From contig VWVY01000003.1 of assembly GCA_009846685.1 (NCBI GenBank), forward strand, positions 248,001 through 312,000: a stretch of DNA of 64,000 bases. Reading direction: 5' to 3'. The notes under the pieces are model-generated. The model made no database searches, was not told where the DNA came from, and saw nothing but the letters and a program-made list of their open reading frames with translations. How positions within the stretch are numbered: the stretch's first letter is position 1; the number at the start of each line of letters is the position of its first letter. This DNA comes from Rhizobiales bacterium SYSU XM002 (GTDB lineage: Bacteria; Pseudomonadota; Alphaproteobacteria; Rhizobiales; Beijerinckiaceae). This document shows positions 1 through 64,000 of the stretch, one piece after another. Both the position numbers and the translations under genes were made by a program.

Positions 1-1283
1 TGGAAGATCGGCGCCTCGACGATCTTCGCCACATCAGACGGGTAGGGCGAGGAGCGGGAATAACGCGGATAGGTGGTGAAGCCGATCTGGTTGTTGATGA
101 TGAAATGCACCGAACCGCCGGTGCGGTGGCCCTTGAGGCCGGAAAGGCCGAAGCACTCCGCAACGACGCCCTGACCCGCAAAGGCCGCATCGCCGTGCAG
201 CAGCAGCGGCATCACCGCGCGACGGTCTTCCGGCGGGCAGCCGACCTGATCCTGCTTCGCGCGCACCTTGCCGAGCACGACCGGGTTGACGATCTCGAGA
301 TGCGAGGGGTTCGGCGTCAGCGAAAGATGGACGCGGTTGCCGTCGAACTCCCGATCGGAGGAGGCGCCGAGGTGATACTTCACGTCGCCCGAGCCTTCGA
401 CATCGTCGGGCGCGAAGGAACCGCCCTTGAATTCATGGAACAGCGCGCGATGGGTCTTGCCCATCACCTGCGTCAGCACGTTGAGGCGGCCGCGATGGGC
501 CATGCCGAGCACGATTTCCTGGCAGCCGAGGTTGCCGCCACGCTTGATGATCTGCTCCAGCGCCGGAATGAGGCTCTCGCCGCCATCAAGTCCGAAGCGC
601 TTGGTACCGGTGAACTTGACGTCGAGAAACTTCTCGAAGCCTTCCGCCTCGACAAGCTTGTTGAGGATCGCGCGCTTGCCCTCGCGGGTGAAGGTGATCT
701 CCTTGTCCGGCCCCTCGATGCGCTCCTGAAGCCAGCTCTTCGCAGCCGGATCGGAGATATGCATGAATTCGTAGCCGATCGTCTCGCAGTAGGTGCGGCG
801 CAGGATCGTCAGCATCTGGCGGATGGTGGCGAACTCGAGCCCGAGCACATGATCGATGAAGATCTTGCGGTCCCAGTCGGCTTCAGTGAAGCCGTAGGAC
901 GAGGGATGCAGTTCCTCGTGGTCCTTGCGCGGCTCGATCCCCAGCGGATCGAGATTGGCGTGAAGATGTCCGCGCATCCGATAGGCGCGGATCATCATCA
1001 GGGCATGGACGGAATCTCGCGCGGCACGCTGAAGATCGGCTTCCGACAGCACCGAACCCTTGGCCTCGGCCTTGCCCTTGAGCTTGTCGCCAACGGCTTT
1101 CTCGATCGCGGCCCAGTCACCGTCGAGCGCCGAGATCAACTCGCCCTTCGCCGCAACCGGCCAGTTCTGCCGCTTCCATGACGGCGCGGGGGTCGCATCG
1201 CCCGAAATCGATTCGAGATAGGCGGCGGAGGAGCCGACCAGAGCGGAGAGATCTTCGGAATTGGTGTCGAAATCGCGATCCAT
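1..1283 (-). CDS. sucA: 2-oxoglutarate dehydrogenase E1 component, N-terminal part (cut by window edge)
   Basis: Thiamine-diphosphate E1 subunit of the 2-oxoglutarate dehydrogenase complex, which decarboxylates 2-oxoglutarate in the TCA cycle. About 427 N-terminal residues are visible; the family is close to 1000 residues, so the rest lies left of the window. Seen in the translation are the E1 landmarks RMRGHLHANLDPLG, GCQEIVLGMAHRGRLNVL and HLGASSDREFDG. The start chosen is ATG at 1281-1283 (MDRDFDTNSEDL). It follows sucD on the same strand after a 143-bp gap that holds a strong hairpin. The order mdh-sucC-sucD-sucA is the usual alphaproteobacterial TCA operon. Confidence 0.95.
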   Translation of the reverse strand, partial: MDRDFDTNSEDLSALVGSSAAYLESISGDATPAPSWKRQNWPVAAKGELISALDGDWAAIEKAVGDKLKGKAEAKGSVLSEADLQRAARDSVHALMMIRAYRMRGHLHANLDPLGIEPRKDHEELHPSSYGFTEADWDRKIFIDHVLGLEFATIRQMLTILRRTYCETIGYEFMHISDPAAKSWLQERIEGPDKEITFTREGKRAILNKLVEAEGFEKFLDVKFTGTKRFGLDGGESLIPALEQIIKRGGNLGCQEIVLGMAHRGRLNVLTQVMGKTHRALFHEFKGGSFAPDDVEGSGDVKYHLGASSDREFDGNRVHLSLTPNPSHLEIVNPVVLGKVRAKQDQVGCPPEDRRAVMPLLLHGDAAFAGQGVVAECFGLSGLKGHRTGGSVHFIINNQIGFTTYPRYSRSSPYPSDVAKIVEAPIF

Positions 1284-1364
1284 GGCTTTGACCTTGAAGT
1301 CCTTCTGGTGCCCTGCCCGATTCACACCGCCCTGGATTGTTCCGGGCGGCTTGTGGTTCTTGAA

Positions 1365-1390
1365 CGCGGGCGGGAATTGATCCGCCCGCG
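1365..1390 (-). other. Hairpin between sucD and sucA
   Basis: Inverted repeat with 9-bp GC arms (CGCGGGCGG and CCGCCCGCG) around an 8-nt loop, in the sucD-sucA spacer. No T-run follows on the minus strand, so it looks like an mRNA-processing or stabilising hairpin rather than a terminator. The role is inferred. Confidence 0.45.
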
Positions 1391-1426
1391 ATAGAGGCGC
1401 CGATTGCGCGCCATTACGTCACGGCA

Positions 1427-2314
1427 TCACTTGCCCTTCAGCACGTCGACAAGCGTCTTGCCGAGGCGCGCCGGCGACGGCGAGACGCGGATGCCCGCGG
1501 CTTCCATCGCCGCGATCTTGTCCTCGGCGCCACCCTTGCCGCCCGAGATGATCGCGCCGGCATGGCCCATACGGCGGCCTGGAGGCGCCGTGCGACCGGC
1601 GATGAAGCCAACCATCGGCTTCTTGCGGCCACGCTTCGCCTCGTCCTTGATGAACTGCGCCGCGTCTTCCTCGGCCGAGCCACCGATCTCGCCGATCATG
1701 ATGATCGACTCGGTCTTCGGGTCGGCAAGGAACATCTCAAGCATGTCGATATATTCGGTGCCCTTGACCGGGTCGCCGCCGATACCGACCGCCGTCGTCT
1801 GGCCGAGGCCCTCCACCGTGGTCTGGAACACCGCTTCATAGGTCAATGTGCCGGAACGCGAGACGATTCCGACATTGCCGGGGCGGAAGATATTCGCCGG
1901 CATGATGCCGATCTTCGATTCGCCGGCCGTGACGACGCCGGGGCAGTTCGGACCGATGAGGCGCGACTTCGAACCGTCGAGCGCGCGCTTCACCTTGATC
2001 ATGTCCTGCACCGGAATGCCTTCCGTGATGCAGACGATCAGCGGAATCTCGGCCTGGATGGCCTCGCAGATCGCATCCGCAGCACCCGGCGGGGGCACAT
2101 AGACGACCGAAGCATCGGCGCCGGTCTTCTGGCGCGCCTCGAGCACGGTGTCGAACACCGGCAGGTTGAGGTGGGTCGAGCCACCCTTGCCCGGCGAGGT
2201 GCCGCCGACCATCTTGGTGCCATAGGCGATCGCCTGTTCGGAGTGGAAGGTGCCGTTCTTGCCGGTGAAGCCCTGGCAGATCACCTTGGTGTTCGCATTG
2301 ATGAGAATGGACAT
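1427..2314 (-). CDS. sucD: Succinyl-CoA synthetase (ADP/GDP-forming) alpha subunit
   Basis: Alpha subunit of succinate-CoA ligase, the substrate-level phosphorylation step of the TCA cycle. The 295-residue product opens [18 protein letters not shown], with the CoA-binding Rossmann segment [27 protein letters not shown] near the C terminus carries the phosphohistidine. A GTG at 2335 would add seven residues, but the ATG at 2312-2314 gives the family-typical N terminus and has a purine-rich AGGCAGGGA upstream. It lies directly downstream of sucC, 21 bp from the sucC stop. Confidence 0.97.
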
Positions 2315-2335
2315 CGTGGTTTTCCCTGCCTTCAC

Positions 2336-3529
<1,194 letters not shown>

Positions 3530-3614
3530 CGAGAATGCTCCCCCGCATCCGTTGGGCGTCCTTCCCGGCTGCGGCCGGGCTCTTTACGCCATTTGATGAT
3601 GAAACTGACAGAAC

Positions 3615-3636
3615 GGGGCCGGATCACGCCGGCCCC
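3615..3636 (-). other. Hairpin between mdh and sucC
   Basis: Perfect 8-bp arms (GGGGCCGG and CCGGCCCC) around a 6-nt loop, just after the mdh stop codon. On the minus strand it is followed by a weak T-poor tail (GTTCTGTC). It may act as a partial attenuator or a 3'-end stabiliser that lets mdh and suc genes be expressed at different levels. Confidence 0.45.
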
Positions 3637-3652
3637 GCTCGAAAGGCGGCTC

Positions 3653-4955
<1,303 letters not shown>

Positions 4956-5555
4956 CTATTTTCTGACGGATATCGCGCGGATCGCCGCCCGGATTGCCCT
5001 GTCTCGACGCGCATCGCTCGCATTCTCGTCGCTGCCGGCGTCCAGCACTGCCGTCGGATCGCGGAAACGATGGGTCAGGTCGAGAACCAAAGTGCCAAGC
5101 CGCCGGGTATCGCCTCCCTGGAACAGTCGTGTGACGTTCCCTTCCTCGATTATCCGCTCAATGAGGCTTTCGATACGTCGGCGATGGCGCAGCGCCTCGG
5201 TGCCGCTCGTCAAGCCGCCGGCAAGCAGACGGAAAAGCGCGGGGTCCTGCCGGTGTGTTTCAGCGTAAGCGCGCGTCAGCGTAGCAAGGAATCGCTCCAG
5301 CTTGTCATCGGCCGGGTCCGGCCCCTCGACAATATCCTGCAAGCGCAACTCCAGCGGCCGAAGCCAGTCGTTGAGAATGGCATCGACAATGGCGGCCTTG
5401 TCGGCAAAGTAGCGGTAGACATTCGCGTGGCTCATCCCCAGCCGGGCCGCGACTCCGGAAATCCGCATCCTTGCCAGCCCGATCTGCCGGATTTCGGTCA
5501 ACGCCGTCACAAGAATGCGGCCGCGCGTTCCTTCCGGCGCCGGGCCGCCGGTCAT
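4956..5555 (-). CDS. TetR-family transcriptional regulator
   Basis: A 199-residue TetR/AcrR regulator. The N-terminal helix-turn-helix is visible as MRISGVAARLGMSHANVYRYF, followed by DKAAIVDAIL; the C-terminal ligand domain is divergent. The start ATG at 5553-5555 overlaps the zapE stop by 4 bp, so the two are translationally coupled. The ligand and targets are unknown. It need not control zapE; the AT-rich region 3' of it belongs to mdh. Confidence 0.85.
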   Translation of the reverse strand: MTGGPAPEGTRGRILVTALTEIRQIGLARMRISGVAARLGMSHANVYRYFADKAAIVDAILNDWLRPLELRLQDIVEGPDPADDKLERFLATLTRAYAETHRQDPALFRLLAGGLTSGTEALRHRRRIESLIERIIEEGNVTRLFQGGDTRRLGTLVLDLTHRFRDPTAVLDAGSDENASDARRDRAIRAAIRAISVRK

Positions 5556-6733
5556 GTTTCCACCAGCCCGGTCGTATCGCCGCTTGCCTCGCTGTCGAGC
5601 CGCCCGTGCGGCAGGGCAAGGTAACTTTCGGAACGCATTTCGATAAGGCGCGACACCGTCCGGTCGAACTCGAATGCCACATGGCCGGATGGCGCGTGAT
5701 AAAGATCTTGCGGCTCCACCTCCGCCGAGGCGATCAGCTTGACATGGTGCTCGTAGAGAATGTCGATCAGCGTGATGAACCGCTTGGCATCGTTGCGCTT
5801 CTCCGGATCGATGCGCGGAATTCCTTCCAGCACGAGCGTGTGGAAATTCCGGGCAAGCGCGAGGAAATCGACCGATCCAAGTGGCTTCTCGCAGAAATCG
5901 GCGAAAGTGCCGCGCGCGACGCCGCCGGCTGCGATAGGTATGTCCAGAAATCGCCCGCCGAGATCGATCCGGCGCGGCGCCGCGTGCTGCCCCTCCGAGA
6001 GTTCCTCGAACAGCCTGTCGATAGCCGCCTTCGCAGCCGTATCGACAGGCCAATAATAGACCGGATGGCCCTGAAGCTTCTCCAGCCGGTAGTCTGTCCG
6101 CGCATCGAGCCGGACCACCTGCATCTGCTTCTCTATCAGGCCGATGAAGGGCAGGAAGAGCTGACGGTTGAGACCGTTGTGGTAGAGCCGCGACGGTTCG
6201 ACATTCGAAGTCGCGACAATCACCACGCCACGCGCGAACAGGGCCTGAAACAGCCGGCCGAGGATCATCGCATCGGCGATATCCGTCACCGAGAATTCGT
6301 CGAAACAAAGCACCCAGGCTTCATCCGCGAGCTGCTCCGCGACCGGCTGGATCGGATCCTCACCCTTCACCTCGCCCCGTTTCGCCCTTTGACGCCAGTC
6401 GTGAATGCGCGCATGAACATCGGCCATGAAGGCATGAAAATGTGCACGCCGCTTGCGCTGCACATTGAGGCTGTCGTGGAACAGATCGGCCAGCATCGTC
6501 TTGCCACGACCGACGGATCCCCAGAGATACAGGCCGCGGATCGGCTCGGGCGACTCTTTCTTGCCGAAGAGCCAACCGAGCGCCGAGCCCTTCCGCGCAA
6601 GGCGGTGGGCTTCGAGGCGCTCCGTCAGTCGCGCCAGCCGCTCGACGATCTCCTTCTGCGCCGGATCGGCATCAATCCGCCCTTCGGCCACCATGCTGGC
6701 ATAACGCGACGCGATCGGCTGCCCCATTTCCAT
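5552..6733 (-). CDS. zapE: Cell division protein ZapE (AFG1-like ATPase)
   Basis: A 393-residue AFG1/ZapE AAA-type ATPase, reported in E. coli to associate with the Z-ring. Walker A is GSVGRGKT at residues 72-79 and Walker B is in CFDEFSVTDIAD; the arginine-bearing VATSNVEPSRLY and the C-terminal LYEHHVKLIASAEV segment are also present. The family is a common neighbour of mdh/suc genes in alphaproteobacteria. The stop overlaps the start of the downstream tetR by 4 bp. The start is ATG at 6731-6733; a second in-frame ATG lies two codons later. Confidence 0.93.
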   Translation of the reverse strand: MEMGQPIASRYASMVAEGRIDADPAQKEIVERLARLTERLEAHRLARKGSALGWLFGKKESPEPIRGLYLWGSVGRGKTMLADLFHDSLNVQRKRRAHFHAFMADVHARIHDWRQRAKRGEVKGEDPIQPVAEQLADEAWVLCFDEFSVTDIADAMILGRLFQALFARGVVIVATSNVEPSRLYHNGLNRQLFLPFIGLIEKQMQVVRLDARTDYRLEKLQGHPVYYWPVDTAAKAAIDRLFEELSEGQHAAPRRIDLGGRFLDIPIAAGGVARGTFADFCEKPLGSVDFLALARNFHTLVLEGIPRIDPEKRNDAKRFITLIDILYEHHVKLIASAEVEPQDLYHAPSGHVAFEFDRTVSRLIEMRSESYLALPHGRLDSEASGDTTGLVET

Positions 6734-6998
6734 CCCGCAAGGCTCGTCCTATCCGCGTTGTCTGGCACGGGGCGCCGGTTTGGACAAGCGAAAGCAGGGT
6801 CGGGAAAACGAAACCGGCTATGCAATTTCAACCGGGTAAACTTTTCTGTATGCGAAAATCGCAAGGCGGCTGATTCTTTGCCACGGTTCTGACAAAAGGA
6901 ACATATATTGCATCGCAGCAAGAACGAATGAATCAGCCGGGCAGGCCTGCTCCAGAATCTTGGCAGCGCTCCGGCAACCGAAAGTCAGGAACAGGGCC

Positions 6999-7595
6999 AT
7001 GCCCAGAGCCAGTCTCGACCGTTTGAGCTATCGAAAGCTCCAGATGACGGACCACGATGCCTTCGAGGCACACCTGCTGTCGCTCGACGCCGAAAGCCGC
7101 CGCAGCCGTTTTGGTATGGCGACGAGCGATGCCTTCATCCGGCAATATGCCTCCCGTTGCATCACTTTGAACGCGATCATTCACGGTGCCTTCCTTGGTG
7201 ACACGCTCGTGGGCGTCGCCGAGCTGCGCCCGATCGGTGATTTCTTCGTCGGCGAGGCGGAACTGGCCTTTTCGGTCTCCAGCGAATGGCGCAACTGCGG
7301 GATCGGCACCAATCTCTTTGCGCGCGCGCTCCGCTCGGCCCGCAACCGGGGCTTCAGCCGCCTCTACATGACCTGTTTGAAGAACAACGCGCCGATGCGT
7401 GGGTTGGCTCGCAAGTTCGCGGCGGAGATCATGCTCGAGCTGGACGAATCGGTAGCGCTGGTCGAGGCGCCGCGCCGCACGATCGTCTCGCTCCTGCGCG
7501 AAGCGATCGACGACGCCGCCGCGCTCACCAATCTCGCCTTCGATTTCCAGAAGCGGGCTTTCCTGCCGCGCCGGTCACAGGTGCGCCCCGGCTGA
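6999..7595 (+). CDS. GNAT-family N-acetyltransferase
   Basis: A 198-residue protein with a GNAT fold. The acetyl-CoA pyrophosphate-binding loop appears as SEWRNCGIGTNLFARAL, preceded by the beta-strand AELAFSV and followed by LYMTCLKNNAPMRGLARKFA. A TTG at 6960 would add 13 residues, but the ATG at 6999 has AGGAACAGG just upstream and is preferred. It is divergent from zapE across about 265 bp. The acceptor substrate is unknown. Confidence 0.8.
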   Translation: MPRASLDRLSYRKLQMTDHDAFEAHLLSLDAESRRSRFGMATSDAFIRQYASRCITLNAIIHGAFLGDTLVGVAELRPIGDFFVGEAELAFSVSSEWRNCGIGTNLFARALRSARNRGFSRLYMTCLKNNAPMRGLARKFAAEIMLELDESVALVEAPRRTIVSLLREAIDDAAALTNLAFDFQKRAFLPRRSQVRPG

Positions 7596-7648
7596 CATGT
7601 GGTTGTCCGGCGCGAACAGCCACGCCGGACGTTCACAAACACGCAGTG

Positions 7649-8299
7649 TTATTTCGACAGGGTAACCGGAGCGCCGGATTTCGCGGTTGCACCGCTGTAG
7701 TTTTGCCCACCGGCCTGCCGCAGGCGAGCAACGACGCCGCCACCGGGCTCATAAAGAATAACCTCGGAACCGGCCAACTCCCACGCATTGACGCGCTGGA
7801 GTTCCTTGGACTGGCAACCGCTCGTGCCCGCGCCGTAAAGATCGAGTTTCGGCGCACTCGAAAGCGTGATCCGGCACTTCGCGCCTGAACTCTCGGAGAC
7901 CGACCAGTTGCCGATAAGCCCGGTGCGGGACGGTGCGGCCGGAGCCGCCGGCACAGCGGGCGCCGTCGCGGTCTGCGGCGGTGGATTGCGCGGCGCATTG
8001 AGCCCCGGCGCGCCGGGAGCGGTCGCGACGCCACCGGTCTGGCCCGGCGCTGGTAGGGACGGGTCGATCGGAGCGTTGCCCGCGGACGACGCGCCCGGTG
8101 GCGGCGGAAGCGACGAGGATTCGACGGAACTCGACGGCGCCGGCGTCAGCGGCGGCGGTGCGGGGGGCGGTGCTGTCGGTGCGGGCGGTGCGCGATAGCC
8201 TGAGTCCGACAGGAGCGAACCAAGCCTCGAACTCGATTCGCAGGCCGCAAGCGACAGGGCCAGCGGCGCCAGCACGACCCATTTCATGCGCGAAACCAT
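7649..8299 (-). CDS. Lipoprotein with AprI/Inh-type protease-inhibitor domain
   Basis: A 216-residue putative outer-membrane lipoprotein. The signal sequence ends in lipobox LAAC with Cys20, counted from ATG 8299; an internal ATG at 8287 is an equally possible start. Residues about 30-125 form a low-complexity Pro/Ala/Ser/Gly linker. The C-terminal 90 residues (IGNWSVSESSGAKCRITLSS to SGAPVTLSK) resemble the small beta-barrel inhibitors of serralysin metalloproteases, with the typical W and paired cysteines. No serralysin gene is present in the window. The family assignment is moderately sure; the function is inferred. Confidence 0.65.
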   Translation of the reverse strand: MVSRMKWVVLAPLALSLAACESSSRLGSLLSDSGYRAPPAPTAPPPAPPPLTPAPSSSVESSSLPPPPGASSAGNAPIDPSLPAPGQTGGVATAPGAPGLNAPRNPPPQTATAPAVPAAPAAPSRTGLIGNWSVSESSGAKCRITLSSAPKLDLYGAGTSGCQSKELQRVNAWELAGSEVILYEPGGGVVARLRQAGGQNYSGATAKSGAPVTLSK

Positions 8300-8427
8300 A
8301 CCCCGTCACCCTTGTCCGATATCGGCGCCAAAGTCCCCACCCGGCGCGGAAATTTCAATAAGCAGCGAATATTATCGCTAAGAGACATGAATAAGGCGTG
8401 ACTTGGGCGTTTGGCTGCCGTTCCAGC

Positions 8428-8453
8428 AAAAAGGCCACCCGGAGGCAGCCTTT
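8428..8453 (-). terminator. Terminator of the sdhCDAB operon
   Basis: Hairpin with arms AAAGGC and GCCTTT, read on the minus strand with a T-run after the second arm, about 20 bp past the sdhB stop. Confidence 0.65.
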
Positions 8454-8472
8454 CGGTTGTCGATCCGCGGGC

Positions 8473-9249
8473 TTAGACCTGCCGCGCGACCATCATCTTC
8501 TTGATCTCGGCGATCGCCTTGGCTGGGTTGAGACCCTTCGGGCAGGCATTCGAGCAGTTCATGATGGTGTGGCAGCGGTAGAGGCGGAACGGGTCTTCCA
8601 GATTGTCGAGTCGGTCTCCGGTTGCCTCGTCACGGCTATCGATCAGCCAGCGATACGCCTGAAGCAGGGCCGCCGGGCCAAGGTAACGGTCGCCATTCCA
8701 CCAGTAGCTCGGGCAGGAGGTCGAGCAGCAGGCGCACAGGATGCACTCGTAGAGCCCGTCGAGCAGATCGCGATCCTGCGGCGACTGACGCCACTCCTTT
8801 TCGGGAGCCGGGGTGTCGGTCTTGAGCCACGGCTCGATCGAGGCGTGCTGGGCATAAAAGCGCGTCAGGTCCGGCACCAGATCCTTCACCACCGGCATGT
8901 GCGGCAGCGGGTAGATCTTGATCGTGCCGGAAATCTCGTCCATGCCCTTGGTGCAAGCAAGGGTGTTGAGCCCGTCGATGTTCATCGCGCATGAACCGCA
9001 GATCCCTTCGCGGCACGAACGGCGGAAAGTCAGAGTCGGATCGACCTTGTTCTTGATCCAGAGGATCGCGTCGAGGATCATCGGTCCGCAATCGTCGAGA
9101 TCGACGAAGTAGGTATCCATGCGCGGGTTCGACTCCCCATCAGGATCCCAGCGGTAGATCTTGAATTCGCGGACGTTATTGCCCGCCGGCTTCGGCCAGG
9201 TCTTGCCCTCGGTGAGGCGGGAATTCTTGGGAAGATTGAACTCGGCCAT
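8473..9249 (-). CDS. sdhB: Succinate dehydrogenase iron-sulfur subunit
   Basis: The 258-residue electron-transfer subunit of complex II. It has the N-terminal plant-type [2Fe-2S] motif [15 protein letters not shown] with the distal cysteine in NTLAC. The C-terminal [4Fe-4S]/[3Fe-4S] cysteines are in [12 protein letters not shown] and [11 protein letters not shown]. The start is ATG at 9247-9249 ([11 protein letters not shown]), one base after the sdhA stop, and is preferred over an upstream start that adds 12 basic residues. It is last in the operon and followed by a terminator. Confidence 0.97.
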
Positions 9250-9250
9250 C

Positions 9251-11092
9251 TTAGAACTTGCGCTCCTTCGGGGCGATCTTCGCATCCGGCATCTCGCCGG
9301 TCAGGGTCTGGGTGTGCACCGCGCGGTAGGAGAGCGCGACCTTGCCGTCTTCGCCGACGCGCGAGATCGTATGCTTGCGCCAGTTCTCGTCATCACGCTT
9401 GGCGAAATCCTCGCGCGCGTGGGCACCGCGGCTCTCGGTGCGGGCCTCGGCGCCGTAAACGGTCGCGATGGCGTTGATCATCAGGTTCTCGAATTCGAGC
9501 GTCTCGACGAGATCCGAGTTCCACACGAGCGAACGGTCCGAGACCTTGATATCGGCCTTCTCGGCCCAGACCTTGCTCATCCGCTCGCAGCCCTGCTTGA
9601 GGGTCGGGCCGTCACGGAACACCGCCACGTCTTCCTGCATCGCGCGCTGCATTTTCAGGCGCAGGTCGGAGGTGGGCGTCGCGCCATTGGCGTTGCGGGC
9701 CTTGTCGAGGCGGGAGAGGATCAGCTCGTCCTGCTTCGAATTGATGGCCGGGATCGCGGCCTTGCGGTCGAGCACCTGCCCGGCGCGGATCGAGGCCGCG
9801 CGGCCGAACACCACGAGGTCAATCAGTGAGTTCGAGCCGAGGCGGTTCGCGCCATGCACCGACGCGCAGCCGGCTTCGCCGACCGCCATCAGGCCCGGAA
9901 CCACGGCATCCTCGTTGCCGGCGGCGGGGTTGAGCACCTCACCCCAGTAGTTCGTGGGGATGCCACCCATGTTGTAATGGACGGTCGGGATCACCGGGAT
10001 CGGCTCCTTGGTGAGGTCCACGCCGGCGAAAATCTTGGCGCTTTCCGAAATACCCGGCAGACGGGCGTGGAGGATCGCCGGATCGAGATGGTCGAGGTGC
10101 AGGAAGATGTGGTCGTTGTTCTTGCCGACGCCGCGTCCTTCGCGCACCTCCATGGTCATGCAGCGCGAGACGAAGTCACGCGGCGCGAGATCCTTGTAGG
10201 TCGGGGCATAGCGCTCCATGAAGCGCTCGCCGGCGGAATTGGTGAGATAACCTCCCTCGCCGCGCGCGCCCTCGGTGATGAGGCAGCCCGAACCATAGAT
10301 GCCGGTGGGGTGGAACTGCACGAATTCCATGTCCTGAAGCGGCAAGCCGGCGCGGGCGACCATGCCGCCGCCGTCACCCGTACAGGTGTGGGCCGAAGTC
10401 GCCGAGAAATAGGCACGGCCATAACCACCCGTTGCCAGCACCACGAGCTTGGCGCGGAAGCGATGGATCGTGCCGTCGTCGAGCTTCCAGGCCATCACGC
10501 CCTGGCAGGCGCCGTCATCGCCCATGATGAGGTCGAGCGCGAAATACTCGATGAAGAACTCGGCCTTGTTGCGCAGGCTCTGGCCGTAGAGCGTGTGCAG
10601 GATCGCGTGGCCGGTCCGGTCGGCCGCGGCGCAGGTGCGCTGGACCGGCGGGCCTTCGCCGTATTCGGTCGTGTGGCCACCGAAGGGGCGCTGGTAGATC
10701 TTGCCTTCCTCGGTACGCGAGAACGGCACGCCGTAATGCTCCAGCTCGTAAACCGCCGCTGGGGCCTCGCGCGCGAGGTATTCCATTGCGTCGTTGTCAC
10801 CGAGCCAGTCCGAGCCCTTCACGGTGTCGAACATGTGCCACTGCCACGAATCCGGCCCCATATTGGCCAGCGAGGCGGCGATGCCACCCTGCGCCGCCAC
10901 CGTGTGCGAGCGGGTGGGGAACACCTTGGTGATGCAGGCGGTGCGCAGACCCTGTTCGGCCATGCCGAGGGTCGCGCGCAGACCGGCGCCGCCGGCGCCG
11001 ACAACCACCACGTCGTAGGCGTGATCGACGATCGGATAGGCGCGGCCACCGATGGAAACCGTATTCGCCGAGGAAGTGCCGGAACTTGCCAT
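9251..11092 (-). CDS. sdhA: Succinate dehydrogenase flavoprotein subunit
   Basis: A 613-residue FAD subunit that oxidises succinate to fumarate and passes electrons to SdhB. Visible motifs are the dinucleotide fold [19 protein letters not shown], the histidyl-FAD segment [14 protein letters not shown], the active-site segment [15 protein letters not shown] and the substrate-capping [19 protein letters not shown]. Normal length. It lies 17 bp after sdhD. Confidence 0.98.
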
Positions 11093-11109
11093 GTGTATTT
11101 AACTCCCGA

Positions 11110-11505
11110 TCAGCCCGCGAAGCCGATCCTGAGGATCGCGTAGGCGGAGGCGAGCGCAATCGCGACCGCGAAGAAGGTGTTGAACATCAGGAGCACGATC
11201 TTGGTGCCTTCCGAGTGCACGTAATCCTCGATGATAACCTGCATGCCAAGCCGCATGTGGATCGCGGCCGAGGTGATGAAGGCCATGAGCAGGATCGCCG
11301 CCAGCGGATGGCCGACGATCTTCATCGCGCCGGCGTAGTCGGCCTTGGCGAGCATCATCACGATGACGACGAAGGGCACAGTGAGGATCACGTTGGCGAC
11401 CGCGGTGACGCGGCTCTTCCAGAAATGATCGGTGCCAGAGCGCGCGGCGCCGAGCCCGCGGACGCGGGACATCGGGGTGCGGATGGAATGGCTGTTGTTA
11501 TTCAT
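11110..11505 (-). CDS. sdhD: Succinate dehydrogenase membrane anchor subunit
   Basis: A 131-residue hydrophobic anchor with three predicted membrane segments: around ANVILTVPFVVIVMMLA, AAILLMAFITSAAIHMRLGM and LLMFNTFFAVAIALASAYAIL. The AAIHMRLGMQVIIEDYVHSEG stretch is the usual SdhD signature near the heme/quinone site. It is co-transcribed between sdhC and sdhA, with a 10-bp spacer to sdhC. Confidence 0.95.
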   Translation of the reverse strand: MNNNSHSIRTPMSRVRGLGAARSGTDHFWKSRVTAVANVILTVPFVVIVMMLAKADYAGAMKIVGHPLAAILLMAFITSAAIHMRLGMQVIIEDYVHSEGTKIVLLMFNTFFAVAIALASAYAILRIGFAG

Positions 11506-11515
11506 CGTTCCGCCC

Positions 11516-11908
11516 TCAACCCATCAGATAGAAGAACCAGGCCGCAACCGTCAGGCCGAGCGAACCGACCAGCGTCGCCCAGGCGAGCTTGAAGCGCGTT
11601 TCGCGGTCGAGCCCCGCCGCCGTATCCCACACGAAATGGCGGATGCCCCCGAGCATGTGATGGAACAGCGCCCAAGTGTAGCCGAACAGCACGAGCTTGC
11701 CGAAGATCGAGCCGTAAATCGCCTGAACCATCGCGTAGCTCGTCTTGCCCGAGGCCAGCGCCAGCAGCGCAATCACCAGCAGGAGCGTGCCGAAAAACAG
11801 CGCCGCGCCGGTGATCCGATGGACGATCGACATCATCATCGTGATCGTCATCTTGTAGATCTGGAGATGGGGGGAAAGCGGTCGTTCCGCCGGGCCTGTG
11901 CGCGCCAT
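11516..11908 (-). CDS. sdhC: Succinate dehydrogenase cytochrome b556 subunit
   Basis: A 130-residue membrane subunit and first gene of the sdhCDAB operon. The family signature RPLSPHLQIYK is followed by SIVHRITG in the first membrane helix; a second segment holds YTWALFHHMLGGIRHFVWD with candidate heme histidines. Three membrane spans in total. Normal length and start. Confidence 0.96.
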   Translation of the reverse strand: MARTGPAERPLSPHLQIYKMTITMMMSIVHRITGAALFFGTLLLVIALLALASGKTSYAMVQAIYGSIFGKLVLFGYTWALFHHMLGGIRHFVWDTAAGLDRETRFKLAWATLVGSLGLTVAAWFFYLMG

Positions 11909-12000
11909 GCTTCACCTTGTTCAAAATCTGGAACGGATCCAATGAACGATGAGCCGTCCACTAAACCGTTTTGCCGCATTCCGCAATGCAACGGAACTGC

Positions 12001-12025
12001 GACCTTTTGCCAAAAAAGCAAGGTC
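12001..12025 (-). promoter_or_regulatory. Inverted repeat in the sdhC upstream region
   Basis: Arms GACCTT and AAGGTC flank an A-rich 13-nt centre in the 154-bp gap before sdhC. A second, weaker inverted repeat (GCATT...AATGC) lies at 11976-11989. Either could be an operator or part of the sdh leader. No regulator is assigned. Confidence 0.3.
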
Positions 12026-12062
12026 AGTGCATAGATCGCGGCGCGGGCGCGCGGCGGAGATT

Positions 12063-12386
12063 TCACTCCTTGGCCGCAAACAGCGTTCTCAGTCTGGCCT
12101 CGATTTCATCGCCATCGCCCGCGATCTCCAGCGCCTTGACACGGGACTTGCCGCCGCTCGTCAACGAGATCGCGCTACGGCGAACACCCAGCACCTTGGC
12201 GAGAAGCGCGATCAAGGCCGCGTTGGCCGCACCGTCTTCCGGCGCCGCCCGCACGCGCGCATTGAGCACCGCCTTTCCGTCATCTCCGGTTGAAACGCCA
12301 TCGATCGCATCCTTGCCGCCCTTCGGCGTAAGGCGGACGTGGAGCAACACGCCCGCCCCGCCGCGCCGGAACGGCAGGCCCGTCAC
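12063..12386 (-). CDS. DUF167 (YggU-family) protein
   Basis: A 107-residue member of the conserved DUF167/YggU family, whose role is unknown. Seen: VRLTPKGGKDAIDG near the N terminus, then VRAAPEDGAANAALIALLAKVLGV and SLTSGGKSRVKALEI, the standard family blocks. Its ATG overlaps the stop of the upstream cytochrome P460 gene by 4 bp, so the two are co-translated. It also lies near YggT, a frequent companion in bacterial genomes. Confidence 0.88.
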   Translation of the reverse strand: MTGLPFRRGGAGVLLHVRLTPKGGKDAIDGVSTGDDGKAVLNARVRAAPEDGAANAALIALLAKVLGVRRSAISLTSGGKSRVKALEIAGDGDEIEARLRTLFAAKE

Positions 12387-12934
12387 TTCTTTGACGCCTC
12401 GTGGATCTTCTTGCCGGTAAAGGTGAAGTCGAGCCCCTTCTGCGGCAGATGGCAGGCATAGCAGGCATCGAGCTTGATCGGATTGGGCGATCCGTCGGCC
12501 TTGAAGGAGGCATATTCCCAGTCGCCATTATCCTTTTCGGGCGGAAAGGGATTGGTCTCGCCCCACATCAGCTCCTTCGCCATAACGGCGATGCCCTTGA
12601 CGCGCCCGGTCGGTTGAAGCTTTCCCGCAGCATCGACGAGCGGCTTGCCGGCCGTATCGAGCGCAACCTCATGGTCTTCCATCACGAGGACGGTGCCGTT
12701 CGGAAACGGGGCATCGGCAGAGACCTTCGCCAGCGCCTCCGGGTTGACATAGAGATACCGGACGATCTTGCGATCCGCCTTTTCGACCTTGTCGTAGAGT
12801 CTGAACGACTTGGCGAAGTCAGCGGGAAACTTCACCCGCGTCGCGGTCGTATCCGGCGTCGCGCCCTGTGAAAGCGCCGCCCCGGCGGCCAGCGCGATCG
12901 CACCGATCACACCCGAAAACATCCAAATTCGCAT
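12383..12934 (-). CDS. Cytochrome P460-family c-type heme protein
   Basis: A 183-residue exported protein with a signal peptide at residues 1-23 (hydrophobic GVIGAIALAAGAAL). One c-type heme motif, C-Y-A-C-H, is at residues 158-162 near the C terminus, as in cytochrome P460/cytochrome c'-beta proteins. The DUF-like core includes FRLYDKVEKADRKIVRYLYVN. P460 proteins bind or oxidise small nitrogen compounds in some bacteria; no ammonia-oxidation genes are here, so the substrate is open. It overlaps the DUF167 gene by 4 bp. Confidence 0.75.
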   Translation of the reverse strand: MRIWMFSGVIGAIALAAGAALSQGATPDTTATRVKFPADFAKSFRLYDKVEKADRKIVRYLYVNPEALAKVSADAPFPNGTVLVMEDHEVALDTAGKPLVDAAGKLQPTGRVKGIAVMAKELMWGETNPFPPEKDNGDWEYASFKADGSPNPIKLDACYACHLPQKGLDFTFTGKKIHEASKK

Positions 12935-13019
12935 GAAATCGCCCTCCCTTTCATCCTTTACCGGATTGGAGGGCAGGGGCGCGCGGGCGTCAAGTCACGA
13001 AGCCGCGCAACACGCGTTA

Positions 13020-13304
13020 TCAGAACGAGCGGAGGAGATAGCGCTCGGTGACCACGAGGAACTGGAGCGCCAGCAGCAGCACAACCGGCGAGATGTCGAT
13101 CGGGCCGAGGTTCGGCAGACGGCGGCGGATCGGCGCCAGCAGCGGCTCAGTGATGCGGTAGAGGAACTCGCCGACGGCCGCGACGATGGGCTGACGCGAA
13201 TTCACGATGCGTAAATTGATGAGCACCGTGAGAATCACATAGACCAGCAGCAGGAACGAGTAGATCTCGATCACTTTCTCGAAAAGCCAGACAAGCGGGT
13301 TCAT
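13020..13304 (-). CDS. YggT-family membrane protein
   Basis: A 94-residue YggT protein with two membrane segments: [22 protein letters not shown] and, near the C terminus, [21 protein letters not shown]. The typical central stretch [29 protein letters not shown] is complete. The ATG at 13302-13304 ([10 protein letters not shown]) is preceded by GGAGACGAT. An upstream start would add 11 charged residues. The function in this family is unclear. Confidence 0.9.
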
Positions 13305-13474
13305 ATCGTCTCCATCGCCTCGAAGCGCGCGGACCATAGCCGAGCCGGGGCTTTTTCCGCAAGCATCGAGCGGAAGGGCTTCGGCCCGATTTGAAAATTC
13401 TTCCTGCCCAAAAACCTCGCCGAAAACCGTTGACTTCGCCGCGCGGATCGGTCAATGAACCCGCCTCCGGTTCC

Positions 13475-13550
<76 letters not shown>

Positions 13551-13750
13551 TCCTCTAAGTCATTGATTTAGTTGGATTTTTTGCCTCAAGATCATCCCGA
13601 CAACTCCGAGGCTTGACCTGTTCCGTCAGCCATTCGCGCGCCGTCTCAGAACGCATTCGCTGACGTGTTTGGCGCCCTCGCGCGGGTTTTCTCAGCGGCG
13701 GTTTGGTGATTGCCGGCTTTTGACGCGGGTTAGGCAACCCGGCGTGATGT
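13551..13750. other. Non-coding or decayed stretch between tRNA-Ala and the YD-repeat remnant
   Basis: No supported gene. A 69-codon minus-strand frame (13555-13764) is Arg/Pro-rich and matches nothing I recognise. Together with the adjoining remnant up to 13926, this 376-bp gap looks like decayed island-edge DNA. I see no integrase. Confidence 0.4.
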
Positions 13751-13918
13751 TCAATCGTGTACATGCCAAGTGACCAGCATACCCTGCGTATCGTGCATCT
13801 TGCTCTGGGCGCCGCTGACCTCGTCGGCTTCCGAGAGGGTGTTGCCGAAGTTGTCGTAAGTACAGACCGTGTCGGTGTTACGGGCCTCGGCGACGTTGGC
13901 GACGTTTCCGTATGGTGA
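13751..13918 (-). pseudogene. Remnant of an RHS/YD-repeat protein
   Basis: A 55-codon open stretch without a start codon, bounded by stops. It contains SPYGN and then TVCTYDNFGNTLSEADEV, which fit the YDxxGN...D pattern of RHS/wall-associated YD repeats. It abuts the stop of the following CoA-transferase gene and lies just inside the tRNA-Ala end, as expected for debris at an island edge. The assignment rests on one good repeat unit only. Confidence 0.45.
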
Positions 13919-13926
13919 TTATCCCC

Positions 13927-14892
13927 CTAAAGACCTCGGAAATGCGCCAAAATTGGCATCGCAAGCGGCGCTTGAGGAATAGCGGTGGGCGCGCCCTCTA
14001 GCATTACTGAGACGCAGCAATCCTCGCCTGCGAAGACACCCTGCCAATGTGCAATCGGCATGGCCATCAGCCGGGTCTGCACGGCTGCTGCATCCGGACT
14101 TTCCGTCTCGCCAAAGCCGATCACGACGCAGAACCGGCGCCAGAATTTCTCCTCGAACGCACCGACAACCACCGCCCCGCCCTCGAGCGGATAGATGCGG
14201 TAGCGGGGCGAGGATCCGCCAAACGGTGAGGCTCCCGGATCGAACCGCCCGGTCGAGAACAGTGCGCCGGTGACATGCGGGATGAAAACGCGGGCATTGT
14301 CGCTGATCGAGATATCGAGAAAACAGCCCTCACCGCTCACCTCCCGCACTCGCAGCGCGAGCAGGATATTGAGTATCGCCGGCAGACTGCCGCCGCCGAC
14401 GTCTGCGAACAGCCCCGGCGGTACCGCTGGGCCACCTGCCACGGCGTCGAACACACCCGCGTCCGCGAGGTAATTGAGGTCGTGCCCGGCCCGCGCGGCA
14501 TTCGGCCCGGTCTGACCATAGCCGGAGATGGCACAGTAGATCAGGCGCGAGTTGCGCGCGCGGATGGCCTCGTAGCCGAGCCCGAGCCGCTCCATCACGC
14601 CGGGGCGGAACTGCGAGATGAGGATATCGGCCTGATCGGCAAGGCGCAGCGCTTCTGCAAGCCCCTCGGGCGCGCGCAGATCGAGTCGGATCACGTGTTT
14701 CGCGCCGTTGAGCGCGTCATAAAGTACGGGACGGCCTCCCGCGAAGGGCGGCACATGCGCCGCATCGTCGCCCTCGAGCCGCTCGATCTTGGTGACCTCG
14801 GCGCCGCAGGCCGCGAGCATCGCGGTGGCATAGGGCCCCGGCAAAAGGGTCGAGAAATCGAGAACGCGGAGACCGGAAAGCGGAAGCGACAT
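13927..14892 (-). CDS. CaiB/BaiF family III CoA-transferase, alpha-methylacyl-CoA racemase-like
   Basis: A 321-residue family III CoA-transferase-fold protein. The N terminus LSGLRVLDFSTLLPGPYATAMLAACGAEVTKIE is typical. The centre carries GHDLNYLADAGVFD, the form seen in alpha-methylacyl-CoA racemases (GHDxNYL) rather than the GYDxxxQ of true transferases. It is shorter than most family members (about 360-400). The likely role is to invert C2 in a 2-methyl-branched acyl-CoA so that both enantiomers can be degraded. It is divergent from a second CaiB protein across an operator at 14953. The last codons abut the RHS remnant, so slight 3' truncation is possible. Confidence 0.75.
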   Translation of the reverse strand: MSLPLSGLRVLDFSTLLPGPYATAMLAACGAEVTKIERLEGDDAAHVPPFAGGRPVLYDALNGAKHVIRLDLRAPEGLAEALRLADQADILISQFRPGVMERLGLGYEAIRARNSRLIYCAISGYGQTGPNAARAGHDLNYLADAGVFDAVAGGPAVPPGLFADVGGGSLPAILNILLALRVREVSGEGCFLDISISDNARVFIPHVTGALFSTGRFDPGASPFGGSSPRYRIYPLEGGAVVVGAFEEKFWRRFCVVIGFGETESPDAAAVQTRLMAMPIAHWQGVFAGEDCCVSVMLEGAPTAIPQAPLAMPILAHFRGL

Positions 14893-14952
14893 GCAAAAAT
14901 GACCCTGAACGGCACGGCACGGATTGCCATGCCTCGCCGGCGACTATAAATA

Positions 14953-14964
14953 GAACGACCGTTC
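14953..14964. promoter_or_regulatory. TetR-type operator O1 between the two divergent CoA-transferase genes
   Basis: GAACGACCGTTC: 5-bp inverted arms with a 2-nt centre. It sits in the 109-bp divergent spacer and is placed to control both genes. The same motif recurs at five other promoter regions of the cluster. Confidence 0.7.
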
Positions 14965-15001
14965 AGGCAATGAATATCATCGCCCCTGCCCCGGAGATCC
15001 G

Positions 15002-16231
15002 ATGTCGCCCCAGCCCCCCTCCCCGACACCCGAAGGCGGCGCGCTCGCCGGGCTCAGGGTCGTCGATCTCACGCGCGTGCTCGGCGGTCCCTACGCGACG
15101 CAGATTCTCGGCGATCATGGCGCGGACATCATCAAGCTCGAACCGCCGCAGGGCGATGAGGTGCGCCAGTGGGGCCCGCCGTTCCATGAGGGCGACGCGA
15201 GCTATTTCATCGGCGTCAACCGCAACAAGCGTTCGCTCAGCGCCGATCTGTCGCGGCCGGAAGGGCGGGAGATTCTCTTCCGCCTGCTGGAGGACGCGGA
15301 TGTGCTGGTCGAGAATTTCAAGGCCGGAACGCTCGAGCGCTGGGGGCTGGGGTTCGACGAGGTGCTTGCGCCGCGTTTCCCGCGCCTGATCCACTGTCGG
15401 ATCAGCGGTTTCGGCTCCGAGGGGCCGCGCGGCGGGCTGCCGGGCTATGACGCGATCGCGCAATGCATGACCGGGATGTTCACGGTCAACGGCACGCCCG
15501 AGAGCGGCCCGACCCGAATCGGCGTGCCGGTCGTGGACATGACAACCGGCCTTTACGCCGTGGTGGGACTTCTGATGGCGCTGATCGAGCGTCAGCGCTC
15601 AGGCAAGGGGCAGTTTCTCGAGGTGCCGCTCTACGACAGCGCGCTCTCGTTCATGCATCCGCATGCTGCGAACTATTTCCTTTCCGGCAAGCTGCCGAAA
15701 CTCACCGGCAACGCCCATCCCAACATCAGCCCCTACGATACCTACAGCACCGCCTCGGTTCCGGTGTTCCTCGCCATCGGCAACGATGCTGCCTATGCGA
15801 AGCTCTGCACGGCGCTCGGATGCCCCGAACTCGCGCGGGACGAGCGCTTCCTTACGAACGGCCTGCGCGTCACCAACCGTGAGGCGCTCAAGGTGGAAAT
15901 GGAGGCACGACTGGTCACGCGGGAGGGCGTGGCGTTGTGCGACGAACTCCTCGCCCTTGGCCTGCCTGCCGGAGCGATCCGCACACTCGACGCGGCGTTC
16001 GAGGATCCGCAGGCGGTCCATCGCGGCGCGACCCTCGCACAGGATTGGTATCGCGGCGTCAACACGCCGCTGCGCTTCTCGCGCTCGCGCTCAGGGTTGC
16101 GACACCTGCCGCCGAAACTCGGCGCGAACGGCGCGGCAATTCTCGCCGAAGCCGGTTTCGACGATGGTGAGATCGCAAATTTGAAGGCGGCTGGAATCGT
16201 GCGCTTGCCGGACGAGGAGGCGCGATCATGA
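15002..16231 (+). CDS. CaiB/BaiF family III CoA-transferase
   Basis: A 409-residue family III acyl-CoA:carboxylate CoA-transferase. Seen: GLRVVDLTRVLGGPYATQILGDHGADIIKLE, the loop NRNKRSLSADL, and LPGYDAIAQCMTGMF holding the catalytic aspartate (GYD). Normal length. The start at 15002 is preceded by GGAG. It may load CoA onto the imported acid from a CoA donor. It begins a tight operon: its stop overlaps the DUF35 gene by 4 bp. Confidence 0.9.
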   Translation: MSPQPPSPTPEGGALAGLRVVDLTRVLGGPYATQILGDHGADIIKLEPPQGDEVRQWGPPFHEGDASYFIGVNRNKRSLSADLSRPEGREILFRLLEDADVLVENFKAGTLERWGLGFDEVLAPRFPRLIHCRISGFGSEGPRGGLPGYDAIAQCMTGMFTVNGTPESGPTRIGVPVVDMTTGLYAVVGLLMALIERQRSGKGQFLEVPLYDSALSFMHPHAANYFLSGKLPKLTGNAHPNISPYDTYSTASVPVFLAIGNDAAYAKLCTALGCPELARDERFLTNGLRVTNREALKVEMEARLVTREGVALCDELLALGLPAGAIRTLDAAFEDPQAVHRGATLAQDWYRGVNTPLRFSRSRSGLRHLPPKLGANGAAILAEAGFDDGEIANLKAAGIVRLPDEEARS

Positions 16232-16605
16232 GCGGCATCACCCCTCTCACCCCTCCTCTCTCGCCGCTCGCACAATTCGAAGCGGGGCTCACCCACGGCG
16301 GCATCACCATCGCGCCCGAGGCCCCACCCGCGCGGCGCTTCCCCCCGCGTCTCGGCGCTGGATCCGACACGCAGCATGCGCTCGCGACCACCGGTACGGT
16401 CTACAGCGCGACCCATGTTTCGACCCGCGCCGGCAGCCATATGCTGGCACTGATCGACCTGACGGACGGCGGGCGACTGCTCGCGCGCTTACGCGGCGAA
16501 ACGGACGCCAGCGCTGCGATTGGCGCGCAGGTAGCACTGGCAACGGACCGGCAGGATGACGAGCCGGCCCTGACCTTCACGCGGATAGCAGAGGGCGCAC
16601 GATGA
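16228..16605 (+). CDS. DUF35 OB-fold protein, thiolase partner
   Basis: A 125-residue protein of the DUF35 acyl-CoA-associated OB-fold type. It has TGTVYSATHVSTRAG, then MLALIDLTDGGRLLARL and a short hydrophobic beta-rich C terminus. The N-terminal zinc-ribbon cysteines of many DUF35 proteins are absent. DUF35 proteins pair with SCPx/Ltp2-type thiolases (for example in steroid side-chain retro-aldol cleavage, and IpfE in ibuprofen degradation). The 4-bp overlaps with the genes on both sides, including the thiolase, support a complex. The similarity is weak in sequence; context carries much of the call. Confidence 0.7.
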   Translation: MSGITPLTPPLSPLAQFEAGLTHGGITIAPEAPPARRFPPRLGAGSDTQHALATTGTVYSATHVSTRAGSHMLALIDLTDGGRLLARLRGETDASAAIGAQVALATDRQDDEPALTFTRIAEGAR

Positions 16606-17753
16606 GAACGTCCCTGCGCGGCAGCGCCGCCATCGTCGGTATCGGGCTTGCGGGGATTCCGGCGATGCCGCCGGGCTCTACCCCGGTCGATTGCATGGCG
16701 CTCGCGGCTTTGGCGGCGCTCATGGACGCAGGCATCGCGCCGGAGGAAGTCGATGGCGTGTTCGCATCCGGTCTCCAGATGCTGATGCCGGCACTCGGCC
16801 TGTGCGAATACCTTGGCCTCGCGCCGCGCCATGTCGACGGCACGCAGGTCGGCGGCTGCGCGCCGCTCGTGCAGCTCAACCACGCGCGCCAAGCCATTGC
16901 CAGCGGCACCTGCGAGGTGGCGCTGATCGCCTATGGCTCGACGCAGCGCTCGTCCGGAGCGGCCTTCGCGTCGCTCTCCGAGCCGCTGGTGTTCGAGCAA
17001 GGCCTCGGCTGGCCCGGCCCGGTGGCGGCCTATGCGATGATCGCGCAGCGCCACATGCACGACTTCGGCACCCGCCGTGAGGACTTCGCTGAGGTCGCAG
17101 TCGCGGCGCGGGAATGGGCGCGACTCACACCGGGCGCAACCGCGCAAGGGCCGTTGACGATCGAGGACGTGCTGGCCGCTCGGCCGATTGCCTCGCCTTT
17201 CGGCTTGCGTGATTGCTGCCTCGTGACCGATGGTGGCGGCGCGCTTGTCGTGGTCTCGGCCGAACGCGCAAAATACATGAAGGCGCCGGTTTACGTGCTC
17301 GGGTCGGCGGAAATCGCCACTCACCGCTCCATCGCGGCGATGCCGGATCTCGTGCACACCGGCGCGGCGATTACCGGTGCGCGCGCCTTCACCGAGGCGG
17401 GGCTGAGCCCGCCGGACATCGATGTCGCGCAACTCTACGACGCCTTCACCGTCAACCCAATCGTCTTTCTCGAAGACCTCGGTTTCTGCGCCAAGGGCGA
17501 GGGCGGCCCCTTTGTGCGCGATGGTGGCATCGCGCCCGGCGGGCGGCTTGCGGTTAACACCAACGGCGGAGGGCTCTCGTTCTGCCATCCTGGGATGTAT
17601 GGCGTCTTCACGTTGATCGAGAGCGTGTTGCAACTGCGCGGCGGGCTCGGCGCGCGGCAGGTCGCGGGCGCAAAAACCGCGCTCGCCCATGCGCCCGGCG
17701 GGTTCATGGCCAGCCACGCGACCGCGATCCTCGGGACGCCCGAAACCCTCTGA
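16602..17753 (+). CDS. SCPx/Ltp2-type thiolase-fold enzyme (lipid-transfer-protein family)
   Basis: A 383-residue thiolase-superfamily protein of the non-specific lipid-transfer/SCPx group. GGCAPL at residues 84-89 puts a cysteine (Cys86) where these thiolases have their nucleophile. The C-terminal half holds LYDAFT (278-283), NTNGGGLSF (319-327) and CHPGMYG (328-334), the normal family landmarks. With its DUF35 partner it could act as a thiolase or as a retro-aldolase releasing acetyl- or propionyl-CoA. It is closest in context to the IpfD role in ibuprofen degradation. The reaction is not proven by sequence. Confidence 0.8.
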   Translation: MRTSLRGSAAIVGIGLAGIPAMPPGSTPVDCMALAALAALMDAGIAPEEVDGVFASGLQMLMPALGLCEYLGLAPRHVDGTQVGGCAPLVQLNHARQAIASGTCEVALIAYGSTQRSSGAAFASLSEPLVFEQGLGWPGPVAAYAMIAQRHMHDFGTRREDFAEVAVAAREWARLTPGATAQGPLTIEDVLAARPIASPFGLRDCCLVTDGGGALVVVSAERAKYMKAPVYVLGSAEIATHRSIAAMPDLVHTGAAITGARAFTEAGLSPPDIDVAQLYDAFTVNPIVFLEDLGFCAKGEGGPFVRDGGIAPGGRLAVNTNGGGLSFCHPGMYGVFTLIESVLQLRGGLGARQVAGAKTALAHAPGGFMASHATAILGTPETL

Positions 17754-17820
17754 ACCTGAAAATCGACCTGACGCACCGACCGCGCTTGACAAGCGGGCCA
17801 TCGCACTCAATAAATAAACC

Positions 17821-17832
17821 GAACGGTCGTTC
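17821..17832. promoter_or_regulatory. TetR-type operator O2 upstream of the Rieske dioxygenase genes
   Basis: GAACGGTCGTTC, 18 bp before the dioxygenase alpha start. Read on the other strand, the 20-nt block TAGAACGACCGTTCGGTTTA is shared with O3. Confidence 0.75.
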
Positions 17833-17849
17833 TAACAAATAGGCGCAAC

Positions 17850-19142
17850 ATGACAGCCCAGACCATCACACCGGAGGCACCCAAGGCGCGGCCCGATTTC
17901 CCGGCCCTGATCAAGGAAAACCGCGTCCATTCCTCGCTCTATTACGACGAGGCGATTTTCCGCGAGGAGCTGGAAACCATCTGGTACAAGGGCTGGGTCT
18001 ATGTCGGCCATGTCTCCGAAGTGCCGAAGAAGAACGATTACGTCACCAAATCCATCGGCCCGACGCCGGTGCTGCTGATCCACAACCGCCACGGCGAGAT
18101 CAGCCTGCTGCAAAACAAGTGCCCGCATCGCGGCAACCAGCTCTGTGCCTACCAGAAGGGCAACCGCACCTCCTTCACCTGCCCCTATCATGCCTGGACC
18201 TTCGCGAATTCCGGCGAACTCACCGGCCTCGCCTACCCTGACGGCTACGAAGGTCTCGACAAGAGCGAGTTCTCGCTCGGCAAGGTGCCGCGCATCGGGA
18301 TCTATCGCGGCTTCATCTTCGGCTCGATGGCGAAGGAGGGCATTTCGCTCGACGAGCACCTCGGCGACGCGAAGCGCGTCATCGACCAGCTCCTCGACAA
18401 TTCGCCCACGGGCGAACTCGATCTTTCCGCCGGGTTCCTCCAGCACCGTACGCAAGCCAACTGGAAGTTCGTGCTCGAGAACGAGACCGACGGCTATCAC
18501 CCCGGTTCGGTGCATGGTTCGATCTTCCAAGTCGCGTCCTCGCCGGTGCCGGGGCTCTACAAGCCCGACAGCCTCGCCCTCACCCGCGATTACGGCAACG
18601 GCCACACCGAATTCGATCTGCGCCCGCAGTGGCGCCACTTCGACAAGCCGCTGCACTGGTTCAACACCAGCGCCGAGAAGCTGCCCCTCTATGTCGCGGC
18701 CATGAATAAGGCCCATGGCGAAAAGCGCGCCCGCGAGATCATGATCGACGGCTCGCCCCACGCGATGATCTTCCCGAACCTCTTTATCGCCGAGATCCAG
18801 ATGTTCGTGATCCAGCCGGTGTCGGTCAACGAGACGATCCAACACGTCACCGCGATCCAGTTCAAGGACGCGCCGGATATGAACCGCCGTCTGCGCCAGC
18901 AGACCATGGGATCAGTCGGCCCTGCCGGGTTCCTCCTCGCCGACGACACCGAGATGTACGAGCGCAACCATCGCGGCGCGATGATCCGCAACCCTGAATG
19001 GATCGTGCTCTCGCGCGGCCAGGCCCGCGAAACTCGCGACGAGGACGGCCACCGCATCGGGCATTCCACGGACGAGGTGACTCAGCGCGGCATCTGGCGC
19101 CACTACCTCAAACTGATGACCGAAAACCAGAAAGACGCGTGA
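17850..19142 (+). CDS. Rieske non-heme iron aromatic dioxygenase, alpha (large) subunit
   Basis: A 430-residue oxygenase alpha subunit. Rieske [2Fe-2S] ligands are Cys91/His93 (CPHRG) and Cys111/His114 (CPYHAW). The mononuclear iron facial triad begins with ETDGYHPGSVH (Asp214 bridge, His217, His222), with a likely third ligand at Asp365/366 (LLADDTEMY). It is a complete, intact enzyme. Together with the beta subunit 7 bp downstream it should dihydroxylate an aromatic ring; context (CoA ligase, SCPx thiolase, DUF35) suggests an aryl-acetyl-CoA-type substrate as for IpfA. The electron donor is probably the reductase at 22328 via a ferredoxin not found here. Confidence 0.93.
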   Translation: MTAQTITPEAPKARPDFPALIKENRVHSSLYYDEAIFREELETIWYKGWVYVGHVSEVPKKNDYVTKSIGPTPVLLIHNRHGEISLLQNKCPHRGNQLCAYQKGNRTSFTCPYHAWTFANSGELTGLAYPDGYEGLDKSEFSLGKVPRIGIYRGFIFGSMAKEGISLDEHLGDAKRVIDQLLDNSPTGELDLSAGFLQHRTQANWKFVLENETDGYHPGSVHGSIFQVASSPVPGLYKPDSLALTRDYGNGHTEFDLRPQWRHFDKPLHWFNTSAEKLPLYVAAMNKAHGEKRAREIMIDGSPHAMIFPNLFIAEIQMFVIQPVSVNETIQHVTAIQFKDAPDMNRRLRQQTMGSVGPAGFLLADDTEMYERNHRGAMIRNPEWIVLSRGQARETRDEDGHRIGHSTDEVTQRGIWRHYLKLMTENQKDA

Positions 19143-19149
19143 GGCGAGC

Positions 19150-19683
19150 ATGATCGAAGAACTGGACGCCAAACTCGCCGTCGCCCCACCGATCGCACTC
19201 GATGCCAAGGCCGTCGAGACCCTACGCGCAGTCGAGCAGTTCCTCTATTACGAGGCGCGCCTGCAGGACCAGCACGCCTATGACGAATGGGAAAGCCTGT
19301 GGGCGGATGACGCCATCTACTGGGTGCCGGCCAACGGCGAGGACACTGATCCCGAGACCCAGATGTCGTATATCTACGACAACCGCTCGCGCATAAGCGT
19401 GCGGATCAAGCAGCTCAAGACCGGCAAGCGCCACACCCAGACGCCACGCTCGCAACTCGCGCGGATTATCTCCAACATCGAGCTTTTGAGCGACGCCGCC
19501 GAGGGCATCAGCGTGCGCGCCAATGCAATGATCTACGAGGAAAGCCTGCGCGGCGTCACGATCTGGGCCGCGCGCAACGACTATCGCTTGCGCCGCGACG
19601 GGAGCAGCTTCAAGCTCGTGCGCAAGAAAATCGTGCTCGTGAACAACAACAAGCCGATCTACACGCTCTCGTTTCTCGTGTGA
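19150..19683 (+). CDS. Ring-hydroxylating dioxygenase beta (small) subunit
   Basis: A 177-residue NTF2/SnoaL-fold beta subunit that stabilises the alpha subunit as an alpha3beta3 hexamer. Seen: EQFLYYEARLQDQHAYDEWESLW at the N terminus, DDAIYWVPANGED, and the C-terminal KIVLVNNNKPIYTLSFLV. Normal length. It is co-transcribed with the alpha subunit, 7 bp apart. The short 3' gap to the enoyl-CoA hydratase has no operator, so that gene is probably in the same transcript. Confidence 0.92.
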   Translation: MIEELDAKLAVAPPIALDAKAVETLRAVEQFLYYEARLQDQHAYDEWESLWADDAIYWVPANGEDTDPETQMSYIYDNRSRISVRIKQLKTGKRHTQTPRSQLARIISNIELLSDAAEGISVRANAMIYEESLRGVTIWAARNDYRLRRDGSSFKLVRKKIVLVNNNKPIYTLSFLV

Positions 19684-19771
19684 CTTGCCTTGTCTGACCA
19701 CCGACTGAGCGGTTGCGGTCGCGCGCTTTTTCATGGTCTGATCGCTCGATCTTTTTTTGGAGCTTAGCCGC

Positions 19772-20578
19772 ATGACCGATACGTCCCCCCACCTCTCCGA
19801 AGGTCCGGTGCTCCTCGAGATCACGGAGGGAATCGCGACACTCACGCTCAACCGGCCCGAACAGGCCAACGGCATGAATCTCGCGCTGATGAAGGCGCTT
19901 CACGAGGCCGCAATGCGCTGCCATCGCGCGCCCAATCTTCGTGTCGTGCGGTTGCGCGGCGCGGGGAAGAACTTCTGCGCCGGCGGCGACGTGCGGGAGT
20001 TCGCGCAGCAGGGCGACGGCATCGGCGACTACATGCGCGAGGTCACCGCCTGGCTTCAGGCCGCCGTGGGCGTATTGATCCGTCTCGACGCGATCGTCAT
20101 CACCGAGGTTCAGGGCTTCGCGGCGGGCGGAGGCGGGCTGGGGCTCGTTTGCGCCTCCGACATCGTGATTGCAGGCGAGAGCGCGAAATTCCTCGCCGGA
20201 GCAACGCGCGTCGCCATGGTACCGGATGCCGGCGCTTCGGTGATCCTGCCCCGCCTTGTCGGATTCCGGCGGGCGATGGAAATCCTTGTCTCCAACCGCG
20301 GGATCCCGTCCGAGGAAGCGCTGGCGATCGGGCTCATCACCCGCCGCGTGCCGGATGCCGAACTGGCGAGCACTGCCGAGGCCATGGCGAAGGAGGTCGC
20401 GCAGGGCGCCCCGCTCGCGCTCGCGAACATGAAGCGTCTGTTGTGGAACGGCCTTGGTGTTGAAACCGTACTGCCCGAGGAAGCGCGCACGCAATCGCTG
20501 CTGTGCGGCACCGAGGACGCCGCCGAGGGGCTGCGCGCCGTGATCGAGAAGCGCACACCGCATTTTACGGGCCGCTGA
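19772..20578 (+). CDS. Enoyl-CoA hydratase/isomerase family protein
   Basis: A 268-residue crotonase-fold protein. The oxyanion-hole segments are RLRGAGKNFCAGGDVREFA and ITEVQGFAAGGGGLGLVCASDIVIA. The ATG at 19772 has GGAG nine bases upstream and is chosen over an in-frame TTG at 19757. The substrate is unknown. In this cluster it could hydrate or isomerise a CoA-thioester intermediate after ring attack. The catalytic glutamates of classical hydratases are not obvious, so isomerase or hydrolase activity is possible. Confidence 0.88.
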   Translation: MTDTSPHLSEGPVLLEITEGIATLTLNRPEQANGMNLALMKALHEAAMRCHRAPNLRVVRLRGAGKNFCAGGDVREFAQQGDGIGDYMREVTAWLQAAVGVLIRLDAIVITEVQGFAAGGGGLGLVCASDIVIAGESAKFLAGATRVAMVPDAGASVILPRLVGFRRAMEILVSNRGIPSEEALAIGLITRRVPDAELASTAEAMAKEVAQGAPLALANMKRLLWNGLGVETVLPEEARTQSLLCGTEDAAEGLRAVIEKRTPHFTGR

Positions 20579-20580
20579 GT

Positions 20581-21309
20581 ATGGAACCCGCGCCTCCAGC
20601 GCTAGTGACGGGCGGCGCGAGCGGCATCGGCGCGGCGATCACACGCGCGTTCCGTGCGGCGGGGCATGCCGTCACGTTCTGCGACCGTGACGGCGCGGCG
20701 GGCGCGGCGCTCGCGCGCGAGACCGGCGCGGCCTTCATCGAGATGGACGCCACGGATGACGCCGCCATTGCGGCGCTTTTCGCGTCTCAGGGCCCGTTCG
20801 GCGTGCTCGTCAACAACGTCGGCGCCGACCAGCACGCCTTCTTTACCGAGACCACCCGCGAGGATTGGCGGCACCTGCTGGGCGTGAACCTTGAAACCGT
20901 GTTCGCCTTCACCAAGGCAGCCCTCCCCGCGATGCAGGCGGCGCGCTACGGGCGGGTCGTCAACATCGCCTCCGAGGCCGGGCGCATGGGTTCGAAGGGC
21001 GGCGCGGTCTATGCCGCCGCGAAAGCCGGCGTAATCGGCTTCACCCGCTCGATCGCCCGCGAGAACGCGCGCTACGGCATCACCGCCAACGCGATTCTTC
21101 CTGGCCCGATCCGCACGCCGATGGTCGCGCGCGGCATCGCGCAATACGGCGAAAAGCTGGAGCGTGACATGGCCGGCTTCACGCTGATGAAGCGTATCGG
21201 TGAACCCGAAGAAGTCGCGGCGGCGGCCCTGTTTCTCGGCTCGCGCGCGGCCTCCTTCATCACCGGTGAGGCGCTTGGTGTATCGGGTGGCATGGGTTGC
21301 GGAGCCTAG
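20581..21309 (+). CDS. Short-chain dehydrogenase/reductase (SDR)
   Basis: A 242-residue classical SDR. The cofactor motif is TGGASGIGAAI and the stabilising motif is NNVGA. The catalytic Ser-Tyr-Lys triad is unusually written: NIASEAG then VYAAAKAG. It starts 2 bp after the enoyl-CoA hydratase stop, so it is translationally coupled. Its 3' end overlaps the convergent alpha/beta hydrolase by 4 bp. The likely role is an NAD(P)-dependent oxidation in the pathway, for instance of a cis-dihydrodiol or a hydroxyacyl-CoA; which one cannot be read from sequence. Confidence 0.88.
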   Translation: MEPAPPALVTGGASGIGAAITRAFRAAGHAVTFCDRDGAAGAALARETGAAFIEMDATDDAAIAALFASQGPFGVLVNNVGADQHAFFTETTREDWRHLLGVNLETVFAFTKAALPAMQAARYGRVVNIASEAGRMGSKGGAVYAAAKAGVIGFTRSIARENARYGITANAILPGPIRTPMVARGIAQYGEKLERDMAGFTLMKRIGEPEEVAAAALFLGSRAASFITGEALGVSGGMGCGA

Positions 21310-22214
21310 CGCACGGCCTCACGAATGAAAACGCCGATGTCCGCGATAGAGGAGCGCGCTTGCGGCAGCGCGTCGAAAACCTGAAAATGATGGCCCATCT
21401 CCGGCCAGACACGCAGCGTGCAATCCACCCCCACCTGCTTCGCGCGCTGCGCCAGCAGCGTCGAATCGTCGAGCGTGATGTCGAAATCGCCCGCGTGCAC
21501 GAGGATCGGCGGCAGACCGGCAAGATCGGCGTTGACCGGCGAAGCCAGCGGCGCCAAAGGATCGCCGCCGCGCCCGAGATAGGTGCGGGCCATGGCGCGC
21601 AAGGCCTCAGGCTTCGAGAAAATATCCTTCTCCGCCCGCGATTGGTAGCTTTCGCCACGCATCGTGAGATCAAGCCACGGCGAGATCAGCACCAGCGCGG
21701 CGGGCAAGGTTAAGCCAGCATCGCGCGCCTGAAGTGCGATTGTCAGCGCGAGATTGCCGCCTGCCGAATCGCCCGCGATCACGATCCGCGTGTGCGGGTT
21801 CGCTGCCAGCACCGCACGATAGGCCGCAACGCCATCCTCCATCTGCGCCGGAAAACGGTGCTCCGGCGCGAGGCGATAGTCGAACCCGATCACCTCCGTG
21901 CCGCTCGCCTCGGCAAGCCGCGCCATCAGGCTGGCGTGGGAGCGCAGCGAGCCGATCTGAAACCCGCCGCCATGGCAGAACAGCACGCAGCCGCGCGGCG
22001 CGTCGGCTGCAGGCCTGTGGCGCACGGCGGCCATACCGGCAAGGGTCGTCGACTCCGCCCTGCCCGGTTCGGGCCCGGCGAGCAATTCCTCGAAACCACC
22101 GCGGATCTCGGCCAGTGTCGCGCCCTGCGCCCAGCGGGACGTCATCTCGACGATCCGCCGCGCGACCTCGGCCTGAGCGGCTGCCGAAGCGTGATCCGGT
22201 TTCTCGGCGGTCAT
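21306..22214 (-). CDS. Alpha/beta hydrolase of the hormone-sensitive-lipase (HSL) family
   Basis: A 302-residue esterase. HSL oxyanion motif HGGGF (CVLFCHGGGFQIGS), nucleophile elbow GDSAGGN, and the acid/histidine region HAGDFD...EMGHHFQVF are all present. It may hydrolyse an ester or a thioester in the pathway. It is not of the meta-cleavage-product hydrolase type. It is divergent from the ferredoxin reductase across operator O3 and convergent with the SDR. Confidence 0.88.
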   Translation of the reverse strand: MTAEKPDHASAAAQAEVARRIVEMTSRWAQGATLAEIRGGFEELLAGPEPGRAESTTLAGMAAVRHRPAADAPRGCVLFCHGGGFQIGSLRSHASLMARLAEASGTEVIGFDYRLAPEHRFPAQMEDGVAAYRAVLAANPHTRIVIAGDSAGGNLALTIALQARDAGLTLPAALVLISPWLDLTMRGESYQSRAEKDIFSKPEALRAMARTYLGRGGDPLAPLASPVNADLAGLPPILVHAGDFDITLDDSTLLAQRAKQVGVDCTLRVWPEMGHHFQVFDALPQARSSIADIGVFIREAVR

Positions 22215-22279
22215 GTCACCTCCCCTTTGAGCGGCTGCGGCATCGCTTGCTTGCGTGGCACGCGTTTTTGTTATTTATA

Positions 22280-22291
22280 GAACGACCGTTC
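22280..22291. promoter_or_regulatory. TetR-type operator O3 between the hydrolase and ferredoxin reductase genes
   Basis: GAACGACCGTTC with the same flanks as O2. A further palindrome, GAACATTGTTC, follows at 22303-22313, just before the ribosome site of the reductase. It is placed to control both divergent genes. Confidence 0.75.
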
Positions 22292-22327
22292 GGTTTAATA
22301 AAGAACATTGTTCCCGGAGGAGCCTCC

Positions 22328-23530
22328 ATGAGCGAAACCATTGCAATCGTTGGCGCTGGTCACGCGGGCGCCACGCTTGCGGTCCACCTGCGCGAACTTG
22401 GCTTCGCCGGACGCCTCCTGCTGATCGGCGAGGAGCCGCATCCCCCATACCAGCGCCCGCCGCTGTCCAAGAAATACCTGAACGGCGAGTGGCCGGCCGA
22501 GCGGCTCTACCTGCGCTCCGAAGAGACCTGGGCGGCCATGGCTATCGAACTCCATCGCGAGGCGCCGGTCACGGCGCTGGACACGCGTGCCAAGACCTTG
22601 ACCATTGGCAAGACACGTTACGGATGGGACAAGCTCGCGCTGACCACCGGGGCGGCATCGCGCCCGATTCCCCCCGAGTTTGCGGGGCATGCGAATGTGT
22701 TCGATCTGCGCTCGATCGCGGATGTCGACGCCCTGCGCGCCGCCTACCGTCCGCGTTCGCGCATGGCGATCATCGGCGGCGGCTTCATCGGGCTCGAAAC
22801 CGCCGCCGTGGCTGCAAAGAACGGAATCGCGGTCACCGTCATCGAGCGCGCGGGACGCCTGATGGAGCGCGCGGTCGGCCCCGCGACCTCGGCGGCGTTC
22901 AAGGCGCTGCATGAGGGCAGCGGCGTGCGCTTTCACATGGAAACCAGCGTCACCCGCGTCGAGCGCGAGACCGACGGCACACGCCTCGAGCTCTCGAACG
23001 GAGAGAGCGTGATGGCGGACAGCATGCTGGTGAGCATAGGCGTTGCGCCGGCTACCGCACTTGCCGAGGCGGGCGGGATTGCGACCGGCAATGGCATAAC
23101 GGTCGATGAATACGGGCGCACTTCGGCGCCGGACGTCTGGGCGGCGGGCGATTGCACGAATTTCCCCCTTCATGGCGCCCGTCACCGGCTCGAGAGCGTG
23201 CAGAACGCGGTCGATCAAGCCAAAGCGGTCGCCGCCGATATGCTCGGTCACGGGCAGCCCTACCGCCCGGTGCCGTGGTTCTGGTCGGATCAGTACGACA
23301 CCAAGCTCCAGATCACCGGGCTCTACCATGGCTATACCGATGTCATCAGCCGCGCAGGGCGCGCCGGCCTCGCACATTGGTATTTCCGGGGCGAGGATTT
23401 CATCACCGTCGAGGCGATCAACGAGCCCGCGAGCTTCATGCTCGGGCGAAAGCTGCTGGAAGGCGGCATTGCGCTGCCGCGCGCCTCAATGACGGACCCC
23501 GGCTTTGATCCCCGAAGCTGCCTGCGCTGA
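22328..23530 (+). CDS. FAD-dependent ferredoxin/rubredoxin-type reductase
   Basis: A 400-residue NAD(P)H-dependent flavoprotein of the ring-hydroxylating dioxygenase reductase family. FAD fold IAIVGAGHAGATLAVHLRELG, NAD fold MAIIGGGFIGLETAAVA, and the second FAD motif VWAAGDCTNFP with WSDQYDTKLQI are seen. The strong GGAGG before ATG 22328 sets the start; a far longer in-frame extension upstream is noise. It should feed electrons to the Rieske oxygenase through a ferredoxin, none of which is encoded nearby. Its last 45 bp overlap the convergent tetR gene. Confidence 0.9.
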   Translation: MSETIAIVGAGHAGATLAVHLRELGFAGRLLLIGEEPHPPYQRPPLSKKYLNGEWPAERLYLRSEETWAAMAIELHREAPVTALDTRAKTLTIGKTRYGWDKLALTTGAASRPIPPEFAGHANVFDLRSIADVDALRAAYRPRSRMAIIGGGFIGLETAAVAAKNGIAVTVIERAGRLMERAVGPATSAAFKALHEGSGVRFHMETSVTRVERETDGTRLELSNGESVMADSMLVSIGVAPATALAEAGGIATGNGITVDEYGRTSAPDVWAAGDCTNFPLHGARHRLESVQNAVDQAKAVAADMLGHGQPYRPVPWFWSDQYDTKLQITGLYHGYTDVISRAGRAGLAHWYFRGEDFITVEAINEPASFMLGRKLLEGGIALPRASMTDPGFDPRSCLR

Positions 23531-24130
23531 GGCGCTCCGCTCGCCGGCACAGCCGTTGAGCACCATATCGACGACATGATCGGCGAGATCCGCGGGCTTC
23601 ATCGCGCCATCCGGGCGATACCAAGTGTAGGCCCAGTTGATCATGCCGAAAAACAGCATGGTGTCGATGTTGATGCGCCCACGCGCGCGGTTGGCGTCGC
23701 TTTCGAGCGCCTTGAGGATGTTGCGCACATGCGAGACCAGCTCGCGCTGCTTGTCGACCAGTTCCTCGCGCTTGGCCGGGGGCAGGAATTCCATGCAGGT
23801 CAGCAGGACGATATGGGTTGCGCGGGAGGCCGCGTAGACCTCCATGAAGTTGCGCGTGATGGCGATGAAGCGGGCGCGTGGATCGGGGTTCTGCGCGACG
23901 AGCTCGCGCGTTTCCTCGACCAGCCGTTCGACATGCCCGCTCAGCATGGCGATCAGGATCGCCTCCTTGGACTCGAAATAGTGGTAGAGCCGCGATTTGG
24001 AGCACGCGCAGGCCGCCGCGATATCGCCGATGGAACTCGCAACGTAACCACGCGAGGCAAAGAGCTGCGCGGTTTTCCCGAGGATCATCTCCTGGATGTT
24101 GTCGTAGTCCGGCGATCGTGTTCGGGCCAA
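23486..24130 (-). CDS. TetR-family regulator, probable repressor of the catabolic island
   Basis: A 214-residue TetR/AcrR protein. The helix-turn-helix reads SSIGDIAAACACSKSRLYHYFESKEAIL; the C-terminal domain has the TetR_C-like MEFLPPAKREELVDKQREL block. It is the only regulator in the island. A degenerate copy of the island operator lies just upstream (24152-24163), consistent with self-control. The ligand is likely a CoA-thioester or an aromatic acid, as for other TetR regulators of such pathways; this is inference. The C-terminal 15 residues overlap the reductase gene on the other strand. Confidence 0.85.
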   Translation of the reverse strand: MARTRSPDYDNIQEMILGKTAQLFASRGYVASSIGDIAAACACSKSRLYHYFESKEAILIAMLSGHVERLVEETRELVAQNPDPRARFIAITRNFMEVYAASRATHIVLLTCMEFLPPAKREELVDKQRELVSHVRNILKALESDANRARGRINIDTMLFFGMINWAYTWYRPDGAMKPADLADHVVDMVLNGCAGERSASAQAASGIKAGVRH

Positions 24131-24151
24131 GGCGATGTACTCGTCATGTTT

Positions 24152-24163
24152 GAACGGACGATC
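24152..24163. promoter_or_regulatory. Degenerate operator O6 upstream of tetR
   Basis: GAACGGACGATC differs from the O2 core GAACGGTCGTTC at two positions. Its place just before the tetR start suggests weak autoregulation. Confidence 0.4.
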
Positions 24164-24214
24164 GCCTAATACGGCCTGCTTTCCCGCATGGCAATGCGTT
24201 CGATCAAGCAGCCT

Positions 24215-25537
24215 TCAGCCCTTCCCGGAGCGATGGAGAACCCGCACCGCCTTCGCCTCGTAGCGCGGCAGTGTGCCGAAGGGATGGCACTCGACCTCGA
24301 CGCCGATCCCGATCCGGGCGTGGATTTCACGCTTGAGGTCGACAACAATCTCGACCGCCGGGCGCGGATCCTCCCGCTCGCTCTCGACCGCGACCAGCAT
24401 CGAGGAGATCGTCGTCGCTTCCTTGTCGACATAGATCTGCCAGGCTTCCTTCACGGTGCCCGGTATGCCCGCGATGATATCCTCGACCTGCGAGGGGAAA
24501 ACGATGACGCCCTTCACTTTCAGCATATCGTCGGTGCGGCCGATCAGCCGCCCGATGCGGCGCATGCCACGCCGACCCGATGGGCAATCATACGGCTTGG
24601 GCGATAGGCGCACGAGATCGCGCGTGCGCCAGCGAACGACGGGCGAGGCCTCACGGCACAAGGTGGTCACGACGATCTCGCCCACCTCGCCTGGCGCGAC
24701 CGGCTTGAGTGTCGCGGGGTCGAGAATCTCGGTGATGACCGTATCCTCGTTGACGAGCTGCAATTCATCCTCGGCATGAGTGAAGGGCGTGGAGATCGCA
24801 AGGATCGGCCCGCCCGCCTCGGTGGTGCCATAGATGTTGTGGCTCATGAAGCCCTCGGGCATCTCGGCTTCGAGCTGCGCACGGAATTCCGCCGAGACCG
24901 ACTGGCCGCCGAGGATGCCAATTTTCAGCGCCCAGTCCTTCTTCGGGTCCATGCCAGATTGCTTGGCGAGGGTGATCAGCGACATCAGCCAGAGCGGCGA
25001 CATCGAGGCGACTTCGTATTGATGGTCGCGCAGCCACTGGATCGCAAGTTCGCCGCGCCCCGGCCCGAGCGGAAAATTCGGGCAGCCCAGCGCCTCGAAG
25101 CCAGCATCGAGCGCCGGCCCGCCGATCCACAGCCCGTAGCCGTAGCCCTGATAGGCGCGCTGGCCGCGCTGCACACCGGCCGCGCTCAGAACCCGCGCCA
25201 TCTGGTAGGGCAGCAGCTTGCGGAAGTCGTTCGGCGTCATACCGAACAGAACCGGCAAGCCCGTGGTGCCAGAGGTCGCGATGAAGCGCTCGATATTCTC
25301 GACCTTGTCCGCCAGGAATGGAAAGGGATAGCGCGCGCGCAGGTCCGATTTGTCGAGGAACGGGGCGTTGGCAAGCCCGTCCTCGCTCGCAAGATCCTGC
25401 GGCTTCATACCCGCCGCCTTGAAGTGTTCCACCCACTCGGGCATCGCGGCAAGGCGTGTGCCGAGCGTTACGATGTTCTTGCGCTGGATCTTGTGGATCC
25501 CCTCGGCGTCAAGCGTTTCCACGTCCGGGTGAATCAT
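24215..25537 (-). CDS. Phenylacetate-CoA ligase-like AMP-forming enzyme
   Basis: A 440-residue ANL-superfamily acyl-CoA ligase of the PaaK group. The phosphate loop is SGTTGLPV (residues 89-96), followed by SHNIYGTTEAGGP and RWRTRDLVRLSP, then GRTDDMLKVKGVIVFPSQVED, the C-terminal hinge block of PaaK proteins. ATG 25537 has GGGAG nine bases upstream; an ATG at 25555 is possible. It would activate an aryl-acetate-like acid with ATP and CoA, the first step of the pathway; IpfF of ibuprofen degraders is the same type. It has its own operator, O4. Confidence 0.9.
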   Translation of the reverse strand: MIHPDVETLDAEGIHKIQRKNIVTLGTRLAAMPEWVEHFKAAGMKPQDLASEDGLANAPFLDKSDLRARYPFPFLADKVENIERFIATSGTTGLPVLFGMTPNDFRKLLPYQMARVLSAAGVQRGQRAYQGYGYGLWIGGPALDAGFEALGCPNFPLGPGRGELAIQWLRDHQYEVASMSPLWLMSLITLAKQSGMDPKKDWALKIGILGGQSVSAEFRAQLEAEMPEGFMSHNIYGTTEAGGPILAISTPFTHAEDELQLVNEDTVITEILDPATLKPVAPGEVGEIVVTTLCREASPVVRWRTRDLVRLSPKPYDCPSGRRGMRRIGRLIGRTDDMLKVKGVIVFPSQVEDIIAGIPGTVKEAWQIYVDKEATTISSMLVAVESEREDPRPAVEIVVDLKREIHARIGIGVEVECHPFGTLPRYEAKAVRVLHRSGKG

Positions 25538-25598
25538 CGACCGGCACTCCCTCATTCCGCAGGCGCGGGTTGTCCCGCTGTTGGATAATTTATAGTCC

Positions 25599-25610
25599 GA
25601 ACGGTTGTTC
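25599..25610. promoter_or_regulatory. TetR-type operator O4 upstream of the CoA ligase gene
   Basis: GAACGGTTGTTC, one mismatch from the O2 core, in an AT-rich context (TTTATAGTCC...TATGTAAA). It lies 61 bp before the ligase start. Confidence 0.65.
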
Positions 25611-25645
25611 TATGTAAAGCGCATGCCGATCCGTCACCACGGATT

Positions 25646-26347
25646 TCAAAGCCCGAGATAGCTCTCCCGGATGCGCGGATTCTCGATCAACTCGCGCCCC
25701 GTCCCCGATAGCACGATCATGCCGGTCTCCATCACGTAGCCGCGATCCGCCACCGAGAGCGCCCCAAAGGCGTTCTGTTCGACAAGCAGCACCGTGACAC
25801 CCAGGGCCTTGAGCGATTTCACCACCTCGAAAATCTGCGCCACGAGCAACGGCGCGAGGCCCATCGAAGGCTCGTCCAGCAACAGACAGGAGGGGCGCCC
25901 CATCAGCGCGCGGGCGATCGCCAGCATCTGCTGCTGCCCGCCGGACAGCCCGCCGGCATTGAGGTTTCGCTTCTCGCGCAGCACCGGAAACATCGCGAAG
26001 GCATCGTCCATGTCCTTGTCGACGCGGGTATCAGTGTAGAGATAGGCACCCAGTCGCAGGTTCTCCTCCACGGACAGATTGGTGAAGATCTGCCGCCCTT
26101 CCGGCGAGAGCGCGAGCCCGCGCGCGAGCCGCCGGAAGCCGGGCACAGCCGAAATATTCTCGCCGCGGAAGGTGATCGTTCCACCCGCGACCGGCTGGGC
26201 GCCGACGATGGTTTTCAAGAGCGTCGTCTTGCCCGCACCGTTCGCACCGACAACCGTGACGATTTCACCGGAATGGATCTCGATATCGATACCGTGCAGC
26301 ACCTCGATACGCCCGTAAGCGGCGCGCAACCCCTCAACCACCAGCAT
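25646..26347 (-). CDS. livF: Branched-chain-type ABC transporter ATPase (LivF)
   Basis: A 233-residue ATPase of the HAAT/Liv family. Walker A GANGAGKTTL, signature LSGGQQQMLAIARAL and Walker B CLLLDEP are intact. It overlaps livG by 14 bp. It is last of the five-gene livKHMGF-type import operon. The substrate is probably the aromatic or branched acid used by the island rather than an amino acid; this follows from context only. Confidence 0.93.
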   Translation of the reverse strand: MLVVEGLRAAYGRIEVLHGIDIEIHSGEIVTVVGANGAGKTTLLKTIVGAQPVAGGTITFRGENISAVPGFRRLARGLALSPEGRQIFTNLSVEENLRLGAYLYTDTRVDKDMDDAFAMFPVLREKRNLNAGGLSGGQQQMLAIARALMGRPSCLLLDEPSMGLAPLLVAQIFEVVKSLKALGVTVLLVEQNAFGALSVADRGYVMETGMIVLSGTGRELIENPRIRESYLGL

Positions 26348-27134
26348 GGGAGCCCTCCTGCTGCACGCCGAGATAGGCCTCGATCACGCGCGGATCGCGG
26401 CTGACGGTCGCGGGATCGCCCTCGGCGATCTTCTCGCCGTGATCGAGCACGACGATGTGGTTGGAGATGCGCATCACCATTTTCATGTCGTGCTCAACCA
26501 GCAGGATCGCGGTGCCTTCGTGAGCGATTTCTTCGATCAGCCGGTCAATTTCCTCGGTTTCGGTCGCGTTGCAGCCCGCCGCCGGTTCATCGAGCAGCAG
26601 CACTTTCGGGGAGAGCGCGAGGGCCCGCGCGATTTCCAGCCGCTTGAGCGACCCGTAGGAGAGCGCGCCCGCCTCGCGCTCCGCGGCACGCTCCAACCCG
26701 ACCCGTGCAAGAAGCGCGCGCGCGGCAGCCTCGATAGCGCGGGTGCGGGAGCGAGCGGTGGGCCAGTTCAAAAGATCCGCGAAAAGCGAGCCCTTCTCCT
26801 TGAGATGGAATCCGCTCATCACGTTCTCGAGAACGCTCATTGCCGGGAAGATCTGGAGATTCTGGAAGGTGCGCGAGAGTCCACGGCGTGCGAGCAGGTG
26901 CGATGCCATGCCGGTCACAACCTCCCCATCAAGCCGCACCGAACCGGACGCGGGCATATAAAGCCCCGAGATCATATTGAACAACGTCGTCTTGCCCGCC
27001 CCGTTCGGCCCGATGATCGAAACGATCTCGCCTGGTTTGAGCGCGAAACCGACATCATGCACCGCGCGCAGCCCGCCGAAAACGATCCCGAGGCCCTCGA
27101 CCACGAGCAATGGTCTTCCCGTTTCCGTGCTCAT
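26334..27134 (-). CDS. livG: Branched-chain-type ABC transporter ATPase (LivG)
   Basis: A 266-residue ATPase. Walker A GPNGAGKTTLFNMISG, the LivG-specific long insert, signature LSYGSLKRLEIARALA and VLLLDEPAAG are present. The ATG at 27132-27134 (MSTETGRPLLVVEG) overlaps the livM stop by 4 bp. A longer open frame upstream is out-of-frame livM sequence and is not part of the gene. Confidence 0.93.
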   Translation of the reverse strand: MSTETGRPLLVVEGLGIVFGGLRAVHDVGFALKPGEIVSIIGPNGAGKTTLFNMISGLYMPASGSVRLDGEVVTGMASHLLARRGLSRTFQNLQIFPAMSVLENVMSGFHLKEKGSLFADLLNWPTARSRTRAIEAAARALLARVGLERAAEREAGALSYGSLKRLEIARALALSPKVLLLDEPAAGCNATETEEIDRLIEEIAHEGTAILLVEHDMKMVMRISNHIVVLDHGEKIAEGDPATVSRDPRVIEAYLGVQQEGSHAGG

Positions 27135-28087
27135 GTGCCCCTCCCCCGGATCAAGGCCAGCAAGCCGGGCACGATTCCTTGCCGCAAGTAGATCATCACC
27201 AGCATCATGATGAGGCCGAGTGCGATCTGCTCGTATTGGTCGAAGGCGGTGAGCACCTGCGGCAGCAGGGTCAGCACAGCGGCGCCGAAAATCGCGCCGA
27301 GGACCGAACCGACACCGCCGAGCACCGCCATGGTCACCATCTCGATCGAGTGCATGTAACCCGCGATATCCGGCGTCACGAGCCGGTTCTGAAGCGCGAG
27401 GAGCGAACCGGCAACCGACGCGTAGACCGCCGAAATCACAAAGGCGGAAAGTTTCGCGCGCGCGACATCGATGCCCACTGTCGCTGCAGCGGTCTCCGAG
27501 CCGTGCAGCGCGCGCAAAGCCCGCCCCGTCGCGCGTTCGTTGAGGTTCAGCGCGAGCCAGGCGCCGATCAGCATCGCGAGCGCATTTACGAAATACCAGA
27601 ACTGGCCGGTGGTGAGCCTGAGCCCGATCCCCGCGAGCCAGCCCCGCAGCCCGAGGTCCGCCACCTGCATGCCATCCGGCCCGCCAGTGATCGCGCTCTC
27701 GTTGGTGAGCACCATCGAGACAAGAATGCCGAAGCCGAGGCTCGCGACGCCGAGGTAATAGCCCTTGAGCCGCAGGATCGGCCGTCCGACGAGAAACGCC
27801 AGCCCCGCGGAAACCAGCGCGCCGAGAACCAGCGCCGCGCCGGGGTGCAGCCCGAGATGCACGGGAGCAAGCGCGCAGGCATAGGCGCCGATGCCGGCGA
27901 ACCCGGCGTGTCCGAGGCTGATCTGGCCGGCATAACCGGTGAGGATCACGATTCCGATGACGGCGAGGCCATTCACGCACACCAGCGACGCGACGCGGTA
28001 GTAATAGCTCGACGGAAAGAACAGCGGCGCGACCGCGACAACCGCGAGCAGCACCAGCAGCGCCGAATATTTATGGGAAAGCCGCAT
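27131..28087 (-). CDS. livM: Branched-chain-type ABC transporter permease (LivM)
   Basis: A 318-residue permease with about nine to ten hydrophobic segments and the LivM signature GYAGQISLGHAGFAGIGAYA. GGVGSVLGAIFGAAVLTLLPQ near the C terminus is the coupling region. The start is ATG at 28085-28087. There is a 2-bp gap after livH and a 4-bp overlap with livG. Confidence 0.93.
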   Translation of the reverse strand: MRLSHKYSALLVLLAVVAVAPLFFPSSYYYRVASLVCVNGLAVIGIVILTGYAGQISLGHAGFAGIGAYACALAPVHLGLHPGAALVLGALVSAGLAFLVGRPILRLKGYYLGVASLGFGILVSMVLTNESAITGGPDGMQVADLGLRGWLAGIGLRLTTGQFWYFVNALAMLIGAWLALNLNERATGRALRALHGSETAAATVGIDVARAKLSAFVISAVYASVAGSLLALQNRLVTPDIAGYMHSIEMVTMAVLGGVGSVLGAIFGAAVLTLLPQVLTAFDQYEQIALGLIMMLVMIYLRQGIVPGLLALIRGRGT

Positions 28088-28089
28088 GG

Positions 28090-28965
28090 TCACACCCGAT
28101 TCACGGTGCGGAGCCCGAACAGCCCCTGCGGTTTGACGGAAAGCAACACGAGGATCACGATAAATGCGACCGCATCCTTGTAATGCGAGGAGAGGTAGCC
28201 GGCTGTCATGGCCTCGAGCACACCGAGCAACACCCCGCCGACCAGCGCGCCCTTCGGGTTGCCCATGCCGCCGAGCATCGCCGCCGCGAACCCCTTGAGC
28301 GCCAACGGCACCCCAACCTGATAGCTCGTGAGCGTGATCGGGCTGATCAGCACGCCCGCTAGCGCGCCGATTGCCGCTGAGACGCCGAAAGAGAGTGTCA
28401 TCATGAAATCGGTGTCGATGCCGGCAAGACGCGCAGCGAAGCGGTTGTTCGCGGTTGCGAGCACTGCAAGCCCGGTGATGGTGCGCGTGAAGAAGAGGTA
28501 GAGCGCAGCGAACACTACCAATGCGCCGCCGATCACCCATAGACTCTGCGGTGTGATCGTGGCACCGAGTAGCCGCAGCGGCTCATCGCCGGAGAAGGCC
28601 GGCAGGCGGTGGATGCCCTTGCCGAACACCACCTGCACGACGCCTTGCAGGAAAATCGAAGCGCCGATGGTGATGATAATCAGCGAGACGATGGGCGCGT
28701 TGCGTGCCCGCTCGATCGCGAGTTTGTTGAAGGCGATGCCGATCATCGCCGTACCCATTACCGCTATCAGCGCCGCGAGCGGCAGCGGCAGCCCCGCCTG
28801 AAGCGCGAAAACCGTGCCCATGCCGCCCAGCATCACGAATTCGCCCTGCGCGAAATTCACGACGTCGGAGGCATTGTAGATCAGCGTGAATCCAAGCGCG
28901 ATCAGCGCATAGACCGCACCGACCGTCACGCCCGAGACCGCGAACTGGAGGAAATCGGACATCAT
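28090..28965 (-). CDS. livH: Branched-chain-type ABC transporter permease (LivH)
   Basis: A 291-residue permease. It has multiple membrane segments, the motif GFTLIYNASDVVNFAQGEFVMLGG near the N terminus and GGMGNPKGALVGGVLLGVLEA near the C terminus. Tandem ATGs at 28963-28965 and 28960-28962 follow GGAG; the first is chosen. It lies downstream of livK across a 103-bp spacer with a strong hairpin. Confidence 0.93.
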   Translation of the reverse strand: MMSDFLQFAVSGVTVGAVYALIALGFTLIYNASDVVNFAQGEFVMLGGMGTVFALQAGLPLPLAALIAVMGTAMIGIAFNKLAIERARNAPIVSLIIITIGASIFLQGVVQVVFGKGIHRLPAFSGDEPLRLLGATITPQSLWVIGGALVVFAALYLFFTRTITGLAVLATANNRFAARLAGIDTDFMMTLSFGVSAAIGALAGVLISPITLTSYQVGVPLALKGFAAAMLGGMGNPKGALVGGVLLGVLEAMTAGYLSSHYKDAVAFIVILVLLSVKPQGLFGLRTVNRV

Positions 28966-29017
28966 GAAAAGCTCCGGGAGACAACCGCCACCGAGGCGGG
29001 CCTGACTGGGCAACCAA

Positions 29018-29038
29018 GGGGCGGCATGACGCCGCCCC
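29018..29038 (-). other. Hairpin between livK and livH
   Basis: Perfect 8-bp arms (GGGGCGGC and GCCGCCCC) around a 5-nt loop, 30 bp after the livK stop. It has no T-run. Such hairpins often protect the mRNA of the binding protein, which is needed in excess over the membrane parts. Confidence 0.5.
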
Positions 29039-29068
29039 GCTTTCAGCTTGCCGTATGTGCCGACCCGA

Positions 29069-30214
29069 TCATTTCACGAGATCGAAACCGCCCTGCTTGA
29101 TTTCGAGCATGCGGAATGAATCGAGATCAAGGCCCAGGTGATCGGTCTTCGACATCGTGACCGTGCCGGTGGTACCGACGAGCTTCGAGGTCGTCTCGAT
29201 GGCATCGCGGATATCGGTCGCCTTCAACGATTTCGCGCGCCCGGCGGCGTCAACAAAGATCGCAAAGGCATCATGTGCATAGCCACCGAAGGTCGAGACC
29301 GGCTGACTGGTGGCCTTCTCGAAGAGTGTCATGTAATCCTTGGCGACCTTCTTCTGCGGATCGCTGTCAGCGAGTTGATCAACGACAAGCATCGCGGTGC
29401 CAGGAATGCGCACACCGTCAGCCTCCTTGGCGCCGGCGAGCTTGATGAAGCTGAACGAGGCGACACCGTGGCTCTGATAGAGCGGCGCCTTGATGCCGAG
29501 CTGATGGTAGTTGCGCGTCACGATAGCCGGCCCCTGCCCGAAGCCTGGCGTCACGATCGCCTGCACCTCGGCATTGCCGCGAATCGTTGTGAGCTGCGGC
29601 GTCATGTCGGTATCCTTGGGACCATAGGTCTCGTCCACCAGGATCGTCATACCCCATTTCGGCGCAACCGCCGTGCACTGCTTGCGCATCGAGGCGCCGA
29701 AACCGTCGGTGCCCGAAAGCATCGCGATTTTCGAGAAGCCGCGCTTCTTGATGTCGTCGAAAATCTTCTCGCAGGCCATCTTGTCGGTGTGCGGCGTCTT
29801 GAAGGTGTAAGCCCGCACCGGCTCGACGATCTCGATCGCACCGGCGAGCGAGATGAACGGCACCTTGGCCTCTTCCGCGACCGGGATCACCGCCATCGAT
29901 GCGCCGGTGGTGGAGCCGCCGATGATCGCGACAACACCGTCCTCTTCCACGAGACGTGTCGCGAAGGTCTTGGCCTTGTTGGGATCGCCGCCGTCGTCAT
30001 AGATCGTGAGCTTGATCTTCTCGCCCTTGATGCCCCCCTTGGCGTTGATCTGCTCGACGAGGAGCCGCAGCGTCTTGGCCTCCGGGTCACCCAGGAAGGA
30101 CGCAGGTCCGGTTTCCGAAAGCGTCGCACCGAGCTTGATTTCGGCGCGGACAGTGAAGCCAAGTGCGAGGCTCGCAACACCCGCGAGCGCGATAGCCTTC
30201 CAATGCGATGTCAT
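29069..30214 (-). CDS. livK: Periplasmic substrate-binding protein of the ABC importer (LivK-type)
   Basis: A 381-residue type I periplasmic binding protein. The signal peptide is residues 1-24 (KAIALAGVASLALGFTVRA). The mature start IKLGATLSETGPASFLG and the segment VVAIIGGSTTGASMAVIPVAEE are typical of the Peripla_BP_6 group. The ATG at 30212-30214 has a near-perfect AGGAGG; a longer upstream frame is unlikely. It is first of the importer operon and preceded by operator O5. Confidence 0.93.
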   Translation of the reverse strand: MTSHWKAIALAGVASLALGFTVRAEIKLGATLSETGPASFLGDPEAKTLRLLVEQINAKGGIKGEKIKLTIYDDGGDPNKAKTFATRLVEEDGVVAIIGGSTTGASMAVIPVAEEAKVPFISLAGAIEIVEPVRAYTFKTPHTDKMACEKIFDDIKKRGFSKIAMLSGTDGFGASMRKQCTAVAPKWGMTILVDETYGPKDTDMTPQLTTIRGNAEVQAIVTPGFGQGPAIVTRNYHQLGIKAPLYQSHGVASFSFIKLAGAKEADGVRIPGTAMLVVDQLADSDPQKKVAKDYMTLFEKATSQPVSTFGGYAHDAFAIFVDAAGRAKSLKATDIRDAIETTSKLVGTTGTVTMSKTDHLGLDLDSFRMLEIKQGGFDLVK

Positions 30215-30343
30215 AACGTCCTCCTTGAGAGCCCCTTTCCCTGACGGGGCGAAGCGCTTGTTGTTCACCGGCTTGCCGCCGAGTTGTTTAGGCGAACGAC
30301 CGAGCTTGATACGGACGAAGCCTCCTGATACGCCCTAATAATT

Positions 30344-30355
30344 GATTGACCGTTC
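30344..30355. promoter_or_regulatory. TetR-type operator O5 upstream of livK
   Basis: GATTGACCGTTC keeps the right arm and centre of the motif exactly (GACCGTTCGG, also as in O3) and differs at two positions in the left arm. It lies 130 bp before the livK start. Confidence 0.5.
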
Positions 30356-30485
30356 GGATAATGCAACTGAAATCGTGGTTGCGCTGCGACAATTCGAAGC
30401 CGCGATCCACGTTGCGGAGGCTGTACTTGCCATTCAGGGAAGTTCGCGGCCGCTGAATGAAGCCCGGAGAACTGGCTCGATTTGC

Positions 30486-30665
30486 TTAGACAGTTTCGGG
30501 ACGTTTCCAGGCCGGAACCTTCCGACTGAACAAATCGGCCACATAGCCCCAGACATTGGTTCGATAGCACCCGGTGTCGCCAAGTCCGACGGTATTGGCG
30601 TGCCCGGCCGTCTGCGTCTTGAACACAAAGAAAAGTTCGTGCTTGGAATGCTGAAAACTACCCAT
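30486..30665 (-). pseudogene. Remnant of a DNA modification methylase
   Basis: A 59-codon fragment beginning MGSFQHSKHELFFVFK and continuing through GHANTVGLGDTGCYRTNVWGY, then losing similarity before a stop. It closely follows the GSFYRSKHELVFVFK...YRTNVWDY block of ParB-domain-linked DNA adenine/cytosine-N4 methylases common in rhizobial mobile regions. The catalytic motif and most of the protein are missing, so it is inert. This is recalled family similarity, not a search result. Confidence 0.5.
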
Positions 30666-31048
30666 GGCCCCCGTCGGTCCTCCGCAGCATCGAGCCCCAG
30701 CGTCTTCGCCGCATCCATGCGACCGTGACGCGCAGCCATCTCACCATCGTCGGATACAACGCCCGGCAACCGTCTGGCGGGCAAGGCGATCCCATTACAG
30801 GCTGGACAAATCCCAGCAACTGACGCTCACGACGTGCCAAAAGCCGGCGGCAAGCGAGTCGCTTTGGCTGCTTCTGGCTGAAATTTCCCTGCTCGAACAG
30901 TACGAATTCCCTGCTCTGAAATTGCCCGGAAAGACCATAAACTGCTGGAAAAAACGCGATCTTATGTCAAATAAAAGACCAGAAAAATCAGGAACTCTCA
31001 GAAAATTCCCTGTTTCCGCACGATGTCAGGGAATTCAACCTGCTGAAT

Positions 31049-31078
31049 GGTTCGATCAGCACTGCGCACTCCACCATC
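31049..31078 (+). repeat. Putative attR: decayed copy of the tRNA-Ala 3' end
   Basis: GGTTCGATC and CTCCACCATC occur in the same order as in tRNA-Ala (13526-13552), with an 11-nt instead of 8-nt spacer. There is no complete tRNA around it. It would mark the right end of a 17.5-kb island. Inference. Confidence 0.4.
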
Positions 31079-31222
31079 ATCCGTTGAATCAATTCGGATG
31101 ATGGGGCCTTCGAAATATTTCACTCATGCTGAACCTCGACTCGCCTCCCGAGCTTCCCGCGTTTGAATGCTGCGCCAAGATTGCTTCGGCAGCACAAAAA
31201 TCCGGGTACAACAAAACAACAA

Positions 31223-33151
31223 CTAGCGCAGATCAAACCCCAGCGCAGTGAGCCGTTCCGTGCTTTCAACAAGCGAGGACCGAAAGGCGTCGATCATGTC
31301 CGGCCGCCTCGGCGCGGTCGCGACGGCGAAGTCGTAGAACTCGTCGGCGAGCGGCAAAAACCCTAGCCCGGCGGCGTCTGCCAGCGGCTTGATCGCAACG
31401 CCCCAGTCTGCTCGCCCCTGCGCCACGGAGGCGACGACAGCATGGTGCGAACGCGGCTGATTCCAGTAGCCTTGCGGTTTCGCGCCGGCCAGCAGGACTT
31501 CGATCAACGTGCGCGTGCCCGCCCCCTGATTGCGGTTGACCATCACCGCATCCGGATCGGCAAGCGCCGCCGCAACCGCAGCCCTGATGTCGCGCCCCTC
31601 GAAGCGCGCGTCGCCTTTTCGGAAAACAAGGCCCTGAAGCCGTCGCCAGCCGGGGATCAGCGTCATACCCGGCTTCAGAAACGGTCGGTTGTATTCGCCC
31701 GTAGCAGGATCGAGGAGATGGATCGGCGCGAGATCGCATTCGCCGCGCGCGAGCGCCGACAGCCCGCCGAGGCTGCCGAGCGCCAGAACCCGCGCGTTGA
31801 GCCCGCCCGCCTCGAACGGGCTGAGCGCAGCATCGAGTCCGGTACAATGACTGCCCATGATGACGAGATCCGGCAGGCGAAGATTGGGCGTGAAGAGCTG
31901 CACCCGCACGCGCTCGCCTGCAGTCAGCGAATCCGACAGCGCGTCGATGGCGAGGAAGCCGTCGGCTTGCGAAAACGCCGTCACGGCACCCGAACCCTTG
32001 CCGATCGGATGCGCAACGAGCCCTTCCACGCCTTGTGCGAGTGCGACCATAACGAATTCGGTTCGTCCCAGATCGGAGGGGATGCGCACCGGCACATGGG
32101 CGTCAACGCTGGCCATGGTCTCAGCCGGCAACCCAGCCATGCGCCGGAAAAACGGCGCAACGATATCGTGGAAGGTGAACATCGCCGAGGTCGGGAAGCC
32201 CGGCAGCACGACCACCGGTTTGCCCTCGCATACCGCTAGGCAGAGCGGCTTGCCCGGCTTGAGCGCGACGCCATGCGCGACGATCCCCGGAGGACCGAAC
32301 CGGGAAAGGATCCGGTACGTGAAATCGCCCGCGCCTTTGGAGGTGCCCCCCGAGAGAACTACACCGTCCGCATCTTTCAGCGCAGCGCGGATCGCTGCCT
32401 CGAGCAGCGCCTCCTCGTCGCGGATCGCTCCGCGCCGGAGGGCGATACAGCCGTTTTCCTCCAGCGCCGCGGCGACGATCGGGCCGTTGGAATCATAGAC
32501 CTGTGCCAGCGCAAGGGCCTCGCCTGGGTGGACAAGTTCGTCTCCGGTCGAGAGCACGGCGATACGCGGCTTGCGGTAGACGTCCGCCTGCGCGAGCCCA
32601 ACGGCGGCCAGCATTGCGATTTCCCGCGATCCGATGCGCGTTCCCTGCCGCAAGACTACCTGCCCCCGCGCGATATCGGACCCCGCGAACGCCATATTCT
32701 GGCCCGGCGCGAGCGCGCGGGTGACGGATACCGCGCCATCCCCCGGTTCGGTATGTTCGATCATCACGACCGCATCCGCGCCGCGCGGCATCGGTCCGCC
32801 GGTGGAAATCGGCGTCGCCGTTCCCGCCGCAACCGTGAGACGCGGTTCGACACCGCAAGCAATCAACTCGTTATTCAGCCCGAGCAAAACGGGGTTTCCG
32901 GACGAAGCCTCGGCAAGGTCCGCAGCGCGGACGGCGAAACCATCGACGACGGAGCGGTCGAACGGCGGGGCATCGACACCGGCCTCGACATCCTGCGCGA
33001 GAATGCGCCCCGCCAGCTTGTCGAGCGCTACGGTTTCGGTCCCGACCGGGCGCGGCCTCAGGGCAGCCTCGAAGGCCGCGATGGCCTCTTCCCGCGACAG
33101 GATTTTGAGGAACTGGGTCTGCTCAAGGCCCGCTTTGTCGTTTCTTTGCAT
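31223..33151 (-). CDS. MoeA-like molybdopterin protein fused to a periplasmic-binding-like domain
   Basis: A 642-residue two-domain protein. Residues about 15-410 are MoeA-like (molybdenum insertion into molybdopterin): APPFDRSVVDGFAV, VAAGTATPISTGGPMPRGADAVV, STGDELV, VVLSGGTSKGAGDFTY and VLPGFPTSAMFTFHD. Residues about 425-642 form a PBP-like domain (VIMGSHCTGLDAAL...LAPIHLLDPATGEYN...MVNRNQGAGTRTLI), as in ModE/LysR-linked oxyanion binders. This fusion is known in several bacteria and may sense or deliver molybdate or tungstate intracellularly; there is no signal peptide. The start is 2 bp from the preceding MoeA-like gene's stop. Confidence 0.85.
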   Translation of the reverse strand: MQRNDKAGLEQTQFLKILSREEAIAAFEAALRPRPVGTETVALDKLAGRILAQDVEAGVDAPPFDRSVVDGFAVRAADLAEASSGNPVLLGLNNELIACGVEPRLTVAAGTATPISTGGPMPRGADAVVMIEHTEPGDGAVSVTRALAPGQNMAFAGSDIARGQVVLRQGTRIGSREIAMLAAVGLAQADVYRKPRIAVLSTGDELVHPGEALALAQVYDSNGPIVAAALEENGCIALRRGAIRDEEALLEAAIRAALKDADGVVLSGGTSKGAGDFTYRILSRFGPPGIVAHGVALKPGKPLCLAVCEGKPVVVLPGFPTSAMFTFHDIVAPFFRRMAGLPAETMASVDAHVPVRIPSDLGRTEFVMVALAQGVEGLVAHPIGKGSGAVTAFSQADGFLAIDALSDSLTAGERVRVQLFTPNLRLPDLVIMGSHCTGLDAALSPFEAGGLNARVLALGSLGGLSALARGECDLAPIHLLDPATGEYNRPFLKPGMTLIPGWRRLQGLVFRKGDARFEGRDIRAAVAAALADPDAVMVNRNQGAGTRTLIEVLLAGAKPQGYWNQPRSHHAVVASVAQGRADWGVAIKPLADAAGLGFLPLADEFYDFAVATAPRRPDMIDAFRSSLVESTERLTALGFDLR

Positions 33152-33153
33152 GC

Positions 33154-34191
33154 TCAGTCTTGATCATTCCTGCTTGGTCGTTCCTGCGGCATCGACCTGC
33201 CCGCGAAAGGCTCCGCGAAGGATATCGCGGCAACCGACGCACCGACGTCAAGTCCTTCGTGCCCCGGCGGCACCACGAGGAAATAGCTGGCGCGCCCCAC
33301 CGCCCGCAACGGCAGGTCGCCGACCGCAAGAGGCTTGAACACCGCATCCGACACCATGAGCAGCACGAGATCGCTGCTGCCGATCGTCGAGGCGATTTTG
33401 GCTGAGAGCGGCAATACCGTCTCGCACAAGGCAACACCGGACAGCCGGGCAAGAATCGGCAAGGCAAGGAAGGCAAAGACGCCAATCGCGCCGTCGAACC
33501 GATCCGGAACCTCGACAACAATCTCCCCTTCGCACTGCTCGATCCAGCCAGTCTCGCCGGGACGGATCGCGAGACGCGGGCGACTGTCCCGCGCATCGCG
33601 CAGGCGAAGATCAGCCGTCTCATCGGCGCCGGCGACCCGGCACCCGAGACGACGGAACTCGGCGCCAAGCCACGCGGCGACGGCGGCATCGGCCAATTCG
33701 ATCGCGACCCGGGGCACACGAACCTCGACACGTTCAACACCGGCAACATCGCAGATCAGAGCAAGGGAAGCGTCGAAGCGCGCACCCCCCGGCGCAATCA
33801 CCGCACCCGCCGCGAGATCGTGTCCCGGAAACCGGACATGGGTTCCAGGAGCGACCATCTCGATGACCTCGACGAATGGCGCTCCGCCGATTGCAAGCTC
33901 GGGGTCAAGCACAGCGTCACAGCCAGGCGGCAATCCGTCGCCGGCGTGCACTGACGCCGGCATCGTGCCCAGAATCACTGGCGAGGAAGGAGAAGCGCCG
34001 ACGAGATCGGCCGCACACACAGCGAGCCCGTCACGTAACGCGACAGCGTGGCGGGGAACGGGCGTGGGCGCTCGCACCGCAGAGGCCAGAACCAACCCGA
34101 GCGCTTCCGCCGTTTTCCGCGACTCCGGCACAACCGGCACGCAGCCCGCGAGAATGGGCTGGAGCAGACGGTCGAGCGCGTGCAGACGCAT
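33154..34191 (-). CDS. Divergent MoeA-like molybdopterin-binding protein
   Basis: A 345-residue protein that resembles a shortened MoeA. It has the N-terminal layout PRHAVALRDGLAVCAADLVG (cf. the RSxxDGFAV of MoeA) and VHAGDGLPPGCDAVLDPELAI. A degenerate MPT-binding domain includes SSDLVLLMVSDAVFKPLAVGDLPLRAVG, but the STGDEL and GGTS motifs of real MoeA are lost, so catalysis is doubtful. ATG 34189-34191 is the last good start, as the upstream frame lacks start codons with ribosome sites. It is probably a partner of the fused MoeA 2 bp downstream. Confidence 0.65.
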   Translation of the reverse strand: MRLHALDRLLQPILAGCVPVVPESRKTAEALGLVLASAVRAPTPVPRHAVALRDGLAVCAADLVGASPSSPVILGTMPASVHAGDGLPPGCDAVLDPELAIGGAPFVEVIEMVAPGTHVRFPGHDLAAGAVIAPGGARFDASLALICDVAGVERVEVRVPRVAIELADAAVAAWLGAEFRRLGCRVAGADETADLRLRDARDSRPRLAIRPGETGWIEQCEGEIVVEVPDRFDGAIGVFAFLALPILARLSGVALCETVLPLSAKIASTIGSSDLVLLMVSDAVFKPLAVGDLPLRAVGRASYFLVVPPGHEGLDVGASVAAISFAEPFAGRSMPQERPSRNDQD

Positions 34192-34380
34192 GGTCAGATC
34201 GGCCAGCGGGGATGCCCGGTATCGGACATCACGAAAATCAAGGACCGGCCCAAGGCGCTTCCCTACATTGCTCGCGTCGATCCACCGATCTTGCGCGGCC
34301 AGCGGGGAAAGGCAACCCGTCTCCGTTGGCGACGACCCTGCGATTGGGTTAGTGACCTGAAGCGAACAGGCGAGGACAAG

Positions 34381-34851
34381 ATGAATTGGGATGCAACGCG
34401 ACCCGGCGAGACGGAGACATCCCTGCCGGACACAACCAACGCCGGAGTCTATTTCATCGGCCGCATCCGCACGCCCTACCCGACGCGCAACGAGTGCCCG
34501 CGTCAGGGGATGAGCGACGGGCCGATCTGCCGCGTCGAGGTCGACGAACGCTGGCGACCCGCGCTCAAGGGCTTGGAGAACTACCGCCGGGTCGAGCTTC
34601 TCTACTGGATGCATCAGGCGCGGCGCGATCTCCTGACGCAAAGCCCGCACGGGAACAAGGGTGCGCGCGGCACCTTCGCCCTGCGCTCGCCCGTTCGCCC
34701 CAACCCGATCGCGACCTCGCTGGTCGATCTCGTCGGGGTCGAGCCGGGCGCGCTCCTCGTGCGCAGCCTCGATTGCGTCGATGGCACGCCGCTTCTCGAT
34801 ATCAAGCCGGACCGCTGCTCTTATTCGCCTCCTGCCTCCTCGGAGGGTTAG
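34381..34851 (+). CDS. TsaA/TrmO-family SAM-dependent methyltransferase
   Basis: A 156-residue protein of the TsaA-like (UPF0066) family, to which the tRNA N6-methyladenosine methyltransferase TrmO belongs. Seen: VYFIGRIRTPYPTRNECPRQG, VELLYWMHQARRDLL and GTFALRSPVRPNPIATSLVDLVG, the conserved core. It is divergent from the MoeA-like pair; TsaA-like proteins often sit near molybdenum-cofactor genes, so a role there is possible instead of tRNA modification. GAGGA precedes the ATG. The 3' end overlaps hmuV by 4 bp. Confidence 0.85.
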   Translation: MNWDATRPGETETSLPDTTNAGVYFIGRIRTPYPTRNECPRQGMSDGPICRVEVDERWRPALKGLENYRRVELLYWMHQARRDLLTQSPHGNKGARGTFALRSPVRPNPIATSLVDLVGVEPGALLVRSLDCVDGTPLLDIKPDRCSYSPPASSEG

Positions 34852-35669
34852 GCGGCAGTCGGCTCGTCGATCCGTCGGCAAAATTGCGGCAGGATCGCCG
34901 GCCCTGCGATATCCGGCATGGCCCCGACATCGACCCGGAAGACAGCACGGATCAGTCCGGGGGTCATCACCTCGGACGGTACACCGGTGGCGACGATCCG
35001 TCCGCCGTTCATCGCCACGAGGTAATCGGCGTAATGTGCCGCGAGATTGAGATCGTGTAGCACCGCAAGCACTGCGACGCCCTCGCCATGTGCGGCTTCC
35101 CGCACCGCGTCCATCAGCGCAAGCTGGTGGCAGAGATCGAGGCTGGCAATCGGCTCGTCGAGCAGCAGCGCCTGTCGCGGTTCGATCCGCCGTCCCGCTT
35201 CCAGTTGGCAAAGGGTGCGTGCGAACTGCACGCGCTGCTGCTCGCCGCCCGACAGTGTCTGGTACTGCCGACCGGCGAGATGCGCGGCATCAGCGCGGGC
35301 AAGCGCTCCTTCAACGATGCCGCCGAAGCCGCCTGCCGCGCGTGCGCCGTAACCTTCCAATCCCATGCGGACGATCTCGTGCACGAGAAATGGAAAGGCG
35401 AGGCGGCTCGCCTGCGCCATCACCGCCCGGCGGCATGCCAGTCGCCACGGCGGGAGGGCGCCAATATCCGTCCCGAGCGAGCGGATCTGGCCGACGTCCG
35501 GCACAAGCTCGCCGCTCAGAAGTTTCAGGAAGGTACTCTTGCCCGCCCCGTTCGGTCCGATGATGGCGGTAATCCGCCCTTCGTCCAGAGCCAACGATGC
35601 GGCATGGACCAGCGCCTTGCCGCGAACAGAATAGCCCGCCGCACGAGCCTCGATAACCGGCGCCATCAT
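34848..35669 (-). CDS. hmuV: Heme ABC transporter ATP-binding protein HmuV
   Basis: A 273-residue ATPase for heme import. Walker A IIGPNGAGKSTFLKLLSGE, signature LSGGEQQRVQFARTL, Walker B ALLLDEPIASLD and H-loop VLHDLNLAAHY are intact. The start ATG 35667-35669 overlaps the hmuU stop in ATGA form; the next codon is also ATG. It is last gene of the hemP-hmuTUV operon. Confidence 0.93.
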   Translation of the reverse strand: MMAPVIEARAAGYSVRGKALVHAASLALDEGRITAIIGPNGAGKSTFLKLLSGELVPDVGQIRSLGTDIGALPPWRLACRRAVMAQASRLAFPFLVHEIVRMGLEGYGARAAGGFGGIVEGALARADAAHLAGRQYQTLSGGEQQRVQFARTLCQLEAGRRIEPRQALLLDEPIASLDLCHQLALMDAVREAAHGEGVAVLAVLHDLNLAAHYADYLVAMNGGRIVATGVPSEVMTPGLIRAVFRVDVGAMPDIAGPAILPQFCRRIDEPTAA

Positions 35670-36742
35670 TCGATTCCCAACTCGCGCCGGAGCAGCAGCC
35701 ACAGGAAAAACGGCGCGCCCATCGCCGCAGTCACGATCCCGATTGGAAGTTCTGCCGGCGCGACCACGCTCCGCGCGACAAGATCGGCGGCGATGAGCAG
35801 TACGGCCCCGCCCATCGCCGAGAGTGGCAACAAGGTCCGATGATCGGCTCCGAGCATCAACCGAACGAGATGTGGCACCACGATGCCGACAAAGCCGATG
35901 ACGCCTGCCGCCGCCACGCTGACCCCGACCGCGAGAGCGACGAGCACGATCGAGCCGGCCTTGATGATCTGAACCCGGAAGCCGAGGTGATAGGCTTCTG
36001 CTTCACCGATCGCGAGCGCGTTAAGCCCGCGTGCAAGGAAGGGCGCGCTGATCACAAGGGCAAACAGCACTGGCGCCACAGCCGAAACCTTTGTCCAGCT
36101 TGCGCCCGCGAAACTGCCGAGCGCCCAGAACGTCAGGTCCCGCAGTTGCCGATCATCGGAGAGGTACGACAGGAACCCGGACATCGCACCGGAAAGCGCG
36201 CCCAAGGCGATCCCCGCAAGCAGCATGGTCGCAATTGAGGTCCGGCCGCGGCGGGTGGCGATGCCATAGAGCAGGAAGGTCGAAGCCAACCCGCCGAGAA
36301 AGGCGCCGAGCGGCAAGAGCGCGAAGGGCAGGCTGCCAGCCCTGCCGCCGAAGATTAGGTCGCCGAGCACGATGGTGATCCCCGCCGCGAGCGCCGCGCC
36401 TGAGGAAACCCCGACGAGGCCCGGATCGGCCAGCGGATTGCGGAACAACCCCTGCATGATCGCGCCGGACAGCGCCAGCGCCGCGCCAACCAGCATGACA
36501 AGAATGGTGCGCGGCAGGCGGATGTTGAGGACGACGAGGGAGTACCGCTCCGCTCCCTCTCCCGCGCCGAAGAGGATGCGCGGGAGATCGGCCAGCGGCA
36601 CCGATACCGCCCCGTTCGCGATCGAAAGCGCCGCCAGCACCCCGAGCGCAAGAGCAGATATCCCCATCGCCAGCCGCACGCGCTGCCGCGCGCGCGAGGC
36701 CAGCACGACGACGGTGGAGAGATCGGAAAGCATCGCACTCAC
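35666..36742 (-). CDS. hmuU: Heme ABC transporter permease HmuU
   Basis: A 358-residue FecCD-type permease with about nine to ten membrane spans. Seen: NIRLPRTILVMLVGAALALSGAIMQGLFRNPLADPGLVGVSSGAAL near the first third, and FVGIVVPHLVRLMLGADHRTLLPLSA in the second half. It has 4-bp overlaps with both hmuT and hmuV, indicating strict co-translation. Confidence 0.93.
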   Translation of the reverse strand: MSAMLSDLSTVVVLASRARQRVRLAMGISALALGVLAALSIANGAVSVPLADLPRILFGAGEGAERYSLVVLNIRLPRTILVMLVGAALALSGAIMQGLFRNPLADPGLVGVSSGAALAAGITIVLGDLIFGGRAGSLPFALLPLGAFLGGLASTFLLYGIATRRGRTSIATMLLAGIALGALSGAMSGFLSYLSDDRQLRDLTFWALGSFAGASWTKVSAVAPVLFALVISAPFLARGLNALAIGEAEAYHLGFRVQIIKAGSIVLVALAVGVSVAAAGVIGFVGIVVPHLVRLMLGADHRTLLPLSAMGGAVLLIAADLVARSVVAPAELPIGIVTAAMGAPFFLWLLLRRELGIE

Positions 36743-37644
36743 GGCGCGCCTCCCGGCTTCAGGGCGTAGATCGCTCGCATCAGGTCATTTGCGGACTCCG
36801 GTGTGCGTGGGCCGAACCCGAGAAGATAGAGACCGTCCATCACCACCAGCGCGCTGGTTCGGGCCGCCGGTGTGCCCCTGAAAGCCGAAAGCGAGAAGAC
36901 TGCCGCCGCATCTGGCGCGTCCTGTTCGCCGCGCCGCATCATCACGATCACATCCGGCGCGGCGGCAATCAGGCCCTCGTCGGAGATCGGCTTGAACCCC
37001 TCGATCGCTCCGGCAGCGTTTATCCCGCCGGCGAGCGCGATGATCGCATCCGCCGAGGTATTGCGACCGCCCACCATGACGCGCCCGTTCTGGAGCGAGA
37101 GCACGAACAAAACCCGCTTGCGGGCACCGATTTTCGCGCGTGCCTCCGCGAGCGCCGTGAAGCGCGCCTCGACGGCTCCCGCGAGCTCCGCAGCTCTCTC
37201 CGGCGCCGAAACCAGTTCGCCGATGGTCCGGATGCGGTTGGCGATCCCCGACGCCGAATAATCCTCACCGATGCGCCGGATCGTGACCCCGGCTTCCGCG
37301 AGGAGGCGCAAGGCATCGGGTGGCCCGGCGCTTTCAAGCGCGATCACGAGATCGGGGCGCAGCGAGAGAACGCCTTCGGCCGAGAGCGCCCGTACATAGC
37401 CCACGTTTGGCAAGCGCTTGAGCACCTCCGGCGGATGCAGGCTCGTCGTATCGACCCCGACCAGCCAGTCCCCCCGTCCGAGCGCATCGACAATCTCGGT
37501 GATAACGCCGCCGGCTGCGACGACCCGTTTCCGGGCAGGCTCTTCTGCCGAGGCAGGTATCAAGGCGGAAAGCACGAGACCGAAAAGGGCCAAGCGCGCG
37601 AGAGCGGCGAACCGCATGCTGGACTGCTTCATCGCCGGCCTCAT
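36739..37644 (-). CDS. hmuT: Periplasmic heme-binding protein HmuT
   Basis: A 301-residue class III binding protein that carries heme to HmuUV. The signal peptide is about residues 1-33 (LARLALFGLVLSALIPASA). The core has KRVVAAGGVITEIVDALGRGDWLVGVDTTS and SAEGVLSLRPDLVIA, as in HmuT/ShuT. It overlaps hemP upstream and hmuU downstream by 4 bp each. Confidence 0.92.
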   Translation of the reverse strand: MRPAMKQSSMRFAALARLALFGLVLSALIPASAEEPARKRVVAAGGVITEIVDALGRGDWLVGVDTTSLHPPEVLKRLPNVGYVRALSAEGVLSLRPDLVIALESAGPPDALRLLAEAGVTIRRIGEDYSASGIANRIRTIGELVSAPERAAELAGAVEARFTALAEARAKIGARKRVLFVLSLQNGRVMVGGRNTSADAIIALAGGINAAGAIEGFKPISDEGLIAAAPDVIVMMRRGEQDAPDAAAVFSLSAFRGTPAARTSALVVMDGLYLLGFGPRTPESANDLMRAIYALKPGGAP

Positions 37645-37844
37645 TTCGTCAGGATCAGCTTGTTGTTGGCGGTGAGGCGAAGACGATAGGCCTCACCGTT
37701 GTGGATCAGGATGGCCTCGCGGCGGACCCCGACCAGATCGGCGACATCGATCCGGCGCGGCCTTTCATCGGCCAAGAATTCCCGGCCGGAAGGCGCGTCC
37801 GGCGCGACCAATGGCCGTTTATTTTCATCAGGTTGACGGTTCAT
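37641..37844 (-). CDS. hemP: HemP/HmuP-family small heme-uptake regulator
   Basis: A 67-residue HemP protein. The C-terminal core VRREAILIHNGEAYRLRLTANNKLILTK matches the family fully. In Bradyrhizobium the homologue HmuP activates heme-uptake genes together with Irr. ATG 37842-37844 (MNRQPDENK) is chosen; a GTG at 37868 would add eight residues. It is first of the hemP-hmuTUV operon and divergent from the receptor gene hmuR. Confidence 0.88.
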   Translation of the reverse strand: MNRQPDENKRPLVAPDAPSGREFLADERPRRIDVADLVGVRREAILIHNGEAYRLRLTANNKLILTK

Positions 37845-37872
37845 GCTGGAGAAATTCCAAAGTAACACGCAG

Positions 37873-37913
37873 TTTAGAACGAATAAAAACTAAGCTATTT
37901 CAATGAGATAGCT
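37873..37913. promoter_or_regulatory. Candidate iron-control region between hemP and hmuR
   Basis: TTTAGAAC at 37873 resembles one half of the rhizobial Irr/ICE motif (TTTAGAA...TTCTAAA); the second half is poorly kept. Next to it is an inverted repeat AAGCTAT...ATAGCTT (37892-37898 and 37907-37913). The region is AT-rich and divergent. Iron control is expected from the genes served; the exact site is not certain. Confidence 0.4.
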
Positions 37914-38070
37914 TGTTGACTCTGAGTGTCAGAAACTCTATCGGGGGTCAAGGGGCGCTTGAAGCGAGCACTCGCGGCAACCGCTCCCTCGACACCAAGC
38001 CAGCCAGCTTCGGACGGTTCCCGCCCCAGCCAGCCAGCCAGAAATTTCCTTTTTCGGGTTGGGGCCAAAC

Positions 38071-40146
38071 ATGGGTATTGCTCACCGCCGGACGCTGACG
38101 GCGTCCGTTTCACTTCTCGCTCTTGGCGTCCTGAGTTTTGCCGGACCCGCCTTCGGGCAGGCGCAGCCGGCAGCCGAGGCACCGCTGGAGGACATCACCG
38201 TCACCGCGACGCGCACCGAGGAACGCTCGGTCGATGCTCTCGCGCCGGTGACCGTGACCAACCGGCAGGAAATCCGCCGGCAGGCGCCGCAGCGGATCGG
38301 CACGATCGTCAGCCAGATGCCGGGCGTGACAACGCAGGAGAACCCGAACGACCCTGCGACCTCGATCAATATCCGCGGCCTGCAGGATTTTGGCCGCGTC
38401 GCGGTGACAGTCGACGGCGCGCGCCAGAACTTCCAGCGCTCGGGCCACAATGCCAACGGCGCATTCTTCCTCGATCCGGCCTTCATCCGGATGATCGACG
38501 TCACGCGCGGTCCGGTTGCGAATATTTATGGTTCGGGTGCCATCGGCGGCATCGCGTCCTTCACCACGGTCGAGCCGCGCGACATTCTCCGCCCCGGCGA
38601 GAAGTTCGCGACCGAGCTTGGGTTCACCGGCGTGCTCGGCGGGCGGCAGAACGGCGTCTACGGCCACGGCATCGGCGCGATGCGCGCGACCGACTGGGCC
38701 TCGGCCCTGCTCGGCCTCTCGTTCCGCGATCTCAGCGCCTACAAGGACGGTGGCGGCAATTTGGTGCGCGATTCCGGACAGGAACTGGTCTCCGGCCTCG
38801 GCAAACTCGTCCTGACGCCCGGCGACGGCCATACGATCAAGCTCTCCGGCCAGCTCCAGAAATACGATTTCGCCAACGGGCTCGGCACCAGCACATCGCC
38901 GCGCCGAACCAACGAGGTCAATACCTCCAACCTTGTTGCAAGCTACAGCTTCTCGCGGCCGGACAACGATTGGCTGAACCTCAACGTCTCGGCCTACCGG
39001 ACGACAACCGACACCGACCAGACCCGTATTAGCGGCAGCGCGGCGCAGATCGGCAACAAGCGCTTCTTCAAGATCGCGACCTACGGCGTCGATGCCAGCA
39101 ACACTTCGCGCTTCTCGTTCGGCGCGGTGAAGATGGCGCTGACCTACGGCGCGGACTTCTTCGAGGATCGGGTCAAGACTTCCGACCCATTCTCGAACGG
39201 AGACGAAACCACCCCCGGCGGGCGACGGCTCGTTTACGGCTCTTTCGTCCAGAACCATCTCACCTGGAACCGGTTCGATCTCATCACCGCGCTGCGCTTC
39301 GACGGCTACGAACTCGCGGGGGGCGGCAATTCGTCGAGCGGCCAGCGTGTCTCGCCCAAGCTGACCCTCGGCTACACCATCATCGAGGGCATCCAGCCCT
39401 ACGTGACCTATGCCGAGGGCTATCGCGCCCCGGCGATCACCGAGACGCTGGTCAACGGTCTCCACCCGGTTCCCTCTTCCTTCACCTTCATTCCCAACCC
39501 CAATCTCCGCCCGGAAATCGGCAAGACGATCGAGGCCGGCCTCAACCTCAAGTTCGACAACGTGCTGAAGGAGGGCGACCGCCTGCGCGGTAAGTTCTCG
39601 GTGTTCCAGAATCGCGTGAACAACTACATCGAGGGCGTCTTCACCGATCCGGGCAATGATTGCGGCAATCCATTCATTCCCGCCGGCTGTGCCGATGCCA
39701 CCTACACCTACCGCAATATCGCCCGAGCCCGTTTGCGCGGCATCGAGGGCGAGATCGCCTATGATGCGCGAAGCTGGTTCGCCTCGCTCTCCGGCTCGAT
39801 GGTACGTGGCGACAACCTGACGCTCAACCAGCCGCTGGAATCGGTCTATCCGGACAAGATCGCGCTCGCGGGTGGCCTGCGATTCCTCGACGAGAAGCTC
39901 GTCGTCGGCGGCCGGGTGACGTTGATCGCCAAGCAGAACCGCCTGCCGGCGGCCTCGATCGCCGCCAATGCCTCCAAGGCCTACGGGCTCGTCGATGCCA
40001 ATATCTCCTACGAATTCACCAAGGATTCGCGTTTCTTCGTGATTGCCGAAAACATCGGCGATGTGCGCTACAAGCGCTACCGCGACGGTGACCGCTCGCC
40101 GGGCCTCGTAACAAAGTTCGGGTTCACGACCCGGCTCGGGATCTGA
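38071..40146 (+). CDS. hmuR: TonB-dependent outer-membrane heme receptor
   Basis: A 691-residue TonB-dependent receptor of the heme/hemoglobin type. The signal peptide is residues 1-30. The TonB box lies in EDITVTATRTEE, the plug domain follows with SINIRGLQDFGRVAVTVDGARQ, and the barrel contains the heme-receptor landmarks YRAPAITE and NPNLRPEIGK. The C terminus ends in an aromatic-poor KFGFTTRLGI. It is divergent from hemP and 3 bp ahead of tonB. An upstream TTG would add four residues. Confidence 0.92.
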   Translation: MGIAHRRTLTASVSLLALGVLSFAGPAFGQAQPAAEAPLEDITVTATRTEERSVDALAPVTVTNRQEIRRQAPQRIGTIVSQMPGVTTQENPNDPATSINIRGLQDFGRVAVTVDGARQNFQRSGHNANGAFFLDPAFIRMIDVTRGPVANIYGSGAIGGIASFTTVEPRDILRPGEKFATELGFTGVLGGRQNGVYGHGIGAMRATDWASALLGLSFRDLSAYKDGGGNLVRDSGQELVSGLGKLVLTPGDGHTIKLSGQLQKYDFANGLGTSTSPRRTNEVNTSNLVASYSFSRPDNDWLNLNVSAYRTTTDTDQTRISGSAAQIGNKRFFKIATYGVDASNTSRFSFGAVKMALTYGADFFEDRVKTSDPFSNGDETTPGGRRLVYGSFVQNHLTWNRFDLITALRFDGYELAGGGNSSSGQRVSPKLTLGYTIIEGIQPYVTYAEGYRAPAITETLVNGLHPVPSSFTFIPNPNLRPEIGKTIEAGLNLKFDNVLKEGDRLRGKFSVFQNRVNNYIEGVFTDPGNDCGNPFIPAGCADATYTYRNIARARLRGIEGEIAYDARSWFASLSGSMVRGDNLTLNQPLESVYPDKIALAGGLRFLDEKLVVGGRVTLIAKQNRLPAASIAANASKAYGLVDANISYEFTKDSRFFVIAENIGDVRYKRYRDGDRSPGLVTKFGFTTRLGI

Positions 40147-40149
40147 TCG

Positions 40150-41247
40150 ATGCGAGCGGCGCGCCTCGGACCCCTTTTGCTCCGACCGGACGTCGACATC
40201 CGGTCGCGGGCGGGCGCGTCGATATCGGATTCATCCGCTGCCATCACCCACCCGGCGATGGCAATCGTGCCGAAACTCTGGCGCCACCCCTCGCTCGACG
40301 GCGTCGAAGGGGGCATCGGCGCCGCGTCCCGGGCGCTTCCCGAGGCGTTACCCGGACAAACCCTCGCCGGCGGCCTGCCGAACGGCGGTGCGTCCGTTCT
40401 ACCCCGCCGCGCACGCCCTGGAAGTCTGCGCGCCGGAATCGGTTTCTCGGCCTTCCTGCACGCCTCGCTTGCGTTCGCATGCTTCGCATTTCTGCCATCC
40501 ACCATCCGTCCGCTTGTCGAGCGTGGCGGTGCGCCTTCCGGCATCGAGGTGATGCTGGTCGGTGACATCGAGGCGAACGCCAGCACAGAGGGCGGTCACT
40601 TGACCGAGATCGACATTGCACCACCTGGGCTCCCGCCGGTCGAAGCGCCTGAATTTCCTCCGCCACAGGTTGAATTGCCTGAGCCCGCACTGCCGATTGC
40701 GCCGCATCTGCCGGCCGAACTCCTCGTGCCGGAACCAGATCTCCACCTGCCCGCGCTTGCAACGGACTTGATGCCGCCGAAGCCGCCGCCGGTGAAACGC
40801 ATAGCCGGGCCGAAGGTCGTTCCCGTCGCCAAGACCAAACCAACGCGACCGCCAAAGCACCGCGAGGCGCCGGGCCGGATCGGCGAAGGTCGATCTGCCA
40901 CGAACAGCCGCGCTTCCGCCCGCGGCGGCAGTGGCGGTGCGGGCGCACAGGCCGGGACTGCCGCGATGTCGAGCTACCGAACGCGCCTCGTCGCCCATCT
41001 CACCCGTTACAAGACATACCCCGAGCAGGCGCAGGACCGCGGCATCACCGGCCGCAACGCCGTGACGATCACGCTGGATCGCTCCGGCCGCGTCACCCGT
41101 TCCGGACTCTCGAACGGCTCTGGCCACTCCCTTCTCGACGCCGCGACGCTGGCCGCCGTGCGTCGCGCACAGCCTTTCCCGCCGATCCCCGATGGCGGGC
41201 CTGCAAGTTTCACCGTGACGATCAGCCTTCGTTACGACCTGCGCTAA
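40150..41247 (+). CDS. tonB: TonB energy-transducing protein
   Basis: A 365-residue TonB protein, long for the family because of an unusual N-terminal cytoplasmic stretch of about 90 residues. A single membrane anchor follows (residues about 95-115, FSAFLHASLAFACFAFLP). The Pro/Lys-rich periplasmic linker (PPKPPPVKRIAG...KPTRPPKHREAPGR) comes next, and the C-terminal TonB domain is YKTYPEQAQDRGITGRNAVTITLDRSG...FPPIPDG. A start at 40258 (MAIVPKLW) is possible. It is placed to power HmuR; exbB and exbD are not in the window. Confidence 0.88.
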   Translation: MRAARLGPLLLRPDVDIRSRAGASISDSSAAITHPAMAIVPKLWRHPSLDGVEGGIGAASRALPEALPGQTLAGGLPNGGASVLPRRARPGSLRAGIGFSAFLHASLAFACFAFLPSTIRPLVERGGAPSGIEVMLVGDIEANASTEGGHLTEIDIAPPGLPPVEAPEFPPPQVELPEPALPIAPHLPAELLVPEPDLHLPALATDLMPPKPPPVKRIAGPKVVPVAKTKPTRPPKHREAPGRIGEGRSATNSRASARGGSGGAGAQAGTAAMSSYRTRLVAHLTRYKTYPEQAQDRGITGRNAVTITLDRSGRVTRSGLSNGSGHSLLDAATLAAVRRAQPFPPIPDGGPASFTVTISLRYDLR

Positions 41248-41266
41248 CCCGAAAAGGAGCACGACC

Positions 41267-41608
41267 ATGTATATCGCCATGAACCGGTTCAAGGTGGCCA
41301 AGGGCAAGGAGAGCGCGTTCGAGGAGGTCTGGCGTGCGCGCAAGAGCTATCTCCACGAGTTGCCCGGCTTCGTCGAGTTCTCGCTGCTGCGCGGACCCGA
41401 GCGCGAAGACCATACCCTCTATTCCTCCCACACCGTCTGGCAGGAAAAGGCGGATTTCACGCATTGGACGACCTCCGACCAGTTCCGCATGGCGCATGCG
41501 AATGCCGGCAAGGGCGCCTCGCTCAATCTGCTCGGCCATCCCGAGTTCGAGGGGTTCGAAGCGGTTCTCATCGAGGACAACCGTGGCCCGGCACTGGCGG
41601 CGGAGTGA
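41267..41608 (+). CDS. hmuQ: IsdG/HmuQ-type heme-degrading monooxygenase
   Basis: A 113-residue antibiotic-biosynthesis-monooxygenase (ABM) fold protein. It keeps the IsdG catalytic triad: Asn6, Trp67 and His77 (MYIAMNRF, FTHWTTSD, RMAHANAG). The ending LGHPEFEGFEAVLIED is shared with rhizobial HmuQ. It opens the heme ring and releases iron in the cytoplasm. It follows tonB after a 19-bp gap and precedes hutX. Confidence 0.88.
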   Translation: MYIAMNRFKVAKGKESAFEEVWRARKSYLHELPGFVEFSLLRGPEREDHTLYSSHTVWQEKADFTHWTTSDQFRMAHANAGKGASLNLLGHPEFEGFEAVLIEDNRGPALAAE

Positions 41609-41612
41609 CGCA

Positions 41613-42143
41613 ATGTCGACGCAAACCGCGGAGACAACCGCATCCTTTCCGGCCAAACTCGCCCTTCTGCGCGACCGGTTGGCGGAAAAACCCGACGGTG
41701 TCGTCGAGGCGCTCGCCCGCGAGGTCGGCGTGCCGACGCAGGTCGTGCTGGAGGCTTTGCCGCCCGACGCCCGGATCTTTATCGGCGCAGAGCGCTTCGA
41801 GGAAATCTGGAACGAGGTCGGCCGATGGGGCGAAGTGCTCTTCATCGTCCACACGCCCGACATCGTGCTCGAATGTGCCGGCTCGCTGCCGAAAGGCACG
41901 CATGGCCAGGGCTATTTCAACATCCACGGCGACAGCCCGATCGGCGGACATATCCGCGTCGCGAATTGCGCGGCGATCTATCTCGTGGATCGCCTGTTCC
42001 ACGGGCGGCGCTCCTGCTCGATCCAGTTCTTCAATCGCGAGGGCGAGGCGATGTTCAAGATCTTCGTCCGGAGGGACAAGGAGCGGAACCTCGATCCGGG
42101 TCAACTCAGGTTCTTCGAGGCCTTGAAACGCTCGCAGGCGTAA
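41613..42143 (+). CDS. hutX: HutX/ChuX-family cytoplasmic heme-use protein
   Basis: A 176-residue HutX protein, which in other bacteria stores or hands over intracellular heme. Seen: VPTQVVLEALPPDARIFI, VLFIVHTPDIVLECAGSLPKGTHGQGYFNIHGDSPIGGHI, and SIQFFNREGEAMFKIFVRRD, the full family core. It starts 4 bp after the hmuQ stop and is followed by a strong terminator. Confidence 0.92.
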   Translation: MSTQTAETTASFPAKLALLRDRLAEKPDGVVEALAREVGVPTQVVLEALPPDARIFIGAERFEEIWNEVGRWGEVLFIVHTPDIVLECAGSLPKGTHGQGYFNIHGDSPIGGHIRVANCAAIYLVDRLFHGRRSCSIQFFNREGEAMFKIFVRRDKERNLDPGQLRFFEALKRSQA

Positions 42144-42149
42144 AACGAG

Positions 42150-42177
42150 AAAGGGCGGCGCGCAGCCGCCCTTTTTT
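42150..42177 (+). terminator. Terminator after hutX (also facing tctA)
   Basis: Arms AAAGGGCGGC and GCCGCCCTTT with a T-run TTTTTT. The tctA stop codon lies in the T-run from the other strand, so the hairpin serves both convergent units. Confidence 0.9.
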
Positions 42178-43678
42178 ACTGTGCCGGAGAGGCCGAACGT
42201 GCCTGCCACCGTCGGATCACCCAAGGCAGGGCGACGATCGCCACAGCCATGATCCAGAGCGTGATCGACAAAACCGAGGAGAACAATATCCCGATCTCGC
42301 CGCCGGAAATGGCGAGCGCGTTCCTCAAGTTTACCTCCATCACCTTGCCGAGCACGAAGCCGAGGATGATCGGCGCCATGTCGAAGCCGAGCTTGCGGAG
42401 GAGATAACCGCCGACGCCGATTCCGAACATGATGAGGACGCTCATCACGCTCGAATAGGCCGAATAAACGCCGAGGATCGAGAGCGCGGTGATGCCGGGA
42501 ATCAGGATCCAGTTCGGCAGCAGGAGCATCCGCGCGAAGACCTGAACCAGCGGCAGGTTGAGGATCAGCAGCAGGATATTGCCGATGTACATTGAGGCAA
42601 TCAGGCCGCCGACGAGTTTTGGCTGCTCGGTAAACAGCTGCGGGCCGGGCTGGATATTGTAGAGCATCAGTGCACCGAGCATCACCGCCGTCGTGCCCGA
42701 ACCGGGAACGCCGAGCGTCAGCATCGGCACAAAGGCGCCCGTTGCTGCGGCATTGTTCGCCGCCTCGGGGGCAGCAAGCCCGCGGATGTCGCCCTTGCCG
42801 AACGTGCCGTCACGATCATTGAGCCGCTTCTCGGTTGTGTAGGAGACCGCGCTCGCGACCGAGGCCCCGGTCCCCGGCAACACGCCGACGACGAAACCGA
42901 TCACGGTCGCGCGGATCGACGGCCACCAGATATAACGGATGTCGGCCCAGGTGGGATATTTGCCGGTTACCGCGAGTGGCTTGAGCGTGCCTTTCATCTG
43001 ATGTTCGAGCATCAGCAGCACTTCCGAAATCGAAAACAGGCCGATGACGAGCACAATGAATTCGATGCCGTCGTGCAGTTCCGGCTGGTCGAAAGTGAAA
43101 CGGTAGGCACCAGAGGTCGCGTCGATGCCGATGGTGGTCAGCATCAACCCAATCACGCAGCCGATCAGCGTCTTGACCGGCTCATGGCCGACCATCGAGC
43201 CGAGGGTCGCGAAGGCGAAGACCATCAGCACGAAATATTCCGCCGGGCCGAACTTGATCGCGAGCAGCCCGAACAGTGGCGCGAGGAAGGTGATCGCCAG
43301 CACCGCCAGCATGCCACCGATGAACGAGGAGATGCCGGAAATCGCCAGCGCCTTGGTCGCCTCACCCTTGCGCGCCATCGGATAACCATCGATCGCGGTC
43401 ATCACCGCGCCGGCATCACCCGGCACATTGATCAGGATCGAGGAGATGCGTCCGCCGTATTCCGCGCCGTAGTAGATGCCGGCGAGAAGGATCAGCGTCG
43501 ACTCAGCCGGAAGGCCAGAGGTGTAGGCGATGGGGAGCAAGAGCGCGATGCCGTTGATCGGGCCGATGGCCGGCAAGGCACCGATGAGCGTGCCCAGGAA
43601 GCAGCCGATGAAGCCGATCAGCAGGTTCGACGGCATCAAGGCAACGCCGAACCCCTGCCAGAGATAATCGAGGGACAT
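42176..43678 (-). CDS. tctA: Tripartite tricarboxylate transporter large permease TctA
   Basis: A 500-residue large membrane component of a TTT-family importer, with about 11-12 spans. Landmarks: GALPAIGPINGIALLLPIAY, LINVPGDAGAVMTAIDGYPMARKG, AAPEAANNAAATGAFVPMLTLGVPGSGTTAVMLGAL. The ATG at 43676-43678 (MSLDYLWQGF) has GAGGAA upstream. It imports citrate-like or other carboxylates; the substrate cannot be read from sequence. Confidence 0.95.
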   Translation of the reverse strand: MSLDYLWQGFGVALMPSNLLIGFIGCFLGTLIGALPAIGPINGIALLLPIAYTSGLPAESTLILLAGIYYGAEYGGRISSILINVPGDAGAVMTAIDGYPMARKGEATKALAISGISSFIGGMLAVLAITFLAPLFGLLAIKFGPAEYFVLMVFAFATLGSMVGHEPVKTLIGCVIGLMLTTIGIDATSGAYRFTFDQPELHDGIEFIVLVIGLFSISEVLLMLEHQMKGTLKPLAVTGKYPTWADIRYIWWPSIRATVIGFVVGVLPGTGASVASAVSYTTEKRLNDRDGTFGKGDIRGLAAPEAANNAAATGAFVPMLTLGVPGSGTTAVMLGALMLYNIQPGPQLFTEQPKLVGGLIASMYIGNILLLILNLPLVQVFARMLLLPNWILIPGITALSILGVYSAYSSVMSVLIMFGIGVGGYLLRKLGFDMAPIILGFVLGKVMEVNLRNALAISGGEIGILFSSVLSITLWIMAVAIVALPWVIRRWQARSASPAQ

Positions 43679-43710
43679 GGGAAATTCCTCAGTCGAGATA
43701 ACGTTGGCGC

Positions 43711-44169
43711 TCAGAAGCCGAGCGGTCCCTTGGGCAGGTTGCCGCCGAGCACCGGCCCGAACAGGCTCCACCACAGCACCGCCTGCGCGATGCCGCTGCC
43801 GATCGCGAATGGCCAAGTGGCGCCGAACAGCCGGGCGATACCCGCCATCAGCACCGCCATAGCTGGAATGAACCCGAGATGGTCCATCCCGAGGACGCAG
43901 AGCGCGGACAGGACGAGAAACACAAGCGCCGCATTACGGCCCTCGCGCTCCGGCCAGGCCTCGGCCTCACCGGGGTTGAGCAGATAATAGACCCCGAAGG
44001 CCGCAAGCGTGACCGCCAGAGCTACCGGGAAGCCGCGCGGACCGATCGGATCGGATGAGAATGAATATTCGACGGTCGCGCCGAAATAGCCATAAACGAG
44101 CGCGAAAATGATCAGGATAACCGCCGCGAAACGGCCGGATGCGCGTGCGGATTGGGACGAAGCCGACAT
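43711..44169 (-). CDS. tctB: Tripartite tricarboxylate transporter small permease TctB
   Basis: A 152-residue four-span TctB protein. Seen: YSFSSDPIGPRGFPVALAVTLAAFGVYYL, a family signature, and the second half with MDHLGFIPAMAVLMAGIARLFG. Of two in-frame ATGs, the one at 44167-44169 has GGGGAG at a proper distance. It sits between tctC and tctA in the usual order C-B-A. Confidence 0.93.
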   Translation of the reverse strand: MSASSQSARASGRFAAVILIIFALVYGYFGATVEYSFSSDPIGPRGFPVALAVTLAAFGVYYLLNPGEAEAWPEREGRNAALVFLVLSALCVLGMDHLGFIPAMAVLMAGIARLFGATWPFAIGSGIAQAVLWWSLFGPVLGGNLPKGPLGF

Positions 44170-44202
44170 CGTCATCTCCCCTGTTCTTGTTGTCGTTGAG
44201 GC

Positions 44203-44226
44203 GCCGCGACGGTGCCCCGTCGCGGC
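44203..44226 (-). other. Hairpin between tctC and tctB
   Basis: Ten-bp perfect arms GCCGCGACGG and CCGTCGCGGC around a 4-nt loop, just after the tctC stop. It parallels the livK-livH hairpin and probably stabilises the tctC message or limits readthrough. Confidence 0.55.
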
Positions 44227-44248
44227 CCTTATTCTGAGAGATCAGGCG

Positions 44249-45211
44249 TTAGAGGCCAGCTTCCTTGGCCAGCACCTTGAAACGCTCGACATCGGCCTTC
44301 ACGCGCTTCTCGTAGTCGGCCCCGATGGAATCGAAGGCGAAAAGTCCCCGTGCATCGCGTTCCTTCTGGAATTCCGGTGTCTTCACGAGCTTGCCGAGGG
44401 TATCAACCCACCATTTGTATTCGGCATCCGTCACCTTGGGGCCCACATAAACGCCGCGCCAGATCGGCCAGTCGATCGCATAACCCTGCTCGTAGGTCGT
44501 CGGAATATCCTTGAACTTGCCCGGCAAGCGCTTATCGGACATCACCGCGAGAATGCGGACCTTGCCCTGCTCGTGCAGGCCGATCATTTCGGATGCATCG
44601 CCGGACGCGATCTTGACATGGCCACCCTGAAGCGCGGTCGTCACCGCCCCGCCGCCTTCGAGCGCGGCATAGCGCATCTTGCGCGCATCGACCTTCGCCT
44701 CCTTGGCGATCAGCGCCATCTTCATCCAGTCCTGGCTGCCGACGGCGCCGCCGCCACCGACCGGGAATGCACCGGGGTCCTTGCCGAACGCCGCGACAAG
44801 ATCCTTGAGAGTCTTGATCGGGCTGTCGGCCGCCACCGCAAGCACGCCGAAGTCAGCGCCAAGCGCGCCGACCCAGCGAACCGAATCCGCCGTGTGCTTA
44901 CCGAACTTGCCCTGCGCGAGCAGCAGTGCCGAGCCGGACGACGCTGCGACGATCAGGCCGGGATCGCCCGACCGGCTGCCGACGATATGGTTCATCGCGA
45001 CCGCACCGACGCCGCCTTCCATATAGGATACTGCCATCGGATCCTTGATGAGCTTGGCCGCATGAAGCGACGTACCGGCAAGGCGGCAAGTCAGGTCGAA
45101 CCCGCCGCCGGGCTTGGCGCCGGCGAGGCATTCGGTCTTGGCCGGCTCGGCGCCGGCGGAAATGGTGAGGCCAGCCAGAATGGCGGCAATGGCAATGATA
45201 TTGGGGCGCAT
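44249..45211 (-). CDS. tctC: Tripartite tricarboxylate transporter substrate-binding protein TctC
   Basis: A 320-residue periplasmic binding protein of the TTT family. The signal peptide ends near ISAGA (residue 21). The mature start is AEPAKTECLAGAKPGGGFDLTCRLAG, and the fold includes YMEGGVGAVAMNHIV and EGGGAVTTALQGGHVKIASGDASEM. ATG 45209-45211 with GAGGAAACAAC is chosen; the long upstream frame is noise. It is first of the operon and divergent from tctD. Confidence 0.93.
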   Translation of the reverse strand: MRPNIIAIAAILAGLTISAGAEPAKTECLAGAKPGGGFDLTCRLAGTSLHAAKLIKDPMAVSYMEGGVGAVAMNHIVGSRSGDPGLIVAASSGSALLLAQGKFGKHTADSVRWVGALGADFGVLAVAADSPIKTLKDLVAAFGKDPGAFPVGGGGAVGSQDWMKMALIAKEAKVDARKMRYAALEGGGAVTTALQGGHVKIASGDASEMIGLHEQGKVRILAVMSDKRLPGKFKDIPTTYEQGYAIDWPIWRGVYVGPKVTDAEYKWWVDTLGKLVKTPEFQKERDARGLFAFDSIGADYEKRVKADVERFKVLAKEAGL

Positions 45212-45332
45212 GTTGTTTCCTCGCTCCTTAAACGGTTGGGGCGCAGGAGGCAGCAATGCGGACCCGGCTTGTCGGCCCGGCCTGTTGTTCCCCCTGACAT
45301 CCTTTTCCTCACCCACTTGGCGGGGTGATGGC

Positions 45333-45347
45333 GAACCGATACGGTTC
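45333..45347. promoter_or_regulatory. Palindrome in the tctC/tctD divergent promoter
   Basis: GAACCG and CGGTTC, 6-bp inverted arms with a 3-nt spacer, lie in the 174-bp divergent region. A candidate TctD operator; not tested. Confidence 0.4.
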
Positions 45348-45385
45348 CAAACTGTCGCGAACCTGACGTGAGAAAAGAAAACAGG

Positions 45386-46051
45386 ATGCGGGTTCTTGTG
45401 GTGGAGGATATCGCCGATGTCGGCGAGGCGATCGTCGCGAGCCTCGAGCGCATGGGGCATCGGGTCGATTGGGAGCGGGACGGTCGCAGCGCCGACGAGC
45501 TTGCCCGCGTGCAGACCTACGATCTCCTCGTCCTAGACGTCATGCTGCCACACCTCGACGGCTTTTCGATCCTTCGGCGTCTAAGGGAGCGGAAGGACCG
45601 CACGCCGGTCCTCGTCCTCACCGCACGCTCCCAGATCGAGGATCGCGTCTCGGCGCTCGATCTCGGCGCGGACGATTACCTCGTCAAACCCTTCGATTTC
45701 CGCGAACTTGAGGCAAGGGTCCGCGCACTGCTCCGGCGACAGACCGGCAGCACGACCAACGTTCTCCGTTGTGGCGCGCTGACGATCGACCGCGCCGGAC
45801 GGGTCGCGACCCTCGATGATCGCCCGCTCGATCTCACGCGGCGCGAGCTGACCTTGCTCGAAATTCTCGCTGCGCGTCCCGGCCGCGTGTTCCCGAAAGA
45901 CGAACTGATCGACCAGCTTTTCGGGCTCGACGATGAGCCAAGCGAGAACGCCGTCGAACAGCATATGGCCCGCCTGCGACGCAAGATCGCCGGTGCCGGC
46001 GTCGAGATCCGGACCCTGCGCGGCCTCGGCTACCAGATGGTGACGGCTTGA
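45386..46051 (+). CDS. tctD: OmpR-family response regulator TctD
   Basis: A 221-residue response regulator. The receiver has phospho-acceptor Asp51 in LLVLDVMLPHLDGF and LVKPFDF at its end; the C-terminal winged-helix ends RTLRGLGYQMV. A GTG at 45368 would add six residues; ATG 45386 is preferred. The TGA overlaps the TTG start of the kinase. It is divergent from tctCBA and likely controls it. Confidence 0.92.
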   Translation: MRVLVVEDIADVGEAIVASLERMGHRVDWERDGRSADELARVQTYDLLVLDVMLPHLDGFSILRRLRERKDRTPVLVLTARSQIEDRVSALDLGADDYLVKPFDFRELEARVRALLRRQTGSTTNVLRCGALTIDRAGRVATLDDRPLDLTRRELTLLEILAARPGRVFPKDELIDQLFGLDDEPSENAVEQHMARLRRKIAGAGVEIRTLRGLGYQMVTA

Positions 46052-47457
46052 ACCGTCATGTGCCCTCGCTCTTCGGCCGCCTGATCGGTCTGATCGCGCT
46101 CGTTCTTGCTGGTGGGCTCGTAGTGCTCGGCTGGGCCTCGTGGATCTACGCCCGGATCGCCGCTGACGAAGCCTACGACAGGTTGCTGGTCGGCGCCGCG
46201 CTCCAGATCGCCGAGAGCGTCGCCACCGAGCCGGGGCGCATCACCGTTGATCCGCCGATTTCGGCCTTCGAGACGCTGGCAATGGCGGTGAGCGACCGCG
46301 TTTTCTATCGGGTCGCCGATCCGGCCGGCGATACACTGACCGGGCAGGCCGACCTCGGGACAGCCCGCCGGGGCGGGCGGCCGCGCCGGGAGCCCTCCAT
46401 CGTCGATGACAACTATCGCGGCTTTCCGGTCCGGATCGCCACGCTTGGGCGCTACGTCACCGGCCCGGATGTGGCCGGATGGGTTGAGGTCACCGTGGCC
46501 CAGACGATCGACGCGCGGCTCGATCTCGCGCGTGACCTCACCTTGAAGGCGATGCTGCTCGTGCTCGGCATTTCCGGCGTCGCGATGCTGGCGGTCGTCG
46601 TCGCCGTGCGGCAAGGCCTACGCCCGCTTGGCCGCGTCGAGGCCGTGCTGGCGGCACGCGACCCCAAGGACCTGAGCCCGCTTGAGATCGAAACACCGCG
46701 TGAGGTCCGCCCGCTGATCGGTGCGATCAACCATTTCCTGCGTCGTCTTTCGGAACGCATCGGCGGCATGGAACGCTTCGTCGCCGATGCGGCGCACCAG
46801 ATCCGCACGCCGCTGACGGCGCTGAGCGCGCAGGTCGAGCTTCTCTCCTCCGAACAGCGCGCCGAGCGCCGCCGGGCGCAGATCGCCCGCGTGCGCGAGC
46901 GGACCGACCAGCTTGGCCGCCTGACAAACCAGCTTCTGAGTCATGCCATGGTCATCCATCGCCGCGAGGTGGTGCCGCTTGAACCGGTCGATCTCGTCGC
47001 CATCACCCGCGCCGCGCTCGCCGAAACCGTACCGCTCTCTCTCGACCGCGAGGTCCGGATCGGCTTCGAGAGTACGCGAGCGACCATGTCGATCCTCGGC
47101 GACCGGGTCTCGATCCGCGAGGCGATCTCGAACCTTATTCACAACGCGATCCGGCATGGCGCGCCCGGGCACCTCGCCGCCAGCCTCACCGAGGAAGCGG
47201 GAGGGTTTCTCATCCGGATCGAGGACGACGGCCCCGGTATTCCCCCCGCGCGCTGGAGCGAGGTGGTTCTTCCTTTCGTTCGCGGCGCGGAGAACGAAAC
47301 CCAGGCCGACGGATCGGGCCTGGGGCTCGCGATCGCGGCGGATGTCGCCGTCGCTCACGGCGGGCGGTTGGGTTTCGCCCGCTCCGCCGAAGGCCGTTTC
47401 GGGGTGGAGCTCTGGTTCAAGCGACTTCCCGAGCGGGATGAAGGGGGAACCGAATGA
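46048..47457 (+). CDS. tctE: Sensor histidine kinase TctE
   Basis: A 469-residue membrane histidine kinase. One N-terminal span (LIGLIALVLAGGLVVLGWASW), a periplasmic sensor region of about 130 residues, a second span (MLLVLGISGVAMLAVVVAV), and DAAHQIRTPLTALSAQVELL with His250. The ATPase domain has NLIHNAIRHGAPG, DDGPGIPP and GSGLGLAIAADV. It starts with TTG in a 4-bp overlap with tctD. It is followed by a co-translated binding protein. Confidence 0.9.
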   Translation: MNRHVPSLFGRLIGLIALVLAGGLVVLGWASWIYARIAADEAYDRLLVGAALQIAESVATEPGRITVDPPISAFETLAMAVSDRVFYRVADPAGDTLTGQADLGTARRGGRPRREPSIVDDNYRGFPVRIATLGRYVTGPDVAGWVEVTVAQTIDARLDLARDLTLKAMLLVLGISGVAMLAVVVAVRQGLRPLGRVEAVLAARDPKDLSPLEIETPREVRPLIGAINHFLRRLSERIGGMERFVADAAHQIRTPLTALSAQVELLSSEQRAERRRAQIARVRERTDQLGRLTNQLLSHAMVIHRREVVPLEPVDLVAITRAALAETVPLSLDREVRIGFESTRATMSILGDRVSIREAISNLIHNAIRHGAPGHLAASLTEEAGGFLIRIEDDGPGIPPARWSEVVLPFVRGAENETQADGSGLGLAIAADVAVAHGGRLGFARSAEGRFGVELWFKRLPERDEGGTE

Positions 47458-48536
47458 CACGCCATGCCCTTGCCGTGCTGACACTGCTCGCGACCGTCGT
47501 CCCGGCAACCGGTGCCGACGTGACCACCGTTTTCCCGGCGCCCGGCGGCGAGCGGCAAGTCCTGCGGCTCTACACCGCGACCGATCTTGAAGCCTTCGAA
47601 CCACTGATCCACGGCTTCCAGAAAATCGCGCCGGAAGTCACCATCCGCTACACCGAGGGCGTCACCAACACGGTTTTCGACAAGGCCCGCAAGGACTGCG
47701 CCGCCGGACGCGGGGAATCCGATCTCGTCATCACCTCGTCCGTCGATCATCTCGTCGTGTTGGCGAACGAGGGTTGTGCACTCGCACATCGCTCACCCGA
47801 GACCGCGGCGGCACCCGGCTGGACGCGCTGGCGCGACGAGGTCTTCGGCTTCACGCTCGAACCGGCGGTGATCGTCTACAATCGCGCACTGGTCCCCGCC
47901 GACGAAGTGCCGCACACACGCGCGGACCTGATCTCGCTGATGCGCGAAAAGCCGGTTCGCTACAGCGGCCGGATCGGCTCTTACGACATTGGACTCTCCG
48001 GCATCGGTTATCTCTTCGCGGCCTTCGACGGCCGCAATGCGCTGATCTACGGTCGCCTGATCGAAGGCTTCGGCCGCATGAAGCTGGTGACGCGTTGTTG
48101 CACCTCCGATCTCATCCACGAAATCGGTGAAGGCAAGATCGCGATCGGCTACAACCTTCTTGGCTCCTACGCTTATGCCGCGCGCCGCAAGGGCGCGCCG
48201 ATCGGCATCGTCGTGCCGCGCGATTACGTGCTGGCGCTCAGCCGGGGCGCGATGATTCCCGCTCAGGCACCGAACCCGGCTGCCGCCCGCCGCTTTCTCG
48301 ATTTCCTGTTCTCGCCCGCCGGGCAAACGATCATCCGCGAAGAGGCGTTCTTCTTCGACTTCTCCGGCCGCCTCCCGGAAGGGGTAGAAGGGCCGGCCCT
48401 GCCGGTCGAGGCCGGCATCGTCCGCCCCATCGTCATCGGCCCGTCGCTCCTGCCGGTACAGGACCGCGCCAAGCGCGCGCGCTTTCTCGAGGAGTGGCGC
48501 CGCTCAATCGAACCGGCGAGCGAATCGGCTCAATAG
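47454..48536 (+). CDS. Periplasmic iron/phosphoglycerate-type binding protein linked to the two-component system
   Basis: A 360-residue class II periplasmic binding protein. The signal peptide is residues 1-20. The fold includes LRLYTATDLEAFEPLIHGFQKIAPEVTIRYTEG and RYSGRIGSYDIGLSGIGYLF. It overlaps tctE by 4 bp and no transporter genes follow, so it more likely presents ligand to the TctE sensor than feeds a permease, as PgtC does for PgtB. Alternatively it feeds a distant Fe3+-type ABC importer. The pairing is seen; the sensing role is inferred. Confidence 0.8.
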   Translation: MTRHALAVLTLLATVVPATGADVTTVFPAPGGERQVLRLYTATDLEAFEPLIHGFQKIAPEVTIRYTEGVTNTVFDKARKDCAAGRGESDLVITSSVDHLVVLANEGCALAHRSPETAAAPGWTRWRDEVFGFTLEPAVIVYNRALVPADEVPHTRADLISLMREKPVRYSGRIGSYDIGLSGIGYLFAAFDGRNALIYGRLIEGFGRMKLVTRCCTSDLIHEIGEGKIAIGYNLLGSYAYAARRKGAPIGIVVPRDYVLALSRGAMIPAQAPNPAAARRFLDFLFSPAGQTIIREEAFFFDFSGRLPEGVEGPALPVEAGIVRPIVIGPSLLPVQDRAKRARFLEEWRRSIEPASESAQ

Positions 48537-49282
48537 GTCGCTCGGCCACCCGAAATATCGAAGACCCCGCCGGTGGTGAACGAGCAGTCCTCGGAAGCGA
48601 GCCAGGCGATCATCGCCGCGATTTCCTGAACCTCGACGAAGCGGTTCATCGGAATCTTCGAGAGCATGTACTCGATGAACTCAGGTTTCATCTGATCGAA
48701 GATCGCGGTGCGCGCGGCCGCCGGCGTGATGCAATTGACGAGGATATTGGCATTCGCCAGTTCCTTGCCGAGCGATTTGGTCAGCGCGATCAGCCCCGCC
48801 TTCGACGCCGAATAATGCGAGGCATTGGGGTTCCCCTCCTTGCCGGCAATGGAGGCAATGTTGACGATGCGCCCGTATCCGCCCTTGAGCATGACTGGCA
48901 CGACCGAATGGCAGGTGAGGTAGGGGCCGACGAGGTTGACGTCGATCACCTGCCGCCAGACCTCGGGCGCGAGTTCCCAGAGCTTCGCGTTGCCACCCGT
49001 GATCCCGGCATTGTTGACGAGAATGTCGATCCGTCCGTGCCGCTCGGCGGTCGCGGCTGTTGCCCGCGCCACCGAGGCTTCATCCGTCAGCTGCACGATA
49101 TCGGTCGATACCTTGCCTTTCGCCGCAAGAGCGCTTCTCGCCTCGTCGAGTGCAGGCCCGTCGATATCCCAAAGCACGACGCTCGCGCCGGAATCGAGCA
49201 TCCGCTCCGCCGCAGCATAGCCGATGCCGCGTGCACCGCCCGTGATGACAGCCACCCGGCCTGCGAGATCGATCCTGTTCAT
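48530..49282 (-). CDS. SDR-family oxidoreductase (FabG-like)
   Basis: A 250-residue classical SDR. It shows the cofactor motif TGGARGIGYAAAE, NNAG, and the triad in IVNIASIAG and HYSASKAG. The ending TGGVFDISGGRATY is standard. It stands alone, convergent with the binding-protein gene (7-bp overlap). A 3-oxoacyl reductase or sugar-acid dehydrogenase are both possible. Confidence 0.88.
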   Translation of the reverse strand: MNRIDLAGRVAVITGGARGIGYAAAERMLDSGASVVLWDIDGPALDEARSALAAKGKVSTDIVQLTDEASVARATAATAERHGRIDILVNNAGITGGNAKLWELAPEVWRQVIDVNLVGPYLTCHSVVPVMLKGGYGRIVNIASIAGKEGNPNASHYSASKAGLIALTKSLGKELANANILVNCITPAAARTAIFDQMKPEFIEYMLSKIPMNRFVEVQEIAAMIAWLASEDCSFTTGGVFDISGGRATY

Positions 49283-49540
49283 GCACTATCCTCCCCGTGC
49301 GGTCATGCGCCTCTTACCGAGTTCGTTGTGCACAGCATACCGATATTGTCCAGAGGTGGCGCGGATCTTCCCACGCATTCCGGCGCGGCGGAACGACAGG
49401 CGGAGCAACCACCGGCCCCTCGTGGAATCGGATCATCGAAAATTAACGGCATGATTTAACGCGATTTTTCCACGTGTTCTCTACATTGCCGCTCGGTCAG
49501 GAGGAGAAATGCGTCCTGGCGCCGATCGAAAGGGTACAGA

Positions 49541-51004
49541 ATGTCGAAGGTGATCGAACGCGCGAAGAGCTTCCTGGAAAGCCGATCGGGGAATATCTCC
49601 GTGATGATGAGCATCGGTATGGTCTCGCTGATCGGTGTCACGGGGATCGGTGTCGACTACTCGCGCGTGATGCGGGCCAAATCTGAGATTTTCGCCGCCG
49701 CCGACTCCGCTGCCCTTGCCGCCGCGCGCACCTACGGCACCGCCGCCGAGCGCGAGACCGTTGCCCGAAAAGTCTTCGGCGCCAACGTAACCAAGCTCGA
49801 CACAGTCGCGAGCTATACGATTTCGCCCGAGAATATTGTCCGCGAGGGCGCGAACTATGGTTATCGCGTCGCAGCCACCGCAACGGTGAAGACCATGTTC
49901 GGCCAGATGTTCGGCGTCGACAAATACACCGCCAACGTGCTCGCGGAAGCAATCGGCGTGATTTCCTCGAATACCGAGATCGCGCTGGTGCTCGATTCGA
50001 CCTATTCGATGACCGGCTGGAAGATGGACACGCTGAAGAAGGCCGCAGTCGCGATGGTCGATGATCTCTCGAAGATCACGCCGAAGGCCGAGCAGTTGAA
50101 GTTCTCGCTGGTCCCGTTCTCGAACTACGTGAACATCGGCATGGGCAACCGCAAGAAGAGTTGGATGAGCGTGCCGGATGACTACAAGGATCCGGACAAG
50201 CAGGTCTGCTGGAACGAGTATCCCGTCATCGGCCAGACGAACTGCCGCATGGTGACCTATCCGGCAACGCCCGGCAGCGCGCCCGGCACTTGCTACAACG
50301 ACGGCGTGCCCTATTCCTGCGGCGGTTCCTCGCCACAGCCAGCCCGCACCGTTCAGGTCTGCGACAATGTCTACGGCTCGACGCCGACCCAGAAGTGCTA
50401 CATCCAGCAGGGCGCCTGGCATCGCTGGAACGGCTGTGTCGGCTCGCGCAACTACCCGCTGAACACCAAGGACGAGAACTACAACGTCAAGATCCCGGGC
50501 CTGCTGGATTATTCCTGCGGCACCGAGCTTGTCGAACTCACGTCCAATCACGGTCAGGTCCGCTCTGCCATCAACAAGCTCAACCCGAACGGCGAAACCT
50601 ACATCCCGGCCGGCCTTGTCTGGGGTTGGCGTACCCTCTCGAGCGTGGAGCCCTTCGCCGGTGCGAAGAGCACCTCGACCACTCCGGTCCGCAAGTATCT
50701 CGTGTTGATGACCGACGGCTTCAACACCAAGTCGCCGAACTATCCCTACCACGACAGCGGCGACCGGGCGACATCCGACAAGCTCGTCAAGGAAACCTGC
50801 GCCAATATTGCCAAGGACAAGGACAACGACATCACGATCTTTTCTGTCGCTTTCGACGTGAAGGACGCGGGGATCAAGACGATGCTCAAGGACTGCGCGA
50901 AGAACACCAACGGCCAGTTCTTCGACGCGACCAATGCCAACGAGTTCCTCGCCGCCTTCGCCAAGATCGGCTCGACGATCGCGGAATTGCGCCTCAGCAA
51001 GTAA
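49541..51004 (+). CDS. TadG-like pilus-assembly protein with a von Willebrand factor A domain
   Basis: A 487-residue protein. One N-terminal membrane helix (residues about 17-37) in a TadE/TadG-like segment (SGNISVMMSIGMVSLIGVTGIGVDYSRVM) is followed by the ALAAARTYG pseudopilin-like region. A vWA domain starts at LVLDSTYSM, with the metal-binding motif written D-S-T-x-S, and ends LMTDGFNTK. A Cys-rich insert (about residues 220-300, seven Cys) splits the domain. No other tad/cpa gene is in the window, so the partner locus is elsewhere. It stands alone with its own terminator. Confidence 0.85.
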   Translation: MSKVIERAKSFLESRSGNISVMMSIGMVSLIGVTGIGVDYSRVMRAKSEIFAAADSAALAAARTYGTAAERETVARKVFGANVTKLDTVASYTISPENIVREGANYGYRVAATATVKTMFGQMFGVDKYTANVLAEAIGVISSNTEIALVLDSTYSMTGWKMDTLKKAAVAMVDDLSKITPKAEQLKFSLVPFSNYVNIGMGNRKKSWMSVPDDYKDPDKQVCWNEYPVIGQTNCRMVTYPATPGSAPGTCYNDGVPYSCGGSSPQPARTVQVCDNVYGSTPTQKCYIQQGAWHRWNGCVGSRNYPLNTKDENYNVKIPGLLDYSCGTELVELTSNHGQVRSAINKLNPNGETYIPAGLVWGWRTLSSVEPFAGAKSTSTTPVRKYLVLMTDGFNTKSPNYPYHDSGDRATSDKLVKETCANIAKDKDNDITIFSVAFDVKDAGIKTMLKDCAKNTNGQFFDATNANEFLAAFAKIGSTIAELRLSK

Positions 51005-51025
51005 GCAGAGAGCTTTCGGACCAAT

Positions 51026-51056
51026 AAAAAGGCCGGGCGAATGCCCGGCCTTTTTT
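51026..51056. terminator. Bidirectional terminator between the TadG-like gene and hmgA
   Basis: Arms AAAAAGGCCGGGC and GCCCGGCCTTTTT around GAAT. The T-run and A-run make it work for both convergent genes; the hmgA stop lies in it. Confidence 0.92.
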
Positions 51057-52422
51057 ACCAGTTCGGTTTCTTGCTCGCGGGGTCAAACCGTCGTTTCAGC
51101 CCGCCCCAGCAATCGAGATACTCCTGATCGATCAGCGAGAGCGTCGAGGCGAAGGCCGTCAGGCGCTGGGGCAGCCGTGTCTCGAACATGAAGGCCATCG
51201 TGCCGGTGAGCTTGTGCGGCTGCATCGGCTCGTTCGAGGCATTCTCGAACGCCGGCGCGTCGGGGCCATGCGGCAGCATCATGTTATGGAGGCTCATCCC
51301 GCCCGGGACGAAACCCTTCGGTTTGGCGTCATAGATGCCGTAGATCAGTCCCATGAATTCACTCATGATGTTCCGGTGATACCACGGCGGGCGGAACGTG
51401 TTCTCCGCCACCATCCAGCGCTCGGGGAAAATCACGAAATCGATGTTTGCCGTGCCGACCTCCCCGGAAGGCGAGGTGAGCACCGTGAAGATCGAGGGAT
51501 CGGGATGATCGAACTGGATCGCGCCGACGGGCGAGAAATGCCGGAGGTCGTATTTGTAGGGGTAATAGTTCCCGTGCCAGGCGATGACGTCGAGCGGTGA
51601 GGCATCGAGATCCGTCACGAACATCTCGCCACACCATTTGACGTAGAGTTGCCCCTTGACCTGTCGGTCCTCGTAGGCCGCTACGGGCGCCTTGAAGTCA
51701 CGCGCGTTGGCGAGGCAGTTCGCACCGATCGGGCCGCGTTCGGGCAGAGTGAGCGCGCCGCCGTAATTCTCGCAGACATAGGCTCGCGCTGGCCCATCGA
51801 CGGGGTCGCACGCGAAAATGATCCCGCGGGGAATGATGCAGATCTCGCCCGGCTCGATCTCGATGACACCGAATTCGGTGCGGAAGCGCAGGCGGCCCTC
51901 CTGCGCGACAATCATCAATTCGCCGTCGGCATTGAAGAAATATTCGTCCGCCATCGAGGCTGTGATCAGCGCGATATGCGCCGCCATCCCCGTCTGCCCC
52001 TCGGCATCGCCGGCGGTGACGATGGTATGCAGACCGGTGCGGAAATTGAGGCTCGCGGCCGGAATCGGGATCGGCTTCCAGCGCAGTTGACCGATCGGCA
52101 GGCTCGATTCCTCGCGGTTCGGCGCGGTGCGGATCATCCCGCAATCTGTTTTCCGATACCGCCCCTGATGTTTGACGCCCGGTAAAATGCGATAAAGCCA
52201 CGAGCGCTCATTCGTCGAGCGCGGCGCGGTGAAAGGCGAACCGGACAATTGTTCGGCGTAGAGGCCATAGTTGCATTTCTGCGGCGAGTTGCGCCCGACC
52301 GGCAGCGCGTCAGGCAGCGCTTCCGTCTCGAAGGAATTGCCGAAACCGGTCATGTAAGCGAGTTGCTGTTCAACCGTCAGCTTCCCGCCGCCCGCCCGGA
52401 TCGGCGTGTTCTGGATGTTCAT
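51055..52422 (-). CDS. hmgA: Homogentisate 1,2-dioxygenase
   Basis: A 455-residue iron dioxygenase that cleaves homogentisate to maleylacetoacetate in tyrosine and phenylalanine breakdown. Seen: [26 protein letters not shown] at the N terminus, and the iron-ligand region [33 protein letters not shown] 52420-52422 ([12 protein letters not shown]) with GGAGGA is chosen. fahA and maiA are not adjacent. Confidence 0.96.
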
Positions 52423-52519
52423 CGCGAATCCTCCCCGCAGGCGACCGGCCCGCAAATGCAGGGCGCGGATCATGCCAGAGCCGGGCAGAATGGCAACCTA
52501 TTTGTTTCTCATGAAACTA

Positions 52520-53404
52520 TCAGCCAACGGCTGGCGGCTTGCCAAGGTGTCTTTCGAGAAAATCGAGGCTCCGCTGCCAGGCGAGCGTCGCTGCGGGGGC
52601 GTTGTAGCGGGCTGCGTTGGTATCGTTATTGAAGGCGTGATCGACACCCGCATAGACGTGCAGTTCAAAGGTCTTGCCGGCCTGCTCCAGCGCGGATTTG
52701 TAGGCGGGAATGCCAGCGTTTATGCGATCGTCCTTGCCGGCATAATGCAACATCAGCGCGGCTCGAATGCTGCTCACACGCTCGGCTGGCACCTGCGAAC
52801 CGTAATAGGCGATGCCGGCCCCGAGCGTCGGCTCGATGCAGGCGATACGGTTCACCTGCCCACCGCCCCAGCAGAAACCCATCGCGCCGACCTTGCCGGT
52901 TGATTGCGGATGGCCCGCGAGGAAACGCACGGCAGCGGCGATCCGCTTTGCCGCATCCTCCGGGCTCAGCTTGCCAATCACGTCACGCGCCTTGTCCTCG
53001 TCCGCCGGCGTGCCGCCTTCCGGCGAGAGCGCATCGATCCCGAGCGTCAGATAGCCTGCGAGCGCCGCGCGGCGCGTCATGTCGCGGATATGAGGATTGA
53101 GGCCGCGATTCTCGTGGATCATCACCAGCGCCGGGCGTTTTGCCTCGCCCTTGGCCGCGACTAGATAGCCCTTCAAACCGGCTTCCGAGCCGGGCACCGC
53201 GACATCGCCGGAGACCAGCCGTAGATCATCCGGCTTCACCGTCTCGGCGCGAGCATAATCGTTCTGGAGCAGCGGGAGCATTGCTGCGGCAGCACCGGCC
53301 GAGCCGGCAAGGCGCGTCAGATGCTCCATGAAGGCGCGGCGATCCATGCCGCCATGCGTGAAGCGGTCGTAAAGCTGGATGATTTCACGGTCGATCGACG
53401 GCAT
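52520..53404 (-). CDS. Dienelactone-hydrolase family protein with an N-terminal Tat-like segment
   Basis: A 294-residue alpha/beta hydrolase of the DLH family. Nucleophile Cys in GAMGFCWGGGQVN, and C-terminal YAGVDHAFNND with the catalytic His. The N terminus (MDRRAFMEHLTRLAGSAGAAAAMLPLL) looks like a twin-arginine signal, although it starts about 20 residues in, so export is probable. The start is ATG 53402-53404. It is placed after hmgA, but a link to homogentisate is not shown. Confidence 0.85.
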   Translation of the reverse strand: MPSIDREIIQLYDRFTHGGMDRRAFMEHLTRLAGSAGAAAAMLPLLQNDYARAETVKPDDLRLVSGDVAVPGSEAGLKGYLVAAKGEAKRPALVMIHENRGLNPHIRDMTRRAALAGYLTLGIDALSPEGGTPADEDKARDVIGKLSPEDAAKRIAAAVRFLAGHPQSTGKVGAMGFCWGGGQVNRIACIEPTLGAGIAYYGSQVPAERVSSIRAALMLHYAGKDDRINAGIPAYKSALEQAGKTFELHVYAGVDHAFNNDTNAARYNAPAATLAWQRSLDFLERHLGKPPAVG

Positions 53405-53673
53405 GGCTTCCTCTCTGGTGCGCGGGCGCAGGATGGCACGGCGCCGCCCGGACCCATCCCAAAGGCAGGATATCTCCGCGGGCTGGTACCACAAGCGATC
53501 AATATTGCACCGGCCGACACGATTGCGCGATCAGGCGCGTTGCAAAACAGCAACAATAATCGACCGAACACATGTCTTTCGCGTGCAATGGCAAAATCTT
53601 AGTGGACAGTATTAACAACTTGGCCAGCATCGTGCCGCCGCGTAATCCAACGCGAATCGGGAGACTGCGAACG

Positions 53674-53775
53674 ATGAAGACGATTGCCAAGGTTATTCTG
53701 ATGACGATGATCGCCAGCGCCGCCGTGGCCTGCGCCACCGCGCCGGAGAAGGCGCCGGTCGTCCGCAAGGGCTGA
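53674..53775 (+). CDS. Small lipoprotein, 33 residues
   Basis: A very short ORF with a good ribosome site (GGGAG) and its own terminator at 53794-53827. It encodes a complete lipoprotein signal (MKTIAKVILMTMIASAAVAC) with lipobox Cys20, followed by a 13-residue tail ATAPEKAPVVRKG. Similar in design to entericidin and other tiny lipoproteins. The function is unknown. Upstream, 53405-53673 is the divergent DLH promoter region with no gene seen. Confidence 0.65.
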   Translation: MKTIAKVILMTMIASAAVACATAPEKAPVVRKG

Positions 53776-53793
53776 TCCGCCATCATGGCTCAA

Positions 53794-53827
53794 AACCCGC
53801 CGGTGGTGATGCCCCGGCGGGTTTTTT
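53794..53827 (+). terminator. Terminator of the small lipoprotein gene
   Basis: Arms AACCCGCCGG and CCGGCGGGTT around a 10-nt loop, followed by a T-run. Confidence 0.88.
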
Positions 53828-53840
53828 GTTGTCCGGAAAC

Positions 53841-53864
53841 AAAAAAGGCGGCCCGCAGGCCGCC
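53841..53864 (-). terminator. Terminator of the rpsP-trmD-rplS operon
   Basis: Arms GGCGGCC and GGCCGCC around CGCA, followed on the minus strand by six T residues. It lies 27 bp past the rplS stop. Confidence 0.85.
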
Positions 53865-53891
53865 TGGATAGTTTGAAGAGGATGACCGCGT

Positions 53892-54275
53892 TCAGGCGGT
53901 CTTGCCATCCGTCTTGCGATCGGTACGCTCGGCGATACGGGCCGACTTGCCGCGACGGTCGCGCAGATAATAGAGCTTCGCGCGGCGAACCTTGCCGCGG
54001 CGAACCAGCTTGATCGAATCGATGTTCGGCGAATAGAGCGGGAACACGCGCTCGACACCCTCGCCGTAGGAAATCTTGCGGACAGTGAAGCTCTCATTTA
54101 GGCCGCCGCCATTACGGGCGATGCAGACGCCTTCATAGGCCTGCACGCGGGAACGATCGCCTTCCTTGACCTTCACGTTGACGATCACAGTGTCGCCGGG
54201 GGCGAAATCCGGGATCGACTTCTCGCCCAGCACGCGGGCGGCTTCTTCTTTCTCGAGTGTAGCGATGATATCCAT
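53892..54275 (-). CDS. rplS: 50S ribosomal protein L19
   Basis: A 127-residue L19. Seen: [37 protein letters not shown] and [37 protein letters not shown]. The start ATG 54273-54275 ([12 protein letters not shown]) is preferred over TTG 54281. It closes the ribosomal/tRNA-modification run after trmD. Confidence 0.97.
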
Positions 54276-54371
54276 CGTCAAAGACCTTTTCCGTTTCGTC
54301 TCTTGTGGACGAGCGCTTGGGCACGCTGTTTTGAGTTGAGGCGCGCTCCCTACACGAGGTGCGCCGGATTG

Positions 54372-55103
54372 TCATCCCTCCGCGGGAGGTTTTTTGCGCT
54401 TTTTCGGCGCCTTGGGCGGGATTTTCGCAGCGAGATCAGGTCGACGCGCCCGCGTCAGGGCTTCAGACCGGTCCCGTCGCCATTCGGCGATCGCGGCATG
54501 GTTGCCGGAGGTCAGGATTTCGGGGATTTCGCGGCCCTCCCATTCCCGGGGGCGGGTATAATGCGGATATTCGAGCAGGCCCTGCTCGTGGCTCTCCTCG
54601 AGATCGCTCGCCTGCCCACCCATCACACCGGGGATGAGGCGGATGATCGCGTCGAGCATCACCTGCGCCGCGAGTTCACCGCCCGAGAGCACGTAATCAC
54701 CGATCGAGACCTCCTGAAGCCCGCGCGCCTCAATGACGCGTTCGTCGATCCCCTCGAACCGACCGCAGACAAGGATCGCGCCAGGGCCGGCAGCCAGTTC
54801 GCGCGCCATCGCCTGATCGAACACCCGGCCGCGCGGGCTCATCAGGTAACGCGGGCGGGCATCCTCCACCGGGATTGCCGCATCAAGCGCGGCGGCCAGC
54901 ACATCGGCTCGGATCACCATGCCCGGCCCGCCCCCGGCCGGCGTATCGTCAACGGCGCGATGCCGGCCGATGCCGTGATCGCGGATATCCTTGATATCGA
55001 GACTCCAGAGCCCGCGCCCGAGTGCATCCCCCGCGAGCGATTGTCCGAGCGTGCCGGGAAACATGTCCGGCATTAGCGTGAGGACAAGCGCCCGGAACGC
55101 CAT
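54372..55103 (-). CDS. trmD: tRNA (guanine-N1-)-methyltransferase TrmD
   Basis: A 243-residue SPOUT methyltransferase that makes m1G37 in tRNAs. Seen: [63 protein letters not shown] and [10 protein letters not shown] with the trefoil-knot SAM site. The C-terminal tail is Lys/Pro-rich. ATG 55101-55103 is chosen. It is 1 bp after the HAD gene. Confidence 0.96.
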
Positions 55104-55104
55104 C

Positions 55105-55770
55105 TCAGCCCGCCCGGAACGCGAAGCGGCCATCGAGATCGGCGAAGGTCGGCACGGCGGCGATCACGTTGTCGAAGGCCGCGAAATCCGGCGTCTTCAG
55201 CATCGTCAGCATGGCGACGGCGCGCATTCCCGCCCGTCGCGCCGCCTCGACGCCGAGCGGCGCATCCTCGAACACCACGCATTCGGCCGGCGCGACGCCC
55301 ATCCGCTCGGCAGCGGCGAGGAACATGTCCGGGTGCGGTTTGCCCCGAAAGCCCTGACTGGGCGAAACGATGGTGCGGAAACGCGCGCGCAAGGCCAGCG
55401 TATCGAGCACCACGGCGATATTGTCGTTCGGCGCGGCGGTGCCGACCGCCATCGGCACGTCAGCGGCCTCGGCGCGCGCCATCAGATCGGTGAGGCCGGA
55501 GACGGCCCGCACATGCGGGCGATAGAGCTCGACATAGAGTGCCTCCTTCTCCATGCCGCGCGCGACGATCTCCTCGGATGAGAGATCCGGGAACATTTCG
55601 CTGATGATTTCCGGGTTGGTGCGCCCGGCTGTGCGGCCGAAGAAACTCGGCCGATCGAACGGCAACGCATACTTTGCGTGCCAGGCCTCCCACGCGTCAT
55701 CGTGGTAGCGCATATTATCGACGATGGTGCCGTCCATGTCGAAGATCAGACCACGGATCGGCACGCTCAT
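55105..55770 (-). CDS. HAD-family hydrolase (phosphatase/beta-phosphoglucomutase-like)
   Basis: A 221-residue HAD hydrolase. The nucleophile motif is [10 protein letters not shown], the motif II region is [10 protein letters not shown], and the motif III/IV region is [16 protein letters not shown]...[16 protein letters not shown]. It looks like a beta-phosphoglucomutase/phosphatase-type enzyme. It is inserted between rimM (4-bp overlap) and trmD (1-bp gap) in a core ribosomal operon, which is uncommon. The substrate is unknown. Confidence 0.9.
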
Positions 55771-56351
55771 GGTTCGTCTCCGGCTTCCGGTGGCCGCGCC
55801 TCCGGCTTGGTGAGGAAGGTTGCGTTGATCATGACACGCCGCGCAGCGAGATCTATCACCGGCGCGGCGGCCCTGGTGAAGGGCAGCAGCCAAGTGCCGC
55901 CACCGCTCGCCGGGCGGATTTCGAGAATGTCGCCCGCGCCGTAATCATGGATCGCGAGGATCCTGCCGAGCGGTTCGCCTCCCGCTTCGGCGACGTCGAG
56001 GCCGATGAGATCGGCGTGGTAGAATTCGTCCTCATCGGGCTCGGGCAGGTTGGCCCGGTCGATGAAGAGTTCGGTGCCGGTCAACGCCTTCACGGCCTCA
56101 GGCGTCGAAAGGTGGGCGAATTTGACGATCAGCATGTCGTCCTTGAGCAGCCGCCCGCTCTCGATTTCGTAGGCAGTGCCGTCGGCGGCAAACAAGGTGC
56201 CGTAGTCGGCGATCGCGAGTGGATCACCCGCGAAGCTCTTCACCCGCGCCTCCCCGCGCACGCCATGCGGCGCGCCGATGACCGCCATTACCACCCGCCG
56301 TTCAGGCGGTGGAAGTGCCGAGGGTGCTTTCGGCTTGCGGGGCTTGGGCAT
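55767..56351 (-). CDS. rimM: Ribosome maturation factor RimM
   Basis: A 194-residue RimM with the N-terminal RimM domain (VVMAVIGAPHGVRGEARVKSFAGDPLAIADYGTLF) and the C-terminal PRC-barrel (EFYHADLIGLDVAEAGGEPLGRILAIHDYGAGDILEI). It assists 30S subunit assembly by binding S19. It is co-transcribed with rpsP and the HAD gene. Confidence 0.95.
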   Translation of the reverse strand: MPKPRKPKAPSALPPPERRVVMAVIGAPHGVRGEARVKSFAGDPLAIADYGTLFAADGTAYEIESGRLLKDDMLIVKFAHLSTPEAVKALTGTELFIDRANLPEPDEDEFYHADLIGLDVAEAGGEPLGRILAIHDYGAGDILEIRPASGGGTWLLPFTRAAAPVIDLAARRVMINATFLTKPEARPPEAGDEP

Positions 56352-56405
56352 GATGCCGCCTTTTTCCCAAGCCCGAACGGGCGCCCGAGCTTATGCGAGG
56401 GAACC

Positions 56406-56431
56406 GATATCCCGCCCGGAGGCGGGATATC
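56406..56431 (-). other. Hairpin between rpsP and rimM
   Basis: Perfect 11-bp arms (GATATCCCGCC and GGCGGGATATC) around CGGA, 14 bp after the rpsP stop. There is no T-run. A probable mRNA stabiliser or attenuator between the ribosomal protein and the maturation factor genes. Confidence 0.5.
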
Positions 56432-56444
56432 AAGAAATATGACC

Positions 56445-56795
56445 TTACTCAGCCGCTTCGCCGGCCTTCTTGGCCTTAGCTTCGGCGCGCTCGGTCATCT
56501 TGGTGCCCGGCTTGGCCTTCTCCGGGTTGTTGCGGGCCTCGCGCTTCACGACACCGGCGGCATCGAGGAAGCGGGCAACGCGATCGGTCGGCTGCGCGCC
56601 CTTGGCCATCCAGGCCTTGGCCTTCTCGATGTCGAGCACCACGCGGCCGGCGTCGTCCTTGGCGAGCATCGGGTTATAGGTGCCGAGCTTCTCGAGGAAG
56701 CGGCCATCGCGCGGCGCGCGGGCATCCGCGACGACGATGCGATAGACGGGGCGCTTCTTGGCGCCGCCACGGGCGAGACGAATCTTGAGAGCCAT
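56445..56795 (-). CDS. rpsP: 30S ribosomal protein S16
   Basis: A 116-residue S16. The N terminus [43 protein letters not shown] is complete. The C-terminal tail is charged ([24 protein letters not shown]) and typical of alphaproteobacterial S16. It follows ffh. Confidence 0.97.
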
Positions 56796-56842
56796 GGGTT
56801 ACTCCTGTGTTTGCTCTGTTCGATGGATGGGTTGAAAGGCGA

Positions 56843-58405
56843 TTACTTCTTCTTGAACGGATTGAACCCGCCGAGACCCGGCAGGCCGCCAAGGCCCGGA
56901 AGCCCCGGTTTGCCGAGACCCGGCAGGCCGGGCGGCAGCTTTGCCCCGCCGGGACCGGAAATCTTTTCGAGCTGCTTCTGCGCCTCGGCGATCGCGTCGG
57001 GCGAGAGGCCGCCATCCGCGCCGGGCGGCGGGAGCTTCGAGATGTCGGGCATGCCGCCGCCCATCCCGAACATGTTGGCGAGGCCCGCCATCGGACCGCG
57101 TTTGCCGCCCTTGCCCACGGCCTTCATCATATCGGCCATGCCGCGATGCATCTTGAGGAGCTTGTTGATCTCCTCCGCGCTGGTGCCGGAGCCGGCAGCA
57201 ATGCGCTTCTTGCGGGAATTCTTGAGCAAATCCGGATTGGCGCGTTCGGCCGGCGTCATCGAATTGATGATCGCCACCTGCCGCGCGAGCATCCGGTCGT
57301 TGATGCCGGCATTGGCCATCTGGTCCTTGGCCTTGGCGATGCCCGGCAGCATGCCCATCAAGCCGCCCAAGCCGCCGAGCTTTTCCATCTGGCCGAGCTG
57401 GTCGCGCAGGTCGGAAAGGTCGAACTTGCCCTTCTTCATGCGCTCGGCCATTGCGAGCGCCTTGTCCTGATCGATGTTCGCCGCCGCCTTCTCGACGAGG
57501 CTGACGATGTCGCCCATACCGAGGATACGGTTGGCGATACGCGCGGGGTGGAAATCCTCCAGCGCGTCCATCTTCTCGCCCACGCCGATCAGCTTGATCG
57601 GCTTGCCGGTCACCGCGCGCATCGAGAGCGCCGCGCCGCCGCGCCCGTCACCGTCGACGCGGGTCAGCACGATGCCGGTGATACCGACGCGCCCGTCGAA
57701 GGCGCGGGCGGTGTTCACCGCGTCCTGACCGGTGAGGCTGTCCGCGACGAGCAGGCTCTCGTGCGGGTTCACCGCCGCCTTGACGCGGACGACCTCTTCC
57801 ATGAGTTCGTCGTCGAGCGTCACGCGGCCGGCGGTATCGTAGATCACGACATCGAAGCCGCCAAGACGGGCCGCCTCTTCGGCGCGCCTGGCGATCTGGA
57901 CGGCGTTCTGCCCCGCGACGATCGGCAGAACCTCGACGCCGTTATCGCGACCGAGAACGGCAAGCTGCTCCATCGCGGCCGGACGGCGCGTATCGAGCGA
58001 GGCCATCAGGACCTTCTTCTTGTCGCGGCTCTGGAGGCGCAGCGCGATCTTGGCGGTCGTGGTGGTCTTGCCCGAGCCCTGAAGGCCGACCATCAGGATG
58101 CCGACCGGCGGGGTGGCCTGAAGGCTGATCGGATCGGCATCCGACCCAAGCGTCGCGACGAGCTGGTCGTGGACGATCTTGACGACCATCTGCCCGGGCG
58201 TGACCGACTTGAGCACTTCCACGCCCACCGCGCGGGCGCGCACCTTGTCGGTGAATTCCTTGACGACATCGAGCGCGACATCCGCCTCGAGCAGCGCACG
58301 ACGGACCTCGCGCATCGCCTCGGCAACATCCGCCTCGCCCAGCGCGCCGCGGCGCGTGAGCTTGTCGAGAATGCCGGACAGACGACCCGAAAGGCCTTCG
58401 AACAT
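56843..58405 (-). CDS. ffh: Signal recognition particle protein Ffh
   Basis: A 520-residue SRP54 GTPase. The N domain is followed by the G domain with GLQGSGKTTTTAKIALRL, DTRRPAAMEQL, DTAGRVTLDDELM and TRVDGDGRGGAALS. The Met-rich M domain ends in a Pro/Gly/Leu repeat tail (PGLPGLGKPGLPGLGGLPGLGG) before FNPFKKK. ATG 58403-58405 (MFEGLSGRLSGIL) is preferred over an upstream start. It is first gene of the rpsP-rimM-HAD-trmD-rplS series. Confidence 0.97.
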   Translation of the reverse strand: MFEGLSGRLSGILDKLTRRGALGEADVAEAMREVRRALLEADVALDVVKEFTDKVRARAVGVEVLKSVTPGQMVVKIVHDQLVATLGSDADPISLQATPPVGILMVGLQGSGKTTTTAKIALRLQSRDKKKVLMASLDTRRPAAMEQLAVLGRDNGVEVLPIVAGQNAVQIARRAEEAARLGGFDVVIYDTAGRVTLDDELMEEVVRVKAAVNPHESLLVADSLTGQDAVNTARAFDGRVGITGIVLTRVDGDGRGGAALSMRAVTGKPIKLIGVGEKMDALEDFHPARIANRILGMGDIVSLVEKAAANIDQDKALAMAERMKKGKFDLSDLRDQLGQMEKLGGLGGLMGMLPGIAKAKDQMANAGINDRMLARQVAIINSMTPAERANPDLLKNSRKKRIAAGSGTSAEEINKLLKMHRGMADMMKAVGKGGKRGPMAGLANMFGMGGGMPDISKLPPPGADGGLSPDAIAEAQKQLEKISGPGGAKLPPGLPGLGKPGLPGLGGLPGLGGFNPFKKK

Positions 58406-58653
58406 GGTCTCTTCCCTTTTCCGACCCACACAGAGGCGCGTTCACCATCTGCAGGGCATTCCAAACGATTTCGCGCCCGGGGGCGCCACGCGCTGCCGGA
58501 CGTTGACCTCCCGGAACGCATTCCGGGTCGGCGGATCAGGACTGATCTCACCTTTGGAAGCGGGCTCGATACAGCGAAACCCGGGCGAGGTCAAGGAAAG
58601 GGCTTTACTCGGGCTCTGGCCCGTGGCTCCCTCAGCCTTGCAAGGAGTTTTCC

Positions 58654-59268
58654 ATGACCCTCGAAACCTGGCTCGCCTTTTCCGCCGCCTCGATCGTGCT
58701 GTTGCTGATCCCCGGTCCGACGATCCTGCTCGTCATCTCCTACGCGCTCGGCCAGGGCTGGCGTGTGGCCTTGCCGATGGCGGCGGGGGTCGCGCTGGGC
58801 GACTTCACGGCGATGACGCTCTCGATGCTCGGCATCGGCGCGTTGCTGATGGCTTCGGCCACGATCTTCACGGTGCTGAAATGGATCGGCGCCGCCTACC
58901 TGATCTGGCTTGGCGTCAAGCTTTTCAGGGCAGGCGGCAGCTTCGAGACCAAGGCCCGGACGGAGGCGACGTCGCCGGTGAAGATGCTCGCCCATGCGTG
59001 GCTGATCACCGCGCTCAACCCCAAGAGCATCACCTTCTTCGTGGCGTTCCTGCCGCAGTTCCTCGATACAAAAGCGCCGTTCCTCGAACAGATGCTGATC
59101 TTCGAGACGACTTTCCTGACCCTCGCCTTTCTCAACGCCTTCGGCTACGCGCTCGTCGCCTCGAAGGCGCGCAACCTGTTCCGTTCGGAGCGTGCGATCC
59201 GAGCCTTCAACCGCACCGGCGGCACGCTTCTGATCGGCGCCGGTGTGATGACTGCGGCGAAAACCTGA
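58654..59268 (+). CDS. LysE-family amino-acid/threonine exporter
   Basis: A 204-residue LysE/RhtB membrane exporter with about six spans. Seen: PGPTILLVISYALGQGWRVALPMAAGVALGDFTAMTLSMLG, IGAAYLIWLGVKLFR, and ITALNPKSITFFVAFLPQFLD, the classical RhtB signatures. Divergent from ffh, 248 bp apart, and convergent with the next gene. The exported substrate is unknown. Confidence 0.92.
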   Translation: MTLETWLAFSAASIVLLLIPGPTILLVISYALGQGWRVALPMAAGVALGDFTAMTLSMLGIGALLMASATIFTVLKWIGAAYLIWLGVKLFRAGGSFETKARTEATSPVKMLAHAWLITALNPKSITFFVAFLPQFLDTKAPFLEQMLIFETTFLTLAFLNAFGYALVASKARNLFRSERAIRAFNRTGGTLLIGAGVMTAAKT

Positions 59269-59271
59269 TCG

Positions 59272-59973
59272 CTATTTCAGGAAGACGATGATCCTGAGCT
59301 TCATCGCAGGATCATCACTCTTTTCGGGAATGGTCTCGTAGTCCTCGAGAAACTTGCCGGTCGAGACGAGATTCTTGTCGTCGAGCCAGGCCGTGAGAGC
59401 TTCATAGGCCGTGTCGATCTCGTCGTAGGCGCCCTGATGGGTAAAAACGACGGCCCGGCCGGACGGTGAGGTCGCCGCGTCGAAATCCTTCTCGAACTTC
59501 GTCTCTGCCGCGGGCGCATCCTTGAGAGGCAGCATCGCCTCGTAGGTGAACCCGAGGTCGTCGCTGTCGACGAAATAGGTCATGGGTTGCCCGTCACGGG
59601 CGAGATTGAGCCGCTTGGCCTCTGCCTCGAGTTGGGCAATGGCCTTTCGGAGGTTGTCGAACCCGTTCTCCCACGTCGTCTGGCCTTTGAGGCGCAACAC
59701 CGGGCGCGCGGCAATCTCGCGCATTTCACCGCCACCGGCCTCGGCCGGCTTCGCAGGCTCCTTGGCCGTCTCGGCAGGCTTCGCCGGTTCCACCGGTTTC
59801 GGTGCCTCGGGCGCCGCAGGGGTGGGGCTTGCCGGCGCAGGAACTACGGGAGCCGGTGCGACAGGCGCCGGCGGAGGCGCACTGCCCTGAGCCAGGGCGA
59901 GCGCCACGAAGAATGGGAATGTCAAGGCAAGGCCCGCAGCCTTGGCCAAACGGAAACCGGCAGGATTGCTCAT
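59272..59973 (-). CDS. Exported GyrI-like effector-binding-domain protein
   Basis: A 233-residue protein. The signal peptide is about residues 1-29 (LTFPFFVALALAQG), followed by a Pro/Ala linker with PAP/PAE repeats (about 30-80). The C-terminal domain resembles the GyrI/AraC effector-binding fold (SOUL-like): FTYEAMLPLKDAPAAE, AVVFTHQGAYDEIDTAYEALTAWLDD and the ending KFLEDYETIPEKSDDPAMKLRIIVFLK. A GyrI-like domain outside the cytoplasm is unusual. The function is unknown. It ends 3 bp from the lysE-type gene. Confidence 0.75.
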   Translation of the reverse strand: MSNPAGFRLAKAAGLALTFPFFVALALAQGSAPPPAPVAPAPVVPAPASPTPAAPEAPKPVEPAKPAETAKEPAKPAEAGGGEMREIAARPVLRLKGQTTWENGFDNLRKAIAQLEAEAKRLNLARDGQPMTYFVDSDDLGFTYEAMLPLKDAPAAETKFEKDFDAATSPSGRAVVFTHQGAYDEIDTAYEALTAWLDDKNLVSTGKFLEDYETIPEKSDDPAMKLRIIVFLK

Positions 59974-59995
59974 CGGTCTTCGAGCCTCCGCGATT

Positions 59996-61396
59996 CTAAC
60001 GCCATAACGGCTCTTCCAATGTAATGCGGAACAACTGGTTGCGCACCCCGTCGAGCCCGAATTCGCTGTCGTTGATCACGAGCAGTTCATTCGGGCCGAG
60101 GATCGCCAACCCTTCGATGCGGCTCGGCAGGCCGGGCACCGTATCGAGATCGAGGATCGGCCGCTTGGTCAGCGGTGCGAGGCCCCGGATTTGAAGCGCG
60201 TCACCCTCGAGGATTTCAAGACTGGGGCTCATCTCCAGCGAATCGAACTCCGGCGGCACGCGACTCGCCTCATCGAGGCGTACCGCGTAGATGCGCGCCG
60301 ATTTCTCGATCCGTTCGAGGACCAGCAGTTGATCGTCACCGAACGCGACAATCTCGGAGATCTTCACCTCGTGCCGGGCGCGCTCGCGCTGGTCACTGTC
60401 GGTTTTGAACTTGTAGGGCTCGTCGAGCTGATAGAGATATTGGCCGACGACCTGCCCTGTCTCCCGCTCGATCTTCCAGATCCGGATATTGCGTGAGCTG
60501 CGCGCCGCCATAGCATCGGGGTTGGCAAGCGGCGACTGGCCGACGGCGAAGAGATATTTCTCATCCTTCGAAATCGCGAGTCCTTCGAAGCCCCGACCCG
60601 GCAAACGCTGACGCAGGATCGGCGGCAACGAGGCAACCACCTCGTAATCCGCGTCCTTAAACTCATTGGCGATGTTGGACGGCACCAGACGGCGCTTCAC
60701 CGTTCCGTCGGAAGCGACCTCGAGGAGCGACGGTCCGAATTCCTCGGCGATCCAGAACGTGCCGTCTTTCACGCGCACGAAACCCTCTGGATCGACCCCC
60801 GAGGCATCACCCGGAAGCGCCTTGCCGTCGAGACCGATCGAAACCTCGTCCTTTGCGAGCGGACGACCGGAGAACGGCCGCCCGGATTGTCCTTTAAGCG
60901 GCACATAGACATTGATGCGTGCAACATTGTCCGCGCCGATATCGACGGCATAGATCGACGGGACGAATCCCGGCAGGGGATAAATGCGCCCGTTGCGATC
61001 CGCCGTGCAGATCTGATCAGGCTCCATGCCGATCACCTTCCGGGCGTCGGCGCAGGCGATGCTCGGGCCGCGATCGGTCAGCAGCCAGACACGCCCTTGC
61101 GAGTCACCATCGAGACGGAACGCGGAAGAACCGAGCGAGACGCTGAAATTGATCGCCTTACCGTTGGGGAACGTGATAACGCCCAGCGGCAGGTTCCCGA
61201 TCTGCACGGCTGTGGCGAGGATCGCCGAACTGGTTCCGGGAACAGGAATGACCGGCGCAGGAGGCTTGCCGGCGCTGTCGGTGCCCTGCGAAAGCGAAAT
61301 TCCTACCCCTGCCGACAGCAAAGCAACCGCAGCGACGGCGCCTCGCACGATTTTCGGCATTGATCGGAACCCCGGAACCGCGTTATGGCGCCGCAT
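59996..61396 (-). CDS. Exported esterase-like/phytase-like beta-propeller protein
   Basis: A 466-residue exported protein with a signal sequence near residues 15-35 (AVAAVALLSAGVGISL). The body matches the esterase-like activity of phytase family (PF13449 type): VWLLTDRGPSIACADARKV, SGVDPEGFVRVKDGTFWIAEEFGPSLLEV, RGFEGLAISKDEKYLFAVGQS and SRIEGLAILGPNELLVINDSEFG. ATG 61394-61396 has GGAGG-AT-AGG upstream; ATG 61360 (MPKIVRGAV) is an alternative. The substrate is unknown. Confidence 0.8.
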   Translation of the reverse strand: MRRHNAVPGFRSMPKIVRGAVAAVALLSAGVGISLSQGTDSAGKPPAPVIPVPGTSSAILATAVQIGNLPLGVITFPNGKAINFSVSLGSSAFRLDGDSQGRVWLLTDRGPSIACADARKVIGMEPDQICTADRNGRIYPLPGFVPSIYAVDIGADNVARINVYVPLKGQSGRPFSGRPLAKDEVSIGLDGKALPGDASGVDPEGFVRVKDGTFWIAEEFGPSLLEVASDGTVKRRLVPSNIANEFKDADYEVVASLPPILRQRLPGRGFEGLAISKDEKYLFAVGQSPLANPDAMAARSSRNIRIWKIERETGQVVGQYLYQLDEPYKFKTDSDQRERARHEVKISEIVAFGDDQLLVLERIEKSARIYAVRLDEASRVPPEFDSLEMSPSLEILEGDALQIRGLAPLTKRPILDLDTVPGLPSRIEGLAILGPNELLVINDSEFGLDGVRNQLFRITLEEPLWR

Positions 61397-61543
61397 CGAT
61401 GAAAAGCCTATCCTCCGGGTTGGTGCTGCCACCAAATCTCGATCCGATAACGGATTCACTCCGTATCGCTATCTGCATGCGCGCCAAATGCAACACAAGT
61501 CTTTGTTTCGGCCCGTGGTCAAGTCCTGAAAGAAGTTCATCCG

Positions 61544-62413
61544 ATGGATAAGAAGGAAATGCGGCCTCTATCGGGCATCCCGTTCCGGAAGATGCATGGA
61601 TTGGGTAACGACTTCGTGGTCATCGACGCACGCGGGCACGACTATCCGCTTGGCGCGAAAGAATTCGCACGGATCGCGGACCGCCGGTTCGGCATCGGCT
61701 GCGACCAGCTGATCCTTCTCGGCACCGCCGACGACGCCGATGCGACTATGCGGATCTTCAATCCCGATGGCGGCGAGGTCGGCGCCTGTGGCAACGCGAC
61801 ACGCTGCATCGGTGCGCTGCTTGCCCATGAGAAGGGCAAGCCCCGCGCCTCCATCCGCACTCGCGCGGGGATCCTGCGTGCGGAGGTGACCGGCAGCATC
61901 GTCGCAGTCGATATGGGCCAGCCGGGTCTCGACTGGCGCGAAATCCCCCTTGCCGGATCTACAGCCGACACGGCCCGCGTGCCGCTTGACGTGAGCGCCA
62001 TCGATCCGAAATTGCCGGGCTGGTTCTCGGCCGTCAGCATGGGTAATCCGCACGCGATCTTCTTCGTCGAAAACGCGATGGCGCATGATCTCGACGTTGT
62101 CGGACCGCGCCTCGAGATGCACCCTATCTTTCCCGAGAAAGCCAATATCTCGCTTGCGCAGCAGCAGGGCCCGAACCACTTCCGCGTCCGCGTCTGGGAG
62201 CGTGCCGCCGGAGCAACGCTCGCCTGCGGCACAGCCGCCTGCGCGGTCGCGGTGGCGGCGGCGCGGCTGGGAATCGCGGAAGGCGACATCCGGATATCGC
62301 TGCCGGGCGGCGATCTGGTCATTTCCCGTACCCCGGAGGGCCGCGTCATCATGCGCGGGCCGTTCGCGACCAGTTTCTCCGGCGTGATCGATCCCTCGCT
62401 GCTGGCTGCCTGA
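61544..62413 (+). CDS. dapF: Diaminopimelate epimerase
   Basis: A 289-residue two-cysteine epimerase that converts LL- to meso-diaminopimelate for lysine and peptidoglycan. Active-site cysteines sit in GACGNATRC and LACGTAACA. The start KMHGLGNDFVVIDARG is typical. ATG 61544 is chosen; an ATG five codons later is possible. It begins the dapF-mtaB-ftsY run, 2 bp before mtaB. Confidence 0.96.
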   Translation: MDKKEMRPLSGIPFRKMHGLGNDFVVIDARGHDYPLGAKEFARIADRRFGIGCDQLILLGTADDADATMRIFNPDGGEVGACGNATRCIGALLAHEKGKPRASIRTRAGILRAEVTGSIVAVDMGQPGLDWREIPLAGSTADTARVPLDVSAIDPKLPGWFSAVSMGNPHAIFFVENAMAHDLDVVGPRLEMHPIFPEKANISLAQQQGPNHFRVRVWERAAGATLACGTAACAVAVAAARLGIAEGDIRISLPGGDLVISRTPEGRVIMRGPFATSFSGVIDPSLLAA

Positions 62414-62415
62414 CA

Positions 62416-63684
62416 ATGAGCGTCGAGGTCGTCACGCTCGGCTGCCGCCTCAACGCCTTCGAGAGCGAGGCGATGAAGCGCGAAGCGGAAGCCGCCGGGC
62501 AGGACGACCTGATCATCGTCAATACCTGTGCCGTGACGGGCGAAGCCGTCGCGCAGGCACGGCAGACCATCCGCCGCCTCAAGCGAGCCAACACAAGCGC
62601 CCGCGTCGTCGTCACCGGCTGCGCGGCACAGGTCGATCCGACTGCTTTCGCGGCCATGCCGGAGGTAACAGGTGTCATCGGCAACGATCTCAAGCTGAAG
62701 TCGGAGACATGGCGGGCCCTACCCCTAGGTTTTGGCCTTGAAACCAGCGAACGCGTCCGCGTCAACGACATCATGAGCGTGCGCGAGACCGCAGGGCACC
62801 TCGTCGAAGGCATGGAGGGGCGAACCCGCGCCTTCGTACAGGTGCAGAACGGCTGTGACCATCGCTGCACTTTCTGCATCATTCCGTTCGGGCGCGGCAA
62901 TTCGCGCTCGGTGCCGATGGGCGAGGTGACGGCCCAGATTGCCCGGCTCGTTGAAGCGGGCAGCGCGGAAATCGTGCTGACCGGCGTCGATCTCACCTCA
63001 TACGGCGCGGATCTGCCCGGCGCGCCGCGCCTCGGTCAACTCGTCGAAGCCATCCTGAAGCACGCGCCCGCGCTCCGGCGCCTGCGCATCTCCTCAATCG
63101 ATTCCATCGAAGCCGATCCGTTACTCATCGACTTGCTGAAGGGTGAAACGCGGCTGATGCCGCACCTCCACCTCTCGCTCCAGCACGGCGATAACCTGAT
63201 CCTGAAGCGCATGAAACGTCGCCATGCGCGCGAGGACGCCATCCGCTTCTGCGCCGGTCTTCGCACCGCGCGCCCGGATTTCACGTTCGGCGCGGATTTC
63301 ATCGCCGGGTTCCCGACCGAGACCGAGGCCCAGTTCGGAAATACCCTGCGTCTCGTCGAGGAATGCGGCCTCGCCTTCCTGCATGTCTTCCCGTTTTCGC
63401 CACGGCCCGGCACGCCAGCGGCAAAGATGCCGCAACTGCCGCGCCCGCTCGTCAAGGAACGTGCGGCCCGCTTGCGCGAAGCCGGCGCGGCGGCGCTCGT
63501 CCGCCATCTTGCAGGCCATGTCGGCAAGGCGGCACGCGTTCTCGCCGAACGCGGTGGCCTCGCGCGGCTCGACGACTTCACGCCCGTGAGACTTGTCGCG
63601 CCACTGGAGGCCGGAACGCTTGCCAACGCGCGGATTACCGGGCACGACGGCGCTGTATTGCTGGGCGAAGTGACGGATCGGTAG
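62416..63684 (+). CDS. mtaB: tRNA t6A methylthiotransferase MtaB
   Basis: A 422-residue radical-SAM methylthiotransferase that makes ms2t6A in tRNA. N-terminal [4Fe-4S] cysteines (LGCRLN, NTCAVT, VTGCAAQVD), the radical-SAM motif CDHRCTFCIIPFGRGNSRS and the C-terminal TRAM domain (VRLVAPLEAGTLANARITGHDGAVLLGEV) are all seen. It is linked to dapF and ftsY, the usual order in Hyphomicrobiales. Confidence 0.96.
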   Translation: MSVEVVTLGCRLNAFESEAMKREAEAAGQDDLIIVNTCAVTGEAVAQARQTIRRLKRANTSARVVVTGCAAQVDPTAFAAMPEVTGVIGNDLKLKSETWRALPLGFGLETSERVRVNDIMSVRETAGHLVEGMEGRTRAFVQVQNGCDHRCTFCIIPFGRGNSRSVPMGEVTAQIARLVEAGSAEIVLTGVDLTSYGADLPGAPRLGQLVEAILKHAPALRRLRISSIDSIEADPLLIDLLKGETRLMPHLHLSLQHGDNLILKRMKRRHAREDAIRFCAGLRTARPDFTFGADFIAGFPTETEAQFGNTLRLVEECGLAFLHVFPFSPRPGTPAAKMPQLPRPLVKERAARLREAGAAALVRHLAGHVGKAARVLAERGGLARLDDFTPVRLVAPLEAGTLANARITGHDGAVLLGEVTDR

Positions 63685-63688
63685 CCAG

Positions 63689-64000
63689 ATGAGTTCGGAC
63701 AAAAAACAGGGCGGCTTCTTCGGGCGGCTGTTCGGCCGCGCCAAGGACGAAGTGCCGGCGGAGGCACCTGCCGTTCCCGCACCGGCCACCCCGGCGCAAG
63801 CGGAATCCGCTACGCCGGTTTCCGCTCCCGCCGCGCCGAAGCTGTCATGGTGGAAGCGGCTCTCTCAGGGGCTAGGCCGCACGGCGTCACAGATCGGCAC
63901 GGGCATTACCGCCATCTTCACGACCCGGAAGCTCGATGCCGACACGCTTCAGGACCTTGAGGACGTGCTGATTCAGGCCGATCTCGGCATCGAGGTTTCC
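63689..64000 (+). CDS. ftsY: Signal recognition particle receptor FtsY, N-terminal part (cut by window edge)
   Basis: The first 104 residues of FtsY. The N-terminal Ala/Pro/Glu-rich acidic tail is followed by SWWKRLSQGLGRTASQIGTGITAIFTTRKLDADTLQDLEDVLIQADLG, the N-domain hallmark of SRP-receptor GTPases. The G domain lies beyond the window. It starts 4 bp after the mtaB stop. Confidence 0.95.
   Translation, partial: MSSDKKQGGFFGRLFGRAKDEVPAEAPAVPAPATPAQAESATPVSAPAAPKLSWWKRLSQGLGRTASQIGTGITAIFTTRKLDADTLQDLEDVLIQADLGIEVS

Follow-up and report, generated by a model that had tools for sequence, protein, structure and literature searches.

A patchily inherited gene set in a Rhizobiales bacterium joins a relative of the ibuprofen dioxygenase to a crotonase and a thiolase-like protein: a candidate composite catabolic island

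The stretch of DNA analysed here (the window, 64,000 nucleotides from Rhizobiales bacterium SYSU XM002) raises the question of whether a gene set that resembles the ibuprofen system ipfABDEF also performs the same chemistry, as proposed in a sequence-only reading according to which exactly the five ipf parts were present. Every part named in that reading does exist at 13927-30268, with family-level matches in Pfam or NCBIfam: two family-III CoA-transferases, a DUF35 protein (OB_ChsH2_C), an SCPx-like thiolase, Rieske alpha and beta subunits, a member of the enoyl-CoA hydratase family, an SDR, an HSL-type esterase, a TetR-family regulator (23486..24130, minus strand; Pfam), a PaaK-like ligase (AMP-binding_C_2) and a LivKHMGF importer; the parts list had, however, overlooked an FAD-dependent ferredoxin reductase (22328..23530, plus strand; Pyr_redox_2 and Reductase_C). 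The genes for the second CoA-transferase, the DUF35 protein and the thiolase homologue (Thl) follow one another with successive 4-base overlaps, and the same direction is kept on into those for the alpha and beta subunits, the crotonase and the SDR. A tRNA-Ala(CGC) gene lies to the left of the set (13475..13550, plus strand; ARAGORN). Among 17 same-genus genomes, the window's own counted in, an orthologue of the alpha subunit occurs in just one other (G016, 87% identity), matches in the remaining genomes reaching 41% at most, so that the word island, already used in the reading, is supported by gene distribution in the sense of patchy inheritance.

The proposed kinship with IpfA is borne out by the alpha subunit (17850..19142, plus strand; Pfam, alignment and tree), whose residues C91, H93, C111, H114, D214, H217 and H222, some of which we take to be iron ligands, are invariant in alignment A1. 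Together with IpfA it falls into one clade of 23 rows (support 100/99), outside of which lie XylX, NdoB and an IacC-like protein of the indoleacetate type; in a 91-row tree, the IpfA-containing clade takes up 46 rows (support 99). Grouping with enzymes of unrelated substrates was looked for in a tree that included no salicylate enzyme and was not seen: a benzoate/toluate (XylX) or naphthalene (NdoB) dioxygenase is rejected, with 30% identity and a place outside the clade. Compared with the ipf genes of Rhizorhabdus wittichii MPO218 plasmid pIBU218 (names given here from gene order and content; ibuprofen chemistry taken from PMC9195938), identity is 41-43% for the alpha and 42% for the beta subunit (19150..19683, plus strand; Pfam Ring_hydroxyl_B), but the window's alpha subunit belongs to a separate sub-clade of 16 rows (support 99/97) that does not include IpfA. 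The cluster has no ferredoxin gene: all nine Fer2-family matches of the genome lie on contigs other than C9.

The importer, too, is akin to that of the ipf context. It comprises, all on the minus strand, LivF (25646..26347; ABC_tran and LivF profile), LivG (26334..27107, a start set here within a frame open to 27980, at residue 289 of which the LivG profile starts; ABC_tran and BCA_ABC_TP_C), the permeases LivM (27131..28087) and LivH (28090..29013; both BPD_transp_2) and the substrate-binding LivK (29069..30268; Peripla_BP_6, best PDB matches 3sg0 and 4dqd). LivK is 42.6% identical to the binding protein that adjoins the ipf genes on pIBU218, and its orthologues in Xanthobacter oligotrophicus (L008), Rhizobium alvei (L037) and G016 (L096) reach 41-42%, whereas the other six binding-protein ORFs that gave matches among the fetched loci do not exceed 30%. 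The ligase (24215..25555, minus strand) was rightly called phenylacetate-CoA-ligase-like as to its family; it is nevertheless no PaaK (TIGR02155 266.1 bits, cut-off 646.3, NCBIfam), a true PaaK being encoded on contig C10 (730.8 bits). Since the PaaK, PaaG and PaaZ on C10 all exceed their curated cut-offs, the island ligase is a paralogue, of a distinct subfamily, 33% identical to the genome's own PaaK and 57% to ligases of Variovorax clusters. Nor is it of the IpfF type (26% over 143 aa, E 0.05). CoA-ligase ORFs are found in the fetched flanks of 29 of the 46 loci of the IpfA-containing clade versus 8 of the 43 beyond that clade (Fisher test, 3e-5, a value that ignores kinship); no AMP-ligase was seen in the flanks of the other 17, some of which end at contig ends.

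What accompanies the dioxygenase across genomes is a crotonase (ECH; 19772..20578, possible start 19757, plus strand; Pfam ECH_1) with a PaaG-type Asp. The two occur together, at 50% identity or more, in 30 of the 37 other loci of the sub-clade, compared with 0/8 in the remainder of the IpfA-containing clade and 0/43 outside it; at this threshold no crotonase was found in seven of the 37, some of which end early at contig ends. Judged from these distributions, the dioxygenase and one crotonase make up the core that the sub-clade of the window conserves. It spans alpha-, beta- and gammaproteobacteria and actinobacteria, and the proteobacterial loci mostly also have an SDR and a hydrolase, represented in the window by genes at 20581..21309 (ORF listed from 20503, start uncertain; plus strand; Pfam adh_short_C2) and 21306..22214 (minus strand; Abhydrolase_3 and HSL profile), the latter product scoring 237.7 bits against the GESAG-type HSL profile, under its cut-off of 430. 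The three closest clusters (L008, L037 and G016) share with the window the Liv importer, both dioxygenase subunits, ECH, SDR, HSL hydrolase, ferredoxin reductase, TetR and ligase (50-87% identity).

This core argues for a Rieske version of the phenylacetyl-CoA (Paa) strategy, whereby a CoA-bound dihydrodiol would pass through a PaaG-type isomerase and the SDR, be opened without a free catechol and undergo beta-oxidation, Thl and its DUF35 partner (in relatives, an HMGS-like/OB protein plus a thiolase) acting late; we consider this reading plausible, if short of an even chance. Asp152 of ECH is kept in all 31 aligned sub-clade sequences, and the listed annotation of five loci (L001, L002, L003, L005 and L006) names no ring-cleaving dioxygenase, as far as the incomplete PLSDB tables go, whereas on pIBU218 bphC is close to the ipf genes. 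Beside the G016 cluster, unlike that of the window, lie paaABC and a pcaF-type thiolase, with an ECH-3HCDH fusion as a further neighbour, although this may reflect chance gene order. On the other hand, ECH remains far under the cut-offs of the PaaG (162 of 345 bits) and EchA19 (169 of 400) profiles, and no known enzyme that opens such a CoA-bound dihydrodiol was identified. From the Paa pathway itself, with which it shares CoA activation and the PaaG-type Asp of ECH, the island differs in that a Rieske dioxygenase replaces PaaABCDE, the ligase is under the PaaK cut-off and a paa cluster is encoded apart from it in the genome.

Less probable, in our estimation, is the strictly Ipf-type course first proposed, namely ipso 1,2-dioxygenation of a 2-aryl-alkanoyl-CoA followed by retro-aldol release of acyl-CoA by Thl and DUF35, with the catechol cleaved by enzymes encoded elsewhere. 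Besides the clade of the alpha subunit and the related Liv binding protein, it is supported by Thl (16602..17753, plus strand; NCBIfam PRK06158, 525.8 bits, cut-off 421; alignments, tree), residues 279-282 of which read YDAF, as in IpfD. The Tyr of the YDxF motif, which stands where thiolases have a His, is described as the catalytic base of thiolase-fold aldolases in PMC12329534. With YDAF instead of HDCF or NEAF, Thl is not a true SCPx or degradative thiolase. Its OB-fold partner (16228..16605, plus strand; OB_ChsH2_C, 33.1 bits, cut-off 27.1), a DUF35 protein of 125 aa, has no Cys, whereas the DUF35 proteins of the steroid side-chain aldolases Ltp2-ChsH2 and Sal-Shy carry a zinc finger; IpfE, too, is without the full zinc-cysteine set, but just 35 residues of the two align (46% identity). 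Thl shares fold, YDxF Tyr and DUF35 partner with those aldolases; their second catalytic residue is replaced, the alignment placing the His of CHPG at Ltp2 Tyr344 and an Ala at Sal Cys304. Near the aligned nucleophile place, window Thl alone has a Cys, its nearest relatives having Gly, Ser or Ala.

The thiolase and DUF35 genes had been taken for the ipf pair; Thl does share the motif and has a DUF35 protein next to it, but it stands apart from the IpfD group: in a quick tree where the IpfD branch is long, IpfD joins YDPF proteins (99) and the Thl of the window is placed with L092-L095 and with the second Thl that L007, L042 and L047 have (89), and the IpfD group has LSGFY where Thl has CHPG. 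That proteins of the IpfD type and of the Thl type coexist in L007, L042 and L047 argues for separate jobs. Moreover, window-type Thl occurs in 0/37 other sub-clade loci and is missing from all three genomes with the closest clusters (best match 32-34%), though these clusters keep ECH, SDR, esterase, ligase and importer; they, together with the ligase that is not of the IpfF type, tell against exactly the ipf parts. With the BphC of pIBU218 as query, the genome yields at most one 24-bit partial match to a catechol 2,3-dioxygenase of this kind, and none adjoins the island; its HmgA, a PcaGH-like pair and two LigB-family matches still leave room for a catechol route.

The CoA-transferase genes bear on the same point. 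CaiB1 (13927..14892, minus strand; Pfam CoA_transf_3) finds its best PDB matches, over residues 2-298, in alpha-methylacyl-CoA racemases, and its motifs GHDLNY, ADVGGG and AFEEKF match the racemase pattern GHDxNY/ADxGGG/xxExxF. The racemase-like enzyme announced by the reading is thus present, and would suit a 2-methyl acyl-CoA (a CaiB with GHDLNY, truncated by the stretch end, is likewise encoded in the fetched pIBU218 stretch), but it is shortened: homology stops near residue 296-298, the frame terminates where the island faces the tRNA gene, and its 321 aa lack the C-terminal part of relatives of 375-380 aa (L094, L095, L037). CaiB2 (15002..16231, plus strand; Pfam), without racemase motifs, is of the transferase type, closest in the PDB to 4ed9 and formyl-/HMG-CoA transferases. 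Instead of an aryl-alkanoic acid, the substrate might be a 2-methyl-branched acid of alicyclic, terpenoid or steroid-like kind, the dioxygenase acting later or on another ring, but this seems improbable. In its favour, racemase-type CaiB genes recur in the window, L008 and L037 (cut in L005), 17/38 sub-clade loci have a gene family of which the member scanned encodes an FAD oxidoreductase of the amine-oxidase type, and same-fold aldolases are known from steroid side chains (PMC12329534). Against it, the window has no gene of that oxidoreductase family, the ligase is PaaK-like and the solved structures nearest to the alpha subunit are ring-hydroxylating dioxygenases. Two-subunit dioxygenases of this kind usually target aromatic rings.

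We therefore lean, with somewhat better than even confidence, toward a composite and patchy catabolic island that is Ipf-like in its first two steps without being an ipf operon; the extra ECH, SDR and esterase also set it apart from ipfABDEF. Its genes probably serve to import an aromatic acid, to couple it with CoA and to oxidise it by means of a relative of the ibuprofen dioxygenase, and the alpha subunit of the IpfA clade, together with YDAF Thl and its DUF35 partner, fits an acid handled as CoA thioester. An aryl-acetic or 2-aryl-alkanoic acid is the most likely substrate, its aromatic nature being presumed. From the gene content, kinship, motifs and conservation observed, we infer reactions and a step order as follows: the Liv importer would bring the acid in; the PaaK-like ligase, rather than the genome's phenylacetate ligase, would form the thioester; and the dioxygenase would dihydroxylate the ring with electrons supplied by the island's ferredoxin reductase together with a ferredoxin from another part of the genome. 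An SDR and the PaaG-type crotonase proper to the sub-clade would then act on the resulting CoA-bound dihydrodiol, and the second module of the window (CoA-transferase, DUF35 protein and Thl) would most likely cleave a beta-hydroxyacyl-CoA by retro-aldol chemistry. In its later steps the route departs from that for ibuprofen, and it may lead to a catechol by side-chain removal or to a Paa-like continuation. Thl is tentatively assigned to the dioxygenase pathway from its operon position in one genome and its co-occurrence with the ligase in Variovorax.

To our knowledge, Rieske dioxygenases that accept CoA thioesters are known mainly from the ibuprofen system, and the best reading of the island is an unrecognised lineage of such pathways. 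Only tentatively do we extend this to the whole dioxygenase-crotonase(-SDR-hydrolase) core, which might embody an undescribed aerobic strategy: Rieske attack on an aromatic acyl-CoA, rearrangement or opening of the CoA-bound dihydrodiol by a crotonase with no free catechol formed, and exchangeable modules for C-C cleavage (YDAF aldolase/DUF35, HMGS-like/OB plus thiolase, or Paa-type thiolase). Should this larger lineage too act on CoA esters, more routes for the removal of aryl-alkanoic acids and drugs would be known, and the proposal is directly testable with one ligase, one dioxygenase, one crotonase and one SDR. Unlike that of the window, the L008 and L037 clusters each encode a ferredoxin together with an HMGS-like/OB protein, the start of a thiolase being visible in L037.

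The same three Variovorax records lead the plasmid matches for both the ligase subfamily and the Thl type. Two of their clusters, those of Variovorax RA8 plasmid 2 and VAI-C (L092, L093), share with the window the ligase (57%), Thl (64-65%), an OB protein and the Liv importer, and that of VAI-C (L093) also a 395-bit relative of CaiB2. They differ from it by a MaoC-type dehydratase, PaaN in L093 and no annotated Rieske dioxygenase; their candidate oxygenase, accompanied by a 2Fe-2S reductase, is a weakly AurF-like protein, which in L092 scores 25.3 bits where Pfam sets its cut-off at 29.6.

The sequence-only reading had taken the gene set at 13927-30214 for an ipf-like system of five parts, and its parts list and dioxygenase family hold up: in a tree of 40 rows, the Rieske alpha subunit of the window and IpfA share one 23-row clade (support 100/99), apart from XylX and NdoB, with a nested 16-row clade (99/97) that includes the window and leaves IpfA out. 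Calling it an ipf set nevertheless goes too far: of the five parts, the ligase family and the orthology to IpfD fail, and the DUF35 protein, which matches OB_ChsH2_C, aligns with IpfE over 35 residues (46% identity) and is a candidate counterpart. Our alpha subunit is 42.7% identical by BLAST (41.3% in the tree alignment) to the IpfA-like alpha subunit of the ibuprofen plasmid pIBU218, and 30%, 30% and 33% identical to XylX, NdoB and an IacC-like protein, respectively. The same grouping comprised 46 rows (support 99) in a quick tree of 91 rows, namely the window, the same-genus genome G016, seven plasmid loci drawn from the best 40 of 940 matching records, 80 further loci among the matches listed, and one locus each from G018 and G003. 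That tree held no named benzoate or naphthalene enzyme, and three rows scanned from its 24-row outgroup (L061, L050 and L080) lay far under the benA, antA and hcaE cut-offs; named references were therefore added, so that the 40-row tree consists of 37 of the 91 rows and three such references, and it rules out a benzoate- or toluate-type dioxygenase for the window. An Acinetobacter protein labelled as anthranilate-related sits in an apparent iac (indoleacetate) cluster, a label given by gene order.

An ordinary thiolase is likewise ruled out for the thiolase homologue, Thl, by motif alignments, as it carries YDAF where SCPx thiolases have HDCF and degradative thiolases NEAF. IpfD shares YDAF with Thl, and its DK17-type relatives have YDPF. 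According to PMC12329534, Ltp2 (YDHF) and Sal (YDCY) use the Tyr of this motif as their catalytic base, which makes Thl likelier, as judged from its motif, to be a retro-aldolase than a thiolase. The position of Ltp2 Tyr344, however, is occupied by Tyr in IpfD (LSGFY) but by His in Thl (CHPG). In a quick tree Thl joins proteins of Variovorax and Rhodobacterales (96) and the second Thl-type protein of the DK17-type loci (89), while IpfD, on a long branch, falls outside this group. Among the 38 loci listed for the window-type sub-clade of alpha subunits, five thiolase queries returned a YDxF protein from the window only and an HDCF protein from 23 others. No Thl orthologue was found genome-wide in G016 (best match 34%) or in the genomes holding the L008 (Xanthobacter oligotrophicus) and L037 (Rhizobium alvei) clusters (32-33%).

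What the sub-clade does conserve was counted in the fetched flanks of its 37 other loci among the matches listed, several of which (e.g., L018, L019, L036) are clipped by contig ends. The crotonase, ECH, recurs at an identity of at least 50% in 30 of the 37 (25 of the 28 that span 19 kb or more), that of L001 falling just under the threshold; the SDR at 50% in 14 (14/18 proteobacterial loci), the HSL-type hydrolase at 38% in 15 (15/18 proteobacterial) and the window-type ligase at 50% in three, with no Thl at 38% in any. The other eight loci of the IpfA-containing clade are pIBU218, three Binatota, three DK17-type loci and L043, which the tree places closer to the window; ECH is found in 0/8 and Thl in 4/8, where IpfD itself accounts for one of the four matches. 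None of these was matched in the fetched flanks of the 43 outgroup loci listed. Judged by what is conserved, ECH and SDR would catalyse the steps that follow the dioxygenase. The Asp at the PaaG position of ECH is invariant in all 31 aligned sequences, and would have the role described for PaaG. The same-genus genome G016 has this core in common with the window at 62-87% identity, yet lacks CaiB2, DUF35 and Thl over the 20 kb that were compared. Next to the core it encodes a pcaF-type thiolase together with paaA, paaB and paaC, all above curated cut-offs. In this G016 cluster (L096, 1-6171) paaABCD adjoin the Rieske genes, with only 50-65% identity to the paa genes of the window genome. Two further families accompany the sub-clade: one that the window type lacks, present in 17 of the 38 loci listed (for example L041, 6480-7835) and with an amine-oxidase-type FAD oxidoreductase as its scanned member, and HMGS-like/OB-fold fusions (L037, 19422-20876; L002, 16342-17832) in 25 of the 38. 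By eye, no conserved Cys was found in the 25 aligned HMGS-like proteins at the site usual for synthases of this fold; the L037 fusion returned no match in the window genome, an empty result that by itself is no evidence of absence.

The ligase is not the PaaK of this genome: it scores 266.1 bits against TIGR02155 (cut-off 646.3) and is 33% identical to the true PaaK, which lies in a paa cluster on contig C10 with PaaK (730.8 bits), PaaG (379.1) and PaaZ (996.8) all above cut-off and PaaA and PaaC matches besides. Its closest plasmid-borne relatives (56-57%) belong to three Variovorax records, beyond which identity drops to 36.8% among the 264 records matched, and the same three top the plasmid listing for Thl (64-65%). 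Their neighbours in L092 (Variovorax RA8 plasmid 2) and L093 (Variovorax VAI-C) comprise an OB protein, ECH, a MaoC-type dehydratase, a weakly AurF-like protein, a 2Fe-2S reductase and Liv genes, L093 additionally holding a PaaN above its cut-off. In Variovorax, then, the pair of ligase and Thl is accompanied by another oxygenase, which suggests that different oxygenases act on a single type of acid. The AurF-like protein and 2Fe-2S reductase (L092, 11739-13788; L093) stand in a Paa-like CoA cluster; the former scores 25.3 bits in L092, under its cut-off of 29.6, and has matches in 5 of 72,556 plasmid records.

CaiB1 best matches alpha-methylacyl-CoA racemases among solved structures and carries the racemase-type motifs GHDLNY, ADVGGG and AFEEKF. 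Its homology stops near residue 298 and it measures 321 aa, compared with 375-380 aa in relatives, so that it may be non-functional. The L037 cluster encodes a racemase-type CaiB of 380 aa that shows every one of the three motifs, L008 one with two of them (frame start not fixed), and pIBU218 one with the first motif, clipped by the end of the stretch compared; because of these genes a 2-methyl-acyl-CoA would be a possible substrate in this group. No described pathway of this make-up was matched in open PMC papers.

According to PMC9195938, pIBU218 requires a catechol 2,3-dioxygenase. In the present genome the BphC of pIBU218 finds a single partial match of 24 bits; a PcaGH-like pair, two LigB-family matches and HgmA, the homogentisate 1,2-dioxygenase (51058-52473, in the window's right-hand part), are present. 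A catechol route is thereby less likely, though it may still operate.

The window spans 248001-312000 of contig C9 in a host genome of 3.46 Mb and 15 contigs. The set lies to the right of a tRNA-Ala gene (13475-13550) and opens with CaiB1 on the minus strand, followed on the plus strand by CaiB2, DUF35, Thl, Rieske alpha and beta, ECH and SDR, with 4-base overlaps at CaiB2/DUF35 and DUF35/Thl; it is completed by the HSL esterase on the minus strand, a ferredoxin reductase on the plus strand and, again on the minus strand, TetR, the PaaK-like ligase and LivFGMHK. A 360-aa antisense ORF (22295-23377), overlapped by the plus-strand reductase and without Pfam or NCBIfam match, was rejected as a gene. 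The cluster has no ferredoxin gene (none of nine Fer2-family matches of the whole genome is on its contig), whereas the L037 and L008 clusters each have their own. Rightward follow a MoeA fused to a PBP-like domain (31223-33151), with matches in 15 of the 17 genomes of the genus (its own among them), and a vitamin-B12/iron-type importer; 20 other window proteins scanned are ordinary. The best matches of the tRNA flank and of MoeA lie on separate contigs in all 14 other same-genus genomes with a MoeA match, a comparison that yielded no empty site. Directly past the end of the tRNA-Ala, about 214 bases (13545-13758) are repeated at 96541-96755 of contig C14 with 88% identity, and perhaps mark the boundary of an element.
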